From assembly GCA_013791905.1 (NCBI GenBank), contig VMSX01000020.1, forward strand, positions 1 to 64,000: 64,000 nt of DNA. The letters run 5' to 3'. Position numbers and translations under genes: made by a program. This stretch comes from Rhodocyclaceae bacterium. GTDB taxonomy: Bacteria > Pseudomonadota > Gammaproteobacteria > Burkholderiales > Rhodocyclaceae. The stretch's first letter is position 1. The number at the start of each line of letters is the position of its first letter. The notes beneath the pieces were generated by a model. That model saw only the letters and a list, made by a program, of their open reading frames with translations, was not told the origin of the DNA and did not search any database. This document shows positions 1 through 64,000 of this stretch, piece by piece.

Positions 1-1648
1 CCGATTTCAACTCTGTACCCGTTCGCAACTGCGCCTCATCTATGTGCGCCCGTAGCTCATCCAATCGCTGCTCAGTTTCAGCACCTTGAGCAACAGCTGA
101 CTCTTGCTGTTCCTTCAAGCTCCCCAACTGCTCCTGCACCGCCAACCTTAGGACCTCAGCTTTAACGTCTGCGATGCTCTCTCCGGTTACGCACTGCCCA
201 TTACTCTTCATTGCCTCGATGGCACGTGCATCAAGGCCAGCGATATCAAGTGGCCCAGTTGCTTGTGCAAAGGCGTACCAGCTTCCATTGTGTTGAACAA
301 CATTAAAGCCAGAAAATCCCTCTAGCGACAATACCGTACCAGTGGATTGTGAATGCTCCATATGTTCAAACCGAGAGTTGATGTCTTGAACAATGGAGTC
401 TTTCGCATCAGCAATTGTCATGAATCCATCATGATCAAGTGAAAAATCTATTGCCTCCGTAATCGAAGCAAATTGATGTCCTTGCTTCACCGGGAAGTAC
501 TGCCCTGCAATTTCAACGATATTCCAGCCGAGATAATCCTCGCGCACCAGCTTTAGGGTAAAGAGCTGATCATCGGATAGTTGCTTTACCACCAGCGGAC
601 GTTTCAGCATCTCATCCACTCGTGAAGAGGATACTGAGTCCTTGGCATATCCCAGAGCACGCATGAAGTCCTGCGGTAGGGTATCAAGCGCAGTCCAGTG
701 CTCGTCCGTAAAACACTCTTTGTGTCGGCAAATTTTCCCCTTCGAGAATGTCGCACTGCCAGGGTCATATAGCTGCCGTCCAAATTCTTCAGGGCAGCCG
801 GCAACATGGAGCTTCAACTGTAGTGCCCAAATGGAGTCGGCTTGCTGGGTATCTTCTCCACCACCGGAAGCCCCCACAAGTTCTTCGTAACTCACTGGAA
901 TGACATTGCCGAAATTCATCCATCCGGCGTATCTGTTGATCCGGTCCCGGATGCTTCCCATGACAGAATCGTCCGCTATAAGACGAGTAAGACGCTCTCG
1001 ATCATCAGTGCAGCAGTTCAAGTAAGCAGAAAATGAGTGCTCCGGTTTTACAAACCAGTCCAACTCAGAGACCACAATATCAAGTGGGTTTCGATACATA
1101 AAAATGGCCGGCGATCGGAAAAACAAATGGCGACCGAGGGGATTGAACCAATCGTTCTCCAAAAGCTCGCGGCAGGGTGCGTGATACTCGTATCCGACCG
1201 GGGTACACCAAGTTCCTGGGCGTGGTGCACGGTCTGATGATCGCTCCAATCCCATCAAACCCAAAAGCCGGATCAACATATGAGTCCCAGCCTTCGGAAT
1301 CGACATCAGGAAGACAGTTCGCTTGCTAATGTGATGATCGGTAATGGGTGCAATTACCGCAACCTTCTTGCCGATACAGTCATGCATGACACGCGATACG
1401 TCGGTACTACTATCACTGTTGATAACCAGCAGATCGCTATTCGAAATATCAGACGACTGAACGTCCGATATGCAATGCTCAACAACAGAGGCGAATCCGG
1501 TGTTGCTGAGTATGCTTCGTAGCTCGCTATTACAGTTACCAGCACCGGCCACCAAGACCTTTCGAGCACCACGGGCGTAGGCTTCCACTATTGACCGCTG
1601 CAAGGTGGCAGCAACTCCAGGGTCAAAGAAATCGAGATACCTGTTCAC
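1..1648 (-). CDS. Sulfotransferase-domain protein, 3' end outside window
   Basis: The reading frame is open from a GTG at 1648 to the window edge (at least 549 codons). The GTG overlaps the stop of the upstream gene as GTGA, which indicates translational coupling. Residues 1-108 look Rossmann-like (VLVAGAGNCN near 31-40). A sulfotransferase domain follows: SIPKAGTHML at 116-125 matches the 5'-phosphosulfate (PAPS) loop, and YRNPLDIVVS matches the 3'-phosphate-binding motif. Two later segments (GWNIV..GQYF and GFNVV..GSWYAF..GPLD) are copies of a small module also found in neighbouring proteins, and the visible end is a predicted coiled coil. Family knowledge: such enzymes move sulfate from PAPS to a hydroxyl. 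Sulfation of the exported glycan is inferred from the operon. Confidence 0.8.
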   Translation of the reverse strand, partial: MNRYLDFFDPGVAATLQRSIVEAYARGARKVLVAGAGNCNSELRSILSNTGFASVVEHCISDVQSSDISNSDLLVINSDSSTDVSRVMHDCIGKKVAVIAPITDHHISKRTVFLMSIPKAGTHMLIRLLGLMGLERSSDRAPRPGTWCTPVGYEYHAPCRELLENDWFNPLGRHLFFRSPAIFMYRNPLDIVVSELDWFVKPEHSFSAYLNCCTDDRERLTRLIADDSVMGSIRDRINRYAGWMNFGNVIPVSYEELVGASGGGEDTQQADSIWALQLKLHVAGCPEEFGRQLYDPGSATFSKGKICRHKECFTDEHWTALDTLPQDFMRALGYAKDSVSSSRVDEMLKRPLVVKQLSDDQLFTLKLVREDYLGWNIVEIAGQYFPVKQGHQFASITEAIDFSLDHDGFMTIADAKDSIVQDINSRFEHMEHSQSTGTVLSLEGFSGFNVVQHNGSWYAFAQATGPLDIAGLDARAIEAMKSNGQCVTGESIADVKAEVLRLAVQEQLGSLKEQQESAVAQGAETEQRLDELRAHIDEAQLRTGTELKS

Positions 1649-3219
1649 TGTGCAACCGCTCTTGCAATAGCTCGCAGAGCATCATCATGTGATCGAGCGG
1701 CCAGAATTTGTTCGGGCAACGATGAAACGTCCAACTGCCCGAAGTCCATCGGACCAAGCGACTGAGGCACTGAGTAGTAAGTTCCAGCATAGGCCACGAT
1801 GTTGTAACCTGACTCGCTACCGACCAGCCGTGGTTGCGCCTCCGACGGCTTACTCCGAATCGCAGCAGAAAACATGGAAGCCGCCCGCTCACCAAGCCAT
1901 TCAGAAAATATCTCGCTATAGCGGGTGCGCAACTCCTGCAATGGGACTTCGTTACCATCCGCCGCTGCGGTTGCTGCCCCACGGAGATCTGTCAGATATC
2001 GATAGACAGTGTCAGTAACTGGCGCCATGCGCGCCATGAAGCCGGTCGCCAAGGAATCGTCACGCAGAGTAGACTTCTCGATCTCGACCGCTCCCTGACG
2101 AGGATAGTGCTTGAATTTGAATCGTGGAGACGGCGTAAAGTTGGTCTTGTTGAATGCAAACGTGATCAGGTCGTCGTCAAGATTCTCCACATAGGGTTGT
2201 CCCCGTCTGATATGGTCTTCGATGAGCTGCTGGTCCGGGGTGTAATCATTTTCGTCAAAGTAGGCTATCGGATCGTAGCCGAATCGTGTCAAGTAATCGC
2301 CAAAACCAGCATCCTCAAATAACTTGAGGTGGGTATTAGTGATGTTGAATTGCCAGTCATTCAACAAACCCCGGCGGAAGCTATGACGGTGATAACGCGT
2401 CAAGTTGCGGTGATCCAGTTCGCCCCAGACGCGCGCAGCATATTCGGCGCTCACCGGTTCGCCAGTAGCTTTAGCGATACGCTGGATTTCTGCAACCGGC
2501 TGTTGAATCAAATCTTCCCAGCGCATCAGATAATCGTACTTTCCGATGACGGGAATGAATTCATCCAGGTAGTTCTTCAAAAAAACGATCAGCCCCGAGA
2601 TGAATTCTGGATTCGTCAACTTGTTAAGCGCCAGTTCGCGGCGAATCAGATGTTCATCGAGCTTCAATTCGCGCTGGATGTATTCGCTGGCCAGTGCATT
2701 GATTGAGAAAACGGAGGAGTGAATGATGTCAATCGGATTACGAATCGACGCAAACTTCCTGAACCCCATATAGTCTGTCATCGCGGGCCAGCGCGCCGGA
2801 TGACTATGCGAATGGATGATCTCGTCGAACGCCATAACCCATCGCGGCAGATATAGCAGAAAGGTGAAGTCTCCCTCCCCCTTGATGCCGAGGTATTTAC
2901 GGACGCAGATTGTGTCAGTATCAATTGCCGAGACCCACTTGGGCCCGCCAACGAGGATCGAAAACTCTTTATTGTAAAAAAGCCTATCTTGACCTGCTTG
3001 AGTACCAAACCAGTCTCGGATCGCAGCATCGAGATATTCGCCAGCAATCGAAATGTAGGGATCCGCGATTTCCTGGACTCGCTGCTTCTTGCATCCACTA
3101 TCTCTTAGGAGTATTGATAGTACGGAAAGCAGCAGCGTAAAACCGCCTCGAGGTGGCCCCACGACCAAATAGTCTTTCTGGAGGTTACTGGAACCAAGCA
3201 AGGCATCGTTTGCCGTCAT
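1645..3219 (-). CDS. Sulfotransferase family protein with C-terminal repeat module
   Basis: 524 aa. The N-terminus has a PAPS-binding loop (VVGPPRGGFTLLLS, about residues 19-32), and a 3'-phosphate motif (SIRNPIDIIHSS) lies further on, so this is a P-loop sulfotransferase. The C-terminal 60 residues hold the module GYNIVAYAGTYYSVPQSLGP, shared with the neighbouring decorating enzymes. It lies 13 bp after the methyltransferase gene stop... that is, between the methyltransferase (3233-4099) upstream and the coupled sulfotransferase downstream. Sulfation of a saccharide or lipid-linked glycan is inferred; the acceptor cannot be told from sequence. Confidence 0.78.
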   Translation of the reverse strand: MTANDALLGSSNLQKDYLVVGPPRGGFTLLLSVLSILLRDSGCKKQRVQEIADPYISIAGEYLDAAIRDWFGTQAGQDRLFYNKEFSILVGGPKWVSAIDTDTICVRKYLGIKGEGDFTFLLYLPRWVMAFDEIIHSHSHPARWPAMTDYMGFRKFASIRNPIDIIHSSVFSINALASEYIQRELKLDEHLIRRELALNKLTNPEFISGLIVFLKNYLDEFIPVIGKYDYLMRWEDLIQQPVAEIQRIAKATGEPVSAEYAARVWGELDHRNLTRYHRHSFRRGLLNDWQFNITNTHLKLFEDAGFGDYLTRFGYDPIAYFDENDYTPDQQLIEDHIRRGQPYVENLDDDLITFAFNKTNFTPSPRFKFKHYPRQGAVEIEKSTLRDDSLATGFMARMAPVTDTVYRYLTDLRGAATAAADGNEVPLQELRTRYSEIFSEWLGERAASMFSAAIRSKPSEAQPRLVGSESGYNIVAYAGTYYSVPQSLGPMDFGQLDVSSLPEQILAARSHDDALRAIARAVAQ

Positions 3220-3232
3220 TTAGTTCGTCGCC

Positions 3233-4099
3233 TCAATCTCTAATCGCCAAGAATCCGCGGAATGGAAATCCCTTCCACGCATAGCTTGGTATCTCATCCA
3301 GATTAGGCAATTCGACCACACGAGAAAACCCCATCAACTCGGCCGACCTTCTGAACAGCGGGACCGAGATAACTGTCATGTTATCGAAACAGTAGGGAAA
3401 GTGATCACCTGGATAGTCACCTCGAGGGTCGCCATAACGAACGACGTTCCCCTCGTCGTCGCTGAAAAGTGTCCAAACGAATAGAGCCTTATGGGAAATC
3501 TCCCCAAGTGCTTTAAGCAAGTGTAGGGGGTCGGACACATGGCAGAGCATGGCCATCGATGTGACTACATCGAAAGAACCAACGCCATCGAGTCTATGGG
3601 TGGCAGGTTCGTACCAAGCGTTAATAAACTCCGCCCCACTGCCATTGATTCGATTAAGTAGTCTGAATACTCTGGAAAAATCCTGCCGATCACAACCGGC
3701 TGCACGTAAAGCACTTCGACGCAAGAAACCGAGGGGAAGATATCCATTGTTACAGCCCACGTCTAGGAAGCTTAATGTATTTGCCTCCCCTACCTCACCC
3801 AAGACCCAGTCGATGATGTAATCGTAATAAGCTGAAAGTCGCCTGTTGGCATCGCGAAAGGGTAGCTTGTTGTGGGCTGGCAAAAGGCGCCTAGCCAGAC
3901 CGGGAGACGAACGCAAGTCGTCAGGCATGTCAGGAAAATGGACTAGGCCGGCATAATGGCCCTCTTCAAACTCATAACCGACACCCGCCTCCAGATCTTC
4001 AGCAAAAACGAAGGGTTGATATGAAATCAAACCCTCGATGATCAGTGACCGGATTTCATCAAGCGTTGCCTCATCCAGTTGCTTATCTCGAAAGTCCAC
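3233..4099 (-). CDS. Class I SAM-dependent methyltransferase
   Basis: 288 aa. LSFLDVGCNNGYLP is a clear motif I of Rossmann-fold SAM methyltransferases (LDVGC-x-NG), followed by further Rossmann strands (FDVVTSMAMLCHVSDP). The first 50 residues (SYQPFVF..GVGYEF) resemble the N-terminus of the larger methyltransferase at 4151-5917, so the two look like paralogues; this one lacks the C-terminal modules. It probably O- or C-methylates a sugar of the polysaccharide. The acceptor is unknown. Confidence 0.8.
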   Translation of the reverse strand: MDFRDKQLDEATLDEIRSLIIEGLISYQPFVFAEDLEAGVGYEFEEGHYAGLVHFPDMPDDLRSSPGLARRLLPAHNKLPFRDANRRLSAYYDYIIDWVLGEVGEANTLSFLDVGCNNGYLPLGFLRRSALRAAGCDRQDFSRVFRLLNRINGSGAEFINAWYEPATHRLDGVGSFDVVTSMAMLCHVSDPLHLLKALGEISHKALFVWTLFSDDEGNVVRYGDPRGDYPGDHFPYCFDNMTVISVPLFRRSAELMGFSRVVELPNLDEIPSYAWKGFPFRGFLAIRD

Positions 4100-4150
4100 T
4101 TGAGCTGCCCTTAAAAAATAAATGTTGATGAGAAATACTAGGAGCGTATC

Positions 4151-5917
4151 TCATGTATTCCCAATAGCATCGCTTCTTGGCCTGAGAATCTGCCGCCAAG
4201 CTTCGTCGAGAGAGTCATGTTTGGATAGTTCCTTGCCCGTTCCCTCGCAAATAATATTCAACTGTCCAAACCTGCTCATCCTTAACTGGCGACCATCATT
4301 CGTGCGATACAACTGGACTTCCTGACCACAATCATTCTCCATGGACGATAACATCGAACTGACTGTGACTTTTCGAACGATCTCAGAATAGGAGGACGAC
4401 ATCATGTCAGGTTGCTTCGACCCCGGTTCTAAATTCTTTGTGAGGTTAACTGCCTTGTATTGATTGTCATTTGTACTTACGATGCAAGTGTCATCAATAA
4501 AATCAACCAGTGCCCCTTCGAGTTTTTTGACACCCTCCTCTCCCATCAAAGCAAGAATCGCGTCCCATTTCTCGACACTATCGAGGGAAGATAGGCGTAA
4601 AAGTTGCTGCTCGTCCTTGAAGTCAACATTTAAGCCATGAGGTGAGAGGTAATTCCGCTTTTTGTACCGAATCAGATTACTGCGCTTGAGCGCTCGGATC
4701 AGCAGTGGCTGCGGATCCACTTCAGTTGGTAACTCATCCAACGCTTTCATGGCGTTGGTCAGCGACGAGAAAGACTGAAGATGAATATCTGTTCCATCTC
4801 CGGCAAATGGGGCACCGTGAGGAACGATAAAGTAGCGCTGGTTGGATAGGACAACATTATTATGAAAACCGGAATGGACCAACACGTTATTGCCACGATA
4901 CGGGCTGCGTTCGGCTGACACCGAATAATCGTTCAACGCAACATCACCCTTCACGTCATCCCGAAATGCAACGAAAAAGCAGTGCTTGTTTAGCCAATAT
5001 TTCAAATCGGCACGACTGGTGTCATCAAGAAGATCAAAATCAGGGTGAGATATTTCGATAATTTTTGAAAAGCCGAGGCGCTGCAATGAGTACTTGATGA
5101 GCGCAGGACTGACGATGGTTACGTCAAAACAGTTGGGGAAATCGGCGTTGTAATACGAGTTTGCCGAAAGGTATCGAATCGCCATTTCCTGGTCGGACTT
5201 CCAATCTTCAGGGTCACATAAGGTCATTATAAAAATGGCCTTTTTAGCTAGCGATGCAAGTCTCGTCAGGTGCGCCAACGGATTTGACTGATGAAGTAAC
5301 ACTGCGTAGCTCCATACGAGATCAGCCTTGGGCAAGGCCTTCCATGTCTGATCGCTATCATCGGCCATGTGATGAAATGTCGCGCTGTTTCCTTGAATCT
5401 CGGAAAGCAGGTTCACCACCTCCGAATAATCGACGATATCCGCACCATGGCAATCGGCAACGCCTTCCTTTGAAAAGATCAGGGGAAATAGGCAGGTATT
5501 GGCACCGATCTCTATCATCGAGTCCAGACTCACACCCTGCTCTGAAGCAGCTACCAAAGCGCTTTTACCGAAATATTCGTACATCTCGAGCAGTGCAAGG
5601 TTATATCGAGCAAAATGCTCCAAGTCTGCATCGTCAACACAATAGTAGAACTCCGAATCCAGATTTGAACGGTCGCCAAATCCCGGTGGGATATACAGAT
5701 TGCCCAGCCTTCCTTGATTAAAATTGAAACTGGCGTTCTCCTTGATTCCTGCCGAGTCGTCGACGACCGGAGGAGGCGAGCCTGAAGGCTGAGTTGCAGC
5801 TCGCATATTCCTCAGATTCCCGAAAAACTGGAAACCAGTCCCGGAAATCAACCCATTTGGGAAAAATATCGGCTGGTAGCCCAGCAGACCCTGCTTCATC
5901 CATGAACTAAAACCCAT
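4151..5917 (-). CDS. Large SAM methyltransferase with C-terminal repeat modules
   Basis: 588 aa from the ATG at 5917, which has GGAG seven bases upstream. The frame stays open to 6103, but that start would overlap the preceding gene and has no good ribosome site. The N-terminus (GYQPIFFPNGLISGTGFQFF) parallels the 288-aa methyltransferase next door. The SAM domain carries MIEIGANTCLFPL and ADLVWSYAVLLHQSNP. The C-terminal third has two recognisable copies (NNVVLSNQRYFIVPHG and SNLIRYKKRNYLSPHG) and a possible third of the module seen in the sulfotransferases. Role inferred: methylation of the exported glycan. Confidence 0.75.
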   Translation of the reverse strand: MGFSSWMKQGLLGYQPIFFPNGLISGTGFQFFGNLRNMRAATQPSGSPPPVVDDSAGIKENASFNFNQGRLGNLYIPPGFGDRSNLDSEFYYCVDDADLEHFARYNLALLEMYEYFGKSALVAASEQGVSLDSMIEIGANTCLFPLIFSKEGVADCHGADIVDYSEVVNLLSEIQGNSATFHHMADDSDQTWKALPKADLVWSYAVLLHQSNPLAHLTRLASLAKKAIFIMTLCDPEDWKSDQEMAIRYLSANSYYNADFPNCFDVTIVSPALIKYSLQRLGFSKIIEISHPDFDLLDDTSRADLKYWLNKHCFFVAFRDDVKGDVALNDYSVSAERSPYRGNNVLVHSGFHNNVVLSNQRYFIVPHGAPFAGDGTDIHLQSFSSLTNAMKALDELPTEVDPQPLLIRALKRSNLIRYKKRNYLSPHGLNVDFKDEQQLLRLSSLDSVEKWDAILALMGEEGVKKLEGALVDFIDDTCIVSTNDNQYKAVNLTKNLEPGSKQPDMMSSSYSEIVRKVTVSSMLSSMENDCGQEVQLYRTNDGRQLRMSRFGQLNIICEGTGKELSKHDSLDEAWRQILRPRSDAIGNT

Positions 5918-6078
5918 AGTGTTCTCCGCTTGATTTCGTTTGCTTAACTCGCTTGAGCCCCGTTGCTCCCGCAACGCCATAACCACTCTGAACAATGTCC
6001 CGGAAATCGGGCCGCTTGGATAGAGGAGCGAACGCTGACGAAGCGATTGAATGAGCATTCTTTGGTTGAATAGTATTT

Positions 6079-6771
6079 TCACTTGCTGATAACGACATCC
6101 CAAATCGTTGCTCTACCTGTTGTTCCATCCGACCGCTGCATTACATCCTCTGACCAAAGGTGGGCACTTCCCCCGAATGCTTCATCTACCGCAAGAATCA
6201 CTCCTGGGTGGATCGCAGAAAAAGACGTACCGACTCCCGTTATCGAGTCACTATTTACCGCTGAGAGAATCCTTTCCCGCAAGGCGCCATGAGGGCGACA
6301 TTCGCAATCATGCCCACAAAGAATGCCGCCGCTTCTAACCTTTGGCCTCCAAATTTTTATGTCATTGCGCGTTTGCTCGTAAGAATGGTCGCCGTCGATG
6401 AAAACAAGGTCAAATGTGTCACTTCCGATGATATCTGCCGCATCATCGCTGTTCATAATCAATTGCCTGACAATTCCAGACCCACCTGCGATATTCACAT
6501 TGTGGCGAAACGTGGCGACAACATCGTATTCCTCGGCAATTGCCAGGTGTCTGGCCACATTCGGGCTCCCCATCCAAGTATCGACGCAATAGAGTTTCGC
6601 GTCTGGGATAACCAATAACTCCTCAATGATCACTCTGGTACTACCCGTTCCTAACCAGCTACCAATTTCCAGTACTCGACAGCTAGGCCTGATCACTTGG
6701 CGAAGAAGGATTCGCAAAGCCTCACAATCATCTGATCCAAAGGAAGGGTATGAATCAAGATAGATATTCAT
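6079..6771 (-). CDS. Class I SAM methyltransferase, Methyltransf_24-like
   Basis: 230 aa. VLEIGSWLGTGS is SAM motif I, and DLVFIDGDHSYEQT followed by GGILCGHDCE is the acidic metal/SAM region typical of the Methyltransf_24 and cephalosporin-hydroxylase-like group. It overlaps the upstream sulfotransferase-like gene by ATGA. Members commonly sit in O-antigen and capsule clusters as sugar O-methyltransferases. The substrate cannot be assigned. Confidence 0.8.
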   Translation of the reverse strand: MNIYLDSYPSFGSDDCEALRILLRQVIRPSCRVLEIGSWLGTGSTRVIIEELLVIPDAKLYCVDTWMGSPNVARHLAIAEEYDVVATFRHNVNIAGGSGIVRQLIMNSDDAADIIGSDTFDLVFIDGDHSYEQTRNDIKIWRPKVRSGGILCGHDCECRPHGALRERILSAVNSDSITGVGTSFSAIHPGVILAVDEAFGGSAHLWSEDVMQRSDGTTGRATIWDVVISK

Positions 6772-8144
6772 TTGTCTTCCCGTCGGGCAAGAGCGGCCTT
6801 CAATTCACTCACAGTCAGTGCCTTTAGAATCGCCACATTCGAACAATAGGAAATCGGATTCTCCCAATCGACTGGCATGGTCTTGGGGATACCATAGAAC
6901 ATGTCACGATGAAACACGATGTTGTACTCGTCAGATACCTCAATCAGAACCGGAGTCGAGAACCGTTGATATGCAGCGGTCACTGAAAGGGCTTCACGCT
7001 CCACCATTACTTGCCCTCGGCGTAGTAACGCCAATTGGTAATCGATCCTATTGTCGGGAAGTTCTGGCAAGGTTACGTAAGATCCGCCGTATTCGTTGTC
7101 GAACGACGACGAGGCCAAGGTTCTTAAAATGATCAGAGAACGCCATTTGGCGGGAAGGGAAAAGAAGACCTCACGTTGATCTTCAGCGCTCATGGCGAAA
7201 CGAGCAACCTTTCGTCTTACTCGGCGCGTGGCCGTGCTCGGTATCCAATTTCTAACGCGGTTCCATCCTTGGATTCCGGGATGAGCAGTGCTGATGAATG
7301 ACTCAACGTCGGGGGCTGCGTATCCAGTTAAATATCGCGAGATCATTTCCCGGTTCTGTTCACGATATGCTCGCAGAAAGCTGGCCCGAGAATCCGGCTC
7401 AAGAATTCTGATCGGATTTTCCTTAGGTTGGGGGAGCGTCATCATCACCTCCATCAGGTGACGTCGCTCAATCTGTGAAAGTGGAATTAGCGCCAGATGG
7501 GCCGCGAATCGAATGAATTTCTCGCCTAGTGAGGAATTCACCCTTTCTGCCTTTGAGTATTTTTCTCGGTCAGAGTACCCAATGGCGGACAGAAAATCCT
7601 GAATTAGGTCCTCGCCTACAAAAGCCCGCTGATCAAATATTCGTACGGTGATCGCCCAGTCACCAAAACCGTGCGAAAACTTCTTGATGTATCTCAAAAA
7701 GTCGAATCCAGGCAAATAAGAGATTTCATCTTTCTGGGAATATAAATAATCCAGATTACCCTCTTTGATCCGCTGATTTAATGCTGACTCCAACAAAGCA
7801 TCTTGGGGTCGAATGTAATAAATGAACCTTACGTTGAACTCCTTAAACGCCTCGAAGTACTTGGCCTCATCGGCGAAAAAGCTTTCGGACGAGAGAATTA
7901 CATTGGGGACAGGCGTATTTTTGATGTCCCGAATAACCGACTCTACGAACGCGGATGATTGATCGATCTGATTTGCCGACTTATAGAACGTCGGCGACAT
8001 TTGGCCATGAAATGGCAAGTCCGAAACGGATGGGTAAAAAAAACCATCCGCAAGCAGTCGCTCCCGGTTCTGATCGCAGAACCTTTGTATCGAGGAGGAC
8101 CCACACTTGGCATGTCCTATATGAAAATAAACGTTCTTCGTCAT
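6768..8144 (-). CDS. Sulfotransferase-like P-loop protein with C-terminal module
   Basis: 458 aa. The N-terminus VYFHIGHAKCGSSSIQRF fits the HIGxxKTGTTSIQ PAPS-loop pattern of bacterial sulfotransferase-like proteins. RFIYYIRPQDALLESALNQ occupies the place of the 3'-phosphate motif. The C-terminus contains YNIVFHRDMFYGIPKTMP, a copy of the module shared with the neighbours. This is the third sulfotransferase-like gene of the operon; a separate acceptor position on the same glycan is plausible but inferred. Confidence 0.72.
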   Translation of the reverse strand: MTKNVYFHIGHAKCGSSSIQRFCDQNRERLLADGFFYPSVSDLPFHGQMSPTFYKSANQIDQSSAFVESVIRDIKNTPVPNVILSSESFFADEAKYFEAFKEFNVRFIYYIRPQDALLESALNQRIKEGNLDYLYSQKDEISYLPGFDFLRYIKKFSHGFGDWAITVRIFDQRAFVGEDLIQDFLSAIGYSDREKYSKAERVNSSLGEKFIRFAAHLALIPLSQIERRHLMEVMMTLPQPKENPIRILEPDSRASFLRAYREQNREMISRYLTGYAAPDVESFISTAHPGIQGWNRVRNWIPSTATRRVRRKVARFAMSAEDQREVFFSLPAKWRSLIILRTLASSSFDNEYGGSYVTLPELPDNRIDYQLALLRRGQVMVEREALSVTAAYQRFSTPVLIEVSDEYNIVFHRDMFYGIPKTMPVDWENPISYCSNVAILKALTVSELKAALARREDK

Positions 8145-8180
8145 TTGCGGAATTCCGTGGATCCTTGTGGGCAGAGATGT

Positions 8181-9575
8181 TCAGCGCATCGTAGGAACAA
8201 GGGTGACCTGTTCCAGTGCGCTGTGCAGGTTGATCATGCCCGTCGCTTCCCGCGTATGTTCGAACACGAGATGGGCAACGCTACGGAGGTTATCCAGCAA
8301 GATCGTCTCGCCATTGCCACCGACAGTCGAGACCCCGAAATTCATGAAATAGTCGCCACCAACCAGTTCGTTAGAGAACTTGAACCGATAGACGGCAAAC
8401 TGCCCGGCCCGGCCCGGCATCAGGTCGAGGGACATCAATCTCGAGTTCGTACCGTACACATGGATACCGTCGATTTTGGTGATGGCCAAGCCGACCACCG
8501 GTTCTGGCACATCCTCCGTAAATTTCACTTTCAAATAGATCTCAATGTCGGCATCCCGCCGAATAACCCTCGCGTCAGTCTCTTCGCCGACGACGACGAT
8601 GTAATCAAGGATCCTCGCCTGACCGGATCCAGTACGAAAATGATCTTTGTTGTAGCTGATGCGGGTGCTTATCCGATCGACCAGTGTCGTGTCGTTCAGC
8701 AGCCACTCGACGATCGGGGATGTGGTGGCCGCCGGACCGCTCGCAAAGCCAAGCGTTCCTGGTCCGTCAGCAGAAGGCCGTCGGCCTTTCCCCAGTTCGG
8801 CCGACGGGCGCCCGTACAGCAGGCCGTGATAAGCATTGACGACCTCGACCGCACTTCCAATCAGGTTAGCCTCACCCTTATCCAACAGAATGCAGCGTTC
8901 GCAAACTGCGAGGATCGTGTTGACCGAATGACTGACGAAAAGAATCGCGACGTTTCGGCTCCGTAGCTCATCGAGTTTGCGATGACATTTCTCCTGAAAC
9001 TTGGCGTCTCCAACCCCTAATATTTCATCGACAATGATCACATCCGGATCAACATGGATTGCATTGGCGAAGGCAACGCGGGCATACATTCCAGACGAGT
9101 ACACTTTCATGGGTTGGTCGAAGAAAATCCCGATATCGGCAAATTCCTCGATCACTCTGACTCGTTTCATGACCTCCTCGTCTGAAGCGCCTCCGATCGT
9201 CCCCGCAAGGATGACATTCTCCCGTCCCGTCAGATCTGGATTGAATCCCGCCCCGAGTTCCAGCAGCGCTGCGACTTTGCCGTTGACAGAAACACTTCCC
9301 CGAGTTGGACTGATGACGCCCGCAATGAGTTGCAGCAGTGTCGACTTCCCCGCGCCGTTGCGACCGAGAATCCCGACACTCTCTCCCTTGCGAATCTCGA
9401 ACGAAACATCGTGAAGCGCAGAAAACTCTGTGTGATAGCGCTTGCGAAACGGATGCAGCGCCTCTTTAAGTCGGTCCTGGTGGGACGGGTAAAGCTTGTA
9501 GGTCTTGCTGACGTTGGAAACAGAAATCACCACATCTCCGGCGACCTGTTGTTTGGACACTGAATTTTCCAGCAT
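8181..9575 (-). CDS. wzt: Polysaccharide ABC transporter ATPase with C-terminal domain (Wzt-type)
   Basis: 464 aa from the ATG at 9575, which shares one base with the permease stop (TGATG). The ATPase domain has Walker A GRNGAGKST, signature YSSGMYARVAF and Walker B VIIVDEILGVGD. A roughly 170-residue C-terminal beta-rich extension (from about YIVVVGEETDARVIRR) matches the glycan-recognising Wzt_C domain. Family knowledge: with the Wzm permease it exports undecaprenyl-linked O-antigen or capsule chains across the inner membrane, and the C-terminal domain reads the finished, often methyl-capped chain end, which fits the methyltransferases alongside. Confidence 0.92.
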   Translation of the reverse strand: MLENSVSKQQVAGDVVISVSNVSKTYKLYPSHQDRLKEALHPFRKRYHTEFSALHDVSFEIRKGESVGILGRNGAGKSTLLQLIAGVISPTRGSVSVNGKVAALLELGAGFNPDLTGRENVILAGTIGGASDEEVMKRVRVIEEFADIGIFFDQPMKVYSSGMYARVAFANAIHVDPDVIIVDEILGVGDAKFQEKCHRKLDELRSRNVAILFVSHSVNTILAVCERCILLDKGEANLIGSAVEVVNAYHGLLYGRPSAELGKGRRPSADGPGTLGFASGPAATTSPIVEWLLNDTTLVDRISTRISYNKDHFRTGSGQARILDYIVVVGEETDARVIRRDADIEIYLKVKFTEDVPEPVVGLAITKIDGIHVYGTNSRLMSLDLMPGRAGQFAVYRFKFSNELVGGDYFMNFGVSTVGGNGETILLDNLRSVAHLVFEHTREATGMINLHSALEQVTLVPTMR

Positions 9576-10378
9576 CACAATACGTCCCCAAAGTGCTGCT
9601 TGAGCCTGCGGAATACGCTGCCGCCTAGCAGCGCCATTGCAAGTGCAAGGCTCCATACATAAAGGCTCTGCCACCCATTGATCCAGAAAGGTTGTTCATA
9701 CAGAAGCGAGCCACGGTAACCCTCGATGACATAGGCAACTGGGTTGACATGGATGAGCCACTGATACTCGGGTGGCACAACACCATCAGCTACCCACACT
9801 ATTGGCGTTATCCAGAACCAGACGTTGAGGACGATCCCCACGCCTTGCCCGAGGTCGCGATTGAAGACATTCAGCGCAGATAGCAGCCACTGCAAGCCGA
9901 TGAGAACGGCACAAAGGGTAATAAAAAAATAGGGAAGCTGAAGCCAGTACCAAGTGATCGCGACCCCATTAAATAAAAGGATAATTCCAGCTAGGAGAAG
10001 AAGCAGCCCATGGTTGATGGCGCTGGCGGTGAGGTATACGAATGGCAGCAACTCCGACGCAAAAACCATTTTCTTGACCAGAAAGCTGTGCGCCACCACA
10101 CCTTGGGTGCCGCGAGTGAGACTTTCGGAAAAAAATAGCCAGGGAAGGTAGCCGGTGACAAAGTAAAGGATGAACGGAGTTCCGGCCGGGCCTTTCGCCT
10201 TGAATGCAACAGAAAAAACGAACCAGAAAACAAGCAGCGTAAGTGCAGGGTTGGCAAGTTCCCATGCCCCGCGAAATACGGTTCCGGAATACCGTGATAA
10301 AACGTCTCGCCGCGCCAAGGCACGGATCGTCCTCCGACCGCGATAAAGCCCAACCAGAAAATTAATGGCCGAGTTCAT
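9575..10378 (-). CDS. wzm: Polysaccharide ABC transporter permease (Wzm-type)
   Basis: 267 aa from the ATG at 10378 (MNSAINFLVG). The open frame extends to 10465, but the upstream part overlaps the previous gene. It has about six predicted membrane spans and the ABC-2 permease features RYSGTVFRGAWELANPALTL and FNRDLGQGVGIVLNVWFWITP, typical of polysaccharide/polyol-phosphate export permeases. It is coupled to the ATPase gene by a one-base overlap, so the two form the export complex. Confidence 0.92.
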   Translation of the reverse strand: MNSAINFLVGLYRGRRTIRALARRDVLSRYSGTVFRGAWELANPALTLLVFWFVFSVAFKAKGPAGTPFILYFVTGYLPWLFFSESLTRGTQGVVAHSFLVKKMVFASELLPFVYLTASAINHGLLLLLAGIILLFNGVAITWYWLQLPYFFITLCAVLIGLQWLLSALNVFNRDLGQGVGIVLNVWFWITPIVWVADGVVPPEYQWLIHVNPVAYVIEGYRGSLLYEQPFWINGWQSLYVWSLALAMALLGGSVFRRLKQHFGDVL

Positions 10379-10385
10379 TCTTTTT

Positions 10386-10754
10386 TCACAGTACAACCAG
10401 CCGTCGTTGATGGCGCAAGCTGGCCAGCAACTGATAGTGCTTGGTGAATGCTCTTGAGGTGACAATCAATAGCGATTCGCCCCCGAAGTTCGACTGCGTC
10501 GGCAAGTGAAGGTCGCAAGCACGGCGCACAACCAATATCTTGTGCCGTGGCAGTAACTGCGTGATCCAGAGCAGCCTGAGGATGGTGGCCTCGCGCCAGC
10601 TATCAACAATCACTGTAATTGGATCCAACCCTACCGGCCTGAGTTTTCCTATAAGGGCAAGATTGACAATTAGTAGTTGGAACCCCCTGATGAGGCCCAC
10701 TACTTCGTCGCGGAATTGGAACCATCGCGTGGCGATACGTTTCCACAAGCGCAT
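10386..10754 (-). CDS. Hypothetical protein, 122 aa
   Basis: Not recognised. It starts at 10754 with a TAATG overlap of the glycosyltransferase stop and ends 7 bases before the permease start, which argues for a translated gene in the operon. The protein is basic, with no signal peptide and no clear membrane span; the core (LDPITVIVDSWREATILRLLWITQLLPRH, written here only in part as TVIVDSWREATIL) has alternating hydrophobic strands. It could be a truncated glycan-modifying enzyme or a small accessory protein. Confidence 0.5.
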   Translation of the reverse strand: MRLWKRIATRWFQFRDEVVGLIRGFQLLIVNLALIGKLRPVGLDPITVIVDSWREATILRLLWITQLLPRHKILVVRRACDLHLPTQSNFGGESLLIVTSRAFTKHYQLLASLRHQRRLVVL

Positions 10755-11986
10755 TATGTATACGCCTCATGTGTTAATCGACCCCATCGTCGTTGCAGGT
10801 AAAGACTGGCGAGGCCGATTGCCCGCGATACGTAGGTAAGAAGAGTCACTACCGGAAACACCAACCTCCATCGAAAAGGAATCGAACCATCCAAACGTTC
10901 ATGCAATTCCATTTCCATACGTGCGTGAATTTCGAACTGTTCTTGAAACTTTGAAAATTCGGGGTGTTCCAGAAACCTTGGGTAAGCGATATATCCATCC
11001 GAGGTCTTATCGATGACAAAACCATGCCAAATTTTTCGCGAGGAGTTACCTGCCACCCACTGCATTCCTTTGCGAATGTTGTCCTTTTGCCATGAAACCA
11101 AATGTGCCGGGGCGATTCGGAATGTATCAACACCCTGTGGCTCGGTGGCCAATCGAAGATTCTTGATGGATTCATTCTCCTCAAGCGGCATGGTTCGGCC
11201 GCTGATTAATGCGTCCAGTGCCGTTGTCGACACATGGCGACCATCGTGGGGGCCGAGGTAATTGTCTTCGCCTGCCTGCCCTGGATGCCATGTGTGGTAC
11301 ATGAATTCAGTTTGGTGCCATATCTCACGGTGACCAGAGTTAACCAGCCGAAAGGTCATGTCGTATGGGCCGCAGATATGCCCCAGATAGTCGATGTGCT
11401 CATCCGCGCCGCCAATGGCGATCAGGTCATCTCGCCGTGCGCACATACAGGCGCCGTAGTTTCGGTTGTGGATAGGGTCTTTGTCATCGACAACCCCTCG
11501 CGTTTTTCCGCCGACGTTGTTGATGCAGCCTCTGCCCGTGACTTCTGAGAAATCCGGGTAACGGAATGGATAGAGGTCTTTCCGTGCATTGCGGAACTGG
11601 TCGATATGCAGAACCGTGTTCGGATGGTTCTCGAACTCGGTGATGATGGATCTGATGAACCGGGGCTTCACCATTGCATCGGAATCGCAAATTACGCAAA
11701 TATCGCCTTGGGCCAAAACAATTCCGGCGTTGTACATCAAGTGCTTGTGGTAGTAGCAATCCTCCGGCATTTCCAGCAAAAGCCACGAGTCGACCTGGTC
11801 TTCGAAAGGGCGGATGGCATCTGATACACGGGAGTAATACTCGATGATGATGACCTCAAACAGATCACGATCAACATCCTGCTTGCTCAGATAGTGGAGC
11901 AGATGAAAGCTTTCTCGCACGCTCCAGTCGAGGAGGATCAAGCTAACTTTGGGGGTAGGACGGGCACTTTGTTTGATGAACTTCAT
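10754..11986 (-). CDS. Family 2-type glycosyltransferase
   Basis: 410 aa. The N-terminal GT-A fold starts with VSLILLDWSVRESF, and CVICDSDAMVKP supplies the DxD metal/nucleotide-sugar motif. Later GGADEHIDYLGHICGPYDMT resembles the galactosyltransferase-like second motif (ED/YD acceptor region). It transfers a sugar from a nucleotide donor to the growing lipid-linked chain at the inner face of the membrane. It is the only clear glycosyltransferase in the visible operon, so others must lie outside the window. Confidence 0.82.
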   Translation of the reverse strand: MKFIKQSARPTPKVSLILLDWSVRESFHLLHYLSKQDVDRDLFEVIIIEYYSRVSDAIRPFEDQVDSWLLLEMPEDCYYHKHLMYNAGIVLAQGDICVICDSDAMVKPRFIRSIITEFENHPNTVLHIDQFRNARKDLYPFRYPDFSEVTGRGCINNVGGKTRGVVDDKDPIHNRNYGACMCARRDDLIAIGGADEHIDYLGHICGPYDMTFRLVNSGHREIWHQTEFMYHTWHPGQAGEDNYLGPHDGRHVSTTALDALISGRTMPLEENESIKNLRLATEPQGVDTFRIAPAHLVSWQKDNIRKGMQWVAGNSSRKIWHGFVIDKTSDGYIAYPRFLEHPEFSKFQEQFEIHARMEMELHERLDGSIPFRWRLVFPVVTLLTYVSRAIGLASLYLQRRWGRLTHEAYT

Positions 11987-12002
11987 TGGAATCCCAGCCT
12001 AC

Positions 12003-12653
12003 CTACTTGGACTCAAGCATGCGCACATGCTTGAGAAGAAGAACAACGGTGCTGGCATCTTCGATTTCGCCCCGTTCGATGAGATTGTCTATTTCGTCCT
12101 GGCGATAGAAAACCAGTTCCCCGTGTCCTAACTCTGGAGTTACAGCTTTTTCGGCATTCCCCGTCAGCACCCCAACAAAAAGGCGGGAGCGGCCCTCGAT
12201 TACCCCGCCCTCGGGAGCGATAGCGCCGAGATCGATGAACTTGTCCGCTGCCACCGAAAAGCCAGACTCTTCGAGCAATTCGCGTGCCGCGACATCTCTC
12301 GCACTCTCACCCGGCTCCGCATGACCCTTGATGGCCTCCCAGGACCATTTTGCTAACGGATAGCGGAATACCCGAATGAGCCCTACCCTGCCATCACGAA
12401 CAGGCAGTACAGCCACACCAGCTATTGAATCTGCAAGCAGACATTTCGGTACAACGCTCAGGTACTGGAGTACTTCGTTCCCATTCCTGTCGGCGATGTG
12501 GTCGGCATAGACTGAGAAAACCGTATTCTCGAAGACCAGTCGCCGGGCACGAACCGTGATCTCGGTATCACCGGACTGCGCGCACCCAGCCTCTCCCGTC
12601 GTACTCACAACGGGAGAGGCATTGGGTGGAAGCATTGTCGGGTGGTAGTACAC
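12003..12653 (-). CDS. Nudix hydrolase
   Basis: 216 aa. GHAEPGESARDVAARELLEESGF covers the Nudix box (G-x5-E-x7-REL-x-EE-x-G; first part GHAEPGESARDVAAREL). The layout resembles ADP-ribose/ADP-sugar pyrophosphatases, with a substrate domain before the box. The start at 12653 is the longest choice; an ATG at 12635 is an alternative. Within a sugar-nucleotide operon it may hydrolyse nucleotide-sugars or remove a damaged intermediate; that is inference. Confidence 0.85.
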   Translation of the reverse strand: MYYHPTMLPPNASPVVSTTGEAGCAQSGDTEITVRARRLVFENTVFSVYADHIADRNGNEVLQYLSVVPKCLLADSIAGVAVLPVRDGRVGLIRVFRYPLAKWSWEAIKGHAEPGESARDVAARELLEESGFSVAADKFIDLGAIAPEGGVIEGRSRLFVGVLTGNAEKAVTPELGHGELVFYRQDEIDNLIERGEIEDASTVVLLLKHVRMLESK

Positions 12654-12682
12654 GCGTAGCTCAGATCATGTTCTGCGGCAGA

Positions 12683-13621
12683 TCAGACATTGCCATAGCG
12701 CGTGTTCTTGATCATGGTGTAACCCTTGATCAGTTCGCCGATGCCACGATCCAGCGAGAATTCCGGCTTGAAACCGGTCGCTTCGATCTTGTCATTGGAA
12801 ACGATGTAGTTGCGCTGATCCGGATCTTTGCCCACGGGTGCCTCGATGAACACGAAGTCCGGACGTTGCTTCTGGATATGTTCGCAAAGCTCGCGCTTCG
12901 ATACATTGGCATCAGACAAGCCCACGTTGTAGATCTGGCCCTTCATCTTGTCGTAGTTGTTCAGGGCATGCTGAAACACCCGCGAGACGTCGCGGACGTG
13001 GATGTAGTTGCGCTTGAAGTGACTCTCGAAAAGAACCACAAAGCGATCATTCACCGCACGGTAGGTGAAATCGTTAACCAGCAGGTCGATGCGCATGCGC
13101 GGCGACATGCCAAATACCGTCGCCAGGCGGAAGCTGATGGCGTTGGGGTTCTGCATCAATTCCTTTTCAATGCCAACTTTCTCGATCGCATATTGGGAAA
13201 TCGGGCGCAAGGGGGATTCTTCTGTGCAGTGGTTGTTTTCGTCACCAGTACCGTACGCGCTGTTGGTGGTCGGCATCAATACGATTTGATTCTTTGAAAG
13301 CAATTTGATCATCAGCGTGATGGCATCGTGATTGATCGTGGTTGCGCCGATGGGGTCCAGAGTGCAGAGAGGAGCTCCGACCAGCGCAGCCAGGGGGATG
13401 ATGACGTCGGCGTTCTTCATCAACGGTGCCATGGTGCTCTCGGTGCGAATATCACCCTTGACGATGGTGAAATTGGGGTGATAACAGCAATGGTTCAAGC
13501 TGGTCTGCTTGAACATGAAGTTGTCGAGCACGGTAACCTTGTGGCCGGCAGCCAGCAGATCGGGCACCATGGTTGAACCCAGATAGCCTGCGCCGCCTGT
13601 AACGAGAATGTTGTACGACAT
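12683..13621 (-). CDS. NAD-dependent sugar-nucleotide epimerase/dehydratase
   Basis: 312 aa from the ATG at 13621, which has a strong AAAGGAG site seven bases upstream; the longer frame to 13699 has none. It is an extended short-chain dehydrogenase: ILVTGGAGYLGSTMVP (GxxGxxG, residues 5-20), catalytic S-Y-x3-K as SQYAIEKVGIEKE. It acts on a nucleotide-activated sugar. Together with the heptose genes and the second reductase at 17931-18887 it could supply the epimerisation or dehydration step of a modified GDP-heptose; the substrate is inferred. Confidence 0.85.
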   Translation of the reverse strand: MSYNILVTGGAGYLGSTMVPDLLAAGHKVTVLDNFMFKQTSLNHCCYHPNFTIVKGDIRTESTMAPLMKNADVIIPLAALVGAPLCTLDPIGATTINHDAITLMIKLLSKNQIVLMPTTNSAYGTGDENNHCTEESPLRPISQYAIEKVGIEKELMQNPNAISFRLATVFGMSPRMRIDLLVNDFTYRAVNDRFVVLFESHFKRNYIHVRDVSRVFQHALNNYDKMKGQIYNVGLSDANVSKRELCEHIQKQRPDFVFIEAPVGKDPDQRNYIVSNDKIEATGFKPEFSLDRGIGELIKGYTMIKNTRYGNV

Positions 13622-13643
13622 ATGATCTCCTTTGTTTATTGAT

Positions 13644-14231
13644 TCAGTTTTCAAAAATGGCGCGTTCAACGCATTCGCAAAGCGAGTGCGCCAAGACAAT
13701 GTGAATTTCCTGAATGGTGCTGGTCATCTCGCCCGGCGCCACGATGCAGTAATCGGTCTTAGCTTTTGCTGCCCCACCGTCGCGTCCCGTGAAAACGATG
13801 GTTGGAATTGCCATCTGCCGGCAGGTATCGAGTGCGTTGAGGATATTTGGCGACTGCCCCGATGTCGTGATGCCGAGGAAGATGTCTTTCTCGGTCATCT
13901 TTCCGGCGACCTGGCGCGAGAACACCTGTTCGTAGCCGTAGTCATTGCCGATGGCGGTAAGGATGGAGGTGTCAACCGTCAGTGCCTCGGCCGCCAAGGG
14001 CGCACGATCGCGGGCAAGTTTGCTGACGAACTCTGCCGCCAGGTGTTGGGCATCGGCGGCGGAACCGCCATTACCGGCGATATACAAACGCCCGCCCCGG
14101 CGATAACGGTCAACGACTTCTTGCACCGCTTTGTCGAACACGGCAAGTTGGTTGTCCTGAAGCAGGAAACTCTGCTTGGCCTCGATTGAGGCGATCAGAT
14201 TTTTCTTCAGGGTGTCGGTCGCGATCGGCAT
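13644..14231 (-). CDS. gmhA: SIS-domain phosphoheptose isomerase
   Basis: 195 aa from the ATG at 14231 (MPIATDTLKKN). The SIS fold shows the GmhA hallmarks RLYIAGNGGSAADAQHLAAE, then GNDYGYEQVFSRQV and GITTSGQSPNIL (sugar-phosphate loop). Reaction: sedoheptulose 7-phosphate to D-glycero-D-manno-heptose 7-phosphate. It is followed and preceded by the other genes of the GDP-heptose route, so a dedicated copy for this polysaccharide is likely. Confidence 0.9.
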   Translation of the reverse strand: MPIATDTLKKNLIASIEAKQSFLLQDNQLAVFDKAVQEVVDRYRRGGRLYIAGNGGSAADAQHLAAEFVSKLARDRAPLAAEALTVDTSILTAIGNDYGYEQVFSRQVAGKMTEKDIFLGITTSGQSPNILNALDTCRQMAIPTIVFTGRDGGAAKAKTDYCIVAPGEMTSTIQEIHIVLAHSLCECVERAIFEN

Positions 14232-14241
14232 ACTGTTTTCG

Positions 14242-14940
14242 TCAATGAGGCAGAACTTCAGCCGCCCGGAAATAGTCTTGGGGCACGCCGATATCGATAA
14301 AGCTCCCGGCAAATTCTAGGCCGTAGAGCTTGCCGCCTTGGGTCACGAAAGCGTGGAGGAGATCATCTTCCAGAGACAGTTTGTGGCCGGGGACAAACTT
14401 CGTCTTCGCCAGTACGGATGGGGTAACCAGGTAGACGCCGCCATTGGCCAAGCGGCCCGGCTCACCCGTACCTGACTTAAGTGAAACGATCTCGCCGTCG
14501 TCTTCCACGTCCATCCCCATGTAGCGGCCGACTTCATTGGCCCGGAAAAGCGAGAAGGTCCATTCAGATAAGTGCTCAGCATGGAATTTCAGCAGCTCGG
14601 CGAGATCAACCTCAAAAAAGGTATCCCCGTTCAATACAAGGAAGGGCTCGTTCAGCCCTTGGGCGGCCAGCAACAGTCCGCCCCCCGTCCCCAACGGTTC
14701 CTCTTCGATCGCATACGTCAGCGGCGTGGCTCGATAACTCACCCCGAAGTGATCCATGATCACCTCTTTCATGTATCCCACCGATACAACGAATCGGTTA
14801 ACGCCCTGCTCAATCCAGTAATCCATCTGATGCTCAAGGAATGGACGTCCGTTGATGGGCGCCATGGGCTTGGGCAAATCGGGGACGGCACTCCGTAGTC
14901 GAGTGCCCATACCGCCGGCGAGGATAATGGCTGTTGTCAC
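14242..14940 (-). CDS. hddC: Heptose-1-phosphate guanylyltransferase-like nucleotidyltransferase
   Basis: 232 aa. The N-terminus AIILAGGMGTRLRS is the sugar-nucleotidyltransferase signature; PKPMAPINGRPFL binds the sugar phosphate, and FLVLNGDTFFEVD is the metal/nucleotide motif. Size and neighbours (gmhA, hddA) fit HddC, which makes GDP-D-glycero-alpha-D-manno-heptose from GTP and heptose 1-phosphate. The nucleotide specificity is inferred from context. Confidence 0.82.
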   Translation of the reverse strand: MTTAIILAGGMGTRLRSAVPDLPKPMAPINGRPFLEHQMDYWIEQGVNRFVVSVGYMKEVIMDHFGVSYRATPLTYAIEEEPLGTGGGLLLAAQGLNEPFLVLNGDTFFEVDLAELLKFHAEHLSEWTFSLFRANEVGRYMGMDVEDDGEIVSLKSGTGEPGRLANGGVYLVTPSVLAKTKFVPGHKLSLEDDLLHAFVTQGGKLYGLEFAGSFIDIGVPQDYFRAAEVLPH

Positions 14941-14949
14941 CCGGCAACC

Positions 14950-16122
14950 TTAATCAACCGAGTTGAGGATGGCGCAGATTTCGTCGACTTCCTCATCCCG
15001 AAGATCGGGGAAGTTGCCGATGTAAAAGCCGTAGAAGTGAATGTGCTCCACTTGCGGAAATTGCTTGTGGTGGTTTTCGGGCACGATCCCCTTCAAATAG
15101 GGTTGGCGGATCTGGTTGCCACCGCCGGCACTGCCGCGACGAAATTCAACGCCAGACTCGCGCATTTTGGCCATGAGTCGTTGCACAAATGCCTCATCCG
15201 GTTTCTGCAAAACCAGATTGAAGGCATAGTTGCTGGAGCCTTCAAGCTTGAAGTCGGTCCGGTATTTCTTGGGGTCGATCTGTCTCAGGAATCGATGCAG
15301 GTTCTCGGTACGTCGACGAACATTGGCGTCCAGGCGCTTGAGCTGACTGCGTCCCATGATGCCGCCAATTTCGGTGTTACGGGTGTTGTAGGCCGGGAAG
15401 GCAAAGATGAAATCCGGGTTCAGCTCCGGATTGGCCTGCTGGTAGGCGCTACGGACAGCTGGATCATTCGCCTCGCGCACCATGCCATGCGAGCGCAACA
15501 TGCGCACTTGCTGGTAAACCTCGGGGTCATTGGTGCAGACCATTCCCCCCTCGATGGTGCTCATGTGGTGGGCATAGTAGAAGGAGAAATTGGAAATCCA
15601 GCCAAAACTCCCCAGCTTCTGGCCATTGTGGGTGGCGCCGTGCGATTCACAAACGTCTTCGATCAGCGGGATTTTTCTGCGTTCAAGTTCGCTGACCAGT
15701 TCATCCGTCAGGCCATCGAAACCCTGAACATGCGTCAGAAAGACCGCCCGGGTTTTGCCGGTGATCTTGGCCAATACTTGCTTGGTATCCATCGCTAGGG
15801 AGTGAGGATCGATATCGACGAAAACGGGCGTAAACCCGTTTTGAAGGACGGAAGCGATATCGGAGATCCAGGTGAGGGGAGGAACGATCACCTCGCCGCC
15901 TTCCGGATGGCGAATCTTGAGGATCGCCATCGTCAGCAGGTTTGCGGAGGCACCGGAGTTAACCAGCACGCTGTATTTGACACCCAGCCAGGTCGACCAT
16001 TCTTCTTCAAAGGCCCGGACATTAGCGCCGTGCGTCAGGATGGGATCATCCTGCTTGAGGTGCTCAATGACGGCATCAAGATCCTCACGCAGGATGTTGT
16101 TGCGCATTAGGGGATATTTCAT
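14950..16122 (-). CDS. DegT-family PLP/PMP sugar 3-dehydrase with active-site His
   Basis: 390 aa, fold type I of the DegT/DnrJ/EryC1/StrS family (SVLVNSGASANLL, IPLIEDVCESHGA). At the Schiff-base lysine position the protein reads FYYAHHMSTIEGG, so His185 replaces Lys. Family knowledge: this replacement marks the coenzyme-B6 3-dehydrases (ColD for GDP-sugars, E1/RfbH for CDP-sugars), which remove the C3 hydroxyl of a 4-keto sugar instead of transaminating. With GDP-heptose genes around it, a 3-deoxy GDP-sugar is plausible but inferred. A 31-base gap separates it from the transketolase genes upstream. Confidence 0.85.
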   Translation of the reverse strand: MKYPLMRNNILREDLDAVIEHLKQDDPILTHGANVRAFEEEWSTWLGVKYSVLVNSGASANLLTMAILKIRHPEGGEVIVPPLTWISDIASVLQNGFTPVFVDIDPHSLAMDTKQVLAKITGKTRAVFLTHVQGFDGLTDELVSELERRKIPLIEDVCESHGATHNGQKLGSFGWISNFSFYYAHHMSTIEGGMVCTNDPEVYQQVRMLRSHGMVREANDPAVRSAYQQANPELNPDFIFAFPAYNTRNTEIGGIMGRSQLKRLDANVRRRTENLHRFLRQIDPKKYRTDFKLEGSSNYAFNLVLQKPDEAFVQRLMAKMRESGVEFRRGSAGGGNQIRQPYLKGIVPENHHKQFPQVEHIHFYGFYIGNFPDLRDEEVDEICAILNSVD

Positions 16123-16153
16123 GGCTTCTCCAATTGATTTGCGAGACTGGCTT

Positions 16154-17119
16154 TCAATTTGTCAGGGATTTGGCAAACGCGCGGACGCTGTTAAGCACTG
16201 CTTGGGGACCAATCCCCACTTTTTCGTGCAGCTCCGTGCGCGTACCCAATTCGAAGTGGTAAGCACCCTCGACACCGATATTGAGCATCCTGGCGCTCAG
16301 GCCGCGCCGTGAGATAAATTCGAAGAGCATGGAGTCAAGACCGCCCCGCCCACGGAAACCTTCTTCGAGACTGACGATTCCGACGTAGGGCTTGAGCGTG
16401 TCTTGAAACTCTGTTGCGGAAAATCGTGCGAGGTCGAACAAGTCGATCACACCGACGCGGAGTCCTTCGCTGGCAAGTTCGCCCGCTGCCTTGATGGCAG
16501 TGTGAAGCATGTATCCCGTTGCTACCAGACAGATCGTCTCGCCACGCTTATGAACGTGGAAGCCCTTAGATGTATCCGGTGCCGCACTTTCATAAACAAC
16601 CGGAAGAACCTGGGCATCGAAGCGCAGGTACTTGGGGCCACTGGTATTGACGCAGGTATCAAAGAATGCGGATGCCGTTACGTGATCGGCCGGGGATAAC
16701 ACCTGGAAGTTCGGTAACGCACGCATCAGGGTAATGTCTTCATAGCACTGATGGGTCGGCCCGGAAACGACATAGCTGTAACCAGCGCCGACGCCGATCA
16801 AGTTGACGTTCATCGGCCGGACTTCCGAAAGCAGTGCCAGGCTTACCCTGACCTGCTCGTAGCAACGCATGGTGATGAAGGGGGCAATGGCGTAAGCAAA
16901 GACGGTATAACCTTCGAGCGCCAAGCCGGCGGAGACGTTGATCAGATTTTGCTCGGCAATGCCTACGTTCACGAACCGATCCGGGAAATCTGCACGAATC
17001 TTGTCGAGCACTGGCGAGCCGAAGTCGGCACAGGTGAAGAATATCTTGCTGTCTTCCGCCATCGCGAGCCAGATTCGCTCCAAAAAAGCGTCGCGCATGG
17101 CCAATGGTTTGACGCTCAT
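16154..17119 (-). CDS. Transketolase, C-terminal subunit
   Basis: 321 aa covering the pyrimidine-binding and C-terminal domains of transketolase. RFVNVGIAEQNLINVSAG contains the catalytic glutamate (GIAEQN) that activates thiamine diphosphate; GYSYVVSGPTHQCYEDI follows. It overlaps the N-terminal subunit by ATGA (17116-17119), so the two subunits are made together. The split form is common in specialised pathways. Here it could carry a two-carbon unit to a keto-sugar instead of serving the pentose phosphate pathway. Confidence 0.88.
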   Translation of the reverse strand: MSVKPLAMRDAFLERIWLAMAEDSKIFFTCADFGSPVLDKIRADFPDRFVNVGIAEQNLINVSAGLALEGYTVFAYAIAPFITMRCYEQVRVSLALLSEVRPMNVNLIGVGAGYSYVVSGPTHQCYEDITLMRALPNFQVLSPADHVTASAFFDTCVNTSGPKYLRFDAQVLPVVYESAAPDTSKGFHVHKRGETICLVATGYMLHTAIKAAGELASEGLRVGVIDLFDLARFSATEFQDTLKPYVGIVSLEEGFRGRGGLDSMLFEFISRRGLSARMLNIGVEGAYHFELGTRTELHEKVGIGPQAVLNSVRAFAKSLTN

Positions 17120-17934
17120 TGGGTTTTCTCCAACAGGCTATCGATCAACTCCGGCTTGGGGTTGATGATGTGAGAGAGCGGTGCGTTCTCCAGGCCTGGA
17201 ACACCATGGCCTTTCAGGGTTCGGGCAATGAGCGCCTTGGGCTTGCCCTCTGCAATCGCCTTTTGCTGTTGGAGGGCATCTCGCACGGCGAGGACATCGT
17301 GCCCATCAACCTCGATGCAATCCCAACCGAAGGCACTCAAGCGCGTGGTCAGCGCACCATGCGACACGATGTCGTCGGTATAGCCAAGCATACTGATACG
17401 GTTATCGTCGACAATCAGGTGCAAGTTATCCAGTTTGTGCTGGGAGGCAAACATGATTGCTTCCCAATTGGCCCCTTCGTGAAGTTCGCCGTCGCCCGCA
17501 ACCACGAATACGCTCCGGTCACTCGCTTTACGCTTGAGGCCAAGCGCCATCCCGGTGGCGACGCCCAGCCCATGACCGAGGGAACCATTGACTGTCTCAT
17601 ACCCCGGAATGACCGGATCCGGGATACCTCCAAGGAAGCTTCCGGCCTCGCACACATGTTGCAGCTCTTCCATCGGGAAGTAACCGAGATCCGCCAGAAT
17701 GGGGTACATGCAAATTGAGCCGTGGCCCTTGCTGATAATGCAGCGGTCACGCTCCTCATCGCGCGGGTTCGATGGATTGAACCGCAAAACGCCACCGTAA
17801 TACAGGGCGACGAAAATTTCGATGGAAGAAAGCGATGATGCCAATCGGGTTTCAGGGGCTCTGCGGTGAACCGCTAGGGTTTCACGCCAGACCCAGTGTG
17901 CCTTGGCACGCAAATCGATAAGATCATTTCTCAT
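17116..17934 (-). CDS. Transketolase, N-terminal subunit
   Basis: 272 aa from the ATG at 17934, which overlaps the upstream stop by ATGA; the longer open frame to 18021 would run into that gene. The thiamine-diphosphate domain is intact: ISKGHGSICMYPIL, GSLGHGLGVATGMALG and the ThDP/metal motif VVAGDGELHEG...DDN. It pairs with the gene directly downstream to make one enzyme. Confidence 0.9.
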   Translation of the reverse strand: MRNDLIDLRAKAHWVWRETLAVHRRAPETRLASSLSSIEIFVALYYGGVLRFNPSNPRDEERDRCIISKGHGSICMYPILADLGYFPMEELQHVCEAGSFLGGIPDPVIPGYETVNGSLGHGLGVATGMALGLKRKASDRSVFVVAGDGELHEGANWEAIMFASQHKLDNLHLIVDDNRISMLGYTDDIVSHGALTTRLSAFGWDCIEVDGHDVLAVRDALQQQKAIAEGKPKALIARTLKGHGVPGLENAPLSHIINPKPELIDSLLEKTQ

Positions 17935-18887
17935 GGCTGCACTCCCTGCGTGACCATGCTGTCGAGATACCACTGGTAGGTCGTTTTCAGCCCGGCCGTA
18001 AAGTCCACCGTCGGTCGCCAACCGAATGCGAGCAGGCGACTGCTATCGAGTAGCTTGCGGGGAGCACCATCGGGTTTGCTCGTGTCCCATTCAAGTTTGC
18101 CGGCATAGCCGACTACGTTGGCAATGGTTTCCGCCAGTTCCCGAATGGAAAAGTCTTTGCCGGTGCCCAAATTCAACGGAAACTGCAATTGCGAGGTATC
18201 CCCCTCTAGCAGCGCCAGACAGGCGTCGGCGATATCGTCGGCATGAATGAATTCACGGCGAGGATTACCGCTGCCCCACAGCGATATGCTGGGCGCTTCG
18301 GTTTCCTTGGCCTCATGAAAGCGCCGTATCAAGGCGGACAGAACGTGGCCAGACTTAGGGTCAAAGTTGTCGTTGGGGCCGAAGGCACTGTTCGGAATGA
18401 CCGGAATAAAGCGTTTCTCGCCATATTGCTGGTTGTAGGCGAGGCACATCTGCATGCCGGCAAGCTTGGAAACGGCGTAAGCCAGGCTGGTCGGCTCCGG
18501 GTACCCGGAAAACAATGCTGTTTCTGGCATTGGCTGAGGACAATCGCGCGGGTACATGCACGAAGAGGCGAACAGGATCAGCTTCCGTACTCCGGCACGA
18601 TGCGCTGCCCGAAGCACGTTCAGCTGGATTGCCAGATTCGTGTTCATGAAGTCGGCCGGGTAGGTCTGGTTCTCGACGATGCCGCCGACTCGCCCTGCCG
18701 CCAGCACGACATATTCAGGTTTGACGCTATCGAAAAAACGCTCGACAGCCAACGCATCGGTCAGTTCGAGGTCGCGATGCGAAGAAGTAATCACATCGGC
18801 AAAACCACCACGCTCCAACGCGCGTTTGACTGCGGAACCGATCAATCCGGTATGGCCCGCCACATAGATACGCGATGACTTATCCAT
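17931..18887 (-). CDS. GDP-L-fucose-synthase-like epimerase/reductase
   Basis: 318 aa extended SDR. IYVAGHTGLIGSAVKRAL is the GxxGxxG NADP site typical of Fcl; FASSCMYPRDCPQP and YAVSKLAGMQMC supply S and YxxxK, and RREFIHADDIADA is the family's substrate region. Fcl enzymes epimerise and reduce GDP-4-keto-6-deoxymannose; homologues act on GDP-heptose in 6-deoxyheptose routes. Its place in a heptose operon makes the second use attractive. Confidence 0.85.
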   Translation of the reverse strand: MDKSSRIYVAGHTGLIGSAVKRALERGGFADVITSSHRDLELTDALAVERFFDSVKPEYVVLAAGRVGGIVENQTYPADFMNTNLAIQLNVLRAAHRAGVRKLILFASSCMYPRDCPQPMPETALFSGYPEPTSLAYAVSKLAGMQMCLAYNQQYGEKRFIPVIPNSAFGPNDNFDPKSGHVLSALIRRFHEAKETEAPSISLWGSGNPRREFIHADDIADACLALLEGDTSQLQFPLNLGTGKDFSIRELAETIANVVGYAGKLEWDTSKPDGAPRKLLDSSRLLAFGWRPTVDFTAGLKTTYQWYLDSMVTQGVQP

Positions 18888-18889
18888 GC

Positions 18890-19885
18890 TTAGAGTCCGT
18901 TGGGTTGATAAAGCACCACACGACTTCCCGAATCCTCGAAGTCGAATGGCACATGAATCAGCTTGTTCAACCGCTCGCGAATCGCGGCATGCCGTTCAGG
19001 CTTGGCAAAAATCAAGAGAAACCCGCCACCGCCGGCTCCCAAAATCTTTCCGCCAATCGCACCGGCATCCATTGCAGCCTGGTAGATACTGTCAATTTCT
19101 GGCGTTGACACACGATCGGAAAGGCTGCGCTTGTATTGCCAACTGGCATCGATCAATTTGCCAAACGATTCGATAGGCTCGCTCACGTCCTGAAGAATCG
19201 CGATGGCTTCATCAACCATGGCCCGCATGAGTTTCAATTCCTTTTCACGCTTCTGGAGGTTGTCGATCTTCGACTTCGCTACTTCGGAAGCGATCCGAGA
19301 AAAACCAGTGAAACAAAGCATCAAGTGGTCACGCAGCTCCTCGCGCCGATGTCCCGGAAGAATGACGGGGGCAACATCGAAGGAATCGTTGCGGTGAAAC
19401 TCGATGCGGTTGAAACCTCCAAACGCTGCAGAGACCTGATCCTGCGAGCCCACATTTTCGCCAATGATGTTTTGCTCGACATGAATGGCATCGCGAGCAA
19501 GACCGTCTTTGTTAGCCATTTGCCCATTCAAGCCCTGCAACGCATGCAATAGACCCACTGTAAATGATGAGCTCGAACCCAAGCCGGAACGTGCAGGCAA
19601 ATCACCATCGTGGTGAATTTCCATCCCCTCTTCCACCTTTGCCCAATTCAGAACAGCGCGGACGGCAGGGTGCTGAATCTCGTCGTTATGCTTTACGTTC
19701 TCGATATGGGAATAAACGATGCGGTGCTTGTGCTCAAAGAATGGAGGCAGCCGGCGGCAAGTGATGTAGCAATACTTGTCGATGGTCGTAGCGAGAACAG
19801 CGCCGCCATGTTCCCGAAACCAACCGGGATAGTCAGTGCCACCGCCGAAGAAGGAAATTCTGAAAGGAGTACGCGTGATAATCAT
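18890..19885 (-). CDS. hddA: GHMP-family heptose 7-phosphate kinase
   Basis: 331 aa from the ATG at 19885 (MIITRTPFRISFFGGGTDYP). GHMP signatures: GDLPARSGLGSSSSFTVGLL (ATP loop) and IGGKILGAGGGGFLLIFA (C-terminal motif). The N-terminus is that of D-glycero-D-manno-heptose 7-phosphate kinases, which phosphorylate C1 to the alpha-1,7-bisphosphate. The GmhB phosphatase that should follow is not in the window and may be chromosomal. Confidence 0.9.
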   Translation of the reverse strand: MIITRTPFRISFFGGGTDYPGWFREHGGAVLATTIDKYCYITCRRLPPFFEHKHRIVYSHIENVKHNDEIQHPAVRAVLNWAKVEEGMEIHHDGDLPARSGLGSSSSFTVGLLHALQGLNGQMANKDGLARDAIHVEQNIIGENVGSQDQVSAAFGGFNRIEFHRNDSFDVAPVILPGHRREELRDHLMLCFTGFSRIASEVAKSKIDNLQKREKELKLMRAMVDEAIAILQDVSEPIESFGKLIDASWQYKRSLSDRVSTPEIDSIYQAAMDAGAIGGKILGAGGGGFLLIFAKPERHAAIRERLNKLIHVPFDFEDSGSRVVLYQPNGL

Positions 19886-19892
19886 GACTTTG

Positions 19893-21419
19893 TCAGCCCC
19901 CCAGCAACTTACGTTTGAGCGGGATCCTAGCCATGTCTTCCACGTTCGTTCTCTCCTGCTCTCCGAACCGTTGCTCGACAAGCTTTAGGTAGGCGGGATT
20001 AGTGAAATATTTCTGCCAGGCATCGTCCCGGAACTTCAGGACCTCAGCCGCACTAAGATATTTGGTGGGGAGCGGTTGGCTTTCGTATGAAAGAAATGCG
20101 TACCCCTCGTATGAGTCAGGTAGCGCCCAGCCATTCTTCTTGGCGGTGTAGTACATAGGACTGCCTGGCAATGCCTGACAGGGGTACATGTTTGCCATTT
20201 CGGTATTCAACTCCAACGCAAGGTCCAGCGTTTCTTGCATTGTTTCCCGCGTATCTTCCGGGAATCCGAAGATGTAGTTGCTGATTATGTTGATGTCGGC
20301 ATCGTTGATGGTCTTGCAGACATCCCGGATATTGACTTCCTTGAACGAGCCTTTTGAAACCTCCTGGCGCACCAGTTGATTTCCTGCCTCGACACCAAGT
20401 GCAAGCCAATTCACGCCGGCACGCTTGAAGAGTTCAAGTGCGTCCCGCCGCACTGTATCCACGCGGGAATACGTCCACATATTGAAACCGAAATCCTGAT
20501 CGATCGCTTGCTGAAGAACCGGGATGTAATACTTGCGGTTCAGGAAGAACATCTCATCGCTGATTCGGAGTGTTTTGACACCGAGATCAGCGAGCTTTCT
20601 CATTTCCCTGCCTACCCAGGCTGGGCTCCAGAAACGCATCCCCTTGGAATCCGCCGCGTTAACGCCATCACTGCTATCAACACGATTCACGATGTTGATC
20701 ATGCAGAAGTCACAGCCGAACGAACACCCAAGAGATGTGTAGATGGCCGCAAAAGGTGTTCGCTTTTCGTGACTGAATTCGGCGTGCCAGAAATGTGCGC
20801 GATAGAGATCAAGGGGCTTTTCACGATAGGGAAGTAGATCCCAGGCATAGCCCGGGAGATCTTCATCCATCCGGTCCTGTGGTACGACTGCTTGAGGGGA
20901 ATTTATCGTGGGAATTGGGAAACCCGCCGGCCCGCGTTTTTTGTAGCCAATGCCCTTGACGTTAGACAAGTCGTCTGCGAGGTTCCCCTTCAAAAGGTTA
21001 TGCAGTGCATAAACACCTTCGTTAAGCAGTACGATATCGACACAATCGTGTGACAGCACCTCCATCGGCAGAGCACTGGTATGCGAACCGACAAAGCAAA
21101 CCTTGGTATTCAGTTGCGCATCTTTGATCGCTTTGGCAAGCGCCAAGGCACCAATCATGCTGGTTGTTCCTGAATTGGGATTCTGTCCATAGACAACCAG
21201 TACGACTAGCCGTGGCTTGAGCGTCTCGATCCGAACCAAAGATTGGTCAAGCGTCAGCCTTTCAGCATCGCAATCAAGGATGCCAACCCCAAATCCTTTG
21301 GATCGACAGGACTCCGCGAGCAACAGCGCCCATGTGGGTGGCTCGATGGCCGAGTAGACTTTGGCTAGCCCCTGGTAGGCTTGTACCGACGAGTCCGGGT
21401 TAACGAACAATGCATCCAT
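19893..21419 (-). CDS. B12-binding radical SAM enzyme
   Basis: 508 aa. An N-terminal cobalamin-binding-like region (to about residue 140, with FVGSHTSALPME) precedes a radical SAM core with the cluster motif TSLGCSFGCDFCMI (C-x3-C-x2-C). Later parts (NWLALGVEAGNQ, SNYIFGFPEDTRE) are typical of this class. Known relatives perform C-methylations, epimerisations or other radical chemistry on unactivated carbons, including sugars. It is the first gene of the visible operon; upstream lies the low-quality tract. The exact reaction is unknown. Confidence 0.85.
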   Translation of the reverse strand: MDALFVNPDSSVQAYQGLAKVYSAIEPPTWALLLAESCRSKGFGVGILDCDAERLTLDQSLVRIETLKPRLVVLVVYGQNPNSGTTSMIGALALAKAIKDAQLNTKVCFVGSHTSALPMEVLSHDCVDIVLLNEGVYALHNLLKGNLADDLSNVKGIGYKKRGPAGFPIPTINSPQAVVPQDRMDEDLPGYAWDLLPYREKPLDLYRAHFWHAEFSHEKRTPFAAIYTSLGCSFGCDFCMINIVNRVDSSDGVNAADSKGMRFWSPAWVGREMRKLADLGVKTLRISDEMFFLNRKYYIPVLQQAIDQDFGFNMWTYSRVDTVRRDALELFKRAGVNWLALGVEAGNQLVRQEVSKGSFKEVNIRDVCKTINDADINIISNYIFGFPEDTRETMQETLDLALELNTEMANMYPCQALPGSPMYYTAKKNGWALPDSYEGYAFLSYESQPLPTKYLSAAEVLKFRDDAWQKYFTNPAYLKLVEQRFGEQERTNVEDMARIPLKRKLLGG

Positions 21420-21559
21420 GGGGATTCAATTACTCCAAGTACGGATGCGGCCGTTAAGCGAGAGTGGTTTCGATGCAAACACATCGAGGCGCAGGAAACC
21501 GTCTGGAGCATCAATGAACCAATGCCCTACTCGCCCAAGCGAATCCACTACAGAAATCG

Positions 21560-21786
21560 AAAACTCACCAACCCAATCCACCAACCCACCTCCACCAATA
21601 AAAACCCCCGGCAGAACCCGCCAAAGACCTTCTGGCAAGCTTAACTGCGGGGGGGGGGGGGGGGGGAAAGCCCCCCTGTTTTCCCAACCCCCCCACCCCC
21701 CCCCCCCCCCCCACCAGAAAACCCCCCGCGGAGACCCCCAAAAGAACCTTTGGCAAATTTAAAGGGGGGGGGGGGGGGGGGGGGTA
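21560..21786. repeat. Homopolymer-rich degenerate tandem copy, probable artefact
   Basis: Two G runs (about 21649-21666 and 21765-21784) and a long C run (about 21698-21712) lie here. The segment around 21683-21784 reads as a corrupted second copy of about 21565-21666: both have an A/C-rich stretch, then CCAAAGACCTTCTGGCAAG-like sequence, then a G run, but the second copy has many positions turned into C or G. That pattern suits low-quality consensus or a false join. No gene is supported here; the 21418-21762 open frame only translates the artefact. Confidence 0.7.
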
Positions 21787-21840
21787 AAGCCGCCTAGTTT
21801 CGCAACTGCCTCACACCCCGGCTATGTTCCATTATTTAGC

Positions 21841-21861
21841 CTGTGATTCTATCACTTACAG
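21841..21861. promoter_or_regulatory. Short palindrome downstream of the DUF4400 gene
   Basis: GTGAT-tct-ATCAC (21843-21855) is a perfect inverted repeat, with outer CTGT and ACAG arms. It lies where the next minus-strand conjugation gene would be expected to start, and a 12-codon open frame beginning at about 21830 follows it on that strand. It could be an operator; nothing else supports it. The rest of 21787-21968 holds no recognisable gene. Confidence 0.3.
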
Positions 21862-21968
21862 TACGCTTGCATGCAGCAAAACTGCGCCTATCACTATCGG
21901 CATAGGCTGGAACAGGTCAGGCAAGTGCCTTGTCAATGGCGTCGATGGTCGTTACCTCTCGTGCGTGG

Positions 21969-22583
21969 TCACAGCCGCTTCTGCAAATTACTCACCCACA
22001 ACCAAAGCGAGTAAGCCAGCGAAACTGTCAGGAATGGAGCAATCAAAGCTGGGACAGGAACCGGTACAAGCAACCATCCGGCCAATCCAATGATGACGAT
22101 CCACGTCACCCGGATTCCCAGCTTGTGGCGAATGGGGCTTTGCGCCACGAACGAGTACTTCCGGATTTCCCGCATGTAGTGCCCATCCAGATAGGCAACG
22201 ATCACTAACGGAATCCCCGGCAGCAGCCATCCCGACAAGATATTCAGCCGATAAGACACCAGTCCCAGCCACAGCCAGGTGGCTTCGATCCGTGATCTTG
22301 TCCATTGGCTGAAGCCCTGATTGCCTAGCGGGCCATCCCCCATCGCATCGGCATCCTGGAGAAAAGCCCTGAAATCACGGGACATTGACTGCTGAAGTTG
22401 CCCCATGGACTCCGCAAACATCCGTTGCTCACCCTCCCCGGCCAACGCATGCACTTCGGCTCGTTCATGCATCCAAGCGGCACGAATGGTGGCAGGCGGA
22501 ATAAAGACCCACGTCGCCACCACCAGGATGAAAACCCCAAGCGCTACGACCATTCCTAGCCCTGAATCGTTCGGCCGGCTCAT
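21969..22583 (-). CDS. DUF4400-type ICE membrane protein
   Basis: 204 aa with an N-terminal membrane span (MVVALGVFILVVATWVFIPP) and further spans near the middle and C-terminus. YLDGHYMREIRKYSFVAQSP is the recognisable core of DUF4400 proteins of integrating conjugative elements. It overlaps the TraD stop by ATGA, the same order as in SXT/TOL-type elements (traD then a DUF4400 gene). In those elements pilus-assembly genes come next; here they are missing. Confidence 0.8.
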   Translation of the reverse strand: MSRPNDSGLGMVVALGVFILVVATWVFIPPATIRAAWMHERAEVHALAGEGEQRMFAESMGQLQQSMSRDFRAFLQDADAMGDGPLGNQGFSQWTRSRIEATWLWLGLVSYRLNILSGWLLPGIPLVIVAYLDGHYMREIRKYSFVAQSPIRHKLGIRVTWIVIIGLAGWLLVPVPVPALIAPFLTVSLAYSLWLWVSNLQKRL

Positions 22584-24403
22584 TGCTGCTCAGTCACCAA
22601 AATAGGGATACGCCCCTTGAGCGTTCGACCACCGGAGAGTCGCGCGATGAAATGCAACGGCGGCAATTCGCCCAACATGGCCGCGGGAAATAGCTCCGCC
22701 TCCTCCTCAAGAATTTGTTCCTGATAGGAGGCGCTGTATTCGTCGTGAATGTGCGTATCTACATTGTGCCCATAGCGAAGCGCCATTGACCGCACCTTGG
22801 TTTGCGGCATGCCTTCGGCGATGTATTTCTGAGTCTCGGAATCAAGCACACGCAAGGCAATTTTGTTGTTGGTGTTGGCCAGAACCTGTCGTGCCTTGTT
22901 CTCATCGCCCAGTCGGCTCGCGAAGTCGGCAAAAGTCTGCGTTGCGATCGTCACCCGGAAATCCGCGCCGCCGCCTTTGTTCATCAGTTGGATGGCAGGT
23001 TGGTTCAAGACCTCGGCGGCCTCGTCGATAAACAGATTTACCGGCGTCAAGGTCTGGATGCCGTAGTTGTAGCGATCGCCCGCCACAGCCGCCAGATCGG
23101 CAAGCATGATGGATCCGATGGCGCTCCCCACTGTCGAGTCGGCAAGTGAATCCAGTCCGATATAGACCACCTTGTTACCGCGAATGACCTTCGACATGTC
23201 GGTCACCAAGCGCTCATGGCCGGGATCAAAGTCGGGCGACAGCAACTCTTGCAGCGGATCACTGGTCAACATCGACAGAATGGGAATCAGGGAGGCGATC
23301 ATCTTCTGGAAGTGATCGCGGTTATGCTCGAAGGTCGAGATCAAGCCATCCAGATCGACCGACTGCGCCTCGTTGATCGCCACCTCCTGATAGAACGCGA
23401 TATAGGCCTGCAGGTGTCGATCCTTGTACTTCCTGAGATAGGAGGCCACCCGCGATTCCCAGTCCCGCACATTGCGAGTGAAGTGAATCTTGAGGGCCTG
23501 TTGGAGTAGGCTTTCCGGACCACCCTCGACATAACGGCGCATCTGAACCAGGTTGGGGCGATTGCCGGTCGCAATCATGCCGTTGGTGATGTCATTCAGC
23601 ACCTTCCAGCCGAAGGCCGTAAACGGATCGGCACCGGTTTCCGAAGGTATCAAGGCCGCTACCCGACTGGCCAATTCAGTCTTGCGGTTCCAGTTCCGCA
23701 AGGGATCGATACAGGCAGAACGATCCGGATGCGCCGGATGGAAATAGACGAATCGATCCCCTTCCCCGGTAGCTTCGCAGACGGCACGGGCGTTTTGGGC
23801 AAGGCCGTGATCCCCCTTGGGATCGATGATGATGACCGTTTCCCCTCTAAATATCGCCTGAGCAATCAACACATCGAACAGGCGCGTCTTGCCCACGCGC
23901 GTGCTGCCAACGATCAGGGTATGCCCCACCAGGTTGGCCACTTCGGAAAACAAATCGGTTTCAGCCGCCAGTCCATGCACCCAGTAGGCACCTTCATGAT
24001 GCTGTGCCACACGGCCAATCGTGCGCACCACGCCCATGGACATCAGCGTATGGAGTTTGGTGGCCTCAATGTCCGACCAGGGGAATCCCCGTCCCAGCCA
24101 GTATTGCTTGGCCGCCTCCGCTTTGCGAGCTAATACCTTCAATGCATCGAGGGTGATGAACTCCTTGCCAAAGTACTCCAGCCGTTTGTCGACCACCATC
24201 CGCCGATAAGCCTGAACACCCCGAATCGCACCGCCGATGGCGCAACCAATGGCCAGCATTGCGCCAAAGCCGCGAAACACAGGCGCCCAGTAGGAAATCA
24301 AAAGGATGAGCAGCGCGCCAGTCGACCAGATCAACACCATGCGTGCCTCGAAGTTCGGCCGCCATGGAACTTCGAATTCATACGGTGACGACGAGCGAGA
24401 CAT
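22580..24403 (-). CDS. traD: Conjugative coupling protein TraD, SXT/TOL type
   Basis: 607 aa. Two membrane spans near residues 25-60 are followed by a VirD4/TraD motor domain: Walker A LIVGSTRVGKTRLFD (about residue 160) and Walker B LFIDEAAEVLNQPA, then IATQTFADFASRLGD. It is an inner-membrane hexameric ATPase that delivers the relaxase-DNA complex to the mating channel. No relaxase gene is visible upstream, which is unusual for this gene order. Confidence 0.92.
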   Translation of the reverse strand: MSRSSSPYEFEVPWRPNFEARMVLIWSTGALLILLISYWAPVFRGFGAMLAIGCAIGGAIRGVQAYRRMVVDKRLEYFGKEFITLDALKVLARKAEAAKQYWLGRGFPWSDIEATKLHTLMSMGVVRTIGRVAQHHEGAYWVHGLAAETDLFSEVANLVGHTLIVGSTRVGKTRLFDVLIAQAIFRGETVIIIDPKGDHGLAQNARAVCEATGEGDRFVYFHPAHPDRSACIDPLRNWNRKTELASRVAALIPSETGADPFTAFGWKVLNDITNGMIATGNRPNLVQMRRYVEGGPESLLQQALKIHFTRNVRDWESRVASYLRKYKDRHLQAYIAFYQEVAINEAQSVDLDGLISTFEHNRDHFQKMIASLIPILSMLTSDPLQELLSPDFDPGHERLVTDMSKVIRGNKVVYIGLDSLADSTVGSAIGSIMLADLAAVAGDRYNYGIQTLTPVNLFIDEAAEVLNQPAIQLMNKGGGADFRVTIATQTFADFASRLGDENKARQVLANTNNKIALRVLDSETQKYIAEGMPQTKVRSMALRYGHNVDTHIHDEYSASYQEQILEEEAELFPAAMLGELPPLHFIARLSGGRTLKGRIPILVTEQQ

Positions 24404-24422
24404 CTAGTCGCCTGATTCAGAT

Positions 24423-24839
24423 CTAGCGCACAGTTCCCGCACCGTCACGTGCGCCCTGCGAAATCAGATGCATCAGCGCAACCCCGGACCAGATGGCGAC
24501 CGGCCACTCCATGACCGGTACCCAACTGGCGATGATCAATCCAAACTGGATCACAATCGAAAGCAAGGCCAACGCAGCGGCCAGACGCCGGTTGATGCGC
24601 CCGCCAGGACTGGCCATCCAGAGCAGGATAGCCATCCAAGTGAGCGTGACGCCAATGGCAACCGTAATCGACCGACTGCGGACCCATTGCTCGGCCACAC
24701 CACCAACCAGGACCAGTAGCAGCAGTGCGCCAAGAAACCCCTTATCGTCCGGCATCGCTTTCCAATCCCCACGCAAGCGGAGAAACTGCCAGCCATGCAA
24801 GGCCAGTGACGCCAGCAACCCATGATTTCGAACGTTCAT
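24423..24839 (-). CDS. Small ICE membrane protein
   Basis: 138 aa from the ATG at 24839 (MNVRNHGLLASLALHG). At least four hydrophobic spans (LLLLVLVGGVAEQWV, ITVAIGVTLTWMAILLWMA, LALLSIVIQFGLIIASW, WSGVALMHLI). It lies 19 bases before traD in the same operon, so a role in transfer is likely, but no named family is recognised with certainty. Confidence 0.6.
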   Translation of the reverse strand: MNVRNHGLLASLALHGWQFLRLRGDWKAMPDDKGFLGALLLLVLVGGVAEQWVRSRSITVAIGVTLTWMAILLWMASPGGRINRRLAAALALLSIVIQFGLIIASWVPVMEWPVAIWSGVALMHLISQGARDGAGTVR

Positions 24840-24992
24840 TTCACTTCGCTCCAAGAATTCGTATGCCCCGTAACGTGGGGTACCCGATGCAATCAGTTCC
24901 GGTGGAGGCACCATTCACGCGTGCGCCGAGACCTCGCATTGCCGGTGTTGTTGCGCGACACCGCCGGCTGGCCGCGAAAGGTTGATGATCGA

Positions 24993-25379
24993 CTATCCAC
25001 AGGGATCGGACACCTTCTGCAATCCATCTTACGGATTTCACGAAAAATGCAACTTCGAAATCCGCCCTTTATGGACGCATTTCGGTCGCCACTTACCCAC
25101 AGACCCCGTACGAACTGAAGAGTTATCCACGTGAAATCTGTCCCACGATGTCATCAACCGTCATCGCTTTCCCAGCTTGGGGTTCGAGGCAGAGCCCTCT
25201 GCTGCCCCATGTGACATCTGTCCCGCCCCCATGTGACATCTGTCTCAGAATCACGTGACATCTGTCCCGGACATCTCCCGGAATCCCAATGCCGGCAAGG
25301 CTTTTAGCCAGTCCACAAGTAGTTCATGTATTTTTCCAAGTAGGAGCAAGTAGTTTGCTCCGATCCTTTTTGTGGATAA
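24993..25379. other. Candidate replication origin: iteron-like repeats and DnaA-box-like sites
   Basis: Three copies of CATGTGACATCTGTCCC-like sequence start at 25208, 25230 and 25252, an exact 22-bp period; a fourth, less close copy starts at 25128. DnaA-box-like 9-mers lie at 24993 (CTATCCACA), 25093 (TTACCCACA) and 25123 (TTATCCACG), and a perfect box lies in reverse at 25371-25379 (TGTGGATAA). A plasmid-type RepA is encoded 1.3 kb away (26655-27560). Alternative: the repeats could be the multiple terminal repeats of a lost insertion sequence. No gene is supported in 24840-25465. Confidence 0.45.
25057..25083. repeat. Dispersed palindrome, copy 1
   Basis: GAAATCCGCCC-tttat-GGACGCATTTC: one of six copies of an imperfect palindrome scattered through the element. 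It lies between the divergent traD operon and the AbiE-type pair. An extra inverted repeat (CGGATTTC at 25033-25040 with GAAATCCG at 25057-25064) overlaps it. Confidence 0.75.
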
Positions 25380-25465
25380 ACCAGCCAAGAAGGCGCTCTC
25401 TGAAAAATCGGGTAGGCAGAAAATCCTGCACGACACACCATCCCCATTGGGGATATACTTGAAGC

Positions 25466-25912
25466 ATGAATCAGCAAGACCTACTCCGCCAAGCCATGAT
25501 CCGCTCCGGTCAGACACGCGCTCAACTGTCAGCCGAGTTGGGGGTATCCGCACGCACGCTGGATAAATGGCTGTTGCCCGAGACTTCCGGTGATTTTCGT
25601 AGGATGCCGGAAACCGCCTTGCGCTTGCTGGCGGCGCAGCATGGCGTGCGCAAGTCCGATGGCCTGTCGATGCCCTACGACTGGTCCAATCCGGGCATGC
25701 CCGATGAAACTCTGGTCGTTTCCGTTCTGCGCCGGGCGAGCTTTCCTGATCTCGTACGCGTCTGCGCGGATTTCGGCGTGGCGTTCGTCCGTTCACGAGT
25801 GGAGGCCACGCTGGATCGGGTCCCTGCGGCTGAGCGCAACATGCTCAGCCGCATCCTCAAGCGCATGCTGCGCAGCATTGAAATCGCCCTTGCCGAAAAA
25901 TCTACAGCATGA
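25466..25912 (+). CDS. HTH protein, probable AbiE-type antitoxin
   Basis: 148 aa. Residues about 10-40 (TRAQLSAELGVSARTLDKWL) form a helix-turn-helix; the rest is helical without a known catalytic motif. It overlaps the nucleotidyltransferase toxin gene by ATGA, the standard order of antitoxin before toxin. Family knowledge: AbiEi-like proteins repress their own promoter and neutralise AbiEii by a mechanism without direct contact. This one is shorter than classic AbiEi, so the assignment rests mainly on the partner. Confidence 0.65.
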   Translation: MNQQDLLRQAMIRSGQTRAQLSAELGVSARTLDKWLLPETSGDFRRMPETALRLLAAQHGVRKSDGLSMPYDWSNPGMPDETLVVSVLRRASFPDLVRVCADFGVAFVRSRVEATLDRVPAAERNMLSRILKRMLRSIEIALAEKSTA

Positions 25913-26631
25913 TCGAGCTGTGCCGCAACCTGCTCCCGCCCGCAACAGCAGCCGTCATTGACGAACTGGCCGATGAATCAGCGCTTGAGGGGTTCTGCCT
26001 GGTCGGAGGGACTGCGCTAGCGCTTCAGGCCGGGCATCGCCGCAGTCTGGACGTCGATCTCGTGACCTTTGCCACGAAGTTGGACAAGAATGGGCTGTTC
26101 CGCGCCATGCGCGCACGTGGCGCGACCCTGGCGACGCCGCAATCGATGATTTCGACCGCGAAGATCAACGGCATCGACCTGCTCGCCCACGTACAGGATT
26201 ACGTGCTCAACGGCGTCAAGGTACAGTGTTTTGCCGATTCCGCCGGACAACGCCATGCCCAAGGTATCCTGGTGGTGAAGGGCTGGCGTTTCGGGCTGAT
26301 GAACATGCCGCATCTGTTTGCGATGAAAAGTGCGCTGCTTCTCAAACGCTCCCGATCACGCGACTATTTCGATCTGATGTGGTTCTGCCAGCACGGCAAG
26401 ACCCTGGCCGACATCATCGCGGCCGCCCAGGAAGCCGATGACGCACCTGACGTATCCACCGTGGTCGAGCACAAGTTGCTCGGGCTGTTGCCTCTCGATA
26501 CAGAGGATGAAGGACTCGACCCGGTCGATGCCCGAATTTCGGTGGCGGACATCTATCGATTCTTCGAAGAACAGGTACAACAACGGGAAGTTGCCGACGC
26601 CAAACGCATCCTCGCAGAACGGGAGCGTTAA
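25909..26631 (+). CDS. AbiEii/AbiGii-family nucleotidyltransferase toxin
   Basis: 240 aa. FCLVGGTALALQ and RRSLDVDLVTF give the GG[S/T] and DxD signatures of DNA polymerase beta-type nucleotidyltransferases; SRDYFDLMWF is the downstream conserved region of AbiEii proteins. Such toxins stop growth, some by blocking tRNA 3' ends, and act in abortive infection or element maintenance. It forms a two-gene operon with the upstream HTH gene and converges on repA. Confidence 0.85.
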   Translation: MIELCRNLLPPATAAVIDELADESALEGFCLVGGTALALQAGHRRSLDVDLVTFATKLDKNGLFRAMRARGATLATPQSMISTAKINGIDLLAHVQDYVLNGVKVQCFADSAGQRHAQGILVVKGWRFGLMNMPHLFAMKSALLLKRSRSRDYFDLMWFCQHGKTLADIIAAAQEADDAPDVSTVVEHKLLGLLPLDTEDEGLDPVDARISVADIYRFFEEQVQQREVADAKRILAERER

Positions 26632-26654
26632 GTTTCCCCTGAAAGAATCCAGTT

Positions 26655-27560
26655 TCAAAGCCTCGAAAGTCTCGCGTTGCCCGTATGTCGGGTATGCAAT
26701 CGGCTTGCCCCCACGAATAGCCCGTTCTCCTTGGCGGTCACGTTAGCTTCGGGATAGAACAACTGTGCCTCCTTGAGCCGCTGCAGGAATCGTTTCTTGA
26801 AATCGATCAGCCCACGCGGGCTATCGCCATAGTCAGCCCCGAATTGCAGCTTCAGGGAATTCCATGGAATGACCACGCCCGGGCGATTTTTCACACGCAA
26901 CAGAAAGATTCGATAGACCAGCCAGGCGTAGATGTCCATGGCCAGCGGAGACTTCGACAAGGCCCGCAGTACTCGCATATCGATCGGCACCGGCGAATCG
27001 GTAATGTTCTTGAAGAAGGAAGCGGACAACCGCAATGTGCTTTCCCATAGCATTCGGTCATCCGGCCGATGGGGGTCCCACAACACAAACGCCTCATCTG
27101 CAATCGGCATGTTCTTCAACCCGACTCGACCATCGCTTTGATAGCTGATGGAGAGCATCGAAGAGAACAGTCGCAACGATTGGGTGCGCAATCGCTGGCA
27201 GTCTCTTCCGTCCGTGCGCATCCCCAGCTTCCTCAAGAATTCATTCTGACTGCGCCCGAGCCCCAACAGCGGTGACTTGGTTCGCACGGCTTCCGTACAG
27301 ATCCAGGCCAGCAACAGCCGCGGTACCGTTCCGAAGGGCAGTCCGAATTTCGGATTGGCGATGATCGACAGGGAAACCGCGCCGCTGGTGCGCTCGAAGA
27401 ATGGCACACCGGGGTCACTGTGCGGCAGCGTGGTCTGAACCAGCGCCTGGCCAAGAAAACCGAGTGAGTCCCCTTCTCCATCGCCGGCAGTCATGTCTGC
27501 CGCCATACCAATCAGCCGGTCGGTGCGTTTGGGGCGCGCCATGTTCGTCATCGCTGGCAT
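26655..27560 (-). CDS. repA: Plasmid replication initiator, RepA (RPA) family
   Basis: 301 aa. Segments LPFGTVPRLLLAWICTEAVR, LGRSQNEFLRKLGM and SKSPLAMDIYAWLVYRIF match the plasmid RepA family (Pfam RPA). It is an iteron-binding initiator in plasmids; on an ICE it would let the excised circle replicate. The candidate iteron region lies at 25.0-25.4 kb beyond the AbiE pair. An ATG at 27542 (MARPKR) is an alternative start. Confidence 0.82.
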   Translation of the reverse strand: MPAMTNMARPKRTDRLIGMAADMTAGDGEGDSLGFLGQALVQTTLPHSDPGVPFFERTSGAVSLSIIANPKFGLPFGTVPRLLLAWICTEAVRTKSPLLGLGRSQNEFLRKLGMRTDGRDCQRLRTQSLRLFSSMLSISYQSDGRVGLKNMPIADEAFVLWDPHRPDDRMLWESTLRLSASFFKNITDSPVPIDMRVLRALSKSPLAMDIYAWLVYRIFLLRVKNRPGVVIPWNSLKLQFGADYGDSPRGLIDFKKRFLQRLKEAQLFYPEANVTAKENGLFVGASRLHTRHTGNARLSRL

Positions 27561-27676
27561 CCGATCCGGCGAATACCACCGAAGTGACGCTCCGGAGTGT
27601 CCTGATGATTTACGACGAAATGGATATGGTTCGACATGCCCGGACTTTTAGCAGTCCGGTTTGGCGATGGGCGATT

Positions 27677-27703
27677 GAAATCCGCCCTTTACGGGCGCAT
27701 TTC
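27677..27703. repeat. Dispersed palindrome, copy 2
   Basis: GAAATCCGCCC-tttac-GGGCGCATTTC. It lies upstream of repA (minus strand) and downstream of the DUF1874-like gene, so a link to repA expression is possible. Confidence 0.75.
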
Positions 27704-27777
27704 GGCGACCCAGTATTTTCTTGAGCACGATCAATTGACCCGCAATTCACATGGGCAGATAGCCCACGCGAGCAAGG

Positions 27778-28068
27778 TCAGTCAATAATCTCGACCTGCA
27801 CCCATTTCATCATGGCCCCCCGTTCGGTTTCCGTGGTTTGGGCGACCAGCAGAATCGGGCCATGCGGAGTCAGTTCAACCGGAGTACGCGTGCGAATTCC
27901 ATCGGCCCACCCGCCATGCAGGCCCATCTTCTTTTCCAGCTCGGCCTTTTCGATCAGTTCACAAACCTGATCAAGCGAAATTTCCGTCAGGGTAATGTCG
28001 GCCGTCAGGCTCGATAGCATTTCCAGCTCGAAGCGGTCGGTCAGCACGTATCGTGGCGCCATGTTCAT
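27778..28068 (-). CDS. DUF1874 (STIV B116-like) protein
   Basis: 96 aa. YVLTDRFELEMLSS, ITLTEISLDQVCELI and GPILLVAQTTETERG follow the order of the STIV B116-like family, small proteins shared by archaeal viruses, phages and mobile elements. Function unknown; a DNA-binding or regulatory role has been suggested from structures. It overlaps the upstream gene by ATGA. Confidence 0.6.
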   Translation of the reverse strand: MNMAPRYVLTDRFELEMLSSLTADITLTEISLDQVCELIEKAELEKKMGLHGGWADGIRTRTPVELTPHGPILLVAQTTETERGAMMKWVQVEIID

Positions 28069-28550
28069 CCTTCATCCTCCACAGGCACCTCGCCAGCATC
28101 CAACTGCACCAGGTAGCGCTCCAGACGGCCAAGGCTGACCAGGATCGATGAGCAGTACCGTGCCTGTCGTCGCAGGGTTGCCGCCTCCGATTCCACTTCC
28201 ACGACCATGTCGCGGCTCCACTCTGGGGAATACTTGAACAGGTCTTCCAAATCATAGGAGTAGGAATTCCCGCCCTTGGACTTGTTCCGCTTGCGGATGT
28301 AGGTATGCTGGGTGTCGCGCTTGCCGCTTTCGTCGCGTATCCAGATACGGCGGTACCATTCGAGCATCAGGGCGTTGCCTTCCAGACGCACCCGAAACTT
28401 GAGGGTGTTCTGGTCCTTCCAGCCGGCCCGGATGGTGTTTTCGCGGACGGTAAAATTTTCGAACCGAATCGCGCTTTCCCCGGCCCGCTTTTCGAGGGCG
28501 TGCAGATGGTTTTCGAACACCGCCCGGACTTCTCTCAACTGTTCCTGCAT
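28065..28550 (-). CDS. MobI(A/C)-like conjugative transfer protein
   Basis: 161 aa. The central stretch (FRVRLEGNALMLEWYRRIWI, then TYIRKRNK) and a helical C-terminus (SEAATLRRQARYCSSILVSL) resemble MobI of SXT and IncC elements, an accessory factor needed at the transfer origin. The likeness is from pattern memory, so moderate confidence. If right, oriT should lie close by, for instance in 28985-29364. Confidence 0.5.
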   Translation of the reverse strand: MQEQLREVRAVFENHLHALEKRAGESAIRFENFTVRENTIRAGWKDQNTLKFRVRLEGNALMLEWYRRIWIRDESGKRDTQHTYIRKRNKSKGGNSYSYDLEDLFKYSPEWSRDMVVEVESEAATLRRQARYCSSILVSLGRLERYLVQLDAGEVPVEDEG

Positions 28551-28564
28551 GTTGCTCCCCCTTG

Positions 28565-28984
28565 TTACTCTCGGGAATTACCCACCCGACAATCCACAGT
28601 AACCTTCGAGGCCCAAATGCAGTTGTCGGTTTCCATAATCGAGGATGTCATTTCACTGTCAAAGATCCCCATCGCCTTGGCGATGACATACCGGGCTTCG
28701 ATCATGAAGGCTTCCCAATCTGCTTTTTCTTCATCGCCACCACCCGGCCCAGCCAGTTGCTGATGATGTAGTTTCAACAGTAATGACAACATCTCCGGAG
28801 CAGCCGCAATCAAGGCCGCATTGGCTTTCATATCAATGGGATCGCGGTAACTGCCGGCCAGCTCATGACAGCAAGCAACCGGTATAAGCGCCGGTGCAAG
28901 AATGAGCAGATCATTGACCCGGCCATCCACGATGTAGATTTCAGACGCTGGCGCCACACGCCAAGGCCCTTGTGTGATTCCCAT
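28565..28984 (-). CDS. Phage-like hypothetical protein
   Basis: 139 aa from the ATG at 28984 with GGGAGG five bases upstream; the frame continues to 29041 without a better site. It starts MGITQGPWRVAP and contains DMKANAALIAAAPEMLSLL, a layout common in small phage proteins of unknown function (GPW start and ANAxLIAAAPE). Located next to the mobI-like gene. Confidence 0.6.
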   Translation of the reverse strand: MGITQGPWRVAPASEIYIVDGRVNDLLILAPALIPVACCHELAGSYRDPIDMKANAALIAAAPEMLSLLLKLHHQQLAGPGGGDEEKADWEAFMIEARYVIAKAMGIFDSEMTSSIMETDNCIWASKVTVDCRVGNSRE

Positions 28985-29158
28985 TTGAACCTCCCACTGT
29001 TCATACCGCACGCCCATCGGGCAACGCTTGTCGGAGGGCATTCCGCAGTACGTCCCACAGGAAGAATTGCCCCCTACATTCCACGTTGTTAAGGGACGAT
29101 GTTTTGTTCCCGAAGCAACGAAGCGGATCGTAGGTGTCCTTCGATGGTTTGCGTTTTT

Positions 29159-29185
29159 GAAATGCGCCCTTTTCGGTCACATTTC
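29159..29185. repeat. Dispersed palindrome, copy 3
   Basis: GAAATGCGCCC-ttttc-GGTCACATTTC followed by AAAATCCG. It sits between the divergent phage-like gene (minus) and the PRTRC protein D gene (plus). Confidence 0.75.
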
Positions 29186-29240
29186 AAAATCCGTCGCCAG
29201 GCATGTCGCCATAGGATCAGATGCTCTGGCGGCGCACTGA

Positions 29241-29350
29241 AGTAGCACTTTCGCAGCAGACAGCCCCTCGAACGTTCTTGAGTAGCTCTGCAGTGCATCA
29301 GCCAGATCGCACAGCCCAATTCCGGGCGTGACGACCATTGAAGTGCTACT
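29241..29350. promoter_or_regulatory. Widely spaced inverted repeat upstream of the actin-like gene
   Basis: AGTAGCACTT at 29241-29250 and its exact complement AAGTGCTACT at 29341-29350 face each other across 90 bases, the second ending 14 bases before the protein D start. This could be a pair of half-sites for an autoregulating adaptor or a centromere-like site. No gene is seen in 28985-29364. Confidence 0.4.
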
Positions 29351-29364
29351 GGAGATGCTCTCAA

Positions 29365-30339
29365 ATGAATGTGCTCGGAATCGATATTGGCTATTCCAAT
29401 CTCAAGCTCGCCTTCGGCAAGCGCGGCGCAGAACCCAAGGTACTGTTGAAGCCCGCCGGCGCGGCACCGGCAGATCGGCTTGGCGAAAAGATTGCCGACA
29501 AAAGCAAAGATGATTTCCTGCGGGTCGTGGTTAATGGAACGCCATTTGTCGCAGGGCTATCTCCTGATCGAGCGGAGTTATGGAGCCGTGAGTTGCACGA
29601 AGACTACCCTTCGACCGAGTCTTACCGCGCCCTCTTCCATGCCGGCCTGCTGTTGGCCGAGCTTGAGCAGATCGATCTCCTCGTGACGGGGATCCCCGTC
29701 AGCCAGTATCTGAATCAGGAATTGCGGACTCGCTTGCAAACCCAGATGACAGGGGAACATCAGGTAACGCCACGACGGAGAATCACCGTACAAGCGGTCA
29801 AAGTCGTCCCGCAGCCGGTCGGCGGTTTCGTCGATCACGTCAGGAATCTGAAGGACGCCACGGAATTCGAGGACTCCCGTGTTCTTGTGGTTGATCCCGG
29901 CTTTTTCTCCGTCGACTGGGTGTTGATTAGCAATGGCGAACTTCGCCGGCAATCCTGTGGCACCAGTCTGGAAGCGTCCTCCGTCATCCTTGACGAAGCG
30001 GCAAAGCTACTGGCCAACGACTTCGGCAGAAATGTCGGCCGCGAGCGCCTGGAAAACGCCATCCGGCAGAATCAGACCGAGGTCCGGCTATTCGGGGAGA
30101 AGATCGACATCGCGCCCTATCTCAAAGCCGCGTCCGCCAAAGTGGGGCCGATCGTAGCCACCCGGTTGCGGGAATCCTTGCGGAAGGAGAACGCCGGCGC
30201 CGACATCGTGCTCCTCGTCGGCGGGGGTGCTGGATTCTTCGAGGAATCCGTCAAGGAAGCTTTCCCGCATCTCAAGATCACTACGCCGGAGTCTCCCGTA
30301 TTCGCCAACGCCCGCGGATTCTGGCGAATGGGTAGCTGA
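29365..30339 (+). CDS. PRTRC system protein D (ParM/StbA-like actin fold)
   Basis: 324 aa from the ATG at 29365. It starts MNVLGIDIGYSNLKLAFG (phosphate-1 loop), has VLVVDPGFFSVDWVLI (phosphate-2) and IVLLVGGGAGFFEESVKEA (adenosine loop), the actin-ATPase pattern of StbA/ParM proteins. PRTRC protein D is the member of the PRTRC gene set with this fold. The likely role is segregation of the circular form by filament formation. A small gene follows at 1 base distance and may be its DNA adaptor. Confidence 0.85.
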   Translation: MNVLGIDIGYSNLKLAFGKRGAEPKVLLKPAGAAPADRLGEKIADKSKDDFLRVVVNGTPFVAGLSPDRAELWSRELHEDYPSTESYRALFHAGLLLAELEQIDLLVTGIPVSQYLNQELRTRLQTQMTGEHQVTPRRRITVQAVKVVPQPVGGFVDHVRNLKDATEFEDSRVLVVDPGFFSVDWVLISNGELRRQSCGTSLEASSVILDEAAKLLANDFGRNVGRERLENAIRQNQTEVRLFGEKIDIAPYLKAASAKVGPIVATRLRESLRKENAGADIVLLVGGGAGFFEESVKEAFPHLKITTPESPVFANARGFWRMGS

Positions 30340-30340
30340 G

Positions 30341-30592
30341 ATGGGCTACCTCAAGATTGTCGTGAAGATCCCGGACACGATCTATCCGGAGTTGGTCGCT
30401 GACCTTGAAAGAGTTCAGCTACGAGACCGTGCCGAACGTGTTCGGGTACTCGCCATGCTTGGACTTCGAAATATGCATGTTCAGTTTGATCGATGCCAAA
30501 TCCTTCCAGAATCAGCACAAACCAACAACTCTGAATCAGCGTCAAACGGAGCGGCGAACAAGCTGATAAAAAGGCTTAGCGAAAGTCTGTAA
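30341..30592 (+). CDS. Small protein, possible ParR-like adaptor
   Basis: 83 aa, starting one base after the protein D stop. The N-terminus LKIVVKIPDTIYPELVADL followed by a second helix (DRAERVRVLAMLGL) fits a ribbon-helix-helix DNA-binding fold, with a polar tail (QTNNSESASNGAAN). In ParMRC-type systems the RHH adaptor is the gene right after the actin. This is inference from fold pattern and position; the protein is not otherwise recognised. Confidence 0.55.
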   Translation: MGYLKIVVKIPDTIYPELVADLERVQLRDRAERVRVLAMLGLRNMHVQFDRCQILPESAQTNNSESASNGAANKLIKRLSESL

Positions 30593-30623
30593 CGCAGGGG
30601 ATCGATACGATCCCCCACTCATT

Positions 30624-31106
30624 TCAACTCAGTAGCGCGCAGAATGGACACGACCGCATATGAAATGCCGCCGGGCTGTAAATGAAGCTCGTCTGGCAAC
30701 GTCCGCACCGACGCCACTCGACGATCTTTGCTCGCACATCCCGTACCGCAAAATACGCCGCGTTGATGTCCAGCTCCCGATGTGCAATGCGCTTATGCAT
30801 GGTCATTGCGCGTAACAACAATCCCGGATCGACTTGGTTTTCTGCGCCCGGGGCCAGTCGGCTGTAGATCGCCACGAAACTTGCCAATTCCGCAGCAGAA
30901 AAGCTGTCCGAGATAAACGCCCGAACCGACTCGCGCAATCGCCCATTGGGCGGGCTATTGGGATGGATTCTGTTCCACTGCCGCCTCAACGGCTTGATGT
31001 GGATTCCGGTCAGATGATTGACCAGCGGCAGCCTGAGCTTCAGTCGAACCAGCTCATGGGCTACACGATGATTTTCAAGGTCCTCAGGGGAAAGTAGCGC
31101 CGCCAC
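30624..31106 (-). CDS. FlhC-like (SetC/AcaC-type) transcriptional activator
   Basis: 160 aa. NHLTGIHIKPLRRQWNRIHP and the C-terminal zinc site CGRCQTSFIY...CPFC (C-x2-C and C-x2-C) are those of FlhC. Its gene overlaps the FlhD-like gene by 23 bases. On SXT and IncC elements, FlhC/FlhD homologues (SetCD, AcaCD) are the master activators of transfer genes. The same function is proposed here. Confidence 0.75.
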   Translation of the reverse strand: MAALLSPEDLENHRVAHELVRLKLRLPLVNHLTGIHIKPLRRQWNRIHPNSPPNGRLRESVRAFISDSFSAAELASFVAIYSRLAPGAENQVDPGLLLRAMTMHKRIAHRELDINAAYFAVRDVRAKIVEWRRCGRCQTSFIYSPAAFHMRSCPFCALLS

Positions 31107-31389
31107 GGGAATTCCCCACTATCGCCGCCTCGGCGTAGGTACTTCGCGCTTCGCGCGGCATCTGCAGTAATCGTGAGAAGGCCGGATCGCTGAACCTCAA
31201 GGTGTAGAGCGACACTCCGACGGTTTCCGCCAATTCCTCGATCTCATCCATGTCGAGCGATGCAATCTTTTCGATTGCCGCCTTTGGAAGACCGGTCATC
31301 AACTCTGCCGCCTCCATATCCTGAGCCATCTGACGGGTCAGCATCAGCAGCTGACGGTTGATCTTGAGTACATCCCGTTGCTCCATCAT
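31084..31389 (-). CDS. FlhD-like (SetD/AcaD-type) activator subunit
   Basis: 101 aa. It has the FlhD-type helical order: VLKINRQLLMLTRQMAQDME, then ASLDMDEIEELAETVGVSLY and LRFSDPAFSRLLQ. It forms a heterocomplex with the FlhC-like protein in this family. It is transcribed away from the repressor gene at 31468, like setDC and setR on SXT elements. Confidence 0.72.
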   Translation of the reverse strand: MMEQRDVLKINRQLLMLTRQMAQDMEAAELMTGLPKAAIEKIASLDMDEIEELAETVGVSLYTLRFSDPAFSRLLQMPREARSTYAEAAIVGNSRGGATFP

Positions 31390-31467
31390 AAATACCCCCT
31401 TAAGTGGTCACGAGTGCGCATTTTATATTACAATTATCACCAATGAAACGACCAAGGAGAATAATTT
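31390..31467. promoter_or_regulatory. Divergent control region of repressor and FlhDC-like genes
   Basis: This 78-bp AT-rich gap must hold the promoters of both operons. TATATT and TACAAT hexamers lie at about 31421-31432, and AAGGAG precedes the repressor ATG by nine bases. An operator for the repressor is expected here but no clear dyad was found by eye. Confidence 0.5.
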
Positions 31468-32112
31468 ATGACGATCGATACCGAAACCGTTTTGCAGGCG
31501 CATAACCCTGTTGCCGAGATTCTGGAAGCACTGATGGACAAGCACAGCCTGAACCAAACTGACTTGGCGAATAGATCGGGGGTCTCCCAGCCTGCCATCA
31601 ATCGAATCCTTAACGAACGCAGCAGGGCCAAGAAGCCTCGCCGTGACACCTTGGAAAAGATAGGGGGCGTGCTCGGCGTTACACCCGAGCAACTGACTGG
31701 ACAGGCACCAATATCCGTGCGCTTGTTTGACAAAGGGGCTGTTCCCATTGGCCGCTGGGAAACCTTGACGCACAGCGCTGAAGCCGGGAATATCCAACTG
31801 GGCCATGCGCTGGTGTGCCCTGTTCCTCACAGCGACTTGAGCTTTGCCCTACCAGTGATCGGCGAGGCGATGTCGGGCGATGATGGCTATCGCGAGGGCG
31901 ACGTGATTTTTGTCGACCCGGGAGTCAAGCCATCGCATGGCCGGGATGTCGTGGCAGTCAGCCCCAGAGCTGCTTATCTGCGGCGATTCACAGAAACCCC
32001 CGAGGGTACGTTCCTCAAGGCACTCAACTCCAGTTGGCCAAACCCCATCCTGCCGCTCACGTCAGACATCATCGTGATGGGGACAGTAATTTTCTCGGGT
32101 CGTATTCGATAG
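31468..32112 (+). CDS. CI/LexA-like repressor with degenerate S24 peptidase dyad
   Basis: 214 aa. Residues about 30-50 (NQTDLANRSGVSQPAINRIL) are an HTH_3 DNA-binding domain. The C-terminal half follows the S24 fold (PVIGEAM..GYREGDVIFVDP, then DVVAVSPRAAYLRRF). In LexA-type repressors the nucleophile is the Ser of G-[DE]-S-M and the base a Lys in V-K-R-L; here the positions are Ala134 and Arg172. RecA-stimulated self-cleavage is therefore unlikely. It is the SetR-like candidate for keeping transfer genes silent. Confidence 0.78.
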   Translation: MTIDTETVLQAHNPVAEILEALMDKHSLNQTDLANRSGVSQPAINRILNERSRAKKPRRDTLEKIGGVLGVTPEQLTGQAPISVRLFDKGAVPIGRWETLTHSAEAGNIQLGHALVCPVPHSDLSFALPVIGEAMSGDDGYREGDVIFVDPGVKPSHGRDVVAVSPRAAYLRRFTETPEGTFLKALNSSWPNPILPLTSDIIVMGTVIFSGRIR

Positions 32113-32224
32113 CCATTACGATGCAGCGCTTCGTATGTAATTACTTATTACTTTGAAAGGCGTCATTTTTACTGAGATATCTGCAACACTGCCACCCATC
32201 GGATCGACGTAAACTTGATAGAAC

Positions 32225-32259
32225 TTGATTCCATGATTGCCTTGCCTATAATTGATCCA
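32225..32259 (+). promoter_or_regulatory. Sigma70-like promoter directly before the metallopeptidase gene
   Basis: TTGATT (32225-32230), a 16-base spacer and a perfect TATAAT (32247-32252), seven bases before the ATG at 32260. Transcription would begin at or next to the start codon, giving a leaderless message, and it rules out the longer start at 32215. Confidence 0.6.
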
Positions 32260-33384
32260 ATGGAAAAAATCCTGAATTGCGCGGCCATCGAATCTGCGCT
32301 CGCCCAGCGCGGCATGACCCGGAAGGATCTGGCGCAGGCGGTCGGAACATCCTCCCAGGCAATCACCAACTGGCTAAAAGGCCAGGATTTCCCCCGCCCT
32401 CCCAAGCTTCTCAAGCTTGCCACGACGCTTAAGCTGACCTTCGAGCAACTCGTGCAGGAAATCCGTGCGGGCAAGCCGGTAATTGCCTATCGAAAGAAGG
32501 CAGGGACCAAGACAACACCGGCGCATATTGCCAAGGCTGAAGAGATCGGACAGCTACTCAAGCCCCTTGTACCCTATCTGCCTGAACTTCAGGCGCTGCG
32601 GACTCTGATCACTACCCCTTCATGCGACTATCAAAAGTTGCAGACGGTGGTTTCACAAACGCGCGACCGACTGGGTATCGGAGGTCAAGCCGTCCTCAGT
32701 TACGAAAACCTGATCGGTGAATTCAAGAATTGTGGCGCCATCCTGGTGCCGGTACTCTGGGGCAGCAAAGGCAACCATGAGAATGCCTTGCACATCCGCC
32801 TGCCGCTGGAGGACGTGACTTTCATTTTCCTGAACCTCGACACTCGCCTTGAGGATTTCAAGTTCTGGATGGCGCACGAGCTGGCGCACGTGCTGACTCC
32901 CGAGTTGTCCGGTACGAACGATGGCGAGGATTTCGCAGATGCGTTCGCGGGCGCACTGCTCTACCCCAAGGCCTGTGTGGAGCAGACCTATCGCCTGTCC
33001 AGCCAGCAAACCACTTCAGAGGCGGCCATTCGCATACTTGAAGAGCAGGCTGCGCGCCATATGATTTCCCTGAACACGGTCTTCCAGCAGGTTCAGTCTT
33101 ACGCGAAAGCCAACCAGCTCCCGACGTTGGCGATCCCTGAAGCGACGATTCATATACGCCGTTCAGTCTGTCGAGGAGACCTGGTCAGCGAAGCACTCTT
33201 CGATCCCCTCCCGCCACCACCTCGCCGTTACATCGCCGCATGCGAGAACACGTTCCAGACCTCGTTTTTTCATGCACTCAAGCGCATGATCATCGAAAGC
33301 GGCACGGGCGCCCCCTACATCCAGCAAATCCTGGACATGCCACTGAAGGATGCGGTCGGACTTTACGAGGAATTGCGCGATTGA
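32260..33384 (+). CDS. XRE-HTH plus ImmA/IrrE-type metallopeptidase
   Basis: 374 aa from the ATG at 32260. An N-terminal HTH (MTRKDLAQAVGTSSQAITNW) is joined to a COG2856 domain with FWMAHELAHVLTPE (HExxH zinc motif) and DFADAFAGALLYP. It overlaps the PIN gene by TTGA. Two family roles apply: HTH-COG2856 proteins are antitoxins of linked toxins, and ImmA proteases cleave phage or ICE repressors. Both fit here, since a PIN toxin follows and a repressor gene precedes it. Confidence 0.82.
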   Translation: MEKILNCAAIESALAQRGMTRKDLAQAVGTSSQAITNWLKGQDFPRPPKLLKLATTLKLTFEQLVQEIRAGKPVIAYRKKAGTKTTPAHIAKAEEIGQLLKPLVPYLPELQALRTLITTPSCDYQKLQTVVSQTRDRLGIGGQAVLSYENLIGEFKNCGAILVPVLWGSKGNHENALHIRLPLEDVTFIFLNLDTRLEDFKFWMAHELAHVLTPELSGTNDGEDFADAFAGALLYPKACVEQTYRLSSQQTTSEAAIRILEEQAARHMISLNTVFQQVQSYAKANQLPTLAIPEATIHIRRSVCRGDLVSEALFDPLPPPPRRYIAACENTFQTSFFHALKRMIIESGTGAPYIQQILDMPLKDAVGLYEELRD

Positions 33385-33971
33385 TCCGGGTACTGCTTGA
33401 TACCAACGCTTACTTGCGGTTGGCCAAGCGTATCCGTCCCTTGCTGGGTGTCACCTTCGGACAGAAGCGTTACACGCTGACGATTCTGAAACAGGTTGAG
33501 GACGAGGTGTTCAAGAGCGCCCGCCTCAAATTTCACTATCCGTGGTTCACCGAAGCCGAGTTCGACAAGGAACGCCTGTCCAAACGAATCCGACTGTCGT
33601 CGGACGAGCGCGAGGCGATCGATGCTGCTGCCAGCATTTTGAGAGCCCATGTGCTGGCCGACACATCAGCGTACACCAGTCACGGCCGCTCCCCGCCCTC
33701 GCCCACTGATTGCTTTCTCCTGGCATTCGCTCAGGTTCGGGAGAGCATTCTGGTCACAGACGATTTGGGTATGCACCTTCTGGCAAAGGAGTTCGAGATC
33801 GACATCTGGCACGGCCATGAACTCCTCAAACGAATGATGGGTGCCAAGGTCATCAGCAATGACCTGGTAAGGGAAATCTTCAGTGCGCTCGAAGATAACA
33901 ACGACCTGCCCCGCTCTTGGCAGGAAGTCCGGCATACAGTGTTCAAGAAGTTGTTTGGATTGAAATCCTGA
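33381..33971 (+). CDS. PIN-domain protein, probable toxin
   Basis: 196 aa from a TTG at 33381 that overlaps the upstream stop as TTGA; the open frame to 33240 lies inside the previous gene. It begins LIRVLLDTNAYLRLAKR, with the first PIN aspartate (LLDTNA); later acidic residues lie in SPTDCFLLAFA and SILVTDDLGMHLLA. PIN toxins are Mg-dependent RNases. The tight coupling to an HTH-protease gene supports a toxin-antitoxin pair. Confidence 0.75.
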   Translation: MIRVLLDTNAYLRLAKRIRPLLGVTFGQKRYTLTILKQVEDEVFKSARLKFHYPWFTEAEFDKERLSKRIRLSSDEREAIDAAASILRAHVLADTSAYTSHGRSPPSPTDCFLLAFAQVRESILVTDDLGMHLLAKEFEIDIWHGHELLKRMMGAKVISNDLVREIFSALEDNNDLPRSWQEVRHTVFKKLFGLKS

Positions 33972-33984
33972 TTGTTCGTAGAGA

Positions 33985-34020
33985 CGAAAAAAACCCGCCG
34001 ATGCTGCTGGCGGGTTTTTC
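33985..34020. terminator. Bidirectional rho-independent terminator
   Basis: AACCCGCC-gatgctgct-GGCGGGTT flanked by an A run on the left and TTTTTC on the right (33992-34016 for the stem). It separates the convergent PIN and radC-like genes and would work on both strands. Confidence 0.85.
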
Positions 34021-34024
34021 GTTG

Positions 34025-34621
34025 TCAGATCAATCCAGATTCAGCAAAGGACTTGATCGAAGTGTCAGTCACGATGAAGTGATCCAGCACCTTGATATCG
34101 ACAAGCGCTAAGGCCTGTCGCAACTGGCTTGTCAGCATTTCATCAGCGCGTGACGGCTCGACACTACCACTGGGGTGGTTGTGCGCAAACAGCACGGCCG
34201 ATGCATTGAGCTTCAAACCCGTTCGAACGATTTCTCGCGGATAGACCGAAGTTTGCGTCGTCGTTCCACGGAACATCTCCATGCTGGCGATCAGCCGGTT
34301 CTGCGCATCCAGCCAAATCGCAACGAAACTCTCGTACTCCTGACCGCCTAGAAACAACCGCAAGAAGCTCTTGACCGCCTCGGGCGATGACAGATGCTCT
34401 CCCGGTTCTTTCAAGGTTTCCTCAAGTGCGCGTCGGAACAGCTCCCTGGCCGCCAGAAAGCGATCAGGAACATACTGCACAGCCTCCTCGGCAACTCCCG
34501 ACTCAGATACCCGATATCGCCGCCGCAAGCCGAATAGCTCGGCCAGTGAATTGCTTGGGTTGAACACGGCGGACAGTCCGGTGAAGCATTCGAGTAGCTC
34601 GACGTTGGTTAAGTGTTTCAT
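34025..34621 (-). CDS. RadC-like JAB-domain protein
   Basis: 198 aa. The JAMM zinc site is HNHPSGSVEPSRAD (H-x-H then D), with VFRGTTTQTSVYPREI-like sequence before it (FRGTTTQTSVYPREIVRTGL). RadC-type proteins are common on ICEs and plasmids; despite the name a direct DNA repair role is not established. Preceded by a structured leader with the GGAGG in a stem. Ends next to the bidirectional terminator. Confidence 0.88.
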   Translation of the reverse strand: MKHLTNVELLECFTGLSAVFNPSNSLAELFGLRRRYRVSESGVAEEAVQYVPDRFLAARELFRRALEETLKEPGEHLSSPEAVKSFLRLFLGGQEYESFVAIWLDAQNRLIASMEMFRGTTTQTSVYPREIVRTGLKLNASAVLFAHNHPSGSVEPSRADEMLTSQLRQALALVDIKVLDHFIVTDTSIKSFAESGLI

Positions 34622-34695
34622 CTTGGTGCCTCCAAAAATAATGCGGGCACCCTCCTCCCCTACCGGGACGAAGAGTCGCCCCGCGGGGTGGAAAT
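34622..34695 (-). promoter_or_regulatory. Structured 5' leader 1 (radC gene)
   Basis: On the transcribed strand a C/G-rich hairpin (CCCCGCGGGG...CGTCCCGGTAGGGG) is followed by GGTGCC-N15-GGCACC, a stem that takes in the Shine-Dalgarno GGAGG just before the ATG. It resembles the published radC RNA motif (inference from position, partner gene and shape). Confidence 0.65.
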
Positions 34696-34708
34696 GAATG
34701 GGTAAGAA

Positions 34709-35506
34709 CTACTGAACTACGTCCGCCTGTATGGCGGGTTTTCCGGCATCGAGGATCTTCTGGCTTGCGCTGAAAATCCGCTGCGCCGACTTCTCCGGCA
34801 ATACGTCGCCATCGAGCCAGGACTGGATGTAGCCTCGCGACTCATCGCGTCCGGGCAGTTCGAGGATGGAGCACAGCAGGAAGGCCACGCCCTCCGCCTC
34901 GACCTCCTGAATGCTTCTCGGGATCGTTGCCGCGTCATGGCAATCGCCTTCTTCGGTATGGCCAAGCACCACATGCGCCATTTCGTGAAACCGGGTCTTG
35001 TGCGGATACTCGGCAATCGGACTCACGGCAATTCGCCGTTTGACCGCATAGCCCTGCACATTCCCGTCCATGAGTTCGAACGACTCCTGCGAGATACCGA
35101 GTTCCGTCAAGGCAGCTTCGGCATTCCACTGGGGCGATTCGATGGCTTCGACGTAGTCCTCGCCCTCGGTCTGATCCAAGCTGAACCAGCGGGGTGCCAG
35201 CCTGAATAGCGTCAACAACCGACTGCTTTCTTCCATCGATCCGTCGTCGGACTCCGATTCACGGCGCTTGACCGTGATCGGCATCCAGAGCGACAACGCC
35301 TTCTGGCCCTTGGTGACGGAGCGTCCCAGTTCCTTCCAGCGGAGGAAACTGGCGATCGGCGCCATCGGCAGATCGCGCTCCTGCAACTGAATGGCCGCCA
35401 GAATCTGGTTGCCGATGCTGAAGCGATGGAACCGTCCATAAGCGGCACTGACGATTCCGGGCTCCGAGAGCGCCTGCGTGAGCAGGGGTGCAAACTTGTC
35501 ATGCAT
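34709..35506 (-). CDS. ArdC-like antirestriction/ssDNA-binding protein
   Basis: 265 aa from the ATG at 35506, whose GGAGG is in the leader. The N-terminal half (RFSIGNQILAAIQLQERD, ASFLRWKELGRSVTKGQKA) is the ArdC_N single-strand DNA-binding domain. The C-terminal half carries RFHEMAHVVLGHTE, a zincin-like HExxH. ArdC proteins protect incoming single-stranded DNA from restriction and nucleases during conjugation. Confidence 0.85.
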   Translation of the reverse strand: MHDKFAPLLTQALSEPGIVSAAYGRFHRFSIGNQILAAIQLQERDLPMAPIASFLRWKELGRSVTKGQKALSLWMPITVKRRESESDDGSMEESSRLLTLFRLAPRWFSLDQTEGEDYVEAIESPQWNAEAALTELGISQESFELMDGNVQGYAVKRRIAVSPIAEYPHKTRFHEMAHVVLGHTEEGDCHDAATIPRSIQEVEAEGVAFLLCSILELPGRDESRGYIQSWLDGDVLPEKSAQRIFSASQKILDAGKPAIQADVVQ

Positions 35507-35580
35507 GATGCCTCCAAAGAAAAATGGGGAGGCACCGTCCCCGTCGGGGAGCAATGCGTTCCCCGTGGGATGAAATTTCC
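35507..35580 (-). promoter_or_regulatory. Structured 5' leader 2 (ardC-like gene)
   Basis: A CCCC/GGGG hairpin is followed by TGCCTCC-N14-GGAGGCA, a perfect seven-pair stem that hides the Shine-Dalgarno sequence of the ArdC-like gene. Same family as the leader before the radC-like gene. Confidence 0.65.
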
Positions 35581-35628
35581 GGTCGAAGCCGGATGACTGA
35601 TGGAAAGTCCGATGGACTTCCGGTTCTG

Positions 35629-35892
35629 CTACTTCCTTCTTGCAGACCACACCGACAGGGCAAACTCTTTGGCCTCGACTGCATGCGGCCCAAGGAATTC
35701 GCTGGGCTTGCCTTCGATCTTGATGAAGAGTCGCCTTCCGACCACGGCAATGTGCTGACGCGCACCGCAATCGGAGTCGAAGCGCGTGCGCAGGAATTGC
35801 CGATAATCGCCTTGCCATCCTGCCGGCGGAGCAAATGCGCCCTGCCCGCCCGGCATGGTGTCGATCAGACTGAAATCGATAACGCCGTACAT
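35629..35892 (-). CDS. Hypothetical protein, 87 aa
   Basis: Starts at 35892 with AAGGAG upstream, ten bases after the primase stop. Not recognised. It has MYGVIDFSLIDTMPGGQ at the start and a beta-rich core (HIAVVGRRLFIKIEGKP); no membrane span. Probably co-transcribed with the primase gene. Confidence 0.55.
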   Translation of the reverse strand: MYGVIDFSLIDTMPGGQGAFAPPAGWQGDYRQFLRTRFDSDCGARQHIAVVGRRLFIKIEGKPSEFLGPHAVEAKEFALSVWSARRK

Positions 35893-35902
35893 GACCGTTC
35901 TC

Positions 35903-36967
35903 CTAAGCGGCTTGATGCAGCGCTTGCTCCACGCTGACCAAGGCAGGAAATCCAGATTTGCCTTCAAGAACGAACACGTCCAGCCAGTCGATTCCCTTCT
36001 TGCCTTCGGGGATCTCCATAGCCGGTGCAATGGCGCCGGCACGGATACCCAGGGACCACAGCCGTTTGACCAGCTCACGCGCCGCTTCCTGCCCGTGTCC
36101 AGACGGATGTTGGCGTGACGGCCGGTCCTTGTCGGCAAAGACCAGAATCTGGTCGATGCCGGCCGGTGGCTGGAAAGTCGCCAGCAGATGCGCGTTACCA
36201 GTTGCCCAAGCGGGAATGCCCGTGGCCTCGGTGACGGCAAGTGCCGTCTCGATCCCCTCGGTGACTGCCAGGCGATGATTCGCCGGCACCAGTCGAATAG
36301 CGCCCCCGGTCATTTGACGCGCCAATGGATGGCGCATCAGCTTCTTGGGGGAATCGACCGGTGCCTTGCGGCCCTCGGGGGTGAGATAGGTTCGGTGGAT
36401 GGTGACTGCATCGCCACCTTGCCCCGTCACTTGCGCAATCAGGGTCGGGTAATCAGCAAGTCGCCGGTTGTCCTCGTAGTATCCGAGTGCCGCATGAAAC
36501 CGCAGCGTCTCAGGCACCTTGACCGACAGACCGCGACGAGCCAAATACAAACGTGCCGGCTCGGCGCTCGGATGGGACAAGGCCACAGACTCCCGCCAGG
36601 TGCGATTCAGCTGCTCCCGACGCATCTCATCCACGGATTTATCCGCCGCCGAATTGGCACTGCGCGACCGGCTACCGACCTGTTCCGCCACTTCGCGGAT
36701 CGTCCGGCCAAAATCCCAGCCGTTGATCCACATCAGCAGCGCAAACCCGTTGGCAAAACTGCCGCAGGTATTGCAAATGCCTCCCCCCGTATCGGCGACA
36801 TCCCGAAACAGGCGAAAGCCATCCCGACCGCCGTGAACCGGACAAGGCACATGCTTGCCTGTCCGTTCCAGTGCGGCTTTCAGCTGTGGCGCGAGAGCAA
36901 GCAGAACCCGCTCCCAGCGACCACGCGCATCTTCCTTGACTTGCTGCGTCTCGTACTCGTGCTTCAT
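35903..36967 (-). CDS. Toprim-domain DNA primase with N-terminal zinc finger
   Basis: 354 aa from the ATG at 36967, whose GGAGG lies in the leader (a start at 36982 would put the ribosome site inside the gene). The zinc finger CPVHGG...CNTCG is followed by a helical part and a Toprim domain (LAVTEGIETALAV with the catalytic Glu, and ILVFADKDRPS with DxD). It resembles the P4-alpha/DUF7146 phage and plasmid primases. It would prime lagging-strand synthesis of the element together with RepA and SSB. Confidence 0.85.
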   Translation of the reverse strand: MKHEYETQQVKEDARGRWERVLLALAPQLKAALERTGKHVPCPVHGGRDGFRLFRDVADTGGGICNTCGSFANGFALLMWINGWDFGRTIREVAEQVGSRSRSANSAADKSVDEMRREQLNRTWRESVALSHPSAEPARLYLARRGLSVKVPETLRFHAALGYYEDNRRLADYPTLIAQVTGQGGDAVTIHRTYLTPEGRKAPVDSPKKLMRHPLARQMTGGAIRLVPANHRLAVTEGIETALAVTEATGIPAWATGNAHLLATFQPPAGIDQILVFADKDRPSRQHPSGHGQEAARELVKRLWSLGIRAGAIAPAMEIPEGKKGIDWLDVFVLEGKSGFPALVSVEQALHQAA

Positions 36968-37116
36968 TGTCGATGCCTCCATGTAACAACTCCGTGTGGA
37001 AATCTCCGCGCGGCATGGAGCGATCCCGTCCGGGAATGGCTCCCCGGCGGGGTTGATGAATGCTGTTTGTTTTCTCGTGGCCAGCTACCACACGTCCGTC
37101 CAATGCCTTACGGCAT
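36968..37116 (-). promoter_or_regulatory. Structured 5' leader 3 with two upstream hairpins (primase gene)
   Basis: On the transcribed strand: hairpin P1 ATGCC-N4-GGCAT, hairpin P2 GTGG-TAGCTGG-CCAC, then AAACAAACAGCATT, a CCCCG/CGGGG region and GGAGG before the ATG. P1 and P2 recur before four other leaders with different stem bases but kept pairing. Confidence 0.65.
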
Positions 37117-37179
37117 CAGACTGAATCTTATGTTCAGGCTTTGCACAGCAGGCTCGAAATGCGCATCGAACCTGTTCTG

Positions 37180-37213
37180 AAAAACCCCGGCGCACAGAGC
37201 GTGCACGCCGGGT
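37180..37213 (-). terminator. Rho-independent terminator
   Basis: On the minus strand CCCGGCG...CGCCGGGG is followed by TTTTT. It lies 108 bases after the stop of the 191-aa gene and before the leader of the primase gene. Confidence 0.65.
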
Positions 37214-37277
37214 AAGAGGACACAGGAGGGAGGAAACTGGATGCGATGCTACGCACCCGATTTCCCTCTCGGATTTT

Positions 37278-37304
37278 GAAATGCGCCCTTTTCGGACACA
37301 CTTC
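37278..37304. repeat. Dispersed palindrome, copy 4
   Basis: GAAATGCGCCC-ttttc-GGACACACTTC, the most decayed right arm of the six copies. It lies between the end of the 191-aa gene and the terminator, upstream of the primase leader. Confidence 0.7.
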
Positions 37305-37320
37305 ACCAATCCACATCGGC

Positions 37321-37896
37321 TTACATTTCGCCGCGCCCACCAACTTCGATCTTTCGCCACAGGGACTTGGAATCACTCAGCCAGTGATAGCGAACGAATG
37401 CCGACAGGTCGGCGTCATCGTCGATGGAAAGGATGAAGCGCTCGATACCATCTCCGCTGCCGTTGAGAGACAGCCCGGTCCGGTTTTCGCGGAGCTTGGC
37501 CAGGCACTCGGCGTCGTAGCGATCACGCATCTTTTGCGTGTCGATATCGATACAGAGCGAAACCCGGACGCCCCGGTTTCTGGCTTCGTCCAATGAGACG
37601 GCATCCGCCACCACCCGCCGCAGGCGAGCGATGTAGGCCTCCGGCTTCATCCAGCGACCATGCGGCTTGAGCGATCCGCCTTCACAGGCGGCCGCAAACT
37701 CCACGACGTTTTGCATGACCTGCCAGGACATGCCCAGAGCCATGCAGGACCACCGACGCGGACGCTTGCCGTCCTGCCGATAGACATTGTTGTCACCACC
37801 CAGCGAAGCCAGAATGAAATGGTCTTCGTAGGCGGATTCGATACGTTCCTTGGGCAGACGAATTGCCACCCAGTCATACTCGATGCGATACGACAT
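37321..37896 (-). CDS. Hypothetical protein, 191 aa
   Basis: Starts at 37896 behind GGAGG of leader 4 and is not recognised. MSYRIEYDWVAIRL opens a mixed alpha/beta protein, with RWSCMALGMSWQVM, a helical central part (YIARLRRVVADAVSL) and an acidic C-terminus (FILSIDDDADLSAFV). No membrane span or catalytic motif. Its leader places it in the same regulon as the replication and recombination genes. Confidence 0.6.
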   Translation of the reverse strand: MSYRIEYDWVAIRLPKERIESAYEDHFILASLGGDNNVYRQDGKRPRRWSCMALGMSWQVMQNVVEFAAACEGGSLKPHGRWMKPEAYIARLRRVVADAVSLDEARNRGVRVSLCIDIDTQKMRDRYDAECLAKLRENRTGLSLNGSGDGIERFILSIDDDADLSAFVRYHWLSDSKSLWRKIEVGGRGEM

Positions 37897-37975
37897 ATGA
37901 TGCCTCCAGAAATGAATGCCGGAGACACCGATCCCTTCCGGGCGATGTCCCCGGACGGGTGATGGCCGTGAGGCC
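37897..37975 (-). promoter_or_regulatory. Structured 5' leader 4 (191-aa gene)
   Basis: A CCGGGG/CCCGG-type hairpin is followed by TGTCTCC-N13-GGAGGCA, a stem with G-U pairs over the Shine-Dalgarno, then ATG. The TAGCTGG hairpin is absent in this copy. Confidence 0.6.
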
Positions 37976-37983
37976 GAATGGAT

Positions 37984-38343
37984 TTACAGCTGTTCCGCCT
38001 TGGCTTGCGAACACAGGTAAAGCAGGCAGCTCGAATTGCGCGGCCCCCACCAGCGATGCCAGCGGACCTGCACTTTGGCTTTCTGTTCCGCCGGCAAACC
38101 GAAATAGGTATGCCGGGCGATTCGCCACCATTTGGCAGTGAATTGGCGCCGTTCGATCTCAACGACGTCTGCACGCTGCGCACGGCGGGACATGACTTCA
38201 TCCACCGAGGGCTGCAATACCGCAACCTGATCCGCGAACAGCGGCAAGGCCTCGCGTTCTGCCTTCTGCTTGCGCAGAACGGCTGAACGTTTTCTCGGGG
38301 TATCCCGAAAACCTTCATAACGGGGATAGCGATCGAACATCAT
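37984..38343 (-). CDS. Basic hypothetical protein, 119 aa
   Basis: Not recognised. The ATG at 38343 overlaps the stop of the 19-codon frame upstream (ATGA), so translation is probably coupled to it. The protein is very basic (TPRKRSAVLRKQKAE; RRQFTAKWWRIARHTYFG) and may bind nucleic acid. An ATG at 38349 in frame is the alternative. Confidence 0.5.
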   Translation of the reverse strand: MMFDRYPRYEGFRDTPRKRSAVLRKQKAEREALPLFADQVAVLQPSVDEVMSRRAQRADVVEIERRQFTAKWWRIARHTYFGLPAEQKAKVQVRWHRWWGPRNSSCLLYLCSQAKAEQL

Positions 38344-38399
38344 GACCATCCCCTTGCCACGCGAATCGCTTCGCGCAACATTCGTACATACTGCTTCAT
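38340..38399 (-). CDS. Micro-ORF of 19 codons behind a structured leader
   Basis: It begins at 38399 right after the GGAGG of leader 5 and reads MKQYVRMLREAIRVARG-WS, an amphipathic basic helix, then overlaps the next gene by ATGA. It may be a coupling peptide or a small protein. A decayed copy with a one-base shift lies at 39325-39375. Confidence 0.5.
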   Translation of the reverse strand: MKQYVRMLREAIRVARGWS

Positions 38400-38524
38400 G
38401 GTGCCTCCAGAAAAAAATGGAGGCAGCGACCCTGTCGGGGAGCGAGCCCCCACAGGGTTGAGAAATGCTGTTTGTTTGGAGCGGCCAGCTACCGCCTTTC
38501 AGTCTCGCGTGAGATAGATCACGC
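38400..38524 (-). promoter_or_regulatory. Structured 5' leader 5 with two upstream hairpins
   Basis: Transcribed order: P1 GCGTGA-N6-TCACGC, P2 GCGG-TAGCTGG-CCGC, AAACAAACAGCATT, an ACCCTGT/ACAGGGT hairpin, then TGCCTCCA-N8-TGGAGGCA over the Shine-Dalgarno. It precedes the 19-codon frame. Confidence 0.7.
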
Positions 38525-38559
38525 TTGTCAGATAAACTGTACCTACGAGGAAATATCCT

Positions 38560-38892
38560 CTACTGAACGGACAACTGAACGTGCTTGCCCGCTCTTGCCA
38601 ACATATCCACCAAAGCATCAATGGTGAACTTGATGGACTTCTTGTTGATGACATCCGAAACGCGTGGCCTGCTGACACCCAGAATCTCGGCGGCTTCGGC
38701 CTGTTTCAACTTCTTCTCGTCAATCCATTCGGCCAACTCTGTCATCAGGGACTCCTTGATGGCCAGCTTTTCCGAGATGATCCGCTTTGACTCGGCTTGC
38801 AGTGCCGCCGCCTCTTCAGGGCCGAATCCCAGGTCAGCAAATACGTTGCCACCGGCCGGGGTGATATGAGCGGATTTGGTTTCGATACTCAT
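38560..38892 (-). CDS. HigA-like XRE antitoxin
   Basis: 110 aa. ITPAGGNVFADLGFGPEEAA is typical of the short HigA2-type antitoxins, and KLKQAEAAEILGVSRPRVSD is the HTH. It overlaps the toxin gene by ATGA, toxin first, the higBA order. The pair is flanked by direct copies of the leader/micro-ORF segment. Confidence 0.85.
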   Translation of the reverse strand: MSIETKSAHITPAGGNVFADLGFGPEEAAALQAESKRIISEKLAIKESLMTELAEWIDEKKLKQAEAAEILGVSRPRVSDVINKKSIKFTIDALVDMLARAGKHVQLSVQ

Positions 38893-39236
38893 TTTTTGCT
38901 CCTTTCCAGGATGACGGCTTTGTAGCGAGCAGCCGCGACATCCTTGTCATGTTTGCTGGTGGTGTTCGTTTTCTTCTTGAAGCAGTGAAGCACATAGACC
39001 GCTTCAGAAAATTTGGCCACGTACATCACCCGGAACCAGCCATCGTCGAGATTGATGATGATTTCCTTCGTTCCAGCACCAACATCGTCGAATGGCTTCC
39101 AGCGGTCCGGTTCCAATCCGACTTGAACCTGAGCAAGCTGACGCCCCGCCTCTCTACGGGCATTCGGGGTGAAGATGTCATCATCCTTAATGTCGCGCAG
39201 CGAAGACCCACGCCAGTCAATAGGCTTTTCCTTCAT
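38889..39236 (-). CDS. HigB/Gp49-like RelE-superfamily toxin
   Basis: 115 aa. PFDDVGAGTKEIIINLDDGW and FRVMYVAKFSEAVYVLHCF with KKKTNTTSKHD is the Gp49-like/HigB pattern. Such toxins cut mRNA on the ribosome. It is the first gene of the pair; an AT-rich region at 39237-39290 should hold the promoter (TTGTATCAAATTTTATACA-like dyad). Confidence 0.85.
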   Translation of the reverse strand: MKEKPIDWRGSSLRDIKDDDIFTPNARREAGRQLAQVQVGLEPDRWKPFDDVGAGTKEIIINLDDGWFRVMYVAKFSEAVYVLHCFKKKTNTTSKHDKDVAAARYKAVILERSKK

Positions 39237-39338
39237 GAACCCTCCACAAGAATTGTATCAAATTTTATACATCACACGTATGGGGAGGATCTACTGTCAG
39301 AACCAGCCTTTCCAGTTGTGATGACCCCACTGCGCATG

Positions 39339-39495
39339 AATCGCTTCGCGCAGTATTCGTTCGTTATTGCTTCATGGTGCCTCCAGAAAAAAAGGGAGGC
39401 AGCGACCCTGTCGGGAGCGAGCCCCCAAAGGGTTGAGAAATGCTGTTTGTTTCCAGCGGCCAGCTACCGCTTTTCAGTCGTTCCCATATGGGAAC
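39339..39495 (-). repeat. Second, orphan copy of leader 5 and micro-ORF start
   Basis: 39339-39480 matches 38363-38505 along about 142 bp: the start of the micro-ORF (ATGAAGCA, then one extra base that shifts the frame), GGAGGCACC stem, ACCCT/AGGGT region, linker and P2 AGCGG-TAGCTGG-CCGCT. P1 here is the perfect 16-bp palindrome GTTCCCATATGGGAAC at 39480-39495. It has no intact gene behind it. The rest of 39496-39592 holds only a GC-rich hairpin (CCGGT/ACCGG). Confidence 0.7.
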
Positions 39496-39592
39496 GGCCA
39501 AACTCGGGTTTTCCACAGCGGGCTGACGACCAACCCGTTCTGGGAAGCCCGGTACACGCAACCGTGCGTGCACCGGAAAATGGCTCCAACCC

Positions 39593-40399
39593 TTAACTCC
39601 CCTGCCTCTTGCGCTTACGACGGCGCGCAGGCTTGGGATAGCCGAATCGGGACCATGCTGCTGGATCGACGGGAAGCGGTGTCGTCCGGGCATTTTTGAG
39701 ATTCACGAAAACACCGTGATAGGCGATCTGGCCGTAGCGGAACAACTCCCACAGCAAATTCAGGGCATACAGCGAGACGCCGCGATTGACGAACAGCGAC
39801 TGTTTGTCGAGGGCATCGGCCAGCGAGCAGGACGGTATGTCATCTTCGGCTTCCTGCGACTCATCGACGATCTCCGGGAGAAGATCGCCAGCATGAGGCA
39901 GCCGGTTCACATCGGGCTTGGCCCAACGCGCCGGCACGACACCGAGAATGACCTGACCATCATGCAGGCGGTTGCCCAGATCGAGCCAATACCCGCCGCC
40001 AGCACGTCCCACCGATTCCAGGATTGCTTTGCGCGCCAGACGATTGTCCACACAACCAATCGCCAGATCGGTGCGCAAACTCTCGCCCGCAGTGAGACGC
40101 CGCATCTGCGCCTTCCAGCCGGTGCCCATCGCCATGTTGATGCGATTGACGAGTACCGATGCCTTGGAGAGCCCGACGTCGGACGGATAGAACATCTGCC
40201 GCCCGACATTGGCTTCCGACACCTGGTCGGCATCCACAACGGTCACATCCAGTCCCCCGGGGTGACCCAATGCAAGCATGGCCGTATGCAGCTGGGCCAG
40301 TCCCATCAGCATCTGGGAACCTGAACCTCCGGCCCCGATGACGGTGACGCGTACCTCCCGCGTGAGTAGTTCAGGCACAAGATGATGGATAGTCATCAT
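39593..40399 (-). CDS. PRTRC system ThiF-family (E1-like) protein
   Basis: 268 aa. Nucleotide loop VTVIGAGGSGSQML (GxGGxGS), then DVTVVDADQVSEANVGRQ and DVGLSKASVLVNRIN, the adenylation site of E1/ThiF enzymes. PSCSLADALDKQ offers a cysteine at the place where E1 enzymes carry the thioester residue. It overlaps the JAB gene by 29 bases. Expected chemistry: adenylation of the C-terminus of a ubiquitin-like protein. Function in the PRTRC system is not established. Confidence 0.88.
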   Translation of the reverse strand: MMTIHHLVPELLTREVRVTVIGAGGSGSQMLMGLAQLHTAMLALGHPGGLDVTVVDADQVSEANVGRQMFYPSDVGLSKASVLVNRINMAMGTGWKAQMRRLTAGESLRTDLAIGCVDNRLARKAILESVGRAGGGYWLDLGNRLHDGQVILGVVPARWAKPDVNRLPHAGDLLPEIVDESQEAEDDIPSCSLADALDKQSLFVNRGVSLYALNLLWELFRYGQIAYHGVFVNLKNARTTPLPVDPAAWSRFGYPKPARRRKRKRQGS

Positions 40400-41027
40400 T
40401 CCCTCCTGCCTTACCGTTCAAACCGGTTGCGTCGAATGCCAGCGGCAGGAACAGCCCGTTGGCGCATAAGCGGAACGCCGTCGAGCACTGCCCACGATTG
40501 CAGTTGCCGATCACGCCGGCAATCTTGAACTCCCCGCGATCATCCCGATCATCCTGCGTCGAGAAGAAGGCCGAGAGACAACCATGGGAATGCAGGTCGA
40601 CCACCAGATGCTCATCCTCATCGAGGAGCGGCCGGCGATAACGTACATGCGTGCATCCCGTCGATTCTTCCGTCGGGAACACCAGCCGCATCTCGCCGGA
40701 GCCGGCATGCCACACGATCCATCCCACACACTCTTCCGGGCAACGATCGAGCGCGAACCGGTAGAACTCGATGACCAGATGACGAGGAATCTCGCCAAAG
40801 GTCAGGGAGAGCTCACGTCCCACCCAGCCATAGGGCATGGGGACGCTTTTCTGGCAGACCAGCGGCACCCTGAGGTACAACCAGGGACGCCGTGCTTCGA
40901 GCCAGAGTCCGTCACCGGTCACCAGAAAGCGATGACCATTCTCGACCAGGGGCGTGAATCCGCCATAGCGCGGCACCGTCACGACAGGTGCCGAGTGTTG
41001 CAAGGCGACATCTCTCGCATCCATCAC
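40371..41027 (-). CDS. PRTRC system protein A (JAB/JAMM domain)
   Basis: 218 aa. VVDLHSHGCLSAFFSTQDDRD gives the JAMM zinc site (H-x-H, then D), in part written DLHSHG...DD. JAB proteins remove ubiquitin-like proteins or process their precursors. It lies between the E1-like and E2-like genes and overlaps both, so all are made together. Confidence 0.87.
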   Translation of the reverse strand: MMDARDVALQHSAPVVTVPRYGGFTPLVENGHRFLVTGDGLWLEARRPWLYLRVPLVCQKSVPMPYGWVGRELSLTFGEIPRHLVIEFYRFALDRCPEECVGWIVWHAGSGEMRLVFPTEESTGCTHVRYRRPLLDEDEHLVVDLHSHGCLSAFFSTQDDRDDRGEFKIAGVIGNCNRGQCSTAFRLCANGLFLPLAFDATGLNGKAGGNDDYPSSCA

Positions 41028-41761
41028 GCGTCTCCTTCCAGCACGGCGGCCTCAAACGCTTGCCGTAGCGTCCAACCCGTCGGAACGAGCGTACGCATGG
41101 GAAAGCGACTCAGGCGACCATCCAGCAGATCCCGCCACAAGGCAAACGGACCGGCCCGGTAACGGGTCAGCCCCCTTGGGGTATGGATATTCGGATGCGT
41201 GAAGTAGGACCGGAAGAAGGCTTCCTCCCAGGCCAGGTGGTTGTGTACCTGATCGTCTTTCGGCAAGCGGGCACTGCCAACACAGATCGTGCCGTTTTGC
41301 CAGACATTGAAGAATGGCGCGACGGACAGCGGTGTGTCGGCATCGGGACGTTGCCGCCCCTTGAACGCAAACACCTTCCATGCCTTCGTGGTCACTACAA
41401 ACACCAGTCCCGGACAGGGAACCCGAGCGGTTCGCGCACCGAGTTCCTTGCAGTCGAACCAGACCTGCCTGTCCTGTGGAGCGCTGTACCAGACGAAGAA
41501 ACCCGATCCTTCCGCGAGCACATGCGCCGGCTTGATGGCCGGCTTGAGCATCGTTTCCGGATCGAGAATCCGCATCAGCGCCATGAGTCCCGCCTTGCTG
41601 GCCGGAACCCCTGCTTGAATCACCGGACGATTGCCATCGTCGGAACCCACGTCATGAATCGACACGAACGCCGGCTTGCGCTGCGCATCCTGATAGATCA
41701 GGACGGCATGAGTCAGCCGGTACGACTGTTCGCTGGAAAACGTACTGACATTGATCGCCAT
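41024..41761 (-). CDS. PRTRC system protein B (E2-like fold)
   Basis: 245 aa from the ATG at 41761 with AAGGAGG upstream; the longer frame to 41842 has no better site and reaches the previous gene. FFNVWQNGTICVGSARLP (near residues 150-168) parallels the HPN-x4-G-x-IC-L active-site segment of ubiquitin-conjugating enzymes, with Cys160 as the candidate acceptor. PRTRC B proteins fall in a prokaryotic E2-like family. It overlaps protein A by ATGA. Confidence 0.85.
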   Translation of the reverse strand: MAINVSTFSSEQSYRLTHAVLIYQDAQRKPAFVSIHDVGSDDGNRPVIQAGVPASKAGLMALMRILDPETMLKPAIKPAHVLAEGSGFFVWYSAPQDRQVWFDCKELGARTARVPCPGLVFVVTTKAWKVFAFKGRQRPDADTPLSVAPFFNVWQNGTICVGSARLPKDDQVHNHLAWEEAFFRSYFTHPNIHTPRGLTRYRAGPFALWRDLLDGRLSRFPMRTLVPTGWTLRQAFEAAVLEGDA

Positions 41762-41838
41762 CGCGACCTCCTTAATGAAATGGTGCAGGCGTGTCGAGCC
41801 CGGCGGGCAGGGCATCACCCGCACCGGGTTAATGGAAC

Positions 41839-42915
41839 TCACAGCGGTTCGGCGATCAGGGCGATCAGCCGATCCAGTGACGACAACAACTGCAACCCCA
41901 GGCCAGTCTTGTGGAGCCAGACATGGAACCCCTCGGTATCGAGAGGTACCGCACCGGCGCCAAAGAGATCGGTATAGCCATCGCTGGCGCAGTTCGCGTA
42001 TTCGATAAAGTCATCGAACACCCGATCCACGGGGTCATCGGCATCCCATCGCAGGTAAGCCCCGAAATAGACGCACTCGACTTCCATGCCATCCAGGCCG
42101 GGAAGCTGCCCGCCATCCGCCATCACTTGTTCGATGTCGAGCAACACGGCGGCCACTGGCGCAATTTCTGGCATGGAGGACTGGATGCGGGATAAGGCAT
42201 CCTCATCCAGCACCGGCTTGGCGCGAAGCACCCAGTCCGGGAAATGACCGTCATACCAGTCCGGAGAAATTGCATCCCCCAGATCCTCGTCGGTCATTCC
42301 CATCGAACGCATCTCATCCAGCCATTCGACTTGATCACTACTCCCTTGCCAGTGGATGAATTCGCACAGATCGCGCGCCGATTGGGGCGTCAGGGCATAC
42401 AGCGTGCGCCCCGAAGCCCGTTGCAGCCAATACAGCGCTGTCTCACCCAAACCGGGACAGTGCTTCTCGATCCGGGTCAGCCGATCCTTCATGCCCAACC
42501 ATTCGACCTGCTCGGACTGGATGGCCCAATACCACTGGTCATCGTCCTCACTGGCATCGGGAAACAGCGATCCGTAGCCCAATGCCGCAGGCGATGCCGC
42601 GACATGAGTCTCGAATCCGATGTGCTGCAACTGCCCGACCATGCGGTTGATCCACGTAGCCAACGCTTGTTGCACCATCGCAGGCGGCAGACCGCTCGCA
42701 GACTCGGGAAGCTCCCCAACCTCCAACCAGCGCAAGGCCAGCATCGCCCAGCGACGAACATCAAGGCTGGGATTGAGGCTGATCGTGAGTCCTTTGCCAA
42801 ACTGCGGCAGACTCAGAGGATCAGGGCCTGGACGGAAGCGGCCACCTGACAACGATCGCCGGGGGCCACGGTTGCTTGAGACCGGAGCACCAAGCGTTGC
42901 AAGGCTTGTACGCAT
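41839..42915 (-). CDS. PRTRC system protein F
   Basis: 358 aa. Recognised by position and by segments such as LDVRRWAMLALRWLEVGELP and RASGRTLYALTPQSARDLCE; it has no known catalytic motif. It starts at 42915 with GGAG eight bases upstream, inside the last 34 codons of the 70-aa gene, so either the overlap is real or the true start is internal. Function unknown. Confidence 0.78.
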   Translation of the reverse strand: MRTSLATLGAPVSSNRGPRRSLSGGRFRPGPDPLSLPQFGKGLTISLNPSLDVRRWAMLALRWLEVGELPESASGLPPAMVQQALATWINRMVGQLQHIGFETHVAASPAALGYGSLFPDASEDDDQWYWAIQSEQVEWLGMKDRLTRIEKHCPGLGETALYWLQRASGRTLYALTPQSARDLCEFIHWQGSSDQVEWLDEMRSMGMTDEDLGDAISPDWYDGHFPDWVLRAKPVLDEDALSRIQSSMPEIAPVAAVLLDIEQVMADGGQLPGLDGMEVECVYFGAYLRWDADDPVDRVFDDFIEYANCASDGYTDLFGAGAVPLDTEGFHVWLHKTGLGLQLLSSLDRLIALIAEPL

Positions 42916-43025
42916 CGTTTCATCTCCTCGTGATCGAAGGCAGGAACCCCGGGAGGGATTCCGCCTTCAAAGTGCGAGAAGTCGCCATCGGCAGCGGCTT
43001 GAAGCCGTTCCTTGAGCGACACCAT
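42813..43025 (-). CDS. Small protein overlapping protein F
   Basis: 70 aa, starting at 43025 with GTAAGGAG upstream, 3 bases after protein C. It reads MVSLKERLQAAADGDFSHFE and then a helix (HEEMKRCVQALQRLVLRS). Its 3' part overlaps the start of protein F in another frame by 103 bases. Good ribosome site and operon spacing support it; not recognised. Confidence 0.5.
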   Translation of the reverse strand: MVSLKERLQAAADGDFSHFEGGIPPGVPAFDHEEMKRCVQALQRLVLRSQATVAPGDRCQVAASVQALIL

Positions 43026-43028
43026 GGC

Positions 43029-43415
43029 CTACTCCTTACGGAGGACAACAGGCCAACGCCGATCGAGCCACCTGACCCATCGTCCCAAGGCGATAGTCAG
43101 GCGTTCCAACGGTGTCACGACCGCCGATTGCGGTTCGACATAGCTCAGTCCATCATCGCGCCGTCGCACCACGATCCGGGAGGTTCGCGGTGCATTGGCC
43201 GATAGGCTGCCCTTGGTGCCGACTGCACGCCGGAAGGTGTAGATCAACCGATCCCCCTTCTGCTCCGGCCCCTCGATCGAGGCCGTCGTGATCTCCGGGT
43301 AGGTCGCGGAATAGACATCCCGCACCTGTTCTGGAGACAACTCGCAGCCGGGATCGGGCAAGGCAATGCCGTTGTAGGCAAACGAACGCTGCAGCTTCTG
43401 AACGGTAATGGTCAT
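43029..43415 (-). CDS. PRTRC system protein C (ubiquitin-like) with C-terminal extension
   Basis: 128 aa from the ATG at 43415 (MTITVQKLQRSFAYNGIALP). The first 69 residues follow the PRTRC C/prokaryotic-ubiquitin pattern (LSPEQVRDVYSATYPEITTA, then IYTFRRAVGTKG). As I recall the family, it usually ends near this GTKG; here 59 more residues follow, basic and then helical (RIVVRRRDDGL; LGRWVRWLDRRW). The extension could be a leader to be cut off, or a fused domain. Confidence 0.82.
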   Translation of the reverse strand: MTITVQKLQRSFAYNGIALPDPGCELSPEQVRDVYSATYPEITTASIEGPEQKGDRLIYTFRRAVGTKGSLSANAPRTSRIVVRRRDDGLSYVEPQSAVVTPLERLTIALGRWVRWLDRRWPVVLRKE

Positions 43416-43425
43416 GACGCCCTCC

Positions 43426-43836
43426 TCATGCGAAAAGGTTGTCTTCGACCGGAACGTCGGCGGCTGCCGGTGTCTCGGTCTCATCATCATCGTCATCAGC
43501 TGGTGCCGTTACCTTGGCCGTGCCTTTCCTGAGTGCGCCTTCCGCTTTCTTGCTGGCGTCCTTTTTGGCTGCCTCAAGAATGTTGCGGGTGGCTTCCAGT
43601 TGCTCGGCCAGCGATTGATGCTCGTCGGCAAAGCTGCGAAGCAATCCGACGAATTGCGCATCCAGCTCCTCCGCCGTTCCGGTCAGGACCAGCGGGATCG
43701 CCAACGCCTCGGCATCCTTGGCATCCTTCGGGGTGGGTCGCACCGTGACGGTGATCAGTCCTTCCCTGGCCGATGACAAAGTGACCGCCAGTGCTGCGCA
43801 GCCGTCCAACAACGATTTCAGTTCCTGAAAAAACAT
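43426..43836 (-). CDS. PRTRC system protein E
   Basis: 136 aa from the ATG at 43836 behind leader 7. MFFQELKSLLDGCAALAVTL and ITVTVRPTPKDAKD-like sequence are those of PRTRC E. The C-terminus is a Lys/Ala helix followed by an acidic low-complexity tail (APADDDDDETETPAA). Function unknown. Confidence 0.82.
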   Translation of the reverse strand: MFFQELKSLLDGCAALAVTLSSAREGLITVTVRPTPKDAKDAEALAIPLVLTGTAEELDAQFVGLLRSFADEHQSLAEQLEATRNILEAAKKDASKKAEGALRKGTAKVTAPADDDDDETETPAAADVPVEDNLFA

Positions 43837-43912
43837 GGTGGTACCTCCAAAGAGAAAATTGCAGGCGCACCACGCCCCGTGCGGGGAACGTGGTCCCCGC
43901 ATGGGTGGAAAA
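43837..43912 (-). promoter_or_regulatory. Structured 5' leader 7 (protein E gene)
   Basis: CCCATGCGGGGACCACGTTCCCC-type hairpin (GCGGGGACC with CCCCGCACGGGGC arms), then GTGCGCCT opposing TGGAGGTAC over the Shine-Dalgarno and ATG. Pairing near the ribosome site is weaker than in the other copies. Confidence 0.55.
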
Positions 43913-43919
43913 AACTGTC

Positions 43920-45599
43920 TTACGCGATGGTGAAGCGCATCGACCGCGGCACCTTGCCCTCGTAGGGGAATGGCGCCACGTTCAACAGCGCCTTGACGAT
44001 GTCGTCCTTCTTGCCGCTCATGGCCTTGGCAAATGCCCCGCCCATGGCGACCTTCAAACCAATCTCATCGCACATCGCCTCGATTTCGCTCTTGGTGAGC
44101 AGCTTGAGAAACTCTTCGCAGAGCTTCCAGTGCCGCCCGAGATCGATGTCGAGATAAGTGAGGATCTGGACCAGGGTCTTCTCCTCGATGCCGTCCGCTG
44201 CCGATGCCGCCAGCCCTAGAAACAGCTTTTCCCGAACGGCTTCATCCGACTGCGCCACCAGGCGTGCCGCCTCATCCGCCTTGAACACAAAGCTGGTGAA
44301 GTCCTGCTTGGTGATCGCGGCGAATGCCTTGCCCAGCTTGGTATCGCTGATATGGCGAGCATTTCCCGATAACGCCAGGGCGATGAGCACCGTGAGATTG
44401 TTGTCACGATTGCCCATCAACTCCCGACGCAGCGCCTTGCGCCAGACTTCCAGCCGATAGTCCTTGACCCGTTGCGAGTCCTGGACCTTGGCATCCGACT
44501 TGGCTTCTGTCTTGCCGGGTGACTTGGCAGTAACGGGGGACTTGCTGGACGCTGCCTTGGCAGTACCTTCCGTCGGCGTTGCCTTGTCCTTTTCTAGCTT
44601 GATGCGTGCTGCCACCTTCTTGGCATTGCAGCTCGCATCGAAGCACAGGTCGGGATAGACATTGCCCAGCTTGCCTGGCACAGCCGAGATCGCGGCACCG
44701 AAGTTCTTGCAGGCGCGGCAGGCTTTTGCCTGTTCGTCGCCTACCCCGGTATCGCCCTCCGCCAGCAGTCGCAGGAGCGTGAAGTTCTCGCCGGGTCGGA
44801 CGATCCGAATGGTCGGATAGTCGTCGGCCAGCGATGCCTTCTTTGCGTCCAACGCCGACTCGGTCTTGCCATCAAAACACGCCCCGTGGGTGCAATGTCC
44901 GGCGGCAATCGCCTCGCCAAAGAGCGCCTGCTGATTCCCCGAGTTATGGGAACACGACGTGCACTCGCCCTTGTCGAAGATGGCGCTGCTCAACGCCCGT
45001 GAGATCTGCTCAAGTTGCCCGCGAAACTGGGCGACCGTCGGCAGACTGGCCTGTGACAGCAACTTCTCCAACACGGCATCCTGCTTGTCGCGGGTGACCG
45101 CAGCCAACAACTCTGCGTGACCCAGCTGGATGCGCCGCTCGGACAAGGCCCGACGGACCCGTTCCGAACAGTTCATCAGCGCCAGGCGCTTGTCGAGCGT
45201 GGTCCGCGACCAGCCCAGACGACGCGAGGCCTCGTCCCGATCCCCCTGACAGCGGCCAAGAATCTTGGCTGCCGCTTCGGCTTCTTCGGTCGGACTCATG
45301 TCGGCCCGCTGGATGTTCTCGATCAGCGCCGCTTCGTCGGCTTCGCCATCGTCCAGGTCGCGCACCAGTGCCGGGATTTCATACTCGTCCCCGAACACCT
45401 TTTTTGCCGCACGCCAGCGACGCTCGCCGGCGACGATCTCGTAACGCCCCGCATCGCGGGGACGAACGAGGATCGCCTGCAGCACGCCCTTGGATTTCAC
45501 GGAATCTTCCAACGCCGTCATTTCCGAGGGATCGAAGTAGCCTCGGGGATTGCGGCCGGGAAGGATGTTCCCGACCTTGATTAATGCTTGCAGTTGCAT
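43920..45599 (-). CDS. PRTRC system ParB-family protein
   Basis: 559 aa. The N-terminal ParB/Spo0J nuclease-like domain contains NPRGYFDPSEM, YEIVAGERRWRAAKK and LIENIQRADMSPTEEA (the ENxxR-like arginine box), followed by an HTH (EASRRLGWSRTTLDKRL). The middle has two cysteine groups (ECTSC...HCTHGAC and CRACKNF...LCFDASC) that may bind zinc. The C-terminal 150 residues are helical. It is the ParB of the PRTRC set; CTP-dependent clamp activity is a family property that would need testing here. Confidence 0.9.
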   Translation of the reverse strand: MQLQALIKVGNILPGRNPRGYFDPSEMTALEDSVKSKGVLQAILVRPRDAGRYEIVAGERRWRAAKKVFGDEYEIPALVRDLDDGEADEAALIENIQRADMSPTEEAEAAAKILGRCQGDRDEASRRLGWSRTTLDKRLALMNCSERVRRALSERRIQLGHAELLAAVTRDKQDAVLEKLLSQASLPTVAQFRGQLEQISRALSSAIFDKGECTSCSHNSGNQQALFGEAIAAGHCTHGACFDGKTESALDAKKASLADDYPTIRIVRPGENFTLLRLLAEGDTGVGDEQAKACRACKNFGAAISAVPGKLGNVYPDLCFDASCNAKKVAARIKLEKDKATPTEGTAKAASSKSPVTAKSPGKTEAKSDAKVQDSQRVKDYRLEVWRKALRRELMGNRDNNLTVLIALALSGNARHISDTKLGKAFAAITKQDFTSFVFKADEAARLVAQSDEAVREKLFLGLAASAADGIEEKTLVQILTYLDIDLGRHWKLCEEFLKLLTKSEIEAMCDEIGLKVAMGGAFAKAMSGKKDDIVKALLNVAPFPYEGKVPRSMRFTIA

Positions 45600-45668
45600 G
45601 ATGCCTCCAATGAAAAATGGCAGGCAGCCGCATCCCCGGACGGGAATGCGACTGTCCCGCCGGGTGAA
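45600..45668 (-). promoter_or_regulatory. Structured 5' leader 8 (parB gene)
   Basis: CCCGGCGGGACAGTC...GGACGGG-like hairpin, then TGCCTGCC-N11-GGAGGCA over the Shine-Dalgarno, then ATG. Confidence 0.6.
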
Positions 45669-45676
45669 ATGAATCG

Positions 45677-46018
45677 TCAGTGTGTGTGTCGCCGCCGGTA
45701 ACGTTCCAGCACCCGATCCCGAATTTCTTCGTCATCGAGGCCAAACAGACGGCAACACGCCCGGTAGGTAAAAGCACCGGACTCCAAACGTGGCGCCCGC
45801 ATCCAATCAAGAATGTCTGCCCGTGTTTTGGCGGACACCCTCAGATCGAACAGGTCGTGCAGCGATTTCTCCAGAAGGAGACCATGCAGCCGCAGGATGT
45901 CATCCTCGGTCCATGGGATCTCGTCATCGGAGTTCGCTTCACGTCCTGCCATGCGAGCCGGATCGGGTCGATGGTCCTGACCGCTTTCCTTGTGCATGGC
46001 CATCTCCGTCATCAGCAT
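45677..46018 (-). CDS. Hypothetical protein, 113 aa
   Basis: Not recognised. EIPWTEDDILRLHGLLLEKS and a C-terminal FTYRACCRLFGLDDEEIRDR look helical and may include an HTH-like part. Possible starts are 46018 and 45997; the latter has GGAG at a good distance. It lies between recT-linked genes and parB. Confidence 0.5.
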   Translation of the reverse strand: MLMTEMAMHKESGQDHRPDPARMAGREANSDDEIPWTEDDILRLHGLLLEKSLHDLFDLRVSAKTRADILDWMRAPRLESGAFTYRACCRLFGLDDEEIRDRVLERYRRRHTH

Positions 46019-46032
46019 GTGAATTGCCTGCG

Positions 46033-46245
46033 CTAGTGACGGTCGCCGGCCTTGATCAGGCGGTAGCTGTCGTACTCCAACTGATAGCCGTTGCCCTGAA
46101 TCACGCTCAGAAGTTCGTTGCGCGCCAGTACCACAGCGGCATCGTCTTCCTTGTTCAGGGTCAGGAAACCGACCTTGTCGAGCACTTGCACCGCCCGCGC
46201 ACAGATCCGGATGGCTCCGAACTCCGTGTCACCGAGCATGGTCAT
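46033..46245 (-). CDS. Hypothetical protein, 70 aa
   Basis: Starts at 46245 with GGGAGG upstream and overlaps the recT stop by ATGA. IRICARAVQVLDKVGFLTLN and ARNELLSVIQGNGYQLEYDS look alpha/beta; not recognised. Coupled to recT, so it may assist recombination. Confidence 0.55.
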   Translation of the reverse strand: MTMLGDTEFGAIRICARAVQVLDKVGFLTLNKEDDAAVVLARNELLSVIQGNGYQLEYDSYRLIKAGDRH

Positions 46246-47339
46246 TTGCCATCCTCCCCGAAAATGTCATTCGCCGAGGAAGACGGATTGGCCAGTGCAG
46301 ACTTACGGCTACGATAGGCGCGCAGCACCTGTTCCAGCTCGGTGCCCTCGAACGAACCTTCGGCCCGGACATAGACTTCATCCAGTTCGTCGGTCGTGGC
46401 CGCCCTGCCGATGATGGCCAAGGTGTCCTGCAGGAGCTTTCCGGAGGCTTGAGGCTCGGCGCCTTTGGGCGACTCCGCCTTTTCAGACTTGCTTCCCTTG
46501 TCACCGGACTCGGTCGTGGGTTGAATGATCTCCCCCGTTTCCTCGTCGATGATTGGCGCCCAGGAGCCATCGATGGCTTCGGTGATTCCGATGTTCTGGT
46601 TTTCGCCACGCTCGGTCACTTCATCGAGCGCCAGCGCCATCGCAAGTTCAGGTGACTTCGGCAACAGGTTGCACAGCCGGCGAATCACGGTCTTCAGGCC
46701 CATCGGGACGAAATGCGTATCCCACGGACTTTCCTTGCCGTACTTCTTGGCCATCTGATAGCCCCGCGAGTTGTCGCGCACCTGTTCGATCTGTTCCTTC
46801 GACAGGGCGTGAAACGTGCGGGTACCATCCTTGAAAACCGCGACAGCGTAGAACCCCACGATCATTCCCCGATCCTCATCTGAGGCTGGGAATCCGTTCT
46901 TCTTCAACGGTTCGTGCATCAGGGTCCGGTTAAGGCCCAGAACGATGTCGAACTTGTCGTTGATGCGAACTTCGTGACCATAGATGTCCTGCACGATGCC
47001 ACTGTTGCGCGCCAGTTTCATGAGCCCCTGATAGCCGGGAATCAACTGGCACTGATTGCCGAACGGCACCAGGTGCGCTTCACCCATCAATCCGACTTCG
47101 AGACCTAGTTGGCTGGACTGAATCACCGCCGCAAAAACACTGCGGGGGTCTGTCTGGGCCAGTTTCGGGTTCATGCGAAACGCGGTCAGGGCAATGCGCA
47201 CCATGCGATCCGGACTCAGGTGCTTGGGCAGTGCGCGGGCTATTTCGCCTTTGAACTGTTCCAACATGGCCGGGAACGGCACCACGTTGGACTGCACACC
47301 TTGGCGGGACTTCTGGATGTTGCGTAGGGTTTGAGACAT
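46242..47339 (-). CDS. recT: RecT-family single-strand annealing protein
   Basis: 365 aa from the ATG at 47339 (MSQTLRNIQKS). DRMVRIALTAFRMNPKLAQT and LMGEAHLVPFGNQCQLIPGY are hallmark RecT segments, as is KKYGKESPWDTHFVPMGLKT. The C-terminal 110 residues are acidic and less conserved. It anneals complementary single strands after 5' resection by a RecE-type exonuclease, whose gene lies upstream at 47435-48268. Confidence 0.93.
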   Translation of the reverse strand: MSQTLRNIQKSRQGVQSNVVPFPAMLEQFKGEIARALPKHLSPDRMVRIALTAFRMNPKLAQTDPRSVFAAVIQSSQLGLEVGLMGEAHLVPFGNQCQLIPGYQGLMKLARNSGIVQDIYGHEVRINDKFDIVLGLNRTLMHEPLKKNGFPASDEDRGMIVGFYAVAVFKDGTRTFHALSKEQIEQVRDNSRGYQMAKKYGKESPWDTHFVPMGLKTVIRRLCNLLPKSPELAMALALDEVTERGENQNIGITEAIDGSWAPIIDEETGEIIQPTTESGDKGSKSEKAESPKGAEPQASGKLLQDTLAIIGRAATTDELDEVYVRAEGSFEGTELEQVLRAYRSRKSALANPSSSANDIFGEDGK

Positions 47340-47412
47340 GGTTTTCTCCAAAGAAAAATGGCGAAGACACCTGTCTCCCTGGACGGGGATGGGTATCCCC
47401 GCCGGGGTTGAT
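47340..47412 (-). promoter_or_regulatory. Structured 5' leader 9 (recT gene)
   Basis: CCCCGGCGGGGATACC...GTCCAGGG-like hairpin, then TGTCTTC opposing GGAGA over the Shine-Dalgarno. This copy has the shorter GGAGAAAAC sequence instead of GGAGGCATC. Confidence 0.55.
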
Positions 47413-47434
47413 GACCTACAAAAGTTGCCGCGGT

Positions 47435-48268
47435 TTAGGCGGCGTCCAGCTCGAAGGCTTCTGTGTTGGCAGCCCAGCGTGGCAGGGAGATCAGTTCAAT
47501 CTCGCCACCCGGTTGGTACGCCGGCCAGTTGCCCGATGCCTGGCACCACTTCAAGAGCTGAAGTGCCGCCCGGTACTTCTTGCGCCCAATCTCGATCACA
47601 TCGGGATCGGCGCGATAAACAGCTACCGCGTGCGGCGCGTCCTTCTCCACAGCGACAAACAGGAACGGAAGTTCCATTCCAGTCACGGCCTTGATCCCGT
47701 CGACGTAGTACGCCGCCTGGATGTCGTAGCCGAAGTTCGCAATGGATTTGGAGAAGCCGCTACTGCTGGCATCGACGCAGGTCTTGAGATCAACGATGGC
47801 TTCACCGTTGAACCAGTCCGGCCGACACTTGCAGTTGAGGCCCGTGTCCGCATCCGTCCAGAACGCCGAGAGCTCGGCGTCACCAACGGACAGAAGTCGT
47901 GCCGCCCCTTGATGGGCAAACACGGCACGCTGCACCAGGGTGAGCGTGGCCATCTCCTCGGAAGTAATCACGATCTTGCCCTGATTGGCTTCCTCGAAGC
48001 GTGCTGCGGCTTCCTTGCCTTCCTTCGTGCGACGGTCGAACTTCTCGGCCACCACGAATTCCTCGGCAAAGCGATCCTGCTCCAGTACATAGGTATGCAC
48101 TGCGGTACCGAATGCCATGGCGGGCGTCGGTTGATGCGGATGATCCAGATACTCGCGCAGGTGGGCCGGGCTTTTGAGCATCTTGACGATACCCGAATGG
48201 CCGATGGCTTTCTCCGCGTGATACTGCGTGGCCGGCATGACGAGCAGGCCGGGATGATTGAGTTTCAT
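47435..48268 (-). CDS. RecE-like PD-(D/E)XK exonuclease (DUF3799)
   Basis: 277 aa. MAFGTAVHTYVLEQDRF, AFWTDADTGLNCKCRPDWF and AIVDLKTCVDAS give the PD-(D/E)XK nuclease core (D...D-x-K). It matches the C-terminal nuclease of RecE/exonuclease VIII. With RecT and SSB it makes a Red-like recombination module, useful for element circularisation, repair or gene capture. Confidence 0.85.
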   Translation of the reverse strand: MKLNHPGLLVMPATQYHAEKAIGHSGIVKMLKSPAHLREYLDHPHQPTPAMAFGTAVHTYVLEQDRFAEEFVVAEKFDRRTKEGKEAAARFEEANQGKIVITSEEMATLTLVQRAVFAHQGAARLLSVGDAELSAFWTDADTGLNCKCRPDWFNGEAIVDLKTCVDASSSGFSKSIANFGYDIQAAYYVDGIKAVTGMELPFLFVAVEKDAPHAVAVYRADPDVIEIGRKKYRAALQLLKWCQASGNWPAYQPGGEIELISLPRWAANTEAFELDAA

Positions 48269-48393
48269 GATGCCTCCAGAGTGAATGCCGGAAGCACCGA
48301 CCCGAACCGGGGCGTTGTCCCCGGCTGGGTTGGAAAATGCTGTTTGTTTCGCGCGGCCAGCTACCGCTTTTCAACCGAACGGATAACCGTCCG
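48269..48393 (-). promoter_or_regulatory. Structured 5' leader 10 with two upstream hairpins (recE-like gene)
   Basis: Transcribed order: P1 CGGACGG-N4-CCGTTCG, P2 GCGG-TAGCTGG-CCGC, AAACAAACAGCATT, CCCAGCCGGGG/CCCCGG hairpin, then TGCTTCC-N13-GGAGGCA over the Shine-Dalgarno. Confidence 0.68.
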
Positions 48394-48467
48394 ATCAAAT
48401 CTGGCTTTCCGCAGGACGCTCGGGGCGAACGCCCTCGGGAAAGCCCCGGAAGCCCGGGGCAATGGGA

Positions 48468-48629
48468 TCATTCGATGGTTCCGGCTTTGCGCGCCATGTC
48501 GAGTGCTTTCAGCAACATGTCACGGGTTTCCATGTCCCGCTTTCCTTCCCTCAGCCGTTGATAGAGATCACAGGCAAAGACCATGGGCAGCGGGTCGAAC
48601 AGTCGAACGAGATAGGGATTGAGTTTCAT
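48468..48629 (-). CDS. Small hypothetical protein, 53 aa
   Basis: Starts at 48629 with CTGGAG seven bases upstream. MKLNPYLVRLFDPLPMVF then a helix (YQRLREGKRDMETRDMLLKA). No family recognised. Preceded by a leader-like segment, which supports a real gene of the same regulon. Confidence 0.5.
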   Translation of the reverse strand: MKLNPYLVRLFDPLPMVFACDLYQRLREGKRDMETRDMLLKALDMARKAGTIE

Positions 48630-48715
48630 GATTTTCTCCAGAGGTTGTTGAGATTCCCTGGCGAAAACCGCATCCAAGATGGAGCGATCCCCGCAGGACA
48701 AAGGGCTCTTCGAGA
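48630..48715 (-). promoter_or_regulatory. Leader-like segment 11
   Basis: Shows the GC-rich part (CTGCGGGGATCGCTCC) and CTGGAGAAAATC before the ATG, but the pairing over the ribosome site is short (CTC with GAG). A degenerate member of the leader family. Confidence 0.4.
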
Positions 48716-48762
48716 AAAGCGCTTTGTGCTGCGGGGAAGACCCCCACAGGCAATACTGCGAA

Positions 48763-48840
48763 CTACAGACCGAGCGCGTGAACGATCGGACGGCTGATGA
48801 TCCAGCCAGAAATGCAGCATGCGAGAAGAACGAGTTCCAT
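48763..48840 (-). CDS. 25-aa single-span membrane peptide
   Basis: Begins at 48840 after AGGAGGCATCTC and ends at a TAG. The sequence MELVLLACCISGWIISRP is hydrophobic enough for one membrane span. Supported only by its leader and ribosome site; function unknown. Confidence 0.4.
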   Translation of the reverse strand: MELVLLACCISGWIISRPIVHALGL

Positions 48841-48907
48841 GAGATGCCTCCTGAAGTAAAAAAGGGGGCACCCCTCCACTAGCGGAGGCGATGCCCCCGC
48901 TGGGGTT
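48841..48907 (-). promoter_or_regulatory. Structured 5' leader 12 (25-aa peptide)
   Basis: CCCCAGCGGGGGC...CCGCTAGTGGAGGGG hairpin region, then TGCCCCC-N13-GGAGGCA over the Shine-Dalgarno, then ATG. Confidence 0.6.
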
Positions 48908-48913
48908 GAAACT

Positions 48914-49186
48914 TCAGGCAATGACTTCGAAGGAAGCCTTTGCCGTGTTGCCGGAATCGTTGCCGATTCCGTTCCGACGCAGATACGCCGGTACGTCGTA
49001 CTGCCGCCAATCCGTTACCGGTTCCTCGGCGGGTACTTCATCTACTTCAGCCTCCACCTCCTCGACCTTGGCCTGGAGGGGAACACGCAGGAATGAACCA
49101 CGAATGGCTTCCAGCGCAAACTGAAGAAACGAAAGGATCAGATGCAGTCCTGCCAGCATGGCCAGGACGAGAATGACGCGCTCCAT
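48914..49186 (-). CDS. Small membrane-anchored protein, 90 aa
   Basis: From the ATG at 49186 behind leader 13. An N-terminal span (VILVLAMLAGLHLILSFLQF) is followed by an acidic region (VEEVEAEVDEVPAEEP) and a C-terminus with YDVPAYLRRNGIGND. Not recognised; probably anchored in the inner membrane with the tail in the cytoplasm. Confidence 0.6.
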   Translation of the reverse strand: MERVILVLAMLAGLHLILSFLQFALEAIRGSFLRVPLQAKVEEVEAEVDEVPAEEPVTDWRQYDVPAYLRRNGIGNDSGNTAKASFEVIA

Positions 49187-49252
49187 GAACAAACCTCCAA
49201 AAGTGATGGAGGCCTGTCCCCCAGGGGAGGAAGACCTCCCGGTTGGGAAACA
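49187..49252 (-). promoter_or_regulatory. Structured 5' leader 13 (90-aa membrane protein)
   Basis: GGGAGGTC...CCCCAGGGG-type GC-rich part, then CCTCCA-N8-TGGAGG, a stem that closes the Shine-Dalgarno, then ATG. No TAGCTGG hairpin. Confidence 0.55.
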
Positions 49253-49265
49253 AGAAACGTGCGAC

Positions 49266-49718
49266 TCAGAACGGCTCGATGTCGGGAACATCCTCGAATG
49301 CCGGTCCCGAAGCGGCTGCAGGCTTGCCTTTACCGTTGCCGGCACGCTTGCCTTTGCCTGCTTCGGGCGCATCGTCATCCGCTGGACGAGTGCCGAGCAT
49401 CTTCATCTCGCTGGCGAGAATCTCGACGACATAGCGATCCTGACCCTCTTTGTCCTGCCACTTGCGGGTCTGGATGCGACCTTCGACGTAGACGGGCGAG
49501 CCCTTCTTCAGGTACTCGCCGACGACCTCCGCCGTGCGACCAAAAAAGACGACACGGTGCCATTCGGTGATTTCCTTCTTTTCACCGGACGACTTGTCCT
49601 TGTACGTCTCCGTCGTTGCGATCCGAATCGTTGCGATCGCTTCGCGGTTCTGCGTGTAACGAACCTCAGGGTCGGCACCCAAGTTGCCGATGAGGGTGAC
49701 TCTGTTTAGTGATGCCAT
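49266..49718 (-). CDS. ssb: Single-stranded DNA-binding protein
   Basis: 150 aa. The OB fold starts [20 protein letters not shown], with [20 protein letters not shown] and [20 protein letters not shown]; the end is the acidic tip VPDIEPF, used to recruit partners. It is first in the recombination operon behind leader 14 and would work with RecT, the RecE-like nuclease and the primase. Confidence 0.95.
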
Positions 49719-49851
49719 GACTACCTCCTGACAAAAGTTGAAATTGGCAGGAAGGCCGTCATTACCTGACGGGGTATCCCCGCCGGGGTTAGTGAATGCT
49801 GTTTATTTCGGAAGGCCAGCTACCTTCACCTTGTCCGCCATAAGGAGGACA
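49719..49851 (-). promoter_or_regulatory. Structured 5' leader 14 with two upstream hairpins (ssb)
   Basis: Transcribed order: P1 TGTCC-N10-GGACA, P2 GAAGG-TAGCTGG-CCTTC, AAATAAACAGCATT, CCCCGGCGGGG hairpin region, then CTTCCTG opposing CAGGAGG over the Shine-Dalgarno. P2 differs from the other copies at both arms while its loop is unchanged. Confidence 0.68.
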
Positions 49852-49895
49852 TGAGATGGACGCATTCTGGCTGTCGTGAATCGCAGTGGGTGATC

Positions 49896-49922
49896 GAAAT
49901 GCGCCCTTTTTGGGCGCATTTC
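49896..49922. repeat. Dispersed palindrome, copy 5 (perfect)
   Basis: GAAATGCGCCC-ttttt-GGGCGCATTTC, 11-bp arms without mismatch, followed by AAAATCCG. It lies between the divergent ssb operon and the AcaB-family gene. Confidence 0.85.
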
Positions 49923-49983
49923 AAAATCCGTTCCCGCTATGCCCTGATTACTCTCCCGAAGCTATTTCAACCGGGAGAACATC

Positions 49984-50658
49984 ATGGCAACACGTCCGTA
50001 CAAGCTTTCATCGAACATACCAACCGTCAGGTTGAGCAACAGCCGTCCCTTCATCACGCAAAAGGCAGTCCTCAATTCCCTGCATGCGCAACAGATTTTT
50101 GAGCGTGGTTACGATATGTGCGCCAACGGCCTGTTCTCTTTGACCGTGGTGTTGCGATTCATCGGCACGGAAGACCAAGCTCAAGCCGTCGAAAAGATGG
50201 TCGATGACTTGCTGGATTCGACGCTGACCGAGATTCGTCAGGAAATCGAACGCATGCATGAACTCAGCGAAGCCAGCGGATGCGAAACAGGTATTGGCTA
50301 TACCAATGCACGGACGGTTGAGATCCAGATCACCTCACCCCGATCCATTCGCTTCTTGGCCATCATCCGCGAGTTCGATCAGCTAATTGCCGCAATGGAC
50401 ACGCTATGGCTGGCTTGCCTGATAGACGACACTCAATACGCAGTCGAGGCCTATCAGTGGAAACGCAAGATTCTTCGCCTGGCTGGACAAATACGAACTT
50501 TAGCAACGCGTGCAATTCTGGCGGCGCGCAAGAAGGAGAGTGCGGATATCTCTGCAGAGGAGAGTGATGCCGCTGTACTTCGATCTGTCATGAACCCTCA
50601 AACTGGAAAAGCACCCATGGCAACCGTTGCTGCCGATTATTCAACTCCACCAGCGTAA
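49984..50658 (+). CDS. AcaB/TIGR03761-family ICE protein
   Basis: 224 aa from the ATG at 49984 with GGGAGAAC upstream. ATRPYKLSSNIPTVRLSNSR and FERGYDMCANGLFSLTVVLR are typical of the PFL_4669/TIGR03761 family; AcaB of IncC plasmids belongs to it and promotes expression of the master activators. It is transcribed away from ssb, with palindrome copy 5 in front. The next 200 bases (50659-50860) hold no gene. Confidence 0.78.
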   Translation: MATRPYKLSSNIPTVRLSNSRPFITQKAVLNSLHAQQIFERGYDMCANGLFSLTVVLRFIGTEDQAQAVEKMVDDLLDSTLTEIRQEIERMHELSEASGCETGIGYTNARTVEIQITSPRSIRFLAIIREFDQLIAAMDTLWLACLIDDTQYAVEAYQWKRKILRLAGQIRTLATRAILAARKKESADISAEESDAAVLRSVMNPQTGKAPMATVAADYSTPPA

Positions 50659-50860
50659 TGCGCTAGATTTGCCTTTTATGGAAAATCCATAAAGCGTCAG
50701 TTCGGTCTTCGGCTAGGCTGACGGTCGTACTGCCAATAACTTATGGCCATTGTCCGCTAGGTTGCTGACGTTCAAGCTTACCGGCGGGTATCAACCACGC
50801 CGAGAGACAGCCCTTCGATCTCAAGTGGACTAACGAAATCTCAAGAAACCGTCGTTTTCG

Positions 50861-52756
50861 TTAAGGCACATCGGATAGAACCTCGTCAGCAGAGAACCAT
50901 TCATTTGTGATGACATGCGTCCGAATTGCAGCGGGTTCGAGAGAATAGGCAACGAGCGCTAAACTCGATCGGGCACGACTGCAGGTCACATAAAACAGGC
51001 GCCGCGTGCGATCTATGGAGGTTTCCTTGCCCTCTTGGGCGTTCTTGATGTCGGCGGCCGTGGGCGCTTTAGCGCCCAATAGCTTGTCATAGCCGAACAA
51101 GAACCCTCGGGCCTCCCCGTCGTCCATGAGGACCATCACGCGCTCGAACTCCAACCCTTTCACCCCCTGATGAGTATCGAACGGAGCCTCGTGCGCCACG
51201 TAAGCGGCATATGGCGCGATTTCCGAGAATGCGCAGTCGAGGAACGCAACGAGTGCCGCAATCTGCTCGCTGACAGGATCGGCCTCCTCATCTTCTGGCG
51301 TTGCGGCCTGCGAAGCCTGTTTAGCTACCAAAGCGGCTTTGAGGCTGTCTGGTATAAGAAAGAGGTTGGTTTCGGCGATGTTCGCGGCGATCGCAGCGCA
51401 GGTGGGTTCGCTATTGGCCCAAAGGGCCATCAGGCTATCGATGGCGGCTTGGGCAGTGCGAAGTTGTGCTATCGGCTTTTCGATGCCCTTCAACGCTTCC
51501 ATGCTGAGCAGCGGGGAGCTTTCCCGTACCAGCTTTGCCGCAGCGAATTTATCGCCTTTTTGCTGTGCCGTGACAAGCGGCAGGACGTAGTGAGTGAAGA
51601 ATCGGGTTGGTGCAAAGCTGCCATCGAGAAAGCCCGTCCGGTAAACATCCACCGAAGCCAACGCCTCGAACATTTGTTGGAAGCCCATCCGCCTAGCTGC
51701 CATGTGATGTTCTAGGGTCAGAATTTTGCATTTGCTTGAGTTGGTCCAATCCTGATCTCCGGTCAGCCCCGCCATGTAATCCCGGACTCTTTGCTCAAGG
51801 ACAGGTTTGTCCGGCGCATCAACCGGAAACACAAAGAGTCGCACCCAGCCTTCCGGCCGGTCGTCGCGCGGCTTCTGCGTATGATTGTCAGCGCCACCGC
51901 GAATCTGATTGATGAGCCGAACAATGCGGTGGGGGCAACGGTGGTTTAGTTTCTTTTCCGGAGTCGCCCAGCTCTGCGGTATTTCGCTTTCAATCCGTTC
52001 CTTGCCGTCCGGGTAGATGCGCTGCATCGTGTCGCCAATCAGGCCCAGGCAAAAGCGATTGGCATGCGCGTTTTGCACGACGAGCAGGGCGTCAATAAGC
52101 GCCCGACTGGTGTCTTGGCTCTCGTCAATCAGCAGGAACGGGAACTTCTCGACGAACATGCGCTGCATGAGCGGCTTCGTGAGCAGGAACGTCGAGAATA
52201 TCTTCATGACTTCGCTGTGGTTCAGCGAGTTGCGTTCCCGGTTGTCGCCATTAGGATTATAGGTAAAGGTCTTGATGTCGGCGAGTTGTTCTAACCGGCG
52301 CTGCTTGGTATCGATTTGGGACTGACGGGCGGCAGACGCCTTGGTGCCCGGCCGGCCCTTCCCTTCTTCGGCTTGAAGGGCGGCAACCTCGCGCTGTAGG
52401 TTGTCTTTCAGCCAGACACGGGTATCCGCATTGAATCCCTGTATTTGCGACCATGCGAAGCTGTGGATGGTGCTCACCACGAACAGCGGATCGTACTCGG
52501 TGCGCCGCGAAATCTCATCGCACGCCGCGTTGGTGTAGGTGATAACTGCAACCTGCCGCCCGCGCAGGCGGAGCGTATCGCGATACGTCTTGGCTAAATA
52601 GTTCAGTGCGTTCACAAGTGAGCGCGTCTTGCCCGAGCCGGCGCCGGCAAACAGAAAAAAGCTCGTGGGCTTCTCCAAACTCAGGAACCCAGCCAGCTCA
52701 TCCTCTACATGATCGTCGAGCGTGACGTTCGACGGTGCCTCGGCTACTTTGCTCAT
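50861..52756 (-). CDS. gajB: Gabija helicase GajB (UvrD-like)
   Basis: 631 aa SF1 helicase: Walker A FLFAGAGSGKTRSLV, motif II LLIDESQDTSRA, motif III LIGDTMQRIYP, motif V HQGVKGLEFERVMVL and motif VI RLFYVTCSRARSSLAL. It is coupled to the OLD nuclease by ATGA. Family knowledge: GajA and GajB form a large complex that degrades or nicks phage DNA when nucleotides are depleted. It is longer than the founding GajB (about 494 aa, from memory). Confidence 0.85.
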   Translation of the reverse strand: MSKVAEAPSNVTLDDHVEDELAGFLSLEKPTSFFLFAGAGSGKTRSLVNALNYLAKTYRDTLRLRGRQVAVITYTNAACDEISRRTEYDPLFVVSTIHSFAWSQIQGFNADTRVWLKDNLQREVAALQAEEGKGRPGTKASAARQSQIDTKQRRLEQLADIKTFTYNPNGDNRERNSLNHSEVMKIFSTFLLTKPLMQRMFVEKFPFLLIDESQDTSRALIDALLVVQNAHANRFCLGLIGDTMQRIYPDGKERIESEIPQSWATPEKKLNHRCPHRIVRLINQIRGGADNHTQKPRDDRPEGWVRLFVFPVDAPDKPVLEQRVRDYMAGLTGDQDWTNSSKCKILTLEHHMAARRMGFQQMFEALASVDVYRTGFLDGSFAPTRFFTHYVLPLVTAQQKGDKFAAAKLVRESSPLLSMEALKGIEKPIAQLRTAQAAIDSLMALWANSEPTCAAIAANIAETNLFLIPDSLKAALVAKQASQAATPEDEEADPVSEQIAALVAFLDCAFSEIAPYAAYVAHEAPFDTHQGVKGLEFERVMVLMDDGEARGFLFGYDKLLGAKAPTAADIKNAQEGKETSIDRTRRLFYVTCSRARSSLALVAYSLEPAAIRTHVITNEWFSADEVLSDVP

Positions 52757-55074
52757 GCCGCGCCCCCCTCCGGTGCGACGACCGCCTCTACCCCATCGGA
52801 GCCTGCCATCTGAGCGAGCCCGAGATCGAGCTGCTTACGATCAAGCTGAGCTGCCAGCCACAGCAAGCCGTCGCGGATGTAGGCTGGGGGTTTAAGCGAA
52901 AGCGGGTCTTCGATCTCAAGCAGGTCTAGCGCGAATTCAGCTTTTCCCCCACCTTCAAGCGCGGTCTTAAGTTCTCTGCTCAGTGCATTCAGGTCAGTAC
53001 TATTAGTAATAGCAGCGCGAAACTTGGCGATGAGTCCAGTCCCCGGCAACGTCTCGAACAGATCGAGATTTGCCATCACTATCGAGTCCTCCAAAGTGTA
53101 GGAAAGCGCCTCGGCGGTGGAAGCTTTGAATGTTGCTTGGATGGGCGACTGGTAAGCAACCCGCACCGAGAAATTCTCGTCAGAGTAGGTTTTGACTTTC
53201 TCATTCTCTGGCTTGTCGAGCAGCGGGTCGATGTCATTGATAACGGGCCACCACGTCCGCAGGGTTGCGTTGCGGGTCGTGCAGCCCGCGCATCGCACTG
53301 GAGACGCACTGGCACCAGCTGCATTGCAAGAATCGATGTCGGTGATAACCAGCGTGGTGAGTCCGATTTTCTCGATCAGGCTGCGCAGCTTGTGGGCATG
53401 ACTACCGCCGATTTCAAGCCATGTGATGTAACTCTCCGAGAGTTTCTTGAACTCCGAGTGGTAGTTTACAAAATTGGGCACGAGGATGCGTTCTGCCGGC
53501 CCCTCGATCAGGACTGCGGCATCGGCAAAGAATAGGTCGCAGTGGGTAACGCGCAGGTAGCGGGTTACGAAGCGCTTGGTGTCCGGATCAGCGCCGAAAG
53601 CGTTTTCCAAGTTAACAACGCACGAGGTCGGGATCGCCTTTTCACCTCCCGGTAGGCGGCGGAAATAGCGCAGAGACTCAAACTCGGACTCGTGGGCGAT
53701 ATGGCTCGAATGTGTGCTGACGATCATCTGCGTCACAAAATTCGTGTTCGGTCCAAGGTCGTTGTGATTGCGCAAAATCTTGTGCGCTTGGCGGATGAAG
53801 ACCTGCTGGACCTGGGTGTGAAGATGCACCTCGGGCTCTTCGATCAGTACCAAATGCAAAGGCGGGATAATCGTGTCGTCGGACGCCTTGTGCTTGGCCT
53901 TGCCAACCAGCATCCAACTGTCGCGGAAGGCCATGAGGCGGAAGACCATGGAGATGAGGTTTTGATAGCCCAGCCCGTTGGAATCTTCCGGTAGGTATAG
54001 ATCGGTGGCGTTCTCTCCGTCATGGATTGGCACGACAAACTGCACAGCAGCGTCGTGGTTCAGTCCTTCAACGGGGCGTAGTCGTGTCGAAATCCTCAGT
54101 TTCGGGTCCGTGACGCCCGGATAGCCGAGTTTGTGCATTTCCATGAGTGGACTCTTGAAGCCATCGCTAAGCCGCAGATTGAAGGCTAGCTGGGCTTCCT
54201 CGATCGCCTTTAGCGCAAGGAGATCTTGTGCATCCGGGTTCTCGTAGGGATCAAGATGGCGAGTGTAGTATTGGCGAAGTTGGACTGACAACTTTCGCGA
54301 TCCGCTGACGGTGGCCTCATCGCTGTTGTCATCGCCCGTTAGACCGAAGCCGCGCTGAGCGCTGATTTCGTCGATGCGAATGAGGCCACGAAACGGGTCG
54401 CCATCGATCGGCTCGCTGCCATTGAGCACCTGCGGCTTTGCTAGGCCATGCTCCGGCTCGCAGCAGGCGATTGGATCGAGCACGTAGGCCCTGACCGTGA
54501 AGAACGCTGGCAGACGGCGCTGCAGGAATTCGACAAGGTTCTGCGGCCAGATTGCCACCTGAAAATCGGCTGCAGCCTTGCCTTGCTCCTCGGCCAAGGC
54601 CGCGCCGGCTGCCTGTAGCGTCGATGACTGCGCCCGTGTCGATATATATTCCAGCTGTAGTTGTGCGGCATCCTTCGGCTCTAGGCGCATGCGCACGCCT
54701 AGCCGGCCGCCATCCCAATCGAGGGTGGGCAGGATCTTCCGGACGTAGTGCACCTCGTCCTCGGCTACGCGAAGCCAGACATCGAGGAACGGCAATACCC
54801 GATCCCACTCAGGCTCGGGCAGCTGCTGGTTCGCATCATTTGCCGCTTCCCAAGCGGCGCCCATCGCATTGATCGCCGGCCAATGGGCGAGCGTGAAGTC
54901 GTTGAAGCAAAAGTTAGATCGCTCTCGATCGACAAGGAAATAACGAAGTGCCGTGATAGCCGATGTTTTGCCACTATTGTTGGCTCCGACGAAAACGGTC
55001 TTTTCTGAAGACAAACCAACCCGTGTTGATAGTAGTTTTCTAAAGTTGGCGATCTCAACAAATTCGATACGCAT
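52753..55074 (-). CDS. gajA: Gabija OLD-family nuclease GajA
   Basis: 773 aa. ABC-type ATPase halves: Walker A FVGANNSGKTSAI (GANNSGKT at residues 30-37) and LVLIEEPEVHLHTQ. The Toprim domain follows, with VLIEGPAERILVPNF (Glu) and LVITDIDSCNAAG (DxD). A cysteine group right after it (SPVRCAGCTTRNAT) is unusual. It is longer than the founding GajA (about 578 aa, from memory). A UvrD-like partner directly downstream supports Gabija over lone OLD enzymes. Confidence 0.87.
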   Translation of the reverse strand: MRIEFVEIANFRKLLSTRVGLSSEKTVFVGANNSGKTSAITALRYFLVDRERSNFCFNDFTLAHWPAINAMGAAWEAANDANQQLPEPEWDRVLPFLDVWLRVAEDEVHYVRKILPTLDWDGGRLGVRMRLEPKDAAQLQLEYISTRAQSSTLQAAGAALAEEQGKAAADFQVAIWPQNLVEFLQRRLPAFFTVRAYVLDPIACCEPEHGLAKPQVLNGSEPIDGDPFRGLIRIDEISAQRGFGLTGDDNSDEATVSGSRKLSVQLRQYYTRHLDPYENPDAQDLLALKAIEEAQLAFNLRLSDGFKSPLMEMHKLGYPGVTDPKLRISTRLRPVEGLNHDAAVQFVVPIHDGENATDLYLPEDSNGLGYQNLISMVFRLMAFRDSWMLVGKAKHKASDDTIIPPLHLVLIEEPEVHLHTQVQQVFIRQAHKILRNHNDLGPNTNFVTQMIVSTHSSHIAHESEFESLRYFRRLPGGEKAIPTSCVVNLENAFGADPDTKRFVTRYLRVTHCDLFFADAAVLIEGPAERILVPNFVNYHSEFKKLSESYITWLEIGGSHAHKLRSLIEKIGLTTLVITDIDSCNAAGASASPVRCAGCTTRNATLRTWWPVINDIDPLLDKPENEKVKTYSDENFSVRVAYQSPIQATFKASTAEALSYTLEDSIVMANLDLFETLPGTGLIAKFRAAITNSTDLNALSRELKTALEGGGKAEFALDLLEIEDPLSLKPPAYIRDGLLWLAAQLDRKQLDLGLAQMAGSDGVEAVVAPEGGAA

Positions 55075-55095
55075 TACTCTTTACCGGGCTGTTGT

Positions 55096-55124
55096 TCTAT
55101 AAATTGATTATGGCCTAAATTCAA
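55096..55124 (-). promoter_or_regulatory. Candidate promoter of gajAB
   Basis: On the minus strand TTGAAT, a 17-base spacer and TATAGA, ending 22 bases before the gajA ATG. It gives a short untranslated region with a weak AAGAG ribosome site. Confidence 0.5.
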
Positions 55125-55440
55125 TTATCGATTACGCGCAGGGTGTGGCTCGGGATTTCAAACTTGTAGTGCTCGAAATTATGTCGTCGTAAATGCAGGG
55201 GGCACCGTGTACCCGAACTGAAAGCAGCTTTCCACACGTGAGCGGTCGATATTGATATCACATTACCACTGCTCTAGAGACAGCCGCTGAATGCCCGGAT
55301 TGGCCGATTATCATGACCGACTTGAGCGACGAAATAGCGCCATATCACCAATCTTTCTGTGAAATGCACAATCAGGTATCCCGGTAGGCTTGGGGTCGGA
55401 ATATTTATATTCGCATCCCTCTCATTTATCTGGAGTCACT
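55125..55440. other. Intergenic region without gene
   Basis: Between gajA and the HU-like gene no open frame is supported. AT-rich sequence at 55400-55415 (ATATTTATATTCG) and TCTGGAG at 55429-55435 fit the promoter and ribosome site of the HU-like gene. Otherwise nothing recognised. Confidence 0.5.
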
Positions 55441-55845
55441 ATGGCAACCAAGAAAGCACCTGCCGCCAAGGCGAAAGCCCCAGCCAAGAAGCCTGTTGCT
55501 GGGCCTGTTGCAGCCAAGCCGGCTGAAATGAAGCCAATCAAGGCTGCATTGAACAAGACAACCCTGATTGCCCACCTGGCCGAAATCTCGGGTGTCGAGC
55601 CCAAGGCTGTCAAAGCCGTCCTGACCGCGCTCGAAGCAACCACCTTGGCCTCGATGAACAAGAAGGGTATCGGCGAATTCACCCTGCCCGGCCTCCTGAA
55701 AGTGGTCGCGTTGAAGGTTCCGGCCAAGGCCAAGCGCTTCGGCAAGAACCCCTTCACCGGTCAGGAGCAGTGGTTCCCGGCCAAGCCTGCCACGGTCAAG
55801 GTCAAGGTTCGCCCCCTGAAAAAACTCAAGGACGCCGTCCTCTAA
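55441..55845 (+). CDS. HU-family DNA-binding protein with Lys/Ala/Pro-rich tail
   Basis: 134 aa from the ATG at 55441 with TGGAG six bases upstream. The first 35 residues are a Lys/Ala/Pro tail (KKAPAAKAKAPAKKPVAGPV), then an HU/IHF-like domain (LNKTTLIAHLAEISGVEPKA; GEFTLPGLLKVVALKVPAKA; GKNPFTGQEQWFPAKPATVK). Such tailed HU proteins condense DNA; one on an ICE may mask it or assist integration. A terminator follows. Confidence 0.85.
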   Translation: MATKKAPAAKAKAPAKKPVAGPVAAKPAEMKPIKAALNKTTLIAHLAEISGVEPKAVKAVLTALEATTLASMNKKGIGEFTLPGLLKVVALKVPAKAKRFGKNPFTGQEQWFPAKPATVKVKVRPLKKLKDAVL

Positions 55846-55864
55846 TCCGCTTCCCGGCGAAATG

Positions 55865-55895
55865 GGGCATGGCGCAGGCCATGCCCTGTTTTTTT
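55865..55895 (+). terminator. Rho-independent terminator after the HU-like gene
   Basis: GGGCATGGC-gcag-GCCATGCCC stem (55865-55886) followed by TGTTTTTTT. Confidence 0.85.
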
Positions 55896-55998
55896 GTGTA
55901 AGCGGGAACAGACTGGGCTTGAACTGACTGTTTCAGGTCATTCCCCTGCCCTACCCCTCCTAGAGTAACCCGCTCGCAACTCAAACTCAGGAGGGTCT

Positions 55999-56199
55999 AT
56001 GTCCGCACTTCGTATCGAAGACCATGTCCGCTGCCGCATGGTCACCCCGGATGGTCCATTGTCCATCACAGGTGAGATCATCAAGATTTTCCCGGCAGGT
56101 CAAAGCTATTGGCTTCATGTCCGCCAGGATGACGGTGCTGTACGCATGGTCTATGAAGCAACGACACAGATCGAGACACTCGAACTCGAAGCAGCCTGA
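55999..56199 (+). CDS. Small hypothetical protein, 66 aa
   Basis: Starts at 55999 with CAGGAGGG upstream. A beta-rich protein (HVRCRMVTPDGPLSITGEII; YWLHVRQDDGAVRMVYEA) that resembles small KOW/SH3-like barrels; not assigned. The next gene follows after 18 bases. Confidence 0.55.
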   Translation: MSALRIEDHVRCRMVTPDGPLSITGEIIKIFPAGQSYWLHVRQDDGAVRMVYEATTQIETLELEAA

Positions 56200-56217
56200 C
56201 ACTTTCCACGCCGTTCA

Positions 56218-56508
56218 ATGAATATCAACGTCGGCATCGACCTGCCGCTTGGACTTGGATCACACCGGCAGCGCGTCGATTATCTTTATCGAGCGACAAC
56301 GCCACTATTCGCCTACCTCACCCCCTGGGGTGGTGAGCATGTACTGGTGATCCGGGATGGGCATATTCTCGGTGTTGTCCAGAGAGACAAGCGTCCAATC
56401 TGGACAAAGCTTCAGGAACGCATCGCACTGTATCGCCGAAAACAACCGGCCGAGGCTAGCGCTGACCAAATGTCTGGAGATTCCTCTCTCGCAGACTGCT
56501 GCGCGTAG
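56218..56508 (+). CDS. Small hypothetical protein, 96 aa
   Basis: Starts at 56218 and ends one base before the convergent hslR stop. LGSHRQRVDYLYRATTPLFA and GEHVLVIRDGHILGVVQRDK are visible; no family recognised. Probably in an operon with the 66-aa gene. Confidence 0.5.
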   Translation: MNINVGIDLPLGLGSHRQRVDYLYRATTPLFAYLTPWGGEHVLVIRDGHILGVVQRDKRPIWTKLQERIALYRRKQPAEASADQMSGDSSLADCCA

Positions 56509-56889
56509 TCAGCCTCCGATTCGTCGGATCAACCGACCTTCCCGCTTGGTTGGCCTTCCCTTGAGGTCCGATCCAGGTACCGGTGCCAGCTTCCTCAACT
56601 CCTGGTCTCGCAGTCGCCTGGCTTCGCTTTCTGGTGTCTCTCGGTAAAGCTGTCGGGCCTCTGGTGCTGGACGACGCTGCTCAGCCATGCCTTGGACGAT
56701 GACAACGAATACCGTCTGACCAATGGTGATCTCGAGTTCGTCACCGACCTTGAGGTCTCGAGCCGGTTTGACGTGATCGCCATTGCATCGAATCTTGTGG
56801 CTGGCTATTGCCATGGACGCCAGACTGCGCGTCTTGAAGAAGCGCGCCACCCACAGCCACTTGTCAATGCGCATGCCCTCGTTGCTCAT
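56509..56889 (-). CDS. hslR: Hsp15-like S4-domain RNA-binding protein
   Basis: 126 aa. MRIDKWLWVARFFKTRSLAS and HVKPARDLKVGDELEI are the S4 RNA-binding domain of Hsp15, which rescues 50S subunits carrying a stalled peptidyl-tRNA. The C-terminal basic tail (GSDLKGRPTKREGRLIRR) is also typical. It overlaps the DUF3820 gene by ATGA. A chromosomal gene in most relatives; here it lies inside the element. Confidence 0.88.
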   Translation of the reverse strand: MSNEGMRIDKWLWVARFFKTRSLASMAIASHKIRCNGDHVKPARDLKVGDELEITIGQTVFVVIVQGMAEQRRPAPEARQLYRETPESEARRLRDQELRKLAPVPGSDLKGRPTKREGRLIRRIGG

Positions 56890-57104
56890 GCCTTGGGCTT
56901 CCTCAGCGGATTGAGCAGCGGTCGCAGGCCGTTGTGATCCATCTCCTGCATCAGGGCCAACAAGCGACCGATCTCCACTTGCGGGAAACCCTCACGGGCA
57001 AACCAGTTGAGATAGTTGCCCGGCAGATCGGCGATCAATGTGCCCTTATGCTTACCGAAGGGCATTTCGCGTGTGATAAGTAACTCAAGGTCTTCAGCGT
57101 GCAC
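56886..57104 (-). CDS. DUF3820 protein
   Basis: 72 aa. REMPFGKHKGTLIADLPGNY and LNWFAREGFP are the DUF3820 signature (MPFGKxKG..LxDLP..YLxWF). Function not established; relatives are fused to exonuclease domains or sit alone. Coupled to hslR; palindrome copy 6 lies 33 bases upstream. Confidence 0.8.
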   Translation of the reverse strand: MHAEDLELLITREMPFGKHKGTLIADLPGNYLNWFAREGFPQVEIGRLLALMQEMDHNGLRPLLNPLRKPKA

Positions 57105-57136
57105 AAAATTAAGCCAAAAGTAGAGCTACCGATTTT

Positions 57137-57163
57137 GAAATGCGCCCTTTTTGGCTCGATTTC
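57137..57163. repeat. Dispersed palindrome, copy 6
   Basis: GAAATGCGCCC-ttttt-GGCTCGATTTC followed by AAAATCCG. It lies between the divergent DUF3820/hslR pair and the AlpA-like gene next to the integrase. Confidence 0.75.
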
Positions 57164-57227
57164 AAAATCCGCACTCCTCGGGTAATTGCTGAAATTGGCG
57201 TTGCTCCACGAACCTAGAGGAACGACA

Positions 57228-57488
57228 ATGAAAGACGACATCCTATCGCGCAGACTGATTCGCCGGGAAGAACTGCGCAAGCTGATACCCCTTGCTGATA
57301 CCACCATCTACGAACTGGAAAAGGCCGGAAATTTTCCCAAGCGGGTCTATTTGACTGCACGCTGCGTCGCCTGGGAACTCTCTCAAGTCGAAGACTGGAT
57401 TGCCGAAAGACGAAAGGCTCTCAATGTACCGGGGCTAATCATCCGGCCCAATCGGTCAGGCAATCCAGTTCGACCCAAGACTGAATAG
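57228..57488 (+). CDS. AlpA-family excisionase/regulator
   Basis: 86 aa from the ATG at 57228 with AGAGGA upstream. RLIRREELRKLIPLADTTIY, ELEKAGNFPKRVYLTARCVA and WELSQVEDWIAERR are the AlpA winged-helix pattern. AlpA proteins act as excisionases or activators of integrase genes. Its stop is four bases from the convergent integrase stop. Confidence 0.88.
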   Translation: MKDDILSRRLIRREELRKLIPLADTTIYELEKAGNFPKRVYLTARCVAWELSQVEDWIAERRKALNVPGLIIRPNRSGNPVRPKTE

Positions 57489-57491
57489 CAG

Positions 57492-58721
57492 TTAGGCAGC
57501 TTTGGCCAGAATTGGAATCACGGTATTCGTACCGGCGATCCAAGAATCAACCATGTTGGCCCATTGCTGGAGCATGTCTCGTCGCTGATCTGCATATTCA
57601 GCCTTGTTGTAGACAGCTCGGACCCCACGCTGCTCATGCGCCAGACACTTCTCAATCCAGTCGGTGTTGAAGCCAGCTTCATGAAGAAGTGTTGAGCCAG
57701 TCCTTCGAAGGTCGTGGACGGTAAAGTCTTCCAGCGGTATGTCCTTCTTGCGAGCTTGCTCGGCCGTGACGATGATGACTCGGTTGAGGGTGTTGTTCGA
57801 CATCCCTTTATCTCCCTCATAGCGAGAAGGCAACACGAATTCGGAACCGCCAGCACACGTTTTCAGGGCAATCATGATGTCCATGGCCTGCTGTGACAGG
57901 TAGACAACATGAGTGCGGCGAGCCTTCATCCGCCCCGAAGGAATGGTCCATCGCGCATTGACGAAGTCAACCTCATTCCAGGTTGCGTTAAGCATTTCGC
58001 CTTTTCTGACCAGAGTCAGAAGAATGAGCTTGAGCGCCAGCCTGATCGTTGGCAAGGTCGGGACCGCTTCAAGTTCCTTAAAGAACCAATGAATTTCATC
58101 AGGCGATAAAGCCCTGTCCTTCGGTTTGAATGTCGCTATGGACGATGCCTTCACATCGTCCGCAGGATTGGGAACCTTCTGGCCCCGTTCCCTTGCAAAT
58201 CTGAACACCTGGCTGACAACTTCTCGAATGTGAATCGCTGTCGCAGGCGCATTTCGATTGGTTTTCACCTTCTCGCAGAATGCTCTCAGATCCTCCGGGG
58301 TGATCTCCTTGAGGAGGAATTTCCCGAACTGGGGCTCAATATCGCGATCGATGATGGCCTTGCGCATGGCTTTGGTGCTTTCAGCCATGCTGTACTCGTT
58401 AAGCCAAAGCTTGGTGAATTCGCCAAAGGTCTTGGCTGCTCTCGTCTTCTGGAGCGAGCGCTGCTTTTCACGAGCAGGAGACTTGCCCCCGAAGATTTCC
58501 TTCTTTGAAGCGATCAGCTTTTCGCGTGCTTCGGAAAGGCTGATTCCGTCAGGCCCGTATTTGCCGAGAACAATGGTTTCACGACGTCCGTTCAGGCGAT
58601 AGTCGTACCTGAAGGATATCTGGCCCGTCTTGGTGACTGCGATGTAGAGCCCGTCCCGGTCTGCGACCTTGAACAGCTTTCCTGTGGATTTGATGTTTTT
58701 GAGCTGGGTGTCCGTAAGCAT
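57492..58721 (-). CDS. int: Tyrosine recombinase (integrase) of the element
   Basis: 409 aa with an N-terminal DUF4102 arm-binding domain (FKVADRDGLYIAVTKTGQIS), a core-binding domain and a catalytic domain: Arg239 in TLVRKGEM, His336 and Arg339 in VHDLRRTG, His362 in CLAHEQRG, and the tyrosine in VYNKAEY. It lies beside the 3' end of guaA, the site it most likely uses. Directions of int and guaA are the same, with 296 bases between. Confidence 0.93.
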   Translation of the reverse strand: MLTDTQLKNIKSTGKLFKVADRDGLYIAVTKTGQISFRYDYRLNGRRETIVLGKYGPDGISLSEAREKLIASKKEIFGGKSPAREKQRSLQKTRAAKTFGEFTKLWLNEYSMAESTKAMRKAIIDRDIEPQFGKFLLKEITPEDLRAFCEKVKTNRNAPATAIHIREVVSQVFRFARERGQKVPNPADDVKASSIATFKPKDRALSPDEIHWFFKELEAVPTLPTIRLALKLILLTLVRKGEMLNATWNEVDFVNARWTIPSGRMKARRTHVVYLSQQAMDIMIALKTCAGGSEFVLPSRYEGDKGMSNNTLNRVIIVTAEQARKKDIPLEDFTVHDLRRTGSTLLHEAGFNTDWIEKCLAHEQRGVRAVYNKAEYADQRRDMLQQWANMVDSWIAGTNTVIPILAKAA

Positions 58722-58746
58722 GGTGGTTCTCCGTTAAAGCCGACTG

Positions 58747-58902
58747 ATACCGTCAGCTGAAAAACGCACCATTTCGGCCGGAAACCCGCACCAATACTGG
58801 AAGTCTTCCGCTGTGATACCGTCAGCGAGGCAGTTTTGACTTGACGGTATCGATGCTACGGAGAGGCCCAAAAACTGCCAATACCGTCAGCAATACCGTC
58901 AG
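58747..58902. repeat. Integrase/AlpA arm-like repeats
   Basis: ATACCGTCAG occurs directly at 58747, 58816, 58881 and 58893, and in reverse (TGACGGTAT) at 58842. The spacing is uneven, as in arm-type sites of tyrosine integrases. They occupy the gap between int and the guaA end. Confidence 0.7.
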
Positions 58903-59017
58903 GAGAACTCGACTACCCCCGAATGCTGGCGAACGTCCGCGAAAGACAATTTCTTTTCAATTCAGGTCGTTAAGCCTACTTTTTGAACGTAGGCGAATGC
59001 TGCCGAAAGACCCTGAA

Positions 59018-59041
59018 TCATTCCCACTCGATCGTTCCAGG
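59018..59041. other. Predicted attachment site (attR) at the guaA 3' end
   Basis: The last codons of guaA (CCTGGAACGATCGAG-TGGGAATGA on the minus strand) are a place where genomic islands are known to insert, leaving guaA intact. The position of int next to it supports use here. No second copy was found in the left part of the window. Confidence 0.55.
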
Positions 59042-60583
59042 CGGCTTGCCGGTCACGTCATAGACGACGCGGCTGATGCCGCGAATCTCGTTGACGATGC
59101 GGTTGGAGACGCGCGCCAGCAGTTCGTGGGGCAACTCGGCCCATTTGGCGGTCATGAAGTCGGAGGTCTGCACGGCGCGCAGCGCGACGACGTAATCGTA
59201 GACGCGGCCATCACCCATCACGCCGACGCTCTTGACCGGCAGGAAGACGACAAACGCCTGACTGGTCTTGTCGTACCAGTCGGCGGCACGCAGCTCGTCG
59301 ATGAAGATAGCATCAGCCTGACGCAGCAAGTCGGCGAACTCCTTCTTCACCTCGCCGAGGATGCGCACGCCGAGGCCGGGGCCGGGGAAGGGATGGCGAT
59401 AGACCATCTCATGCGGCAGGCCGAGGGCAACACCCAGCTCGCGCACTTCGTCCTTGAAGAGTTCGCGCAGCGGTTCAAGCAGCTTGAGGTTGAGTGTTTC
59501 GGGCAGGCCGCCAACGTTGTGGTGGCTTTTGATGCTGTGCGCCTTCTTGGTCTTGCCACCGGCCGACTCGATCACATCGGGATAGATGGTGCCCTGCGCC
59601 AGCCACTTGGCCTTGGGGAGCTTCTGCGCTTCGGCCTGAAACACCTCGATGAATTCGCGGCCGATGATCTTGCGCTTCTGCTCGGGATCGGCAACCCCCT
59701 GCAGATGCCCCATGAATTGTTCGGTGGCGTCGACGTGAATAACCTTGACGCCAAGGTTGCGGCCAAAGGTCTGCATCACCTGTTCACCTTCATTCAGGCG
59801 CAGCAGGCCGTTGTCGACAAACACACAGGTGAGCTTGTCGCCGATGGCCTTGTGCAGCAGCGCCGCGACCACGGAGGAATCGACACCGCCGGAGAGGCCG
59901 AGAATCACCTCCTCGTCGCCGACCTGCTCGCGCACCTTGGCGATGGCCTCTTCGACATAACCCGGCATGTTCCAGTCGCCACGACAGCCACAGATGTCGC
60001 GCACAAAATGGGAAAAGATCTCGCGGCCCTTGAGCGTATGGGTAACTTCAGGATGGAACTGCACTGCGTAAAACCTGCGATCTTCATCGGCAATCGCGGC
60101 GATCGGTGTGGATTCGTTGCTGCCGATGATCTTGAAGCCCGGCGGCAGTTCGGTGACCTTGTCGCCGTGGCTCATCCAGACTTCCAGCAGTCCATGGCCT
60201 TCCGCATTGACGCGATCCTGAATGCCGTTGAACAGCTTCGAATGGCCATGCGCACGCATCTCGGCATAGCCAAATTCACGCTTGCTGGAACTTTCAACCT
60301 TGCCGCCAAGTTGCGCCGCCATGGTCTGCATTCCGTAGCAGATGCCCAGCACCGGCACCCCCAGTTCGAAGACGACTTGCGGCGCTTTCCATTCCTCGCC
60401 CTCATAGACCGAGTTCGGGCCACCCGAGAGGATGATGCCGGTCGGCGCGAAATCGCGTACGAATTGCGCGGAAACATCGAAGGGGTGCAGTTCGCAATAG
60501 ACCTGCTGCTCGCGTACGCGTCGGGCGATCAGTTGCGTGACCTGGGAACCGAAATCGAGAATGAGGATTTTCTGGTGCGACAT
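59018..60583 (-). CDS. guaA: GMP synthase (glutamine-hydrolysing)
   Basis: 521 aa from the ATG at 60583. The class I glutamine amidotransferase domain has [14 protein letters not shown] (Cys nucleophile) and [10 protein letters not shown]; the ATP-pyrophosphatase domain has [15 protein letters not shown]; it ends in KPPGTIEWE. Converts XMP to GMP. It lies 68 bases after guaB in the usual guaBA order. Confidence 0.98.
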
Positions 60584-60651
60584 GGCGGGATCCTTAAACA
60601 AGAAAGGCGGCACTTGTGTCCAGCGCCGCCTTCATGAAATACAAACGTTAC

Positions 60652-62112
60652 TTACTCGACGCGATAGTTAGGCGCTTCCTTGGTGATCTGTACGTCATGG
60701 ACATGCGACTCACGGACGCCCGCCGAGGTGATCTCGACGAAGGCGGCCCTGGCATGCATCTCGGTGATGCTCGGGCAACCCAGATAACCCATGCTCGAAC
60801 GCAGACCACCCATCAGTTGATGGATCACTGCGGTAACCGGCCCCTTGTAAGGTACACGGCCCTCGATGCCTTCCGGCACCAGCTTTTCAACATTGGACTC
60901 ATTTTCCTGAAAGTAACGGTCCGATGACCCCTGCTTCATGGCCCCCAGGCTACCCATGCCCCGATAGGCCTTGTACGAACGCCCCTGGAATAGCACGGTC
61001 TCACCTGGCGCTTCTTCAGTGCCGGCAAATAGTCCGCCGAGCATGACCGAATGTGCACCCGCGGCAATTGCCTTGGAAATGTCGCCGGAAAAACGAATGC
61101 CGCCATCGGCGATCAGCGGCACGCCGGTATGTGCCAAAGCCGTCGCGACATTATCGACCGCCGTAATCTGCGGCACGCCGACACCCGCCACGATGCGCGT
61201 GGTGCAGATCGAGCCGGGCCCAATGCCGACCTTGACGGCGTCGGCACCATGATCGACCAGCGCCAGAGCGGCATCGCCGGTAGCGATGTTGCCGCCAATC
61301 ACCTCGATGCCGGGGTAATTCTTCTTCACCCATTCGACACGCTTCAGCACGCCCTGGGAGTGGCCGTGGGCGGTATCGACGACAATGACATCAACACCAG
61401 CTTCGGCCAATGCGGCGACGCGCTCTTCAGTACCTTCACCGACGCCCACTGCTGCTCCGGCGCGCAGGCGGCCGAATTCGTCCTTGGTGGCAAGCGGGTG
61501 GTCAGAGGCTTTTTGGATGTCTTTCACCGTCATCAAACCACGCAGTTCCCAGGCCTCGTTGATGACCAGGACTCGCTCAAGACGATGCTTGTGCATCAGC
61601 GCCTGCGCCTCGTCGAGGCCGGCACCTTCCTTGACCGTAACCAAACGGTCGCGCGGCGTCATGATGTTGCCGATCTTTTCGTCGAGCCGGGTCTCGAAAC
61701 GCAGGTCACGGTTGGTGACAATACCGACGACCTTGCCGTTATCCACCACCGGCAGACCGGAGATCTTGTGAATGCGCGTCAACGCCAGCACCTCGCGCAC
61801 GGTCATCGTCGGCGGGATGGTAATCGGGTCTTTGACCACACCCGATTCGTAACGCTTGACCTTCGCCACTTCGGCGGCTTGCGCCTTGGGCTCAAGGTTT
61901 TTGTGAATGATGCCGATGCCGCCTTCCTGCGCCAGGGCGATTGCCAGACCTGCCTCGGTAACGGTGTCCATCGCCGCAGACACCAAAGGCATATTCAGAA
62001 GAATTTTTCGGGTCAGGCGGGTTGCCAGTGAAACATCGCGGGGAAGAATCGCCGAGTGGGCGGGAATCAGGAGAACGTCGTCGAAGGTCAACGCCTTCTG
62101 GATGAGTCGCAT
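60652..62112 (-). CDS. guaB: IMP dehydrogenase
   Basis: 486 aa. Two CBS domains (residues about 95-205) are inserted in the barrel; the catalytic loop is [20 protein letters not shown] with its Cys, and [17 protein letters not shown] is the flap. It oxidises IMP to XMP with NAD, the first step to GMP. It is divergent from the DUF4124 gene. Confidence 0.98.
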
Positions 62113-62200
62113 GCTGTTATCCTTGTATCCAAAGCCGTATTATACGAGCCTGTCAGAGCCCGGGCAAACCAACCCGGCAGAAAGATTTGAAGGAAAAGTC

Positions 62201-62671
62201 ATGCATGCAAACCGCCCTGCTTCTCTGATATCGTTTGTGCTGATTGCCTTGCTGTCGGCCAGCGCTCTGGCCCAGGTCTACTCCTGGAAAGACGCCAGTG
62301 GCAAGATTCATTACGGGGATCGACCACCCGCTGAACGGCAGGCTGATTCGCGCAAACTGGCCGCTCCGCCACCCATGGACGTCGAGGCCATGCGCAGCGC
62401 CAACGCTGAAAAACAACTGGCCGAACGCGAAAAGCAGCAAAAGGCCAAGGAATCCGCCAGCAAAGCCGAAGAAGATCAGGCCGCCACCCGGCAGCGTGAG
62501 GAAAACTGCCGTCAGGCAAGAGCCAGTCTGGCCTCTCTCGAATCGGGGCAGATACGGTTCACCATCGATGCCAAAGGTGAGCGGGTCGCCCTTGATGGCG
62601 CGGTGCGCGAAGCGGAACTCGGCAAGGCCAGGAATAGTGTCGATTCCTGGTGCAAACCGGCGGGAAAATAG
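62201..62671 (+). CDS. DUF4124 periplasmic protein
   Basis: 156 aa from the ATG at 62201 with AAGGAAAAG upstream. A signal peptide (ISFVLIALLSASALA) precedes the DUF4124 motif QVYSWKDASGKIHYGDRPP. The rest is a charged coiled coil (EKQLAEREKQQKAKESASKA) with Cys pairs. Function unknown; common in betaproteobacteria. Confidence 0.88.
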   Translation: MHANRPASLISFVLIALLSASALAQVYSWKDASGKIHYGDRPPAERQADSRKLAAPPPMDVEAMRSANAEKQLAEREKQQKAKESASKAEEDQAATRQREENCRQARASLASLESGQIRFTIDAKGERVALDGAVREAELGKARNSVDSWCKPAGK

Positions 62672-62754
62672 CCCCCCCGAAAAATCCGCTGCGCGGCTTT
62701 CTCCCCCCAGGGGGCCAAGAAACACTTGGGGCGGCCCGGCGTGTTTCTTGAGAA

Positions 62755-63078
62755 CTACTCCTCGGCCGGCCCGCCACCCTTTTTCATTACCTTGCCCTCG
62801 GCGGCGCGCTGTTTGCGCACCTCCTTGGGATCGGCAATCAACGGCCGGTAGATCTCGACGCGATCAAGGTCGCGCAACACCGTATCAAGCCGTGCCAGCT
62901 TGCTGTAAATCCCGAACTTGCTCTTGGCTGGATCGATTTCAGGATATTTCGCCAGCAAACCCGAAGCCTCGATAGCCTGTTGCAGTGTGGCTCCCGCCGG
63001 CAGGGTAAGCGGCATGACATCTTGCCTCTCGGGAAGTGCATAGGTCACTTCGACCCGGATGGTGTCAGTCGTAGACAT
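62755..63078 (-). CDS. rnfH: RnfH-family ubiquitin-like-fold protein
   Basis: 107 aa from the ATG at 63078. [20 protein letters not shown] and [20 protein letters not shown] with [19 protein letters not shown] are the RnfH signature. It overlaps ratA by 14 bases, the usual ratAB (pasTI) order. No antitoxin role is well supported. Confidence 0.92.
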
Positions 63079-63496
63079 GATTGGCGCGCTTGACAAAGGA
63101 ATCGACAAAAGTATCCACAATGAAGCCGAACACCGGCCCCAGGGCCTTTTCCAGCATTTTGCTGGAAAACTCGTAGTGCAGACGGAATTCAACCTTGCAA
63201 CCGGCATCGCCCAGCGCGATAAACCGCCAGCCGCCGTCGAGACGCTTAAAGGGCCCTTCGCGCAAAGCAATTTTCATTGAATGGGGGGGATCCTTGGCAT
63301 TTTCCGTGGCGAAATGCGCCTTGATGCCATGGTAATTGACATGAATGCGGGCCACGGTACGCTCGGCAGAGCGGGAAATCAAATCGGCACCCCCGCACCA
63401 AGGCAGAAATTTCTGATAATCCTCGACGCGATCGACCAGCTCGAACATCTGCTCGGCGGTACGCGGGATCAAAACAGATTTTTCAACAAGGGCCAT
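63065..63496 (-). CDS. ratA: RatA/PasT START-like (polyketide cyclase) protein
   Basis: 143 aa from the ATG at 63496. The start/COQ10-like domain: [20 protein letters not shown] and [20 protein letters not shown]. In E. coli RatA binds 50S subunits and blocks their joining, though a ubiquinone-related role is also proposed. Divergent from smpB. Confidence 0.92.
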
Positions 63497-63580
63497 ATGA
63501 AGGCTGCAATGGGGGCGCTGCATTAGAATGCATGGATTCTAACGTCTAACGCGAACCTGATTTTCCCCGCCCCCGCCATC

Positions 63581-64000
63581 ATGAGCATCACCGAAAACAA
63601 AAAAGCCTTCCACGACTATTTCGTCGAGGAACGCTTCGAGGCCGGGCTGGTCCTCGAAGGCTGGGAAGTCAAGTCGATTCGTGCCGGCCGCGCGCAGTTG
63701 AAAGAGGCCTACGTCATCATCAAGAATGCCGAACTGTGGTTGATCGGCTGCCATATCAGCCCGCTGACCACCGCGTCGACTCACATCAGCCCGGATCCCG
63801 TGCGTACGCGCAAGCTGCTGTTGCACGAACGCGAGATCGACAAGCTGATCGGCAAGGTCGAACGGGCCGGCTATGCGCTGGTGCCAATCGACCTGCATTT
63901 CACCAAGGGACGCATCAAACTGTCGATCGGTCTGGCCAAGGGCAAAAAACAGTTCGACAAGCGGGAAACCGACAAGCAGCGCGATTGGGTGAGAGAAAAA
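63581..64000 (+). CDS. smpB: SsrA-binding protein SmpB, 3' end outside window
   Basis: 140 codons visible of about 150. [40 protein letters not shown] and [20 protein letters not shown] are the SmpB core, with the lysine-rich tail beginning at [12 protein letters not shown]. It delivers tmRNA to stalled ribosomes. The end lies beyond the window. Confidence 0.97.

Follow-up and report, generated by a model that had tools for sequence, protein, structure and literature searches.

Related RNA elements and promoters

The put RNA of phage HK022 needs no dedicated protein and causes antitermination through the beta' zinc-binding domain. As described in the available parts of PMC9378689, it is an RNA of ~70 nt with two stem-loops and an RNA triplex, and putL lies just 3' of PL. 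RNA elements that pass polymerase through terminators in the operons of conjugative elements are represented by conAn of pLS20 and canT of Tn916 (portions of PMC8955417 and PMC11658703). Frpo is, in the available text of PMC9849209 and PMC11541004, a long T-strand hairpin that restores -35 and -10 boxes. Pvcrx087 is an AcaCD-dependent promoter ahead of bet/exo in IncC plasmids (PMC4542580, PMC4207636), and the parts of these two reports that were available make no mention of an RNA module downstream of AcaCD/SetCD promoters.

The module described here resembles put in having two stem-loops within ~70 nt near a predicted transcript start and differs from it in its predicted pseudoknot, its many copies per element and its occurrence, within arrays, in copies preceded by a hairpin that we call P0. 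An 8-kb stretch of HK022 (25000-33000), not confirmed to contain the put site, gave no match to R1, which was built from the copies of the module found in the first searches. The conAn and canT elements are Gram-positive, conAn is also protein-dependent, and the module is likened to them by description. Repeated hairpin elements ahead of leading-region operons with ssb recall Frpo/ssi, from which the module differs in that its sense strand folds and its P0 copies seldom show -35/-10 boxes. A likeness to the AcaCD/SetCD systems of IncC and SXT is that the element examined here also encodes an FlhC-family protein. Small H-type pseudoknots of the luteovirus type, which serve in frameshifting within coding sequence, share with the predicted fold of the module a 5-pair S1, a short S2 and an A-rich third loop, but the module lies in a leader.

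Five copies of the module in one element

The window, by which we mean the whole 64,000-nt stretch of Rhodocyclaceae DNA that was analysed, was said in a first-pass annotation to hold five leaders with two tandem hairpins, P1 and P2. Rechecking of the positions placed all five on the minus strand, with the GG of GGTAGCTGG starting at 49824, 48365, 39468, 38493 and 37089; the P2 stems (GAAGG/CCTTC once, GCGG/CCGC three times, GTGG/CCAC once) and the differing yet paired P1 stems are also as the annotation had them. The linker that follows P2 reads AAATAAACAGCATT in the 49824 copy and AAACAAACAGCATT in the other four.

Copy 1, 5' of ssb, has a P1 hairpin TGTCC..GGACA (49832..49851, minus) that is part of the minimum-energy fold, then P2 (GAAGG TAGCTGG CCTTC) and its linker (49795..49827, minus), within which GCTG at 49817-49820 would pair with CAGC at 49798-49801 in the proposed pseudoknot. 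The dyad GCCCAAAAAGGGC (49903..49915, minus), a putative AcaCD-type activator site, lies 5' of this copy and is one of the two exact matches to GCCCAAAANGGGC in the genome. The remaining features listed for copies 2 to 5 are on the minus strand as well. Copy 2, 5' of exonuclease/recT, consists of a P1 hairpin of 13 pairs with loop TTAT (48370..48399) and of P2 (GCGG TAGCTGG CCGC) with linker (48336..48367; CAGC 48339-48342), and it is preceded by a P0 hairpin GCTTTCC..GGAAAGC (48404..48444), which a GC-rich hairpin, T, seen by eye, adjoins at 48443-48460. Copy 3 has a P1 hairpin with the core GTTCCC ATAT GGGAAC (39473..39502), P2 with linker (39439..39470; CAGC 39442-39445) and a P0 hairpin (39505..39551) that scores 41.0 against a 99% shuffle level of 36.0, and copy 4 has the P1 hairpin GCGTGA TCTATC TCACGC (38507..38524) and P2 with linker (38464..38495; CAGC 38467-38470). 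Copy 5, 5' of the primase gene, has a P1 hairpin of 10 pairs with loop GTAA (37098..37121), P2 (GTGG TAGCTGG CCAC) with linker (37059..37091; CAGC 37062-37065) and a P0 hairpin (37137..37186; its close relative L018 scores 36.5), abutted by an intrinsic-terminator-like hairpin of 11 pairs followed by GTTTTTC (37186..37212). The FlhC-family protein of the same element, predicted to be an activator of the AcaC/SetC type, is encoded at 30633..31082 on the minus strand (E 1.1e-7, 32.9 bits, family cut-off 27).

Single-sequence folding, with 200 dinucleotide shuffles per copy, gave z-scores of -1.72 (49824), -2.90 (48365), -3.23 (39468), -1.59 (38493) and -3.54 (37089). The minimum-energy fold is without P2 in two of the five copies (39468 and 49824), and in the 49824 copy CAGC pairs with the loop GCUG in its place.

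Covariation and the strand that folds

The annotation had read changes on both arms with kept pairing as the mark of RNA structure. The pattern holds in a large set from other genomes, where such changes are found in all five P2 pairs (100 cells), and the covariation that was to be sought in a larger alignment is present there, as judged with shuffles and slid partners in place of R-scape. This alignment, A2, was made from R1 matches at E <= 1e-4 and comprises 107 of them, with 85 rows that are distinct. Its P2 covariation score, S2 included, is 0.365, as compared with 0.125 +/- 0.011 for shuffles, none of 500 of which reached it; sliding the partners gave no score above 0.088. Pairing is kept in 92.9% of the cells of P2 and in 100% of those of S2. 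The loop UAGCUGG is constant across the 107 aligned matches while all five P2 pairs vary, a constancy of loop and tail that is partly selection, because the first searches required both and R1 was built from the copies they found.

For P1 we used 72 distinct copies, obtained by thinning 120 copies by upstream similarity. The mean stem score is 13.8 (shuffled mean 6.45, highest of 300 rounds 7.9), the place of the stem is near-fixed, and both-side changes occur in seven of seven pairs, though a single fixed register leaves no more than 54.5% of the cells paired; several P1 stems reach 10-15 pairs when G·U is allowed. Counts of G·T versus A·C mismatches are 31:12 in P0, 71:33 in P1 and 18:2 in P2, an excess of G·T which argues that the sense strand, i.e., RNA in the gene direction, is the one that folds. 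Collectively, it is well supported that the module is a cis-acting structured RNA of ~70 nt in the gene direction, with hairpin P1 and second stem P2.

Certain matches were left out of A2 and the 72-copy counts, namely L010:903, L031:7611, L045:1731, L043:1718, L046:2742, L071:1461 and L083:41834 (short, 2-pair P2 stem) and the cut-off match in L026. Six sources of an earlier set are not in A2 (L039, L068, L069, L079, L084 and L085); L039, L068 and L085 hold strong matches, and L068 and L039 duplicate other records. Also outside the counts is a seventh match in pSTJ2 (28538, E 0.0039), and A1 took in 42 of the 46 prepared copies. The earlier 50-copy set, used for P1 extension, short spacers and -10 positions, includes L073, a CRISPR-like spacer, and L076, which is probably a chance match; both are absent from A2 and the 72. 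The shuffles for P1, P0, promoter/dyad and Shine-Dalgarno scores preserved base composition alone.

A predicted pseudoknot at P2

From the arrangement of stem, loop and linker we infer that P2 is a small H-type pseudoknot and that the linker probably belongs to the fold. S1 would be the P2 stem of 4-5 pairs, S2 would be formed by the loop GCUG with the linker CAGC, and the third loop would be A-rich (AAACAAA); the loop lengths are compatible with S1 and S2 of such a fold. Between the end of the loop and CAGC there are 13-15 nt in 69 of the 72 distinct copies, each of which has a P2 stem of at least 4 pairs; two of the others have 18 nt and one, with 3 pairs, has 14 nt. This spacer is just 7-8 nt in four copies with 2-pair stems (L010, L043:1741, L046:2764 and the IncC copy L068:12018), the exception being the CRISPR-like L073 (2 pairs, 14 nt). 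S2 has no double changes; two changes in the tail leave a G·U pair, and one copy, L236:19554, with the loop TAACTGG, has one S2 pair broken. By an arithmetic estimate, 4-nt complementarity alone has a ~17% chance of occurring.

The common loop had been taken to suggest a ligand, protein or antisense partner. Such a partner need not come first, since the likeliest partner of the loop is the linker CAGC in cis, although the suggestion of a trans contact stands as well, because the GCUG/CAGC pairing hardly varies, a near-constancy found by searches that started from loop plus tail and favoured copies that keep them.

Promoters and hairpins upstream of the module

The segment directly 5' of P1 holds one of two things: a promoter, which is sigma-70-like or carries an AcaCD-type dyad, or P0, a covarying hairpin whose ~17 or more pairs are interrupted by small internal mismatches. 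Both were scored in all 72 copies, and a high score for P0 hardly ever goes with a high one for a promoter: the promoter score exceeds the 95% shuffle level in 1 of the 37 copies with P0 scores of at least 30 versus 12 of the 35 others. Independent sigma-70 promoters in P0 copies are disfavoured by this single pass in 37. In the promoter copies the predicted start (~7 nt past the -10) lies ~5 nt ahead of the first helix, and the -10 is near -47 in copies with P1 and at -15 to -20 in those without it (L010, L043, L046). A dyad with at least 10 of 12 matches is located at -86 to -91 in 8 of the 72 copies (shuffled mean 0.03, maximum 1 in 200 rounds) and may be an AcaCD-type site. P0 folds of 19 copies picked by a GGAAA-type motif have a mean z of -4.4, a value that leans to structure because of the motif-based choice and because the start was chosen for lowest energy.

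The T hairpins, as judged by eye, often have no more than three Ts after them, with none at all in one copy of pSTJ2; one of the three in the window passes our definition of a terminator. The pSTJ2 array has 44 terminator-like sites (18.7 +/- 4.8 expected), counted on both strands with overlapping sites tallied separately. There is no clear excess in the window (19 vs 14.5 +/- 4.0), in IncC (24 vs 20.9 +/- 4.6; 15 vs 10.8 +/- 2.9) or in pKAM339_1 (25 vs 18.8 +/- 4.9).

Distribution among conjugative elements

The module recurs in conjugative elements of Beta- and Gammaproteobacteria, IncC plasmids included. A search of 257 Gb of genome contigs found the core pattern in 59 stretches, where an arithmetic estimate predicts ~1.4; at least 120 stretches matching a loose pattern in viral contigs were set aside as chance. 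With 301 nt around one IncC copy as the query, matches were obtained in 806 of 72,556 plasmid records, 677 of them covering >=80% of the query; 798 of these 806 records are typed conjugative. The query also matches 97 of 5,426 complete genomes of E. coli, 79 of them at >=80%. Three annotated plasmids share an arrangement in which a promoter copy stands first, at a divergent boundary, and the later copies come after same-strand genes or a tRNA; this would place the module at transcript 5' ends and gene junctions. By our own assignment, the copy that leads the IncC array is consistent with the published Pvcrx087 promoter. The gene content of the element in the window is leading-region-like (ssb, recT, primase, ArdC-type, RadC), and the IncC genes appear to be directed towards mobI/oriT in a record that is rearranged.

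At gathering score, Rfam 15 has no match in the window; its matches in the three plasmid stretches searched, to a cobalamin riboswitch, an ALIL pseudoknot and a tRNA, all lie away from the module. Searches at relaxed thresholds added two sub-threshold matches in the window and two in the plasmid stretches, none at counted modules. Among 369 genomes of the class, 13 match R1 at E <= 0.05, all except the genome of the window at 25.3 bits or less, and the TAGCTGG loop is absent from the displayed stretches of five of the twelve others. The IncHI2 and F regions searched are without a convincing R1 match (F best 14.2 bits, E 0.14), and a relaxed scan for another loop with matching tail gave one unconvincing match among the loci then in the set.

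Possible functions of the module

The module probably controls how transcription or mRNA proceeds along the element's long gene runs. The explanation that we favour, at a probability of roughly 40%, is a pseudoknot RNA placed at 5' ends and junctions that acts on RNA polymerase in the manner of put. The module would lie at the 5' end of promoter-started transcripts and at junctions in long same-strand gene arrays, where P0 might often stand in for the promoter, and the nascent module would contact polymerase and render it resistant to pausing and termination, as with the HK022 put RNA. One activated promoter of the AcaCD/FlhDC type might thereby serve a leading-region-like array past internal terminator-like hairpins, with downstream copies renewing the polymerase modification. 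The near-constant pseudoknot would be the contact surface and P1 a scaffold whose sequence is free to vary.

Such a put-like action does not explain P0 or the need of a processive element for 5-8 copies. The chief rival, 5'-end stabilisation after processing at P0, accounts jointly for T, P0, P1 and the many copies: P0 would be a hairpin between genes that is cleaved in the manner of RNase III, T would shield the 3' end of the upstream mRNA, and P1 with the pseudoknot would form a decay-blocking 5' end, so that promoter copies and copies with P0 in the promoter's place would share a final 5' structure. We consider this somewhat doubtful, if a serious contender; the T hairpin that by eye lacks a T run agrees with it, but simple protection leaves the constancy of loop and S2, against freely varying P1, P0 and P2 stems, unexplained, barring selection by the searches. 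That the loop is near-constant across Beta- and Gammaproteobacteria might instead reflect a site for a trans-acting factor (an RNA-binding protein of element or host, the ribosome or a small ligand) controlling leader translation, and 5 of 12 Shine-Dalgarno sites in the window do lie inside stems of at least 8 pairs. Masking is not above chance, however, at this stem length (shuffled mean 2.0, maximum 6) or for stems of at least 6 pairs (10 of 12; shuffled mean 7.0, maximum 11), and as a trait of all leaders it was rejected; the module is absent from 7 of the 12 leaders tested and no Rfam riboswitch matches at it, and we regard such a site as unlikely.

Two readings at the level of DNA are disfavoured. 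A single-stranded DNA promoter of the leading region (Frpo/ssi type), with hairpins folding on the incoming T-strand, would suit the leading-region-like gene content and the apparent gene direction in IncC, but the mismatches favour sense-strand folding, sigma-70 hexamers are rare in P0 copies (1 of 37), a T-strand hairpin with -35 and -10 boxes was not found, and the Frpo of the F plasmid is a far longer hairpin, the best R1 match in F being that of 14.2 bits (E 0.14); this is quite improbable. An ops-like DNA element for a NusG paralogue of the RfaH type is hardly credible. The ops core is GGCGGTAGCGTG, which GCGGTAGC of some copies resembles, but the P2 stem varies freely (GTCG, GCGA, GCGC, GTCC), which limits the likeness to part of the copies, and a Pfam search found one NusG-domain gene in the genome and no paralogue. 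The resemblance to ops/RfaH and JUMPstart was rejected on the varying stem and the single NusG gene.

Significance

The original observation is real and larger than first reported, and the module appears to be a strongly covarying RNA family that has not been described before. It is a tentative and rather unlikely, though not negligible, suggestion that Gram-negative conjugative elements have here their first processive antitermination system of the put-like, RNA-only kind, one that recurs at gene junctions in leading-region-like arrays, is carried on hundreds of IncC resistance plasmids and touches the polymerase with a pseudoknot in place of plain stem-loops. The module offers a concrete, testable answer to the question of how ~20-30 kb of leading-region-like genes come to be expressed from few promoters in IncC and its relatives. 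If the module does act on RNA polymerase, a major class of resistance plasmids would join a phage and Gram-positive elements as users of RNA-based antitermination.

Conservation of pairing in the P1 and P2 stems

The first-pass annotation had placed hairpins P1 and P2 and an A-rich linker upstream of five leaders in the window, and all five copies of this ~70-nt leader RNA module were found, on the minus strand, with the GG of GGTAGCTGG, our positional reference point, at 49824, 48365, 39468, 38493 and 37089. Additional copies occur in the same genome on contig C22, one detected by exact pattern and five with the covariance model R1, which was built from 42 copies. The RNA folds of the five window copies gave z = -1.59 to -3.54, and P2 was absent from the minimum-energy fold in two of the five.

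The compensatory changes that had been noted in P2 hold in the larger alignment of R1 matches (A2; 107 matches, 85 distinct rows), in which all five P2 pairs are changed on both sides, with 100 such cells. Covariation in P2, with the loop-to-linker pairing S2 included, was 0.365, as against 0.125 +/- 0.011 in shuffled alignments, none of the 500 matching it, and no more than 0.088 with slid partners, in an alignment that was fitted to a model already containing P2 and in which the register of P2 is fixed because its loop is constant. Two further measures did not separate the alignment from its shuffles: the number of both-sided pairs (5) was reached by 102 of 500 and the number of further pair types (15) by 396 of 500. 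The stems observed are GCGG, GTGG, GAAGG, TTCGG, GCGA, GTCG, GAGA, GCGC and GTCC, each with its complement.

For P1, a register-free stem score over 72 distinct copies averaged 13.8, compared with a shuffled mean of 6.45 (highest 7.9 in 300 rounds), and 48 of the 72 scored at least 12 where 7.7 were expected (maximum 18). The centre of the P1 loop lies 14.5-20 nt before GG in 59 of 67 stem-bearing copies (search range 12-23), and some copies carry a C(TTCG)G loop. In a fixed register 54.5% of the P1 cells are paired; P1 and P2 taken jointly gave a covariation of 0.478 versus 0.229 +/- 0.015 shuffled and at most 0.180 slid.

An RNA hairpin of the sense strand tolerates G·T and not A·C, and a hairpin of the opposite strand does the reverse. 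When the two were counted without favouring either strand, the ratio of G·T to A·C was 71:33 in P1 (p = 0.008 against the shuffled share), 18:2 in P2 and 31:12 in P0, the hairpin found 5' of P1 in some copies (p = 0.004; 17 copies above the 99% level), the p-values being indicative because the copies are related. Since G·T outnumbers A·C in all three hairpins, folding of the sense strand is favoured for each.

A probable pseudoknot between the P2 loop and the linker

The loop TAGCTGG is identical in every A2 row and the linker CAGC is present in all except two, a constancy that is partly the result of selection, as the first patterns required both and R1 was made from the copies so found; R1 nonetheless recovered copies with altered inner stem pairs and one with an altered loop. 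The GCUG of the loop is complementary to CAGC, and both of the variant tails in A2, CAGT (L050:4118) and TAGC (L027:5017), still pair as G·U. In 69 of 72 copies, with at least 4 stem pairs, 13-15 nt separate the loop from CAGC; the exceptions are two copies at 18 nt, where the linker is longer and could fold into a small hairpin, and one 3-pair copy at 14 nt. Four copies whose stem has 2 pairs show a distance of 7-8 nt. Spacer length tracks stem length, as would be expected if CAGC had to fold back across the stem. At L038:2979-3052 and L054:287-360 a small hairpin is possible within the A-rich third loop, with AAGCAGC after it and CAGC kept.

No S2 pair is changed on both sides in A2, and one is broken in L236:19554. 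In the minimum-energy fold of the 49824 copy the loop GCUG is paired with the linker CAGC in place of P2, and the 39468 fold has CAGC paired to a different GCUG, one belonging to the 3' stem arm. Taken together, complementarity and spacing make it quite probable that the P2 loop and the linker form a pseudoknot.

Promoters, dyads and hairpin P0 upstream of P1

The region before P1 falls into two classes, one with a promoter or dyad and one with hairpin P0. The promoters are sigma-70-like, with the -10 element ~47 nt before GG (L006, L014, L017, L029 and others); in copies that lack P1 the -10 element is ~15-20 nt before GG (L010, L043, L046). From these -10 positions, the transcripts of promoter copies are predicted to start a few nt before the first helix. 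The dyad GCCCAAAANGGGC begins 86-91 nt before GG, with at least 10 of 12 matches, in 8 of 72 copies, which exceeds chance (shuffled mean 0.03, maximum 1 in 200 rounds); the match in the 49824 copy is exact, and two more copies have the dyad near -134. Upstream of the ssb leader, at 49897-49922 of the window, the inverted repeat GAAATGCGCCC-AAAAA-GGGCGCATTTC contains this dyad, a putative site for AcaCD, the FlhDC-type activator of IncC elements, and a decayed relative (family D20) lies at 37278-37305.

P0 is a hairpin of at least ~17 pairs with arms that are variable yet paired (GCTTTCC/GGAAAGC, CTCTCCAGA/TCTGGAGAG, ACTTTCTCA/TGAGAAAGT and GGTTT/AAACC), and by eye it is often preceded by a GC-rich hairpin, T. 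Against an expectation of 0.7, 17 of the 72 copies had a P0 score at or above the 99% shuffle level. The promoter score was above the 95% shuffle level in 1 of 37 copies with a P0 score of at least 30, as against 12 of the 35 others (Mann-Whitney p = 0.00013), at a cut-off of 30 that was picked after the scores were seen; the dyad copies at window 49824 and L023:7151 fall on its P0 side. A number of copies have no clear promoter, dyad or P0. In one IncC copy, in the region of L083 34900, the upper portion of P0 consists of the palindrome ACTTTCACATGTGAAAGT, which has close relatives on the downstream side of the module in copies from Vibrio and Aliagarivorans (L043, L046); this palindrome may be an operator.

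Genetic setting of the window copies and of plasmid arrays

The window copies are part of an apparent integrated conjugative element adjoining an IMP dehydrogenase gene. Inward of its integrase (57492-58721) are ssb, exonuclease/RecT and PRTRC genes including ParB, a ThiF-type gene, a primase with Toprim and DUF7146 domains, an ArdC-type gene and RadC, followed by actin-like ParM, RepA and TraD; TraI_2 (MOBH relaxase) is encoded twice in the genome, both times on contigs other than this one. IncC plasmids carry a similar set of genes (ssb, bet, exonuclease and a DUF7146 protein), and the window element also encodes an FlhC-family protein (30633-31082). Between integrase and ssb, at 50861-55074, a UvrD-like helicase gene stands beside one for an OLD-family ATPase/TOPRIM protein, a two-gene set that is a possible defence system. 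At 38395-39480 a type II toxin-antitoxin pair (HTH and Gp49/RelE-like) is flanked by near-identical copies of a leader and gene start, 976 bp apart, of which the 39376 copy ends after three codons.

On the annotated plasmids pUMNK88, pKAM339_1 and pSTJ2 the first copy is at a divergent boundary, with a promoter or activator site: the dyad at 11 of 12 matches in the first two and TTGACA/TAGAAT in pSTJ2. Later copies follow a gene on the same strand in 7 of 7 cases in pUMNK88, 5 of 5 in pKAM339_1 and 4 of 5 in pSTJ2, where the remaining copy follows tRNA-Asp. This tRNA gene (L239 12298-12371) is inside the array, between the promoter copy and the next. The P0 score is at least 30 in all five later pSTJ2 copies and in some later copies of the IncC-type pUMNK88 and pKAM339_1, with weaker P0-like hairpins by eye in others. 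The first IncC copy fits Pvcrx087, the promoter reported to be AcaCD-dependent and situated before bet and exo (PMC4542580, PMC4207636), an assignment made in the present analysis.

Possible action of the module

Terminator-like hairpins are in clear excess in the pSTJ2 array (44 versus 18.7 +/- 4.8); no clear excess was seen in the window, IncC or pKAM339_1. A hairpin and U-run precede the start codon in 8 of 12 window leaders (34600-49740, minus strand), 8 of 23 pSTJ2 genes, 1 of 24 in pKAM339_1 and 3 of 31 in pUMNK88, compared with 4-7% of random positions in the three plasmids, a baseline that covers the plasmids only. Some window leaders also pair the Shine-Dalgarno site strongly; over the 12 leaders such masking was not above chance overall in a shuffle control.

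We suggest, with a probability of roughly 0.4, that the module acts on RNA polymerase in the manner of put, the RNA of phage HK022. Transcription would begin at P1 in promoter copies, and read-through from upstream would carry it into the P0 copies. This action is favoured by the size of the module, its two helices and its position at the predicted transcript start, by the predicted A-rich third loop and the near-constant loop and tail, and by the terminator-like hairpins within arrays, uneven as these are. A processing model, in which P0 is cleaved and the resulting 5' end protected, would account better for P0 but worse for the constant loop, and we consider it rather unlikely. No Rfam family matches at the module, and no description of it was found among the open-licence papers listed for its sequence motif, for pseudoknots in IncC, for structured RNA of integrative conjugative elements or for antitermination in connection with AcaCD, IncC or SXT.

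Distribution among mobile elements

The core pattern occurs in 59 stretches of the genome-contig collection and in 2 of viral contigs, one of which (L084) had an R1 score as low as 22.8 bits. With 301 nt around one IncC copy as the query, matches were obtained in 806 of 72,556 plasmid records, 677 of them covering at least 80% of the query, and in 97 of 5,426 E. coli genomes, with 79 at that coverage; in the E. coli genomes 174 of the 176 places were on plasmids. In the part of pUMNK88 that was scanned, R1 found 8 copies, of which that at 41834, without a clear P1, was found at E 0.036 only; at E <= 1e-4 it found 6 each in pKAM339_1 and pSTJ2, and a Comamonas plasmid has 2 by R1. Among 369 genomes of the window's class none except its own exceeded 25.3 bits, so the module is rare within this sample, and its distribution follows mobile elements. 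Some module-bearing contigs are labelled as distant taxa (Planctomycetales, Anaerolineaceae and an actinobacterium), labels from metagenome bins that may be misassignments.

In a Shewanella genome (L073 1501-1525) a CRISPR-like array of 12 repeats with a period of 61 nt holds, between its repeats, a match to the module core. The spacer seems to carry module sequence, which would be a sign of CRISPR targeting of elements with this RNA.
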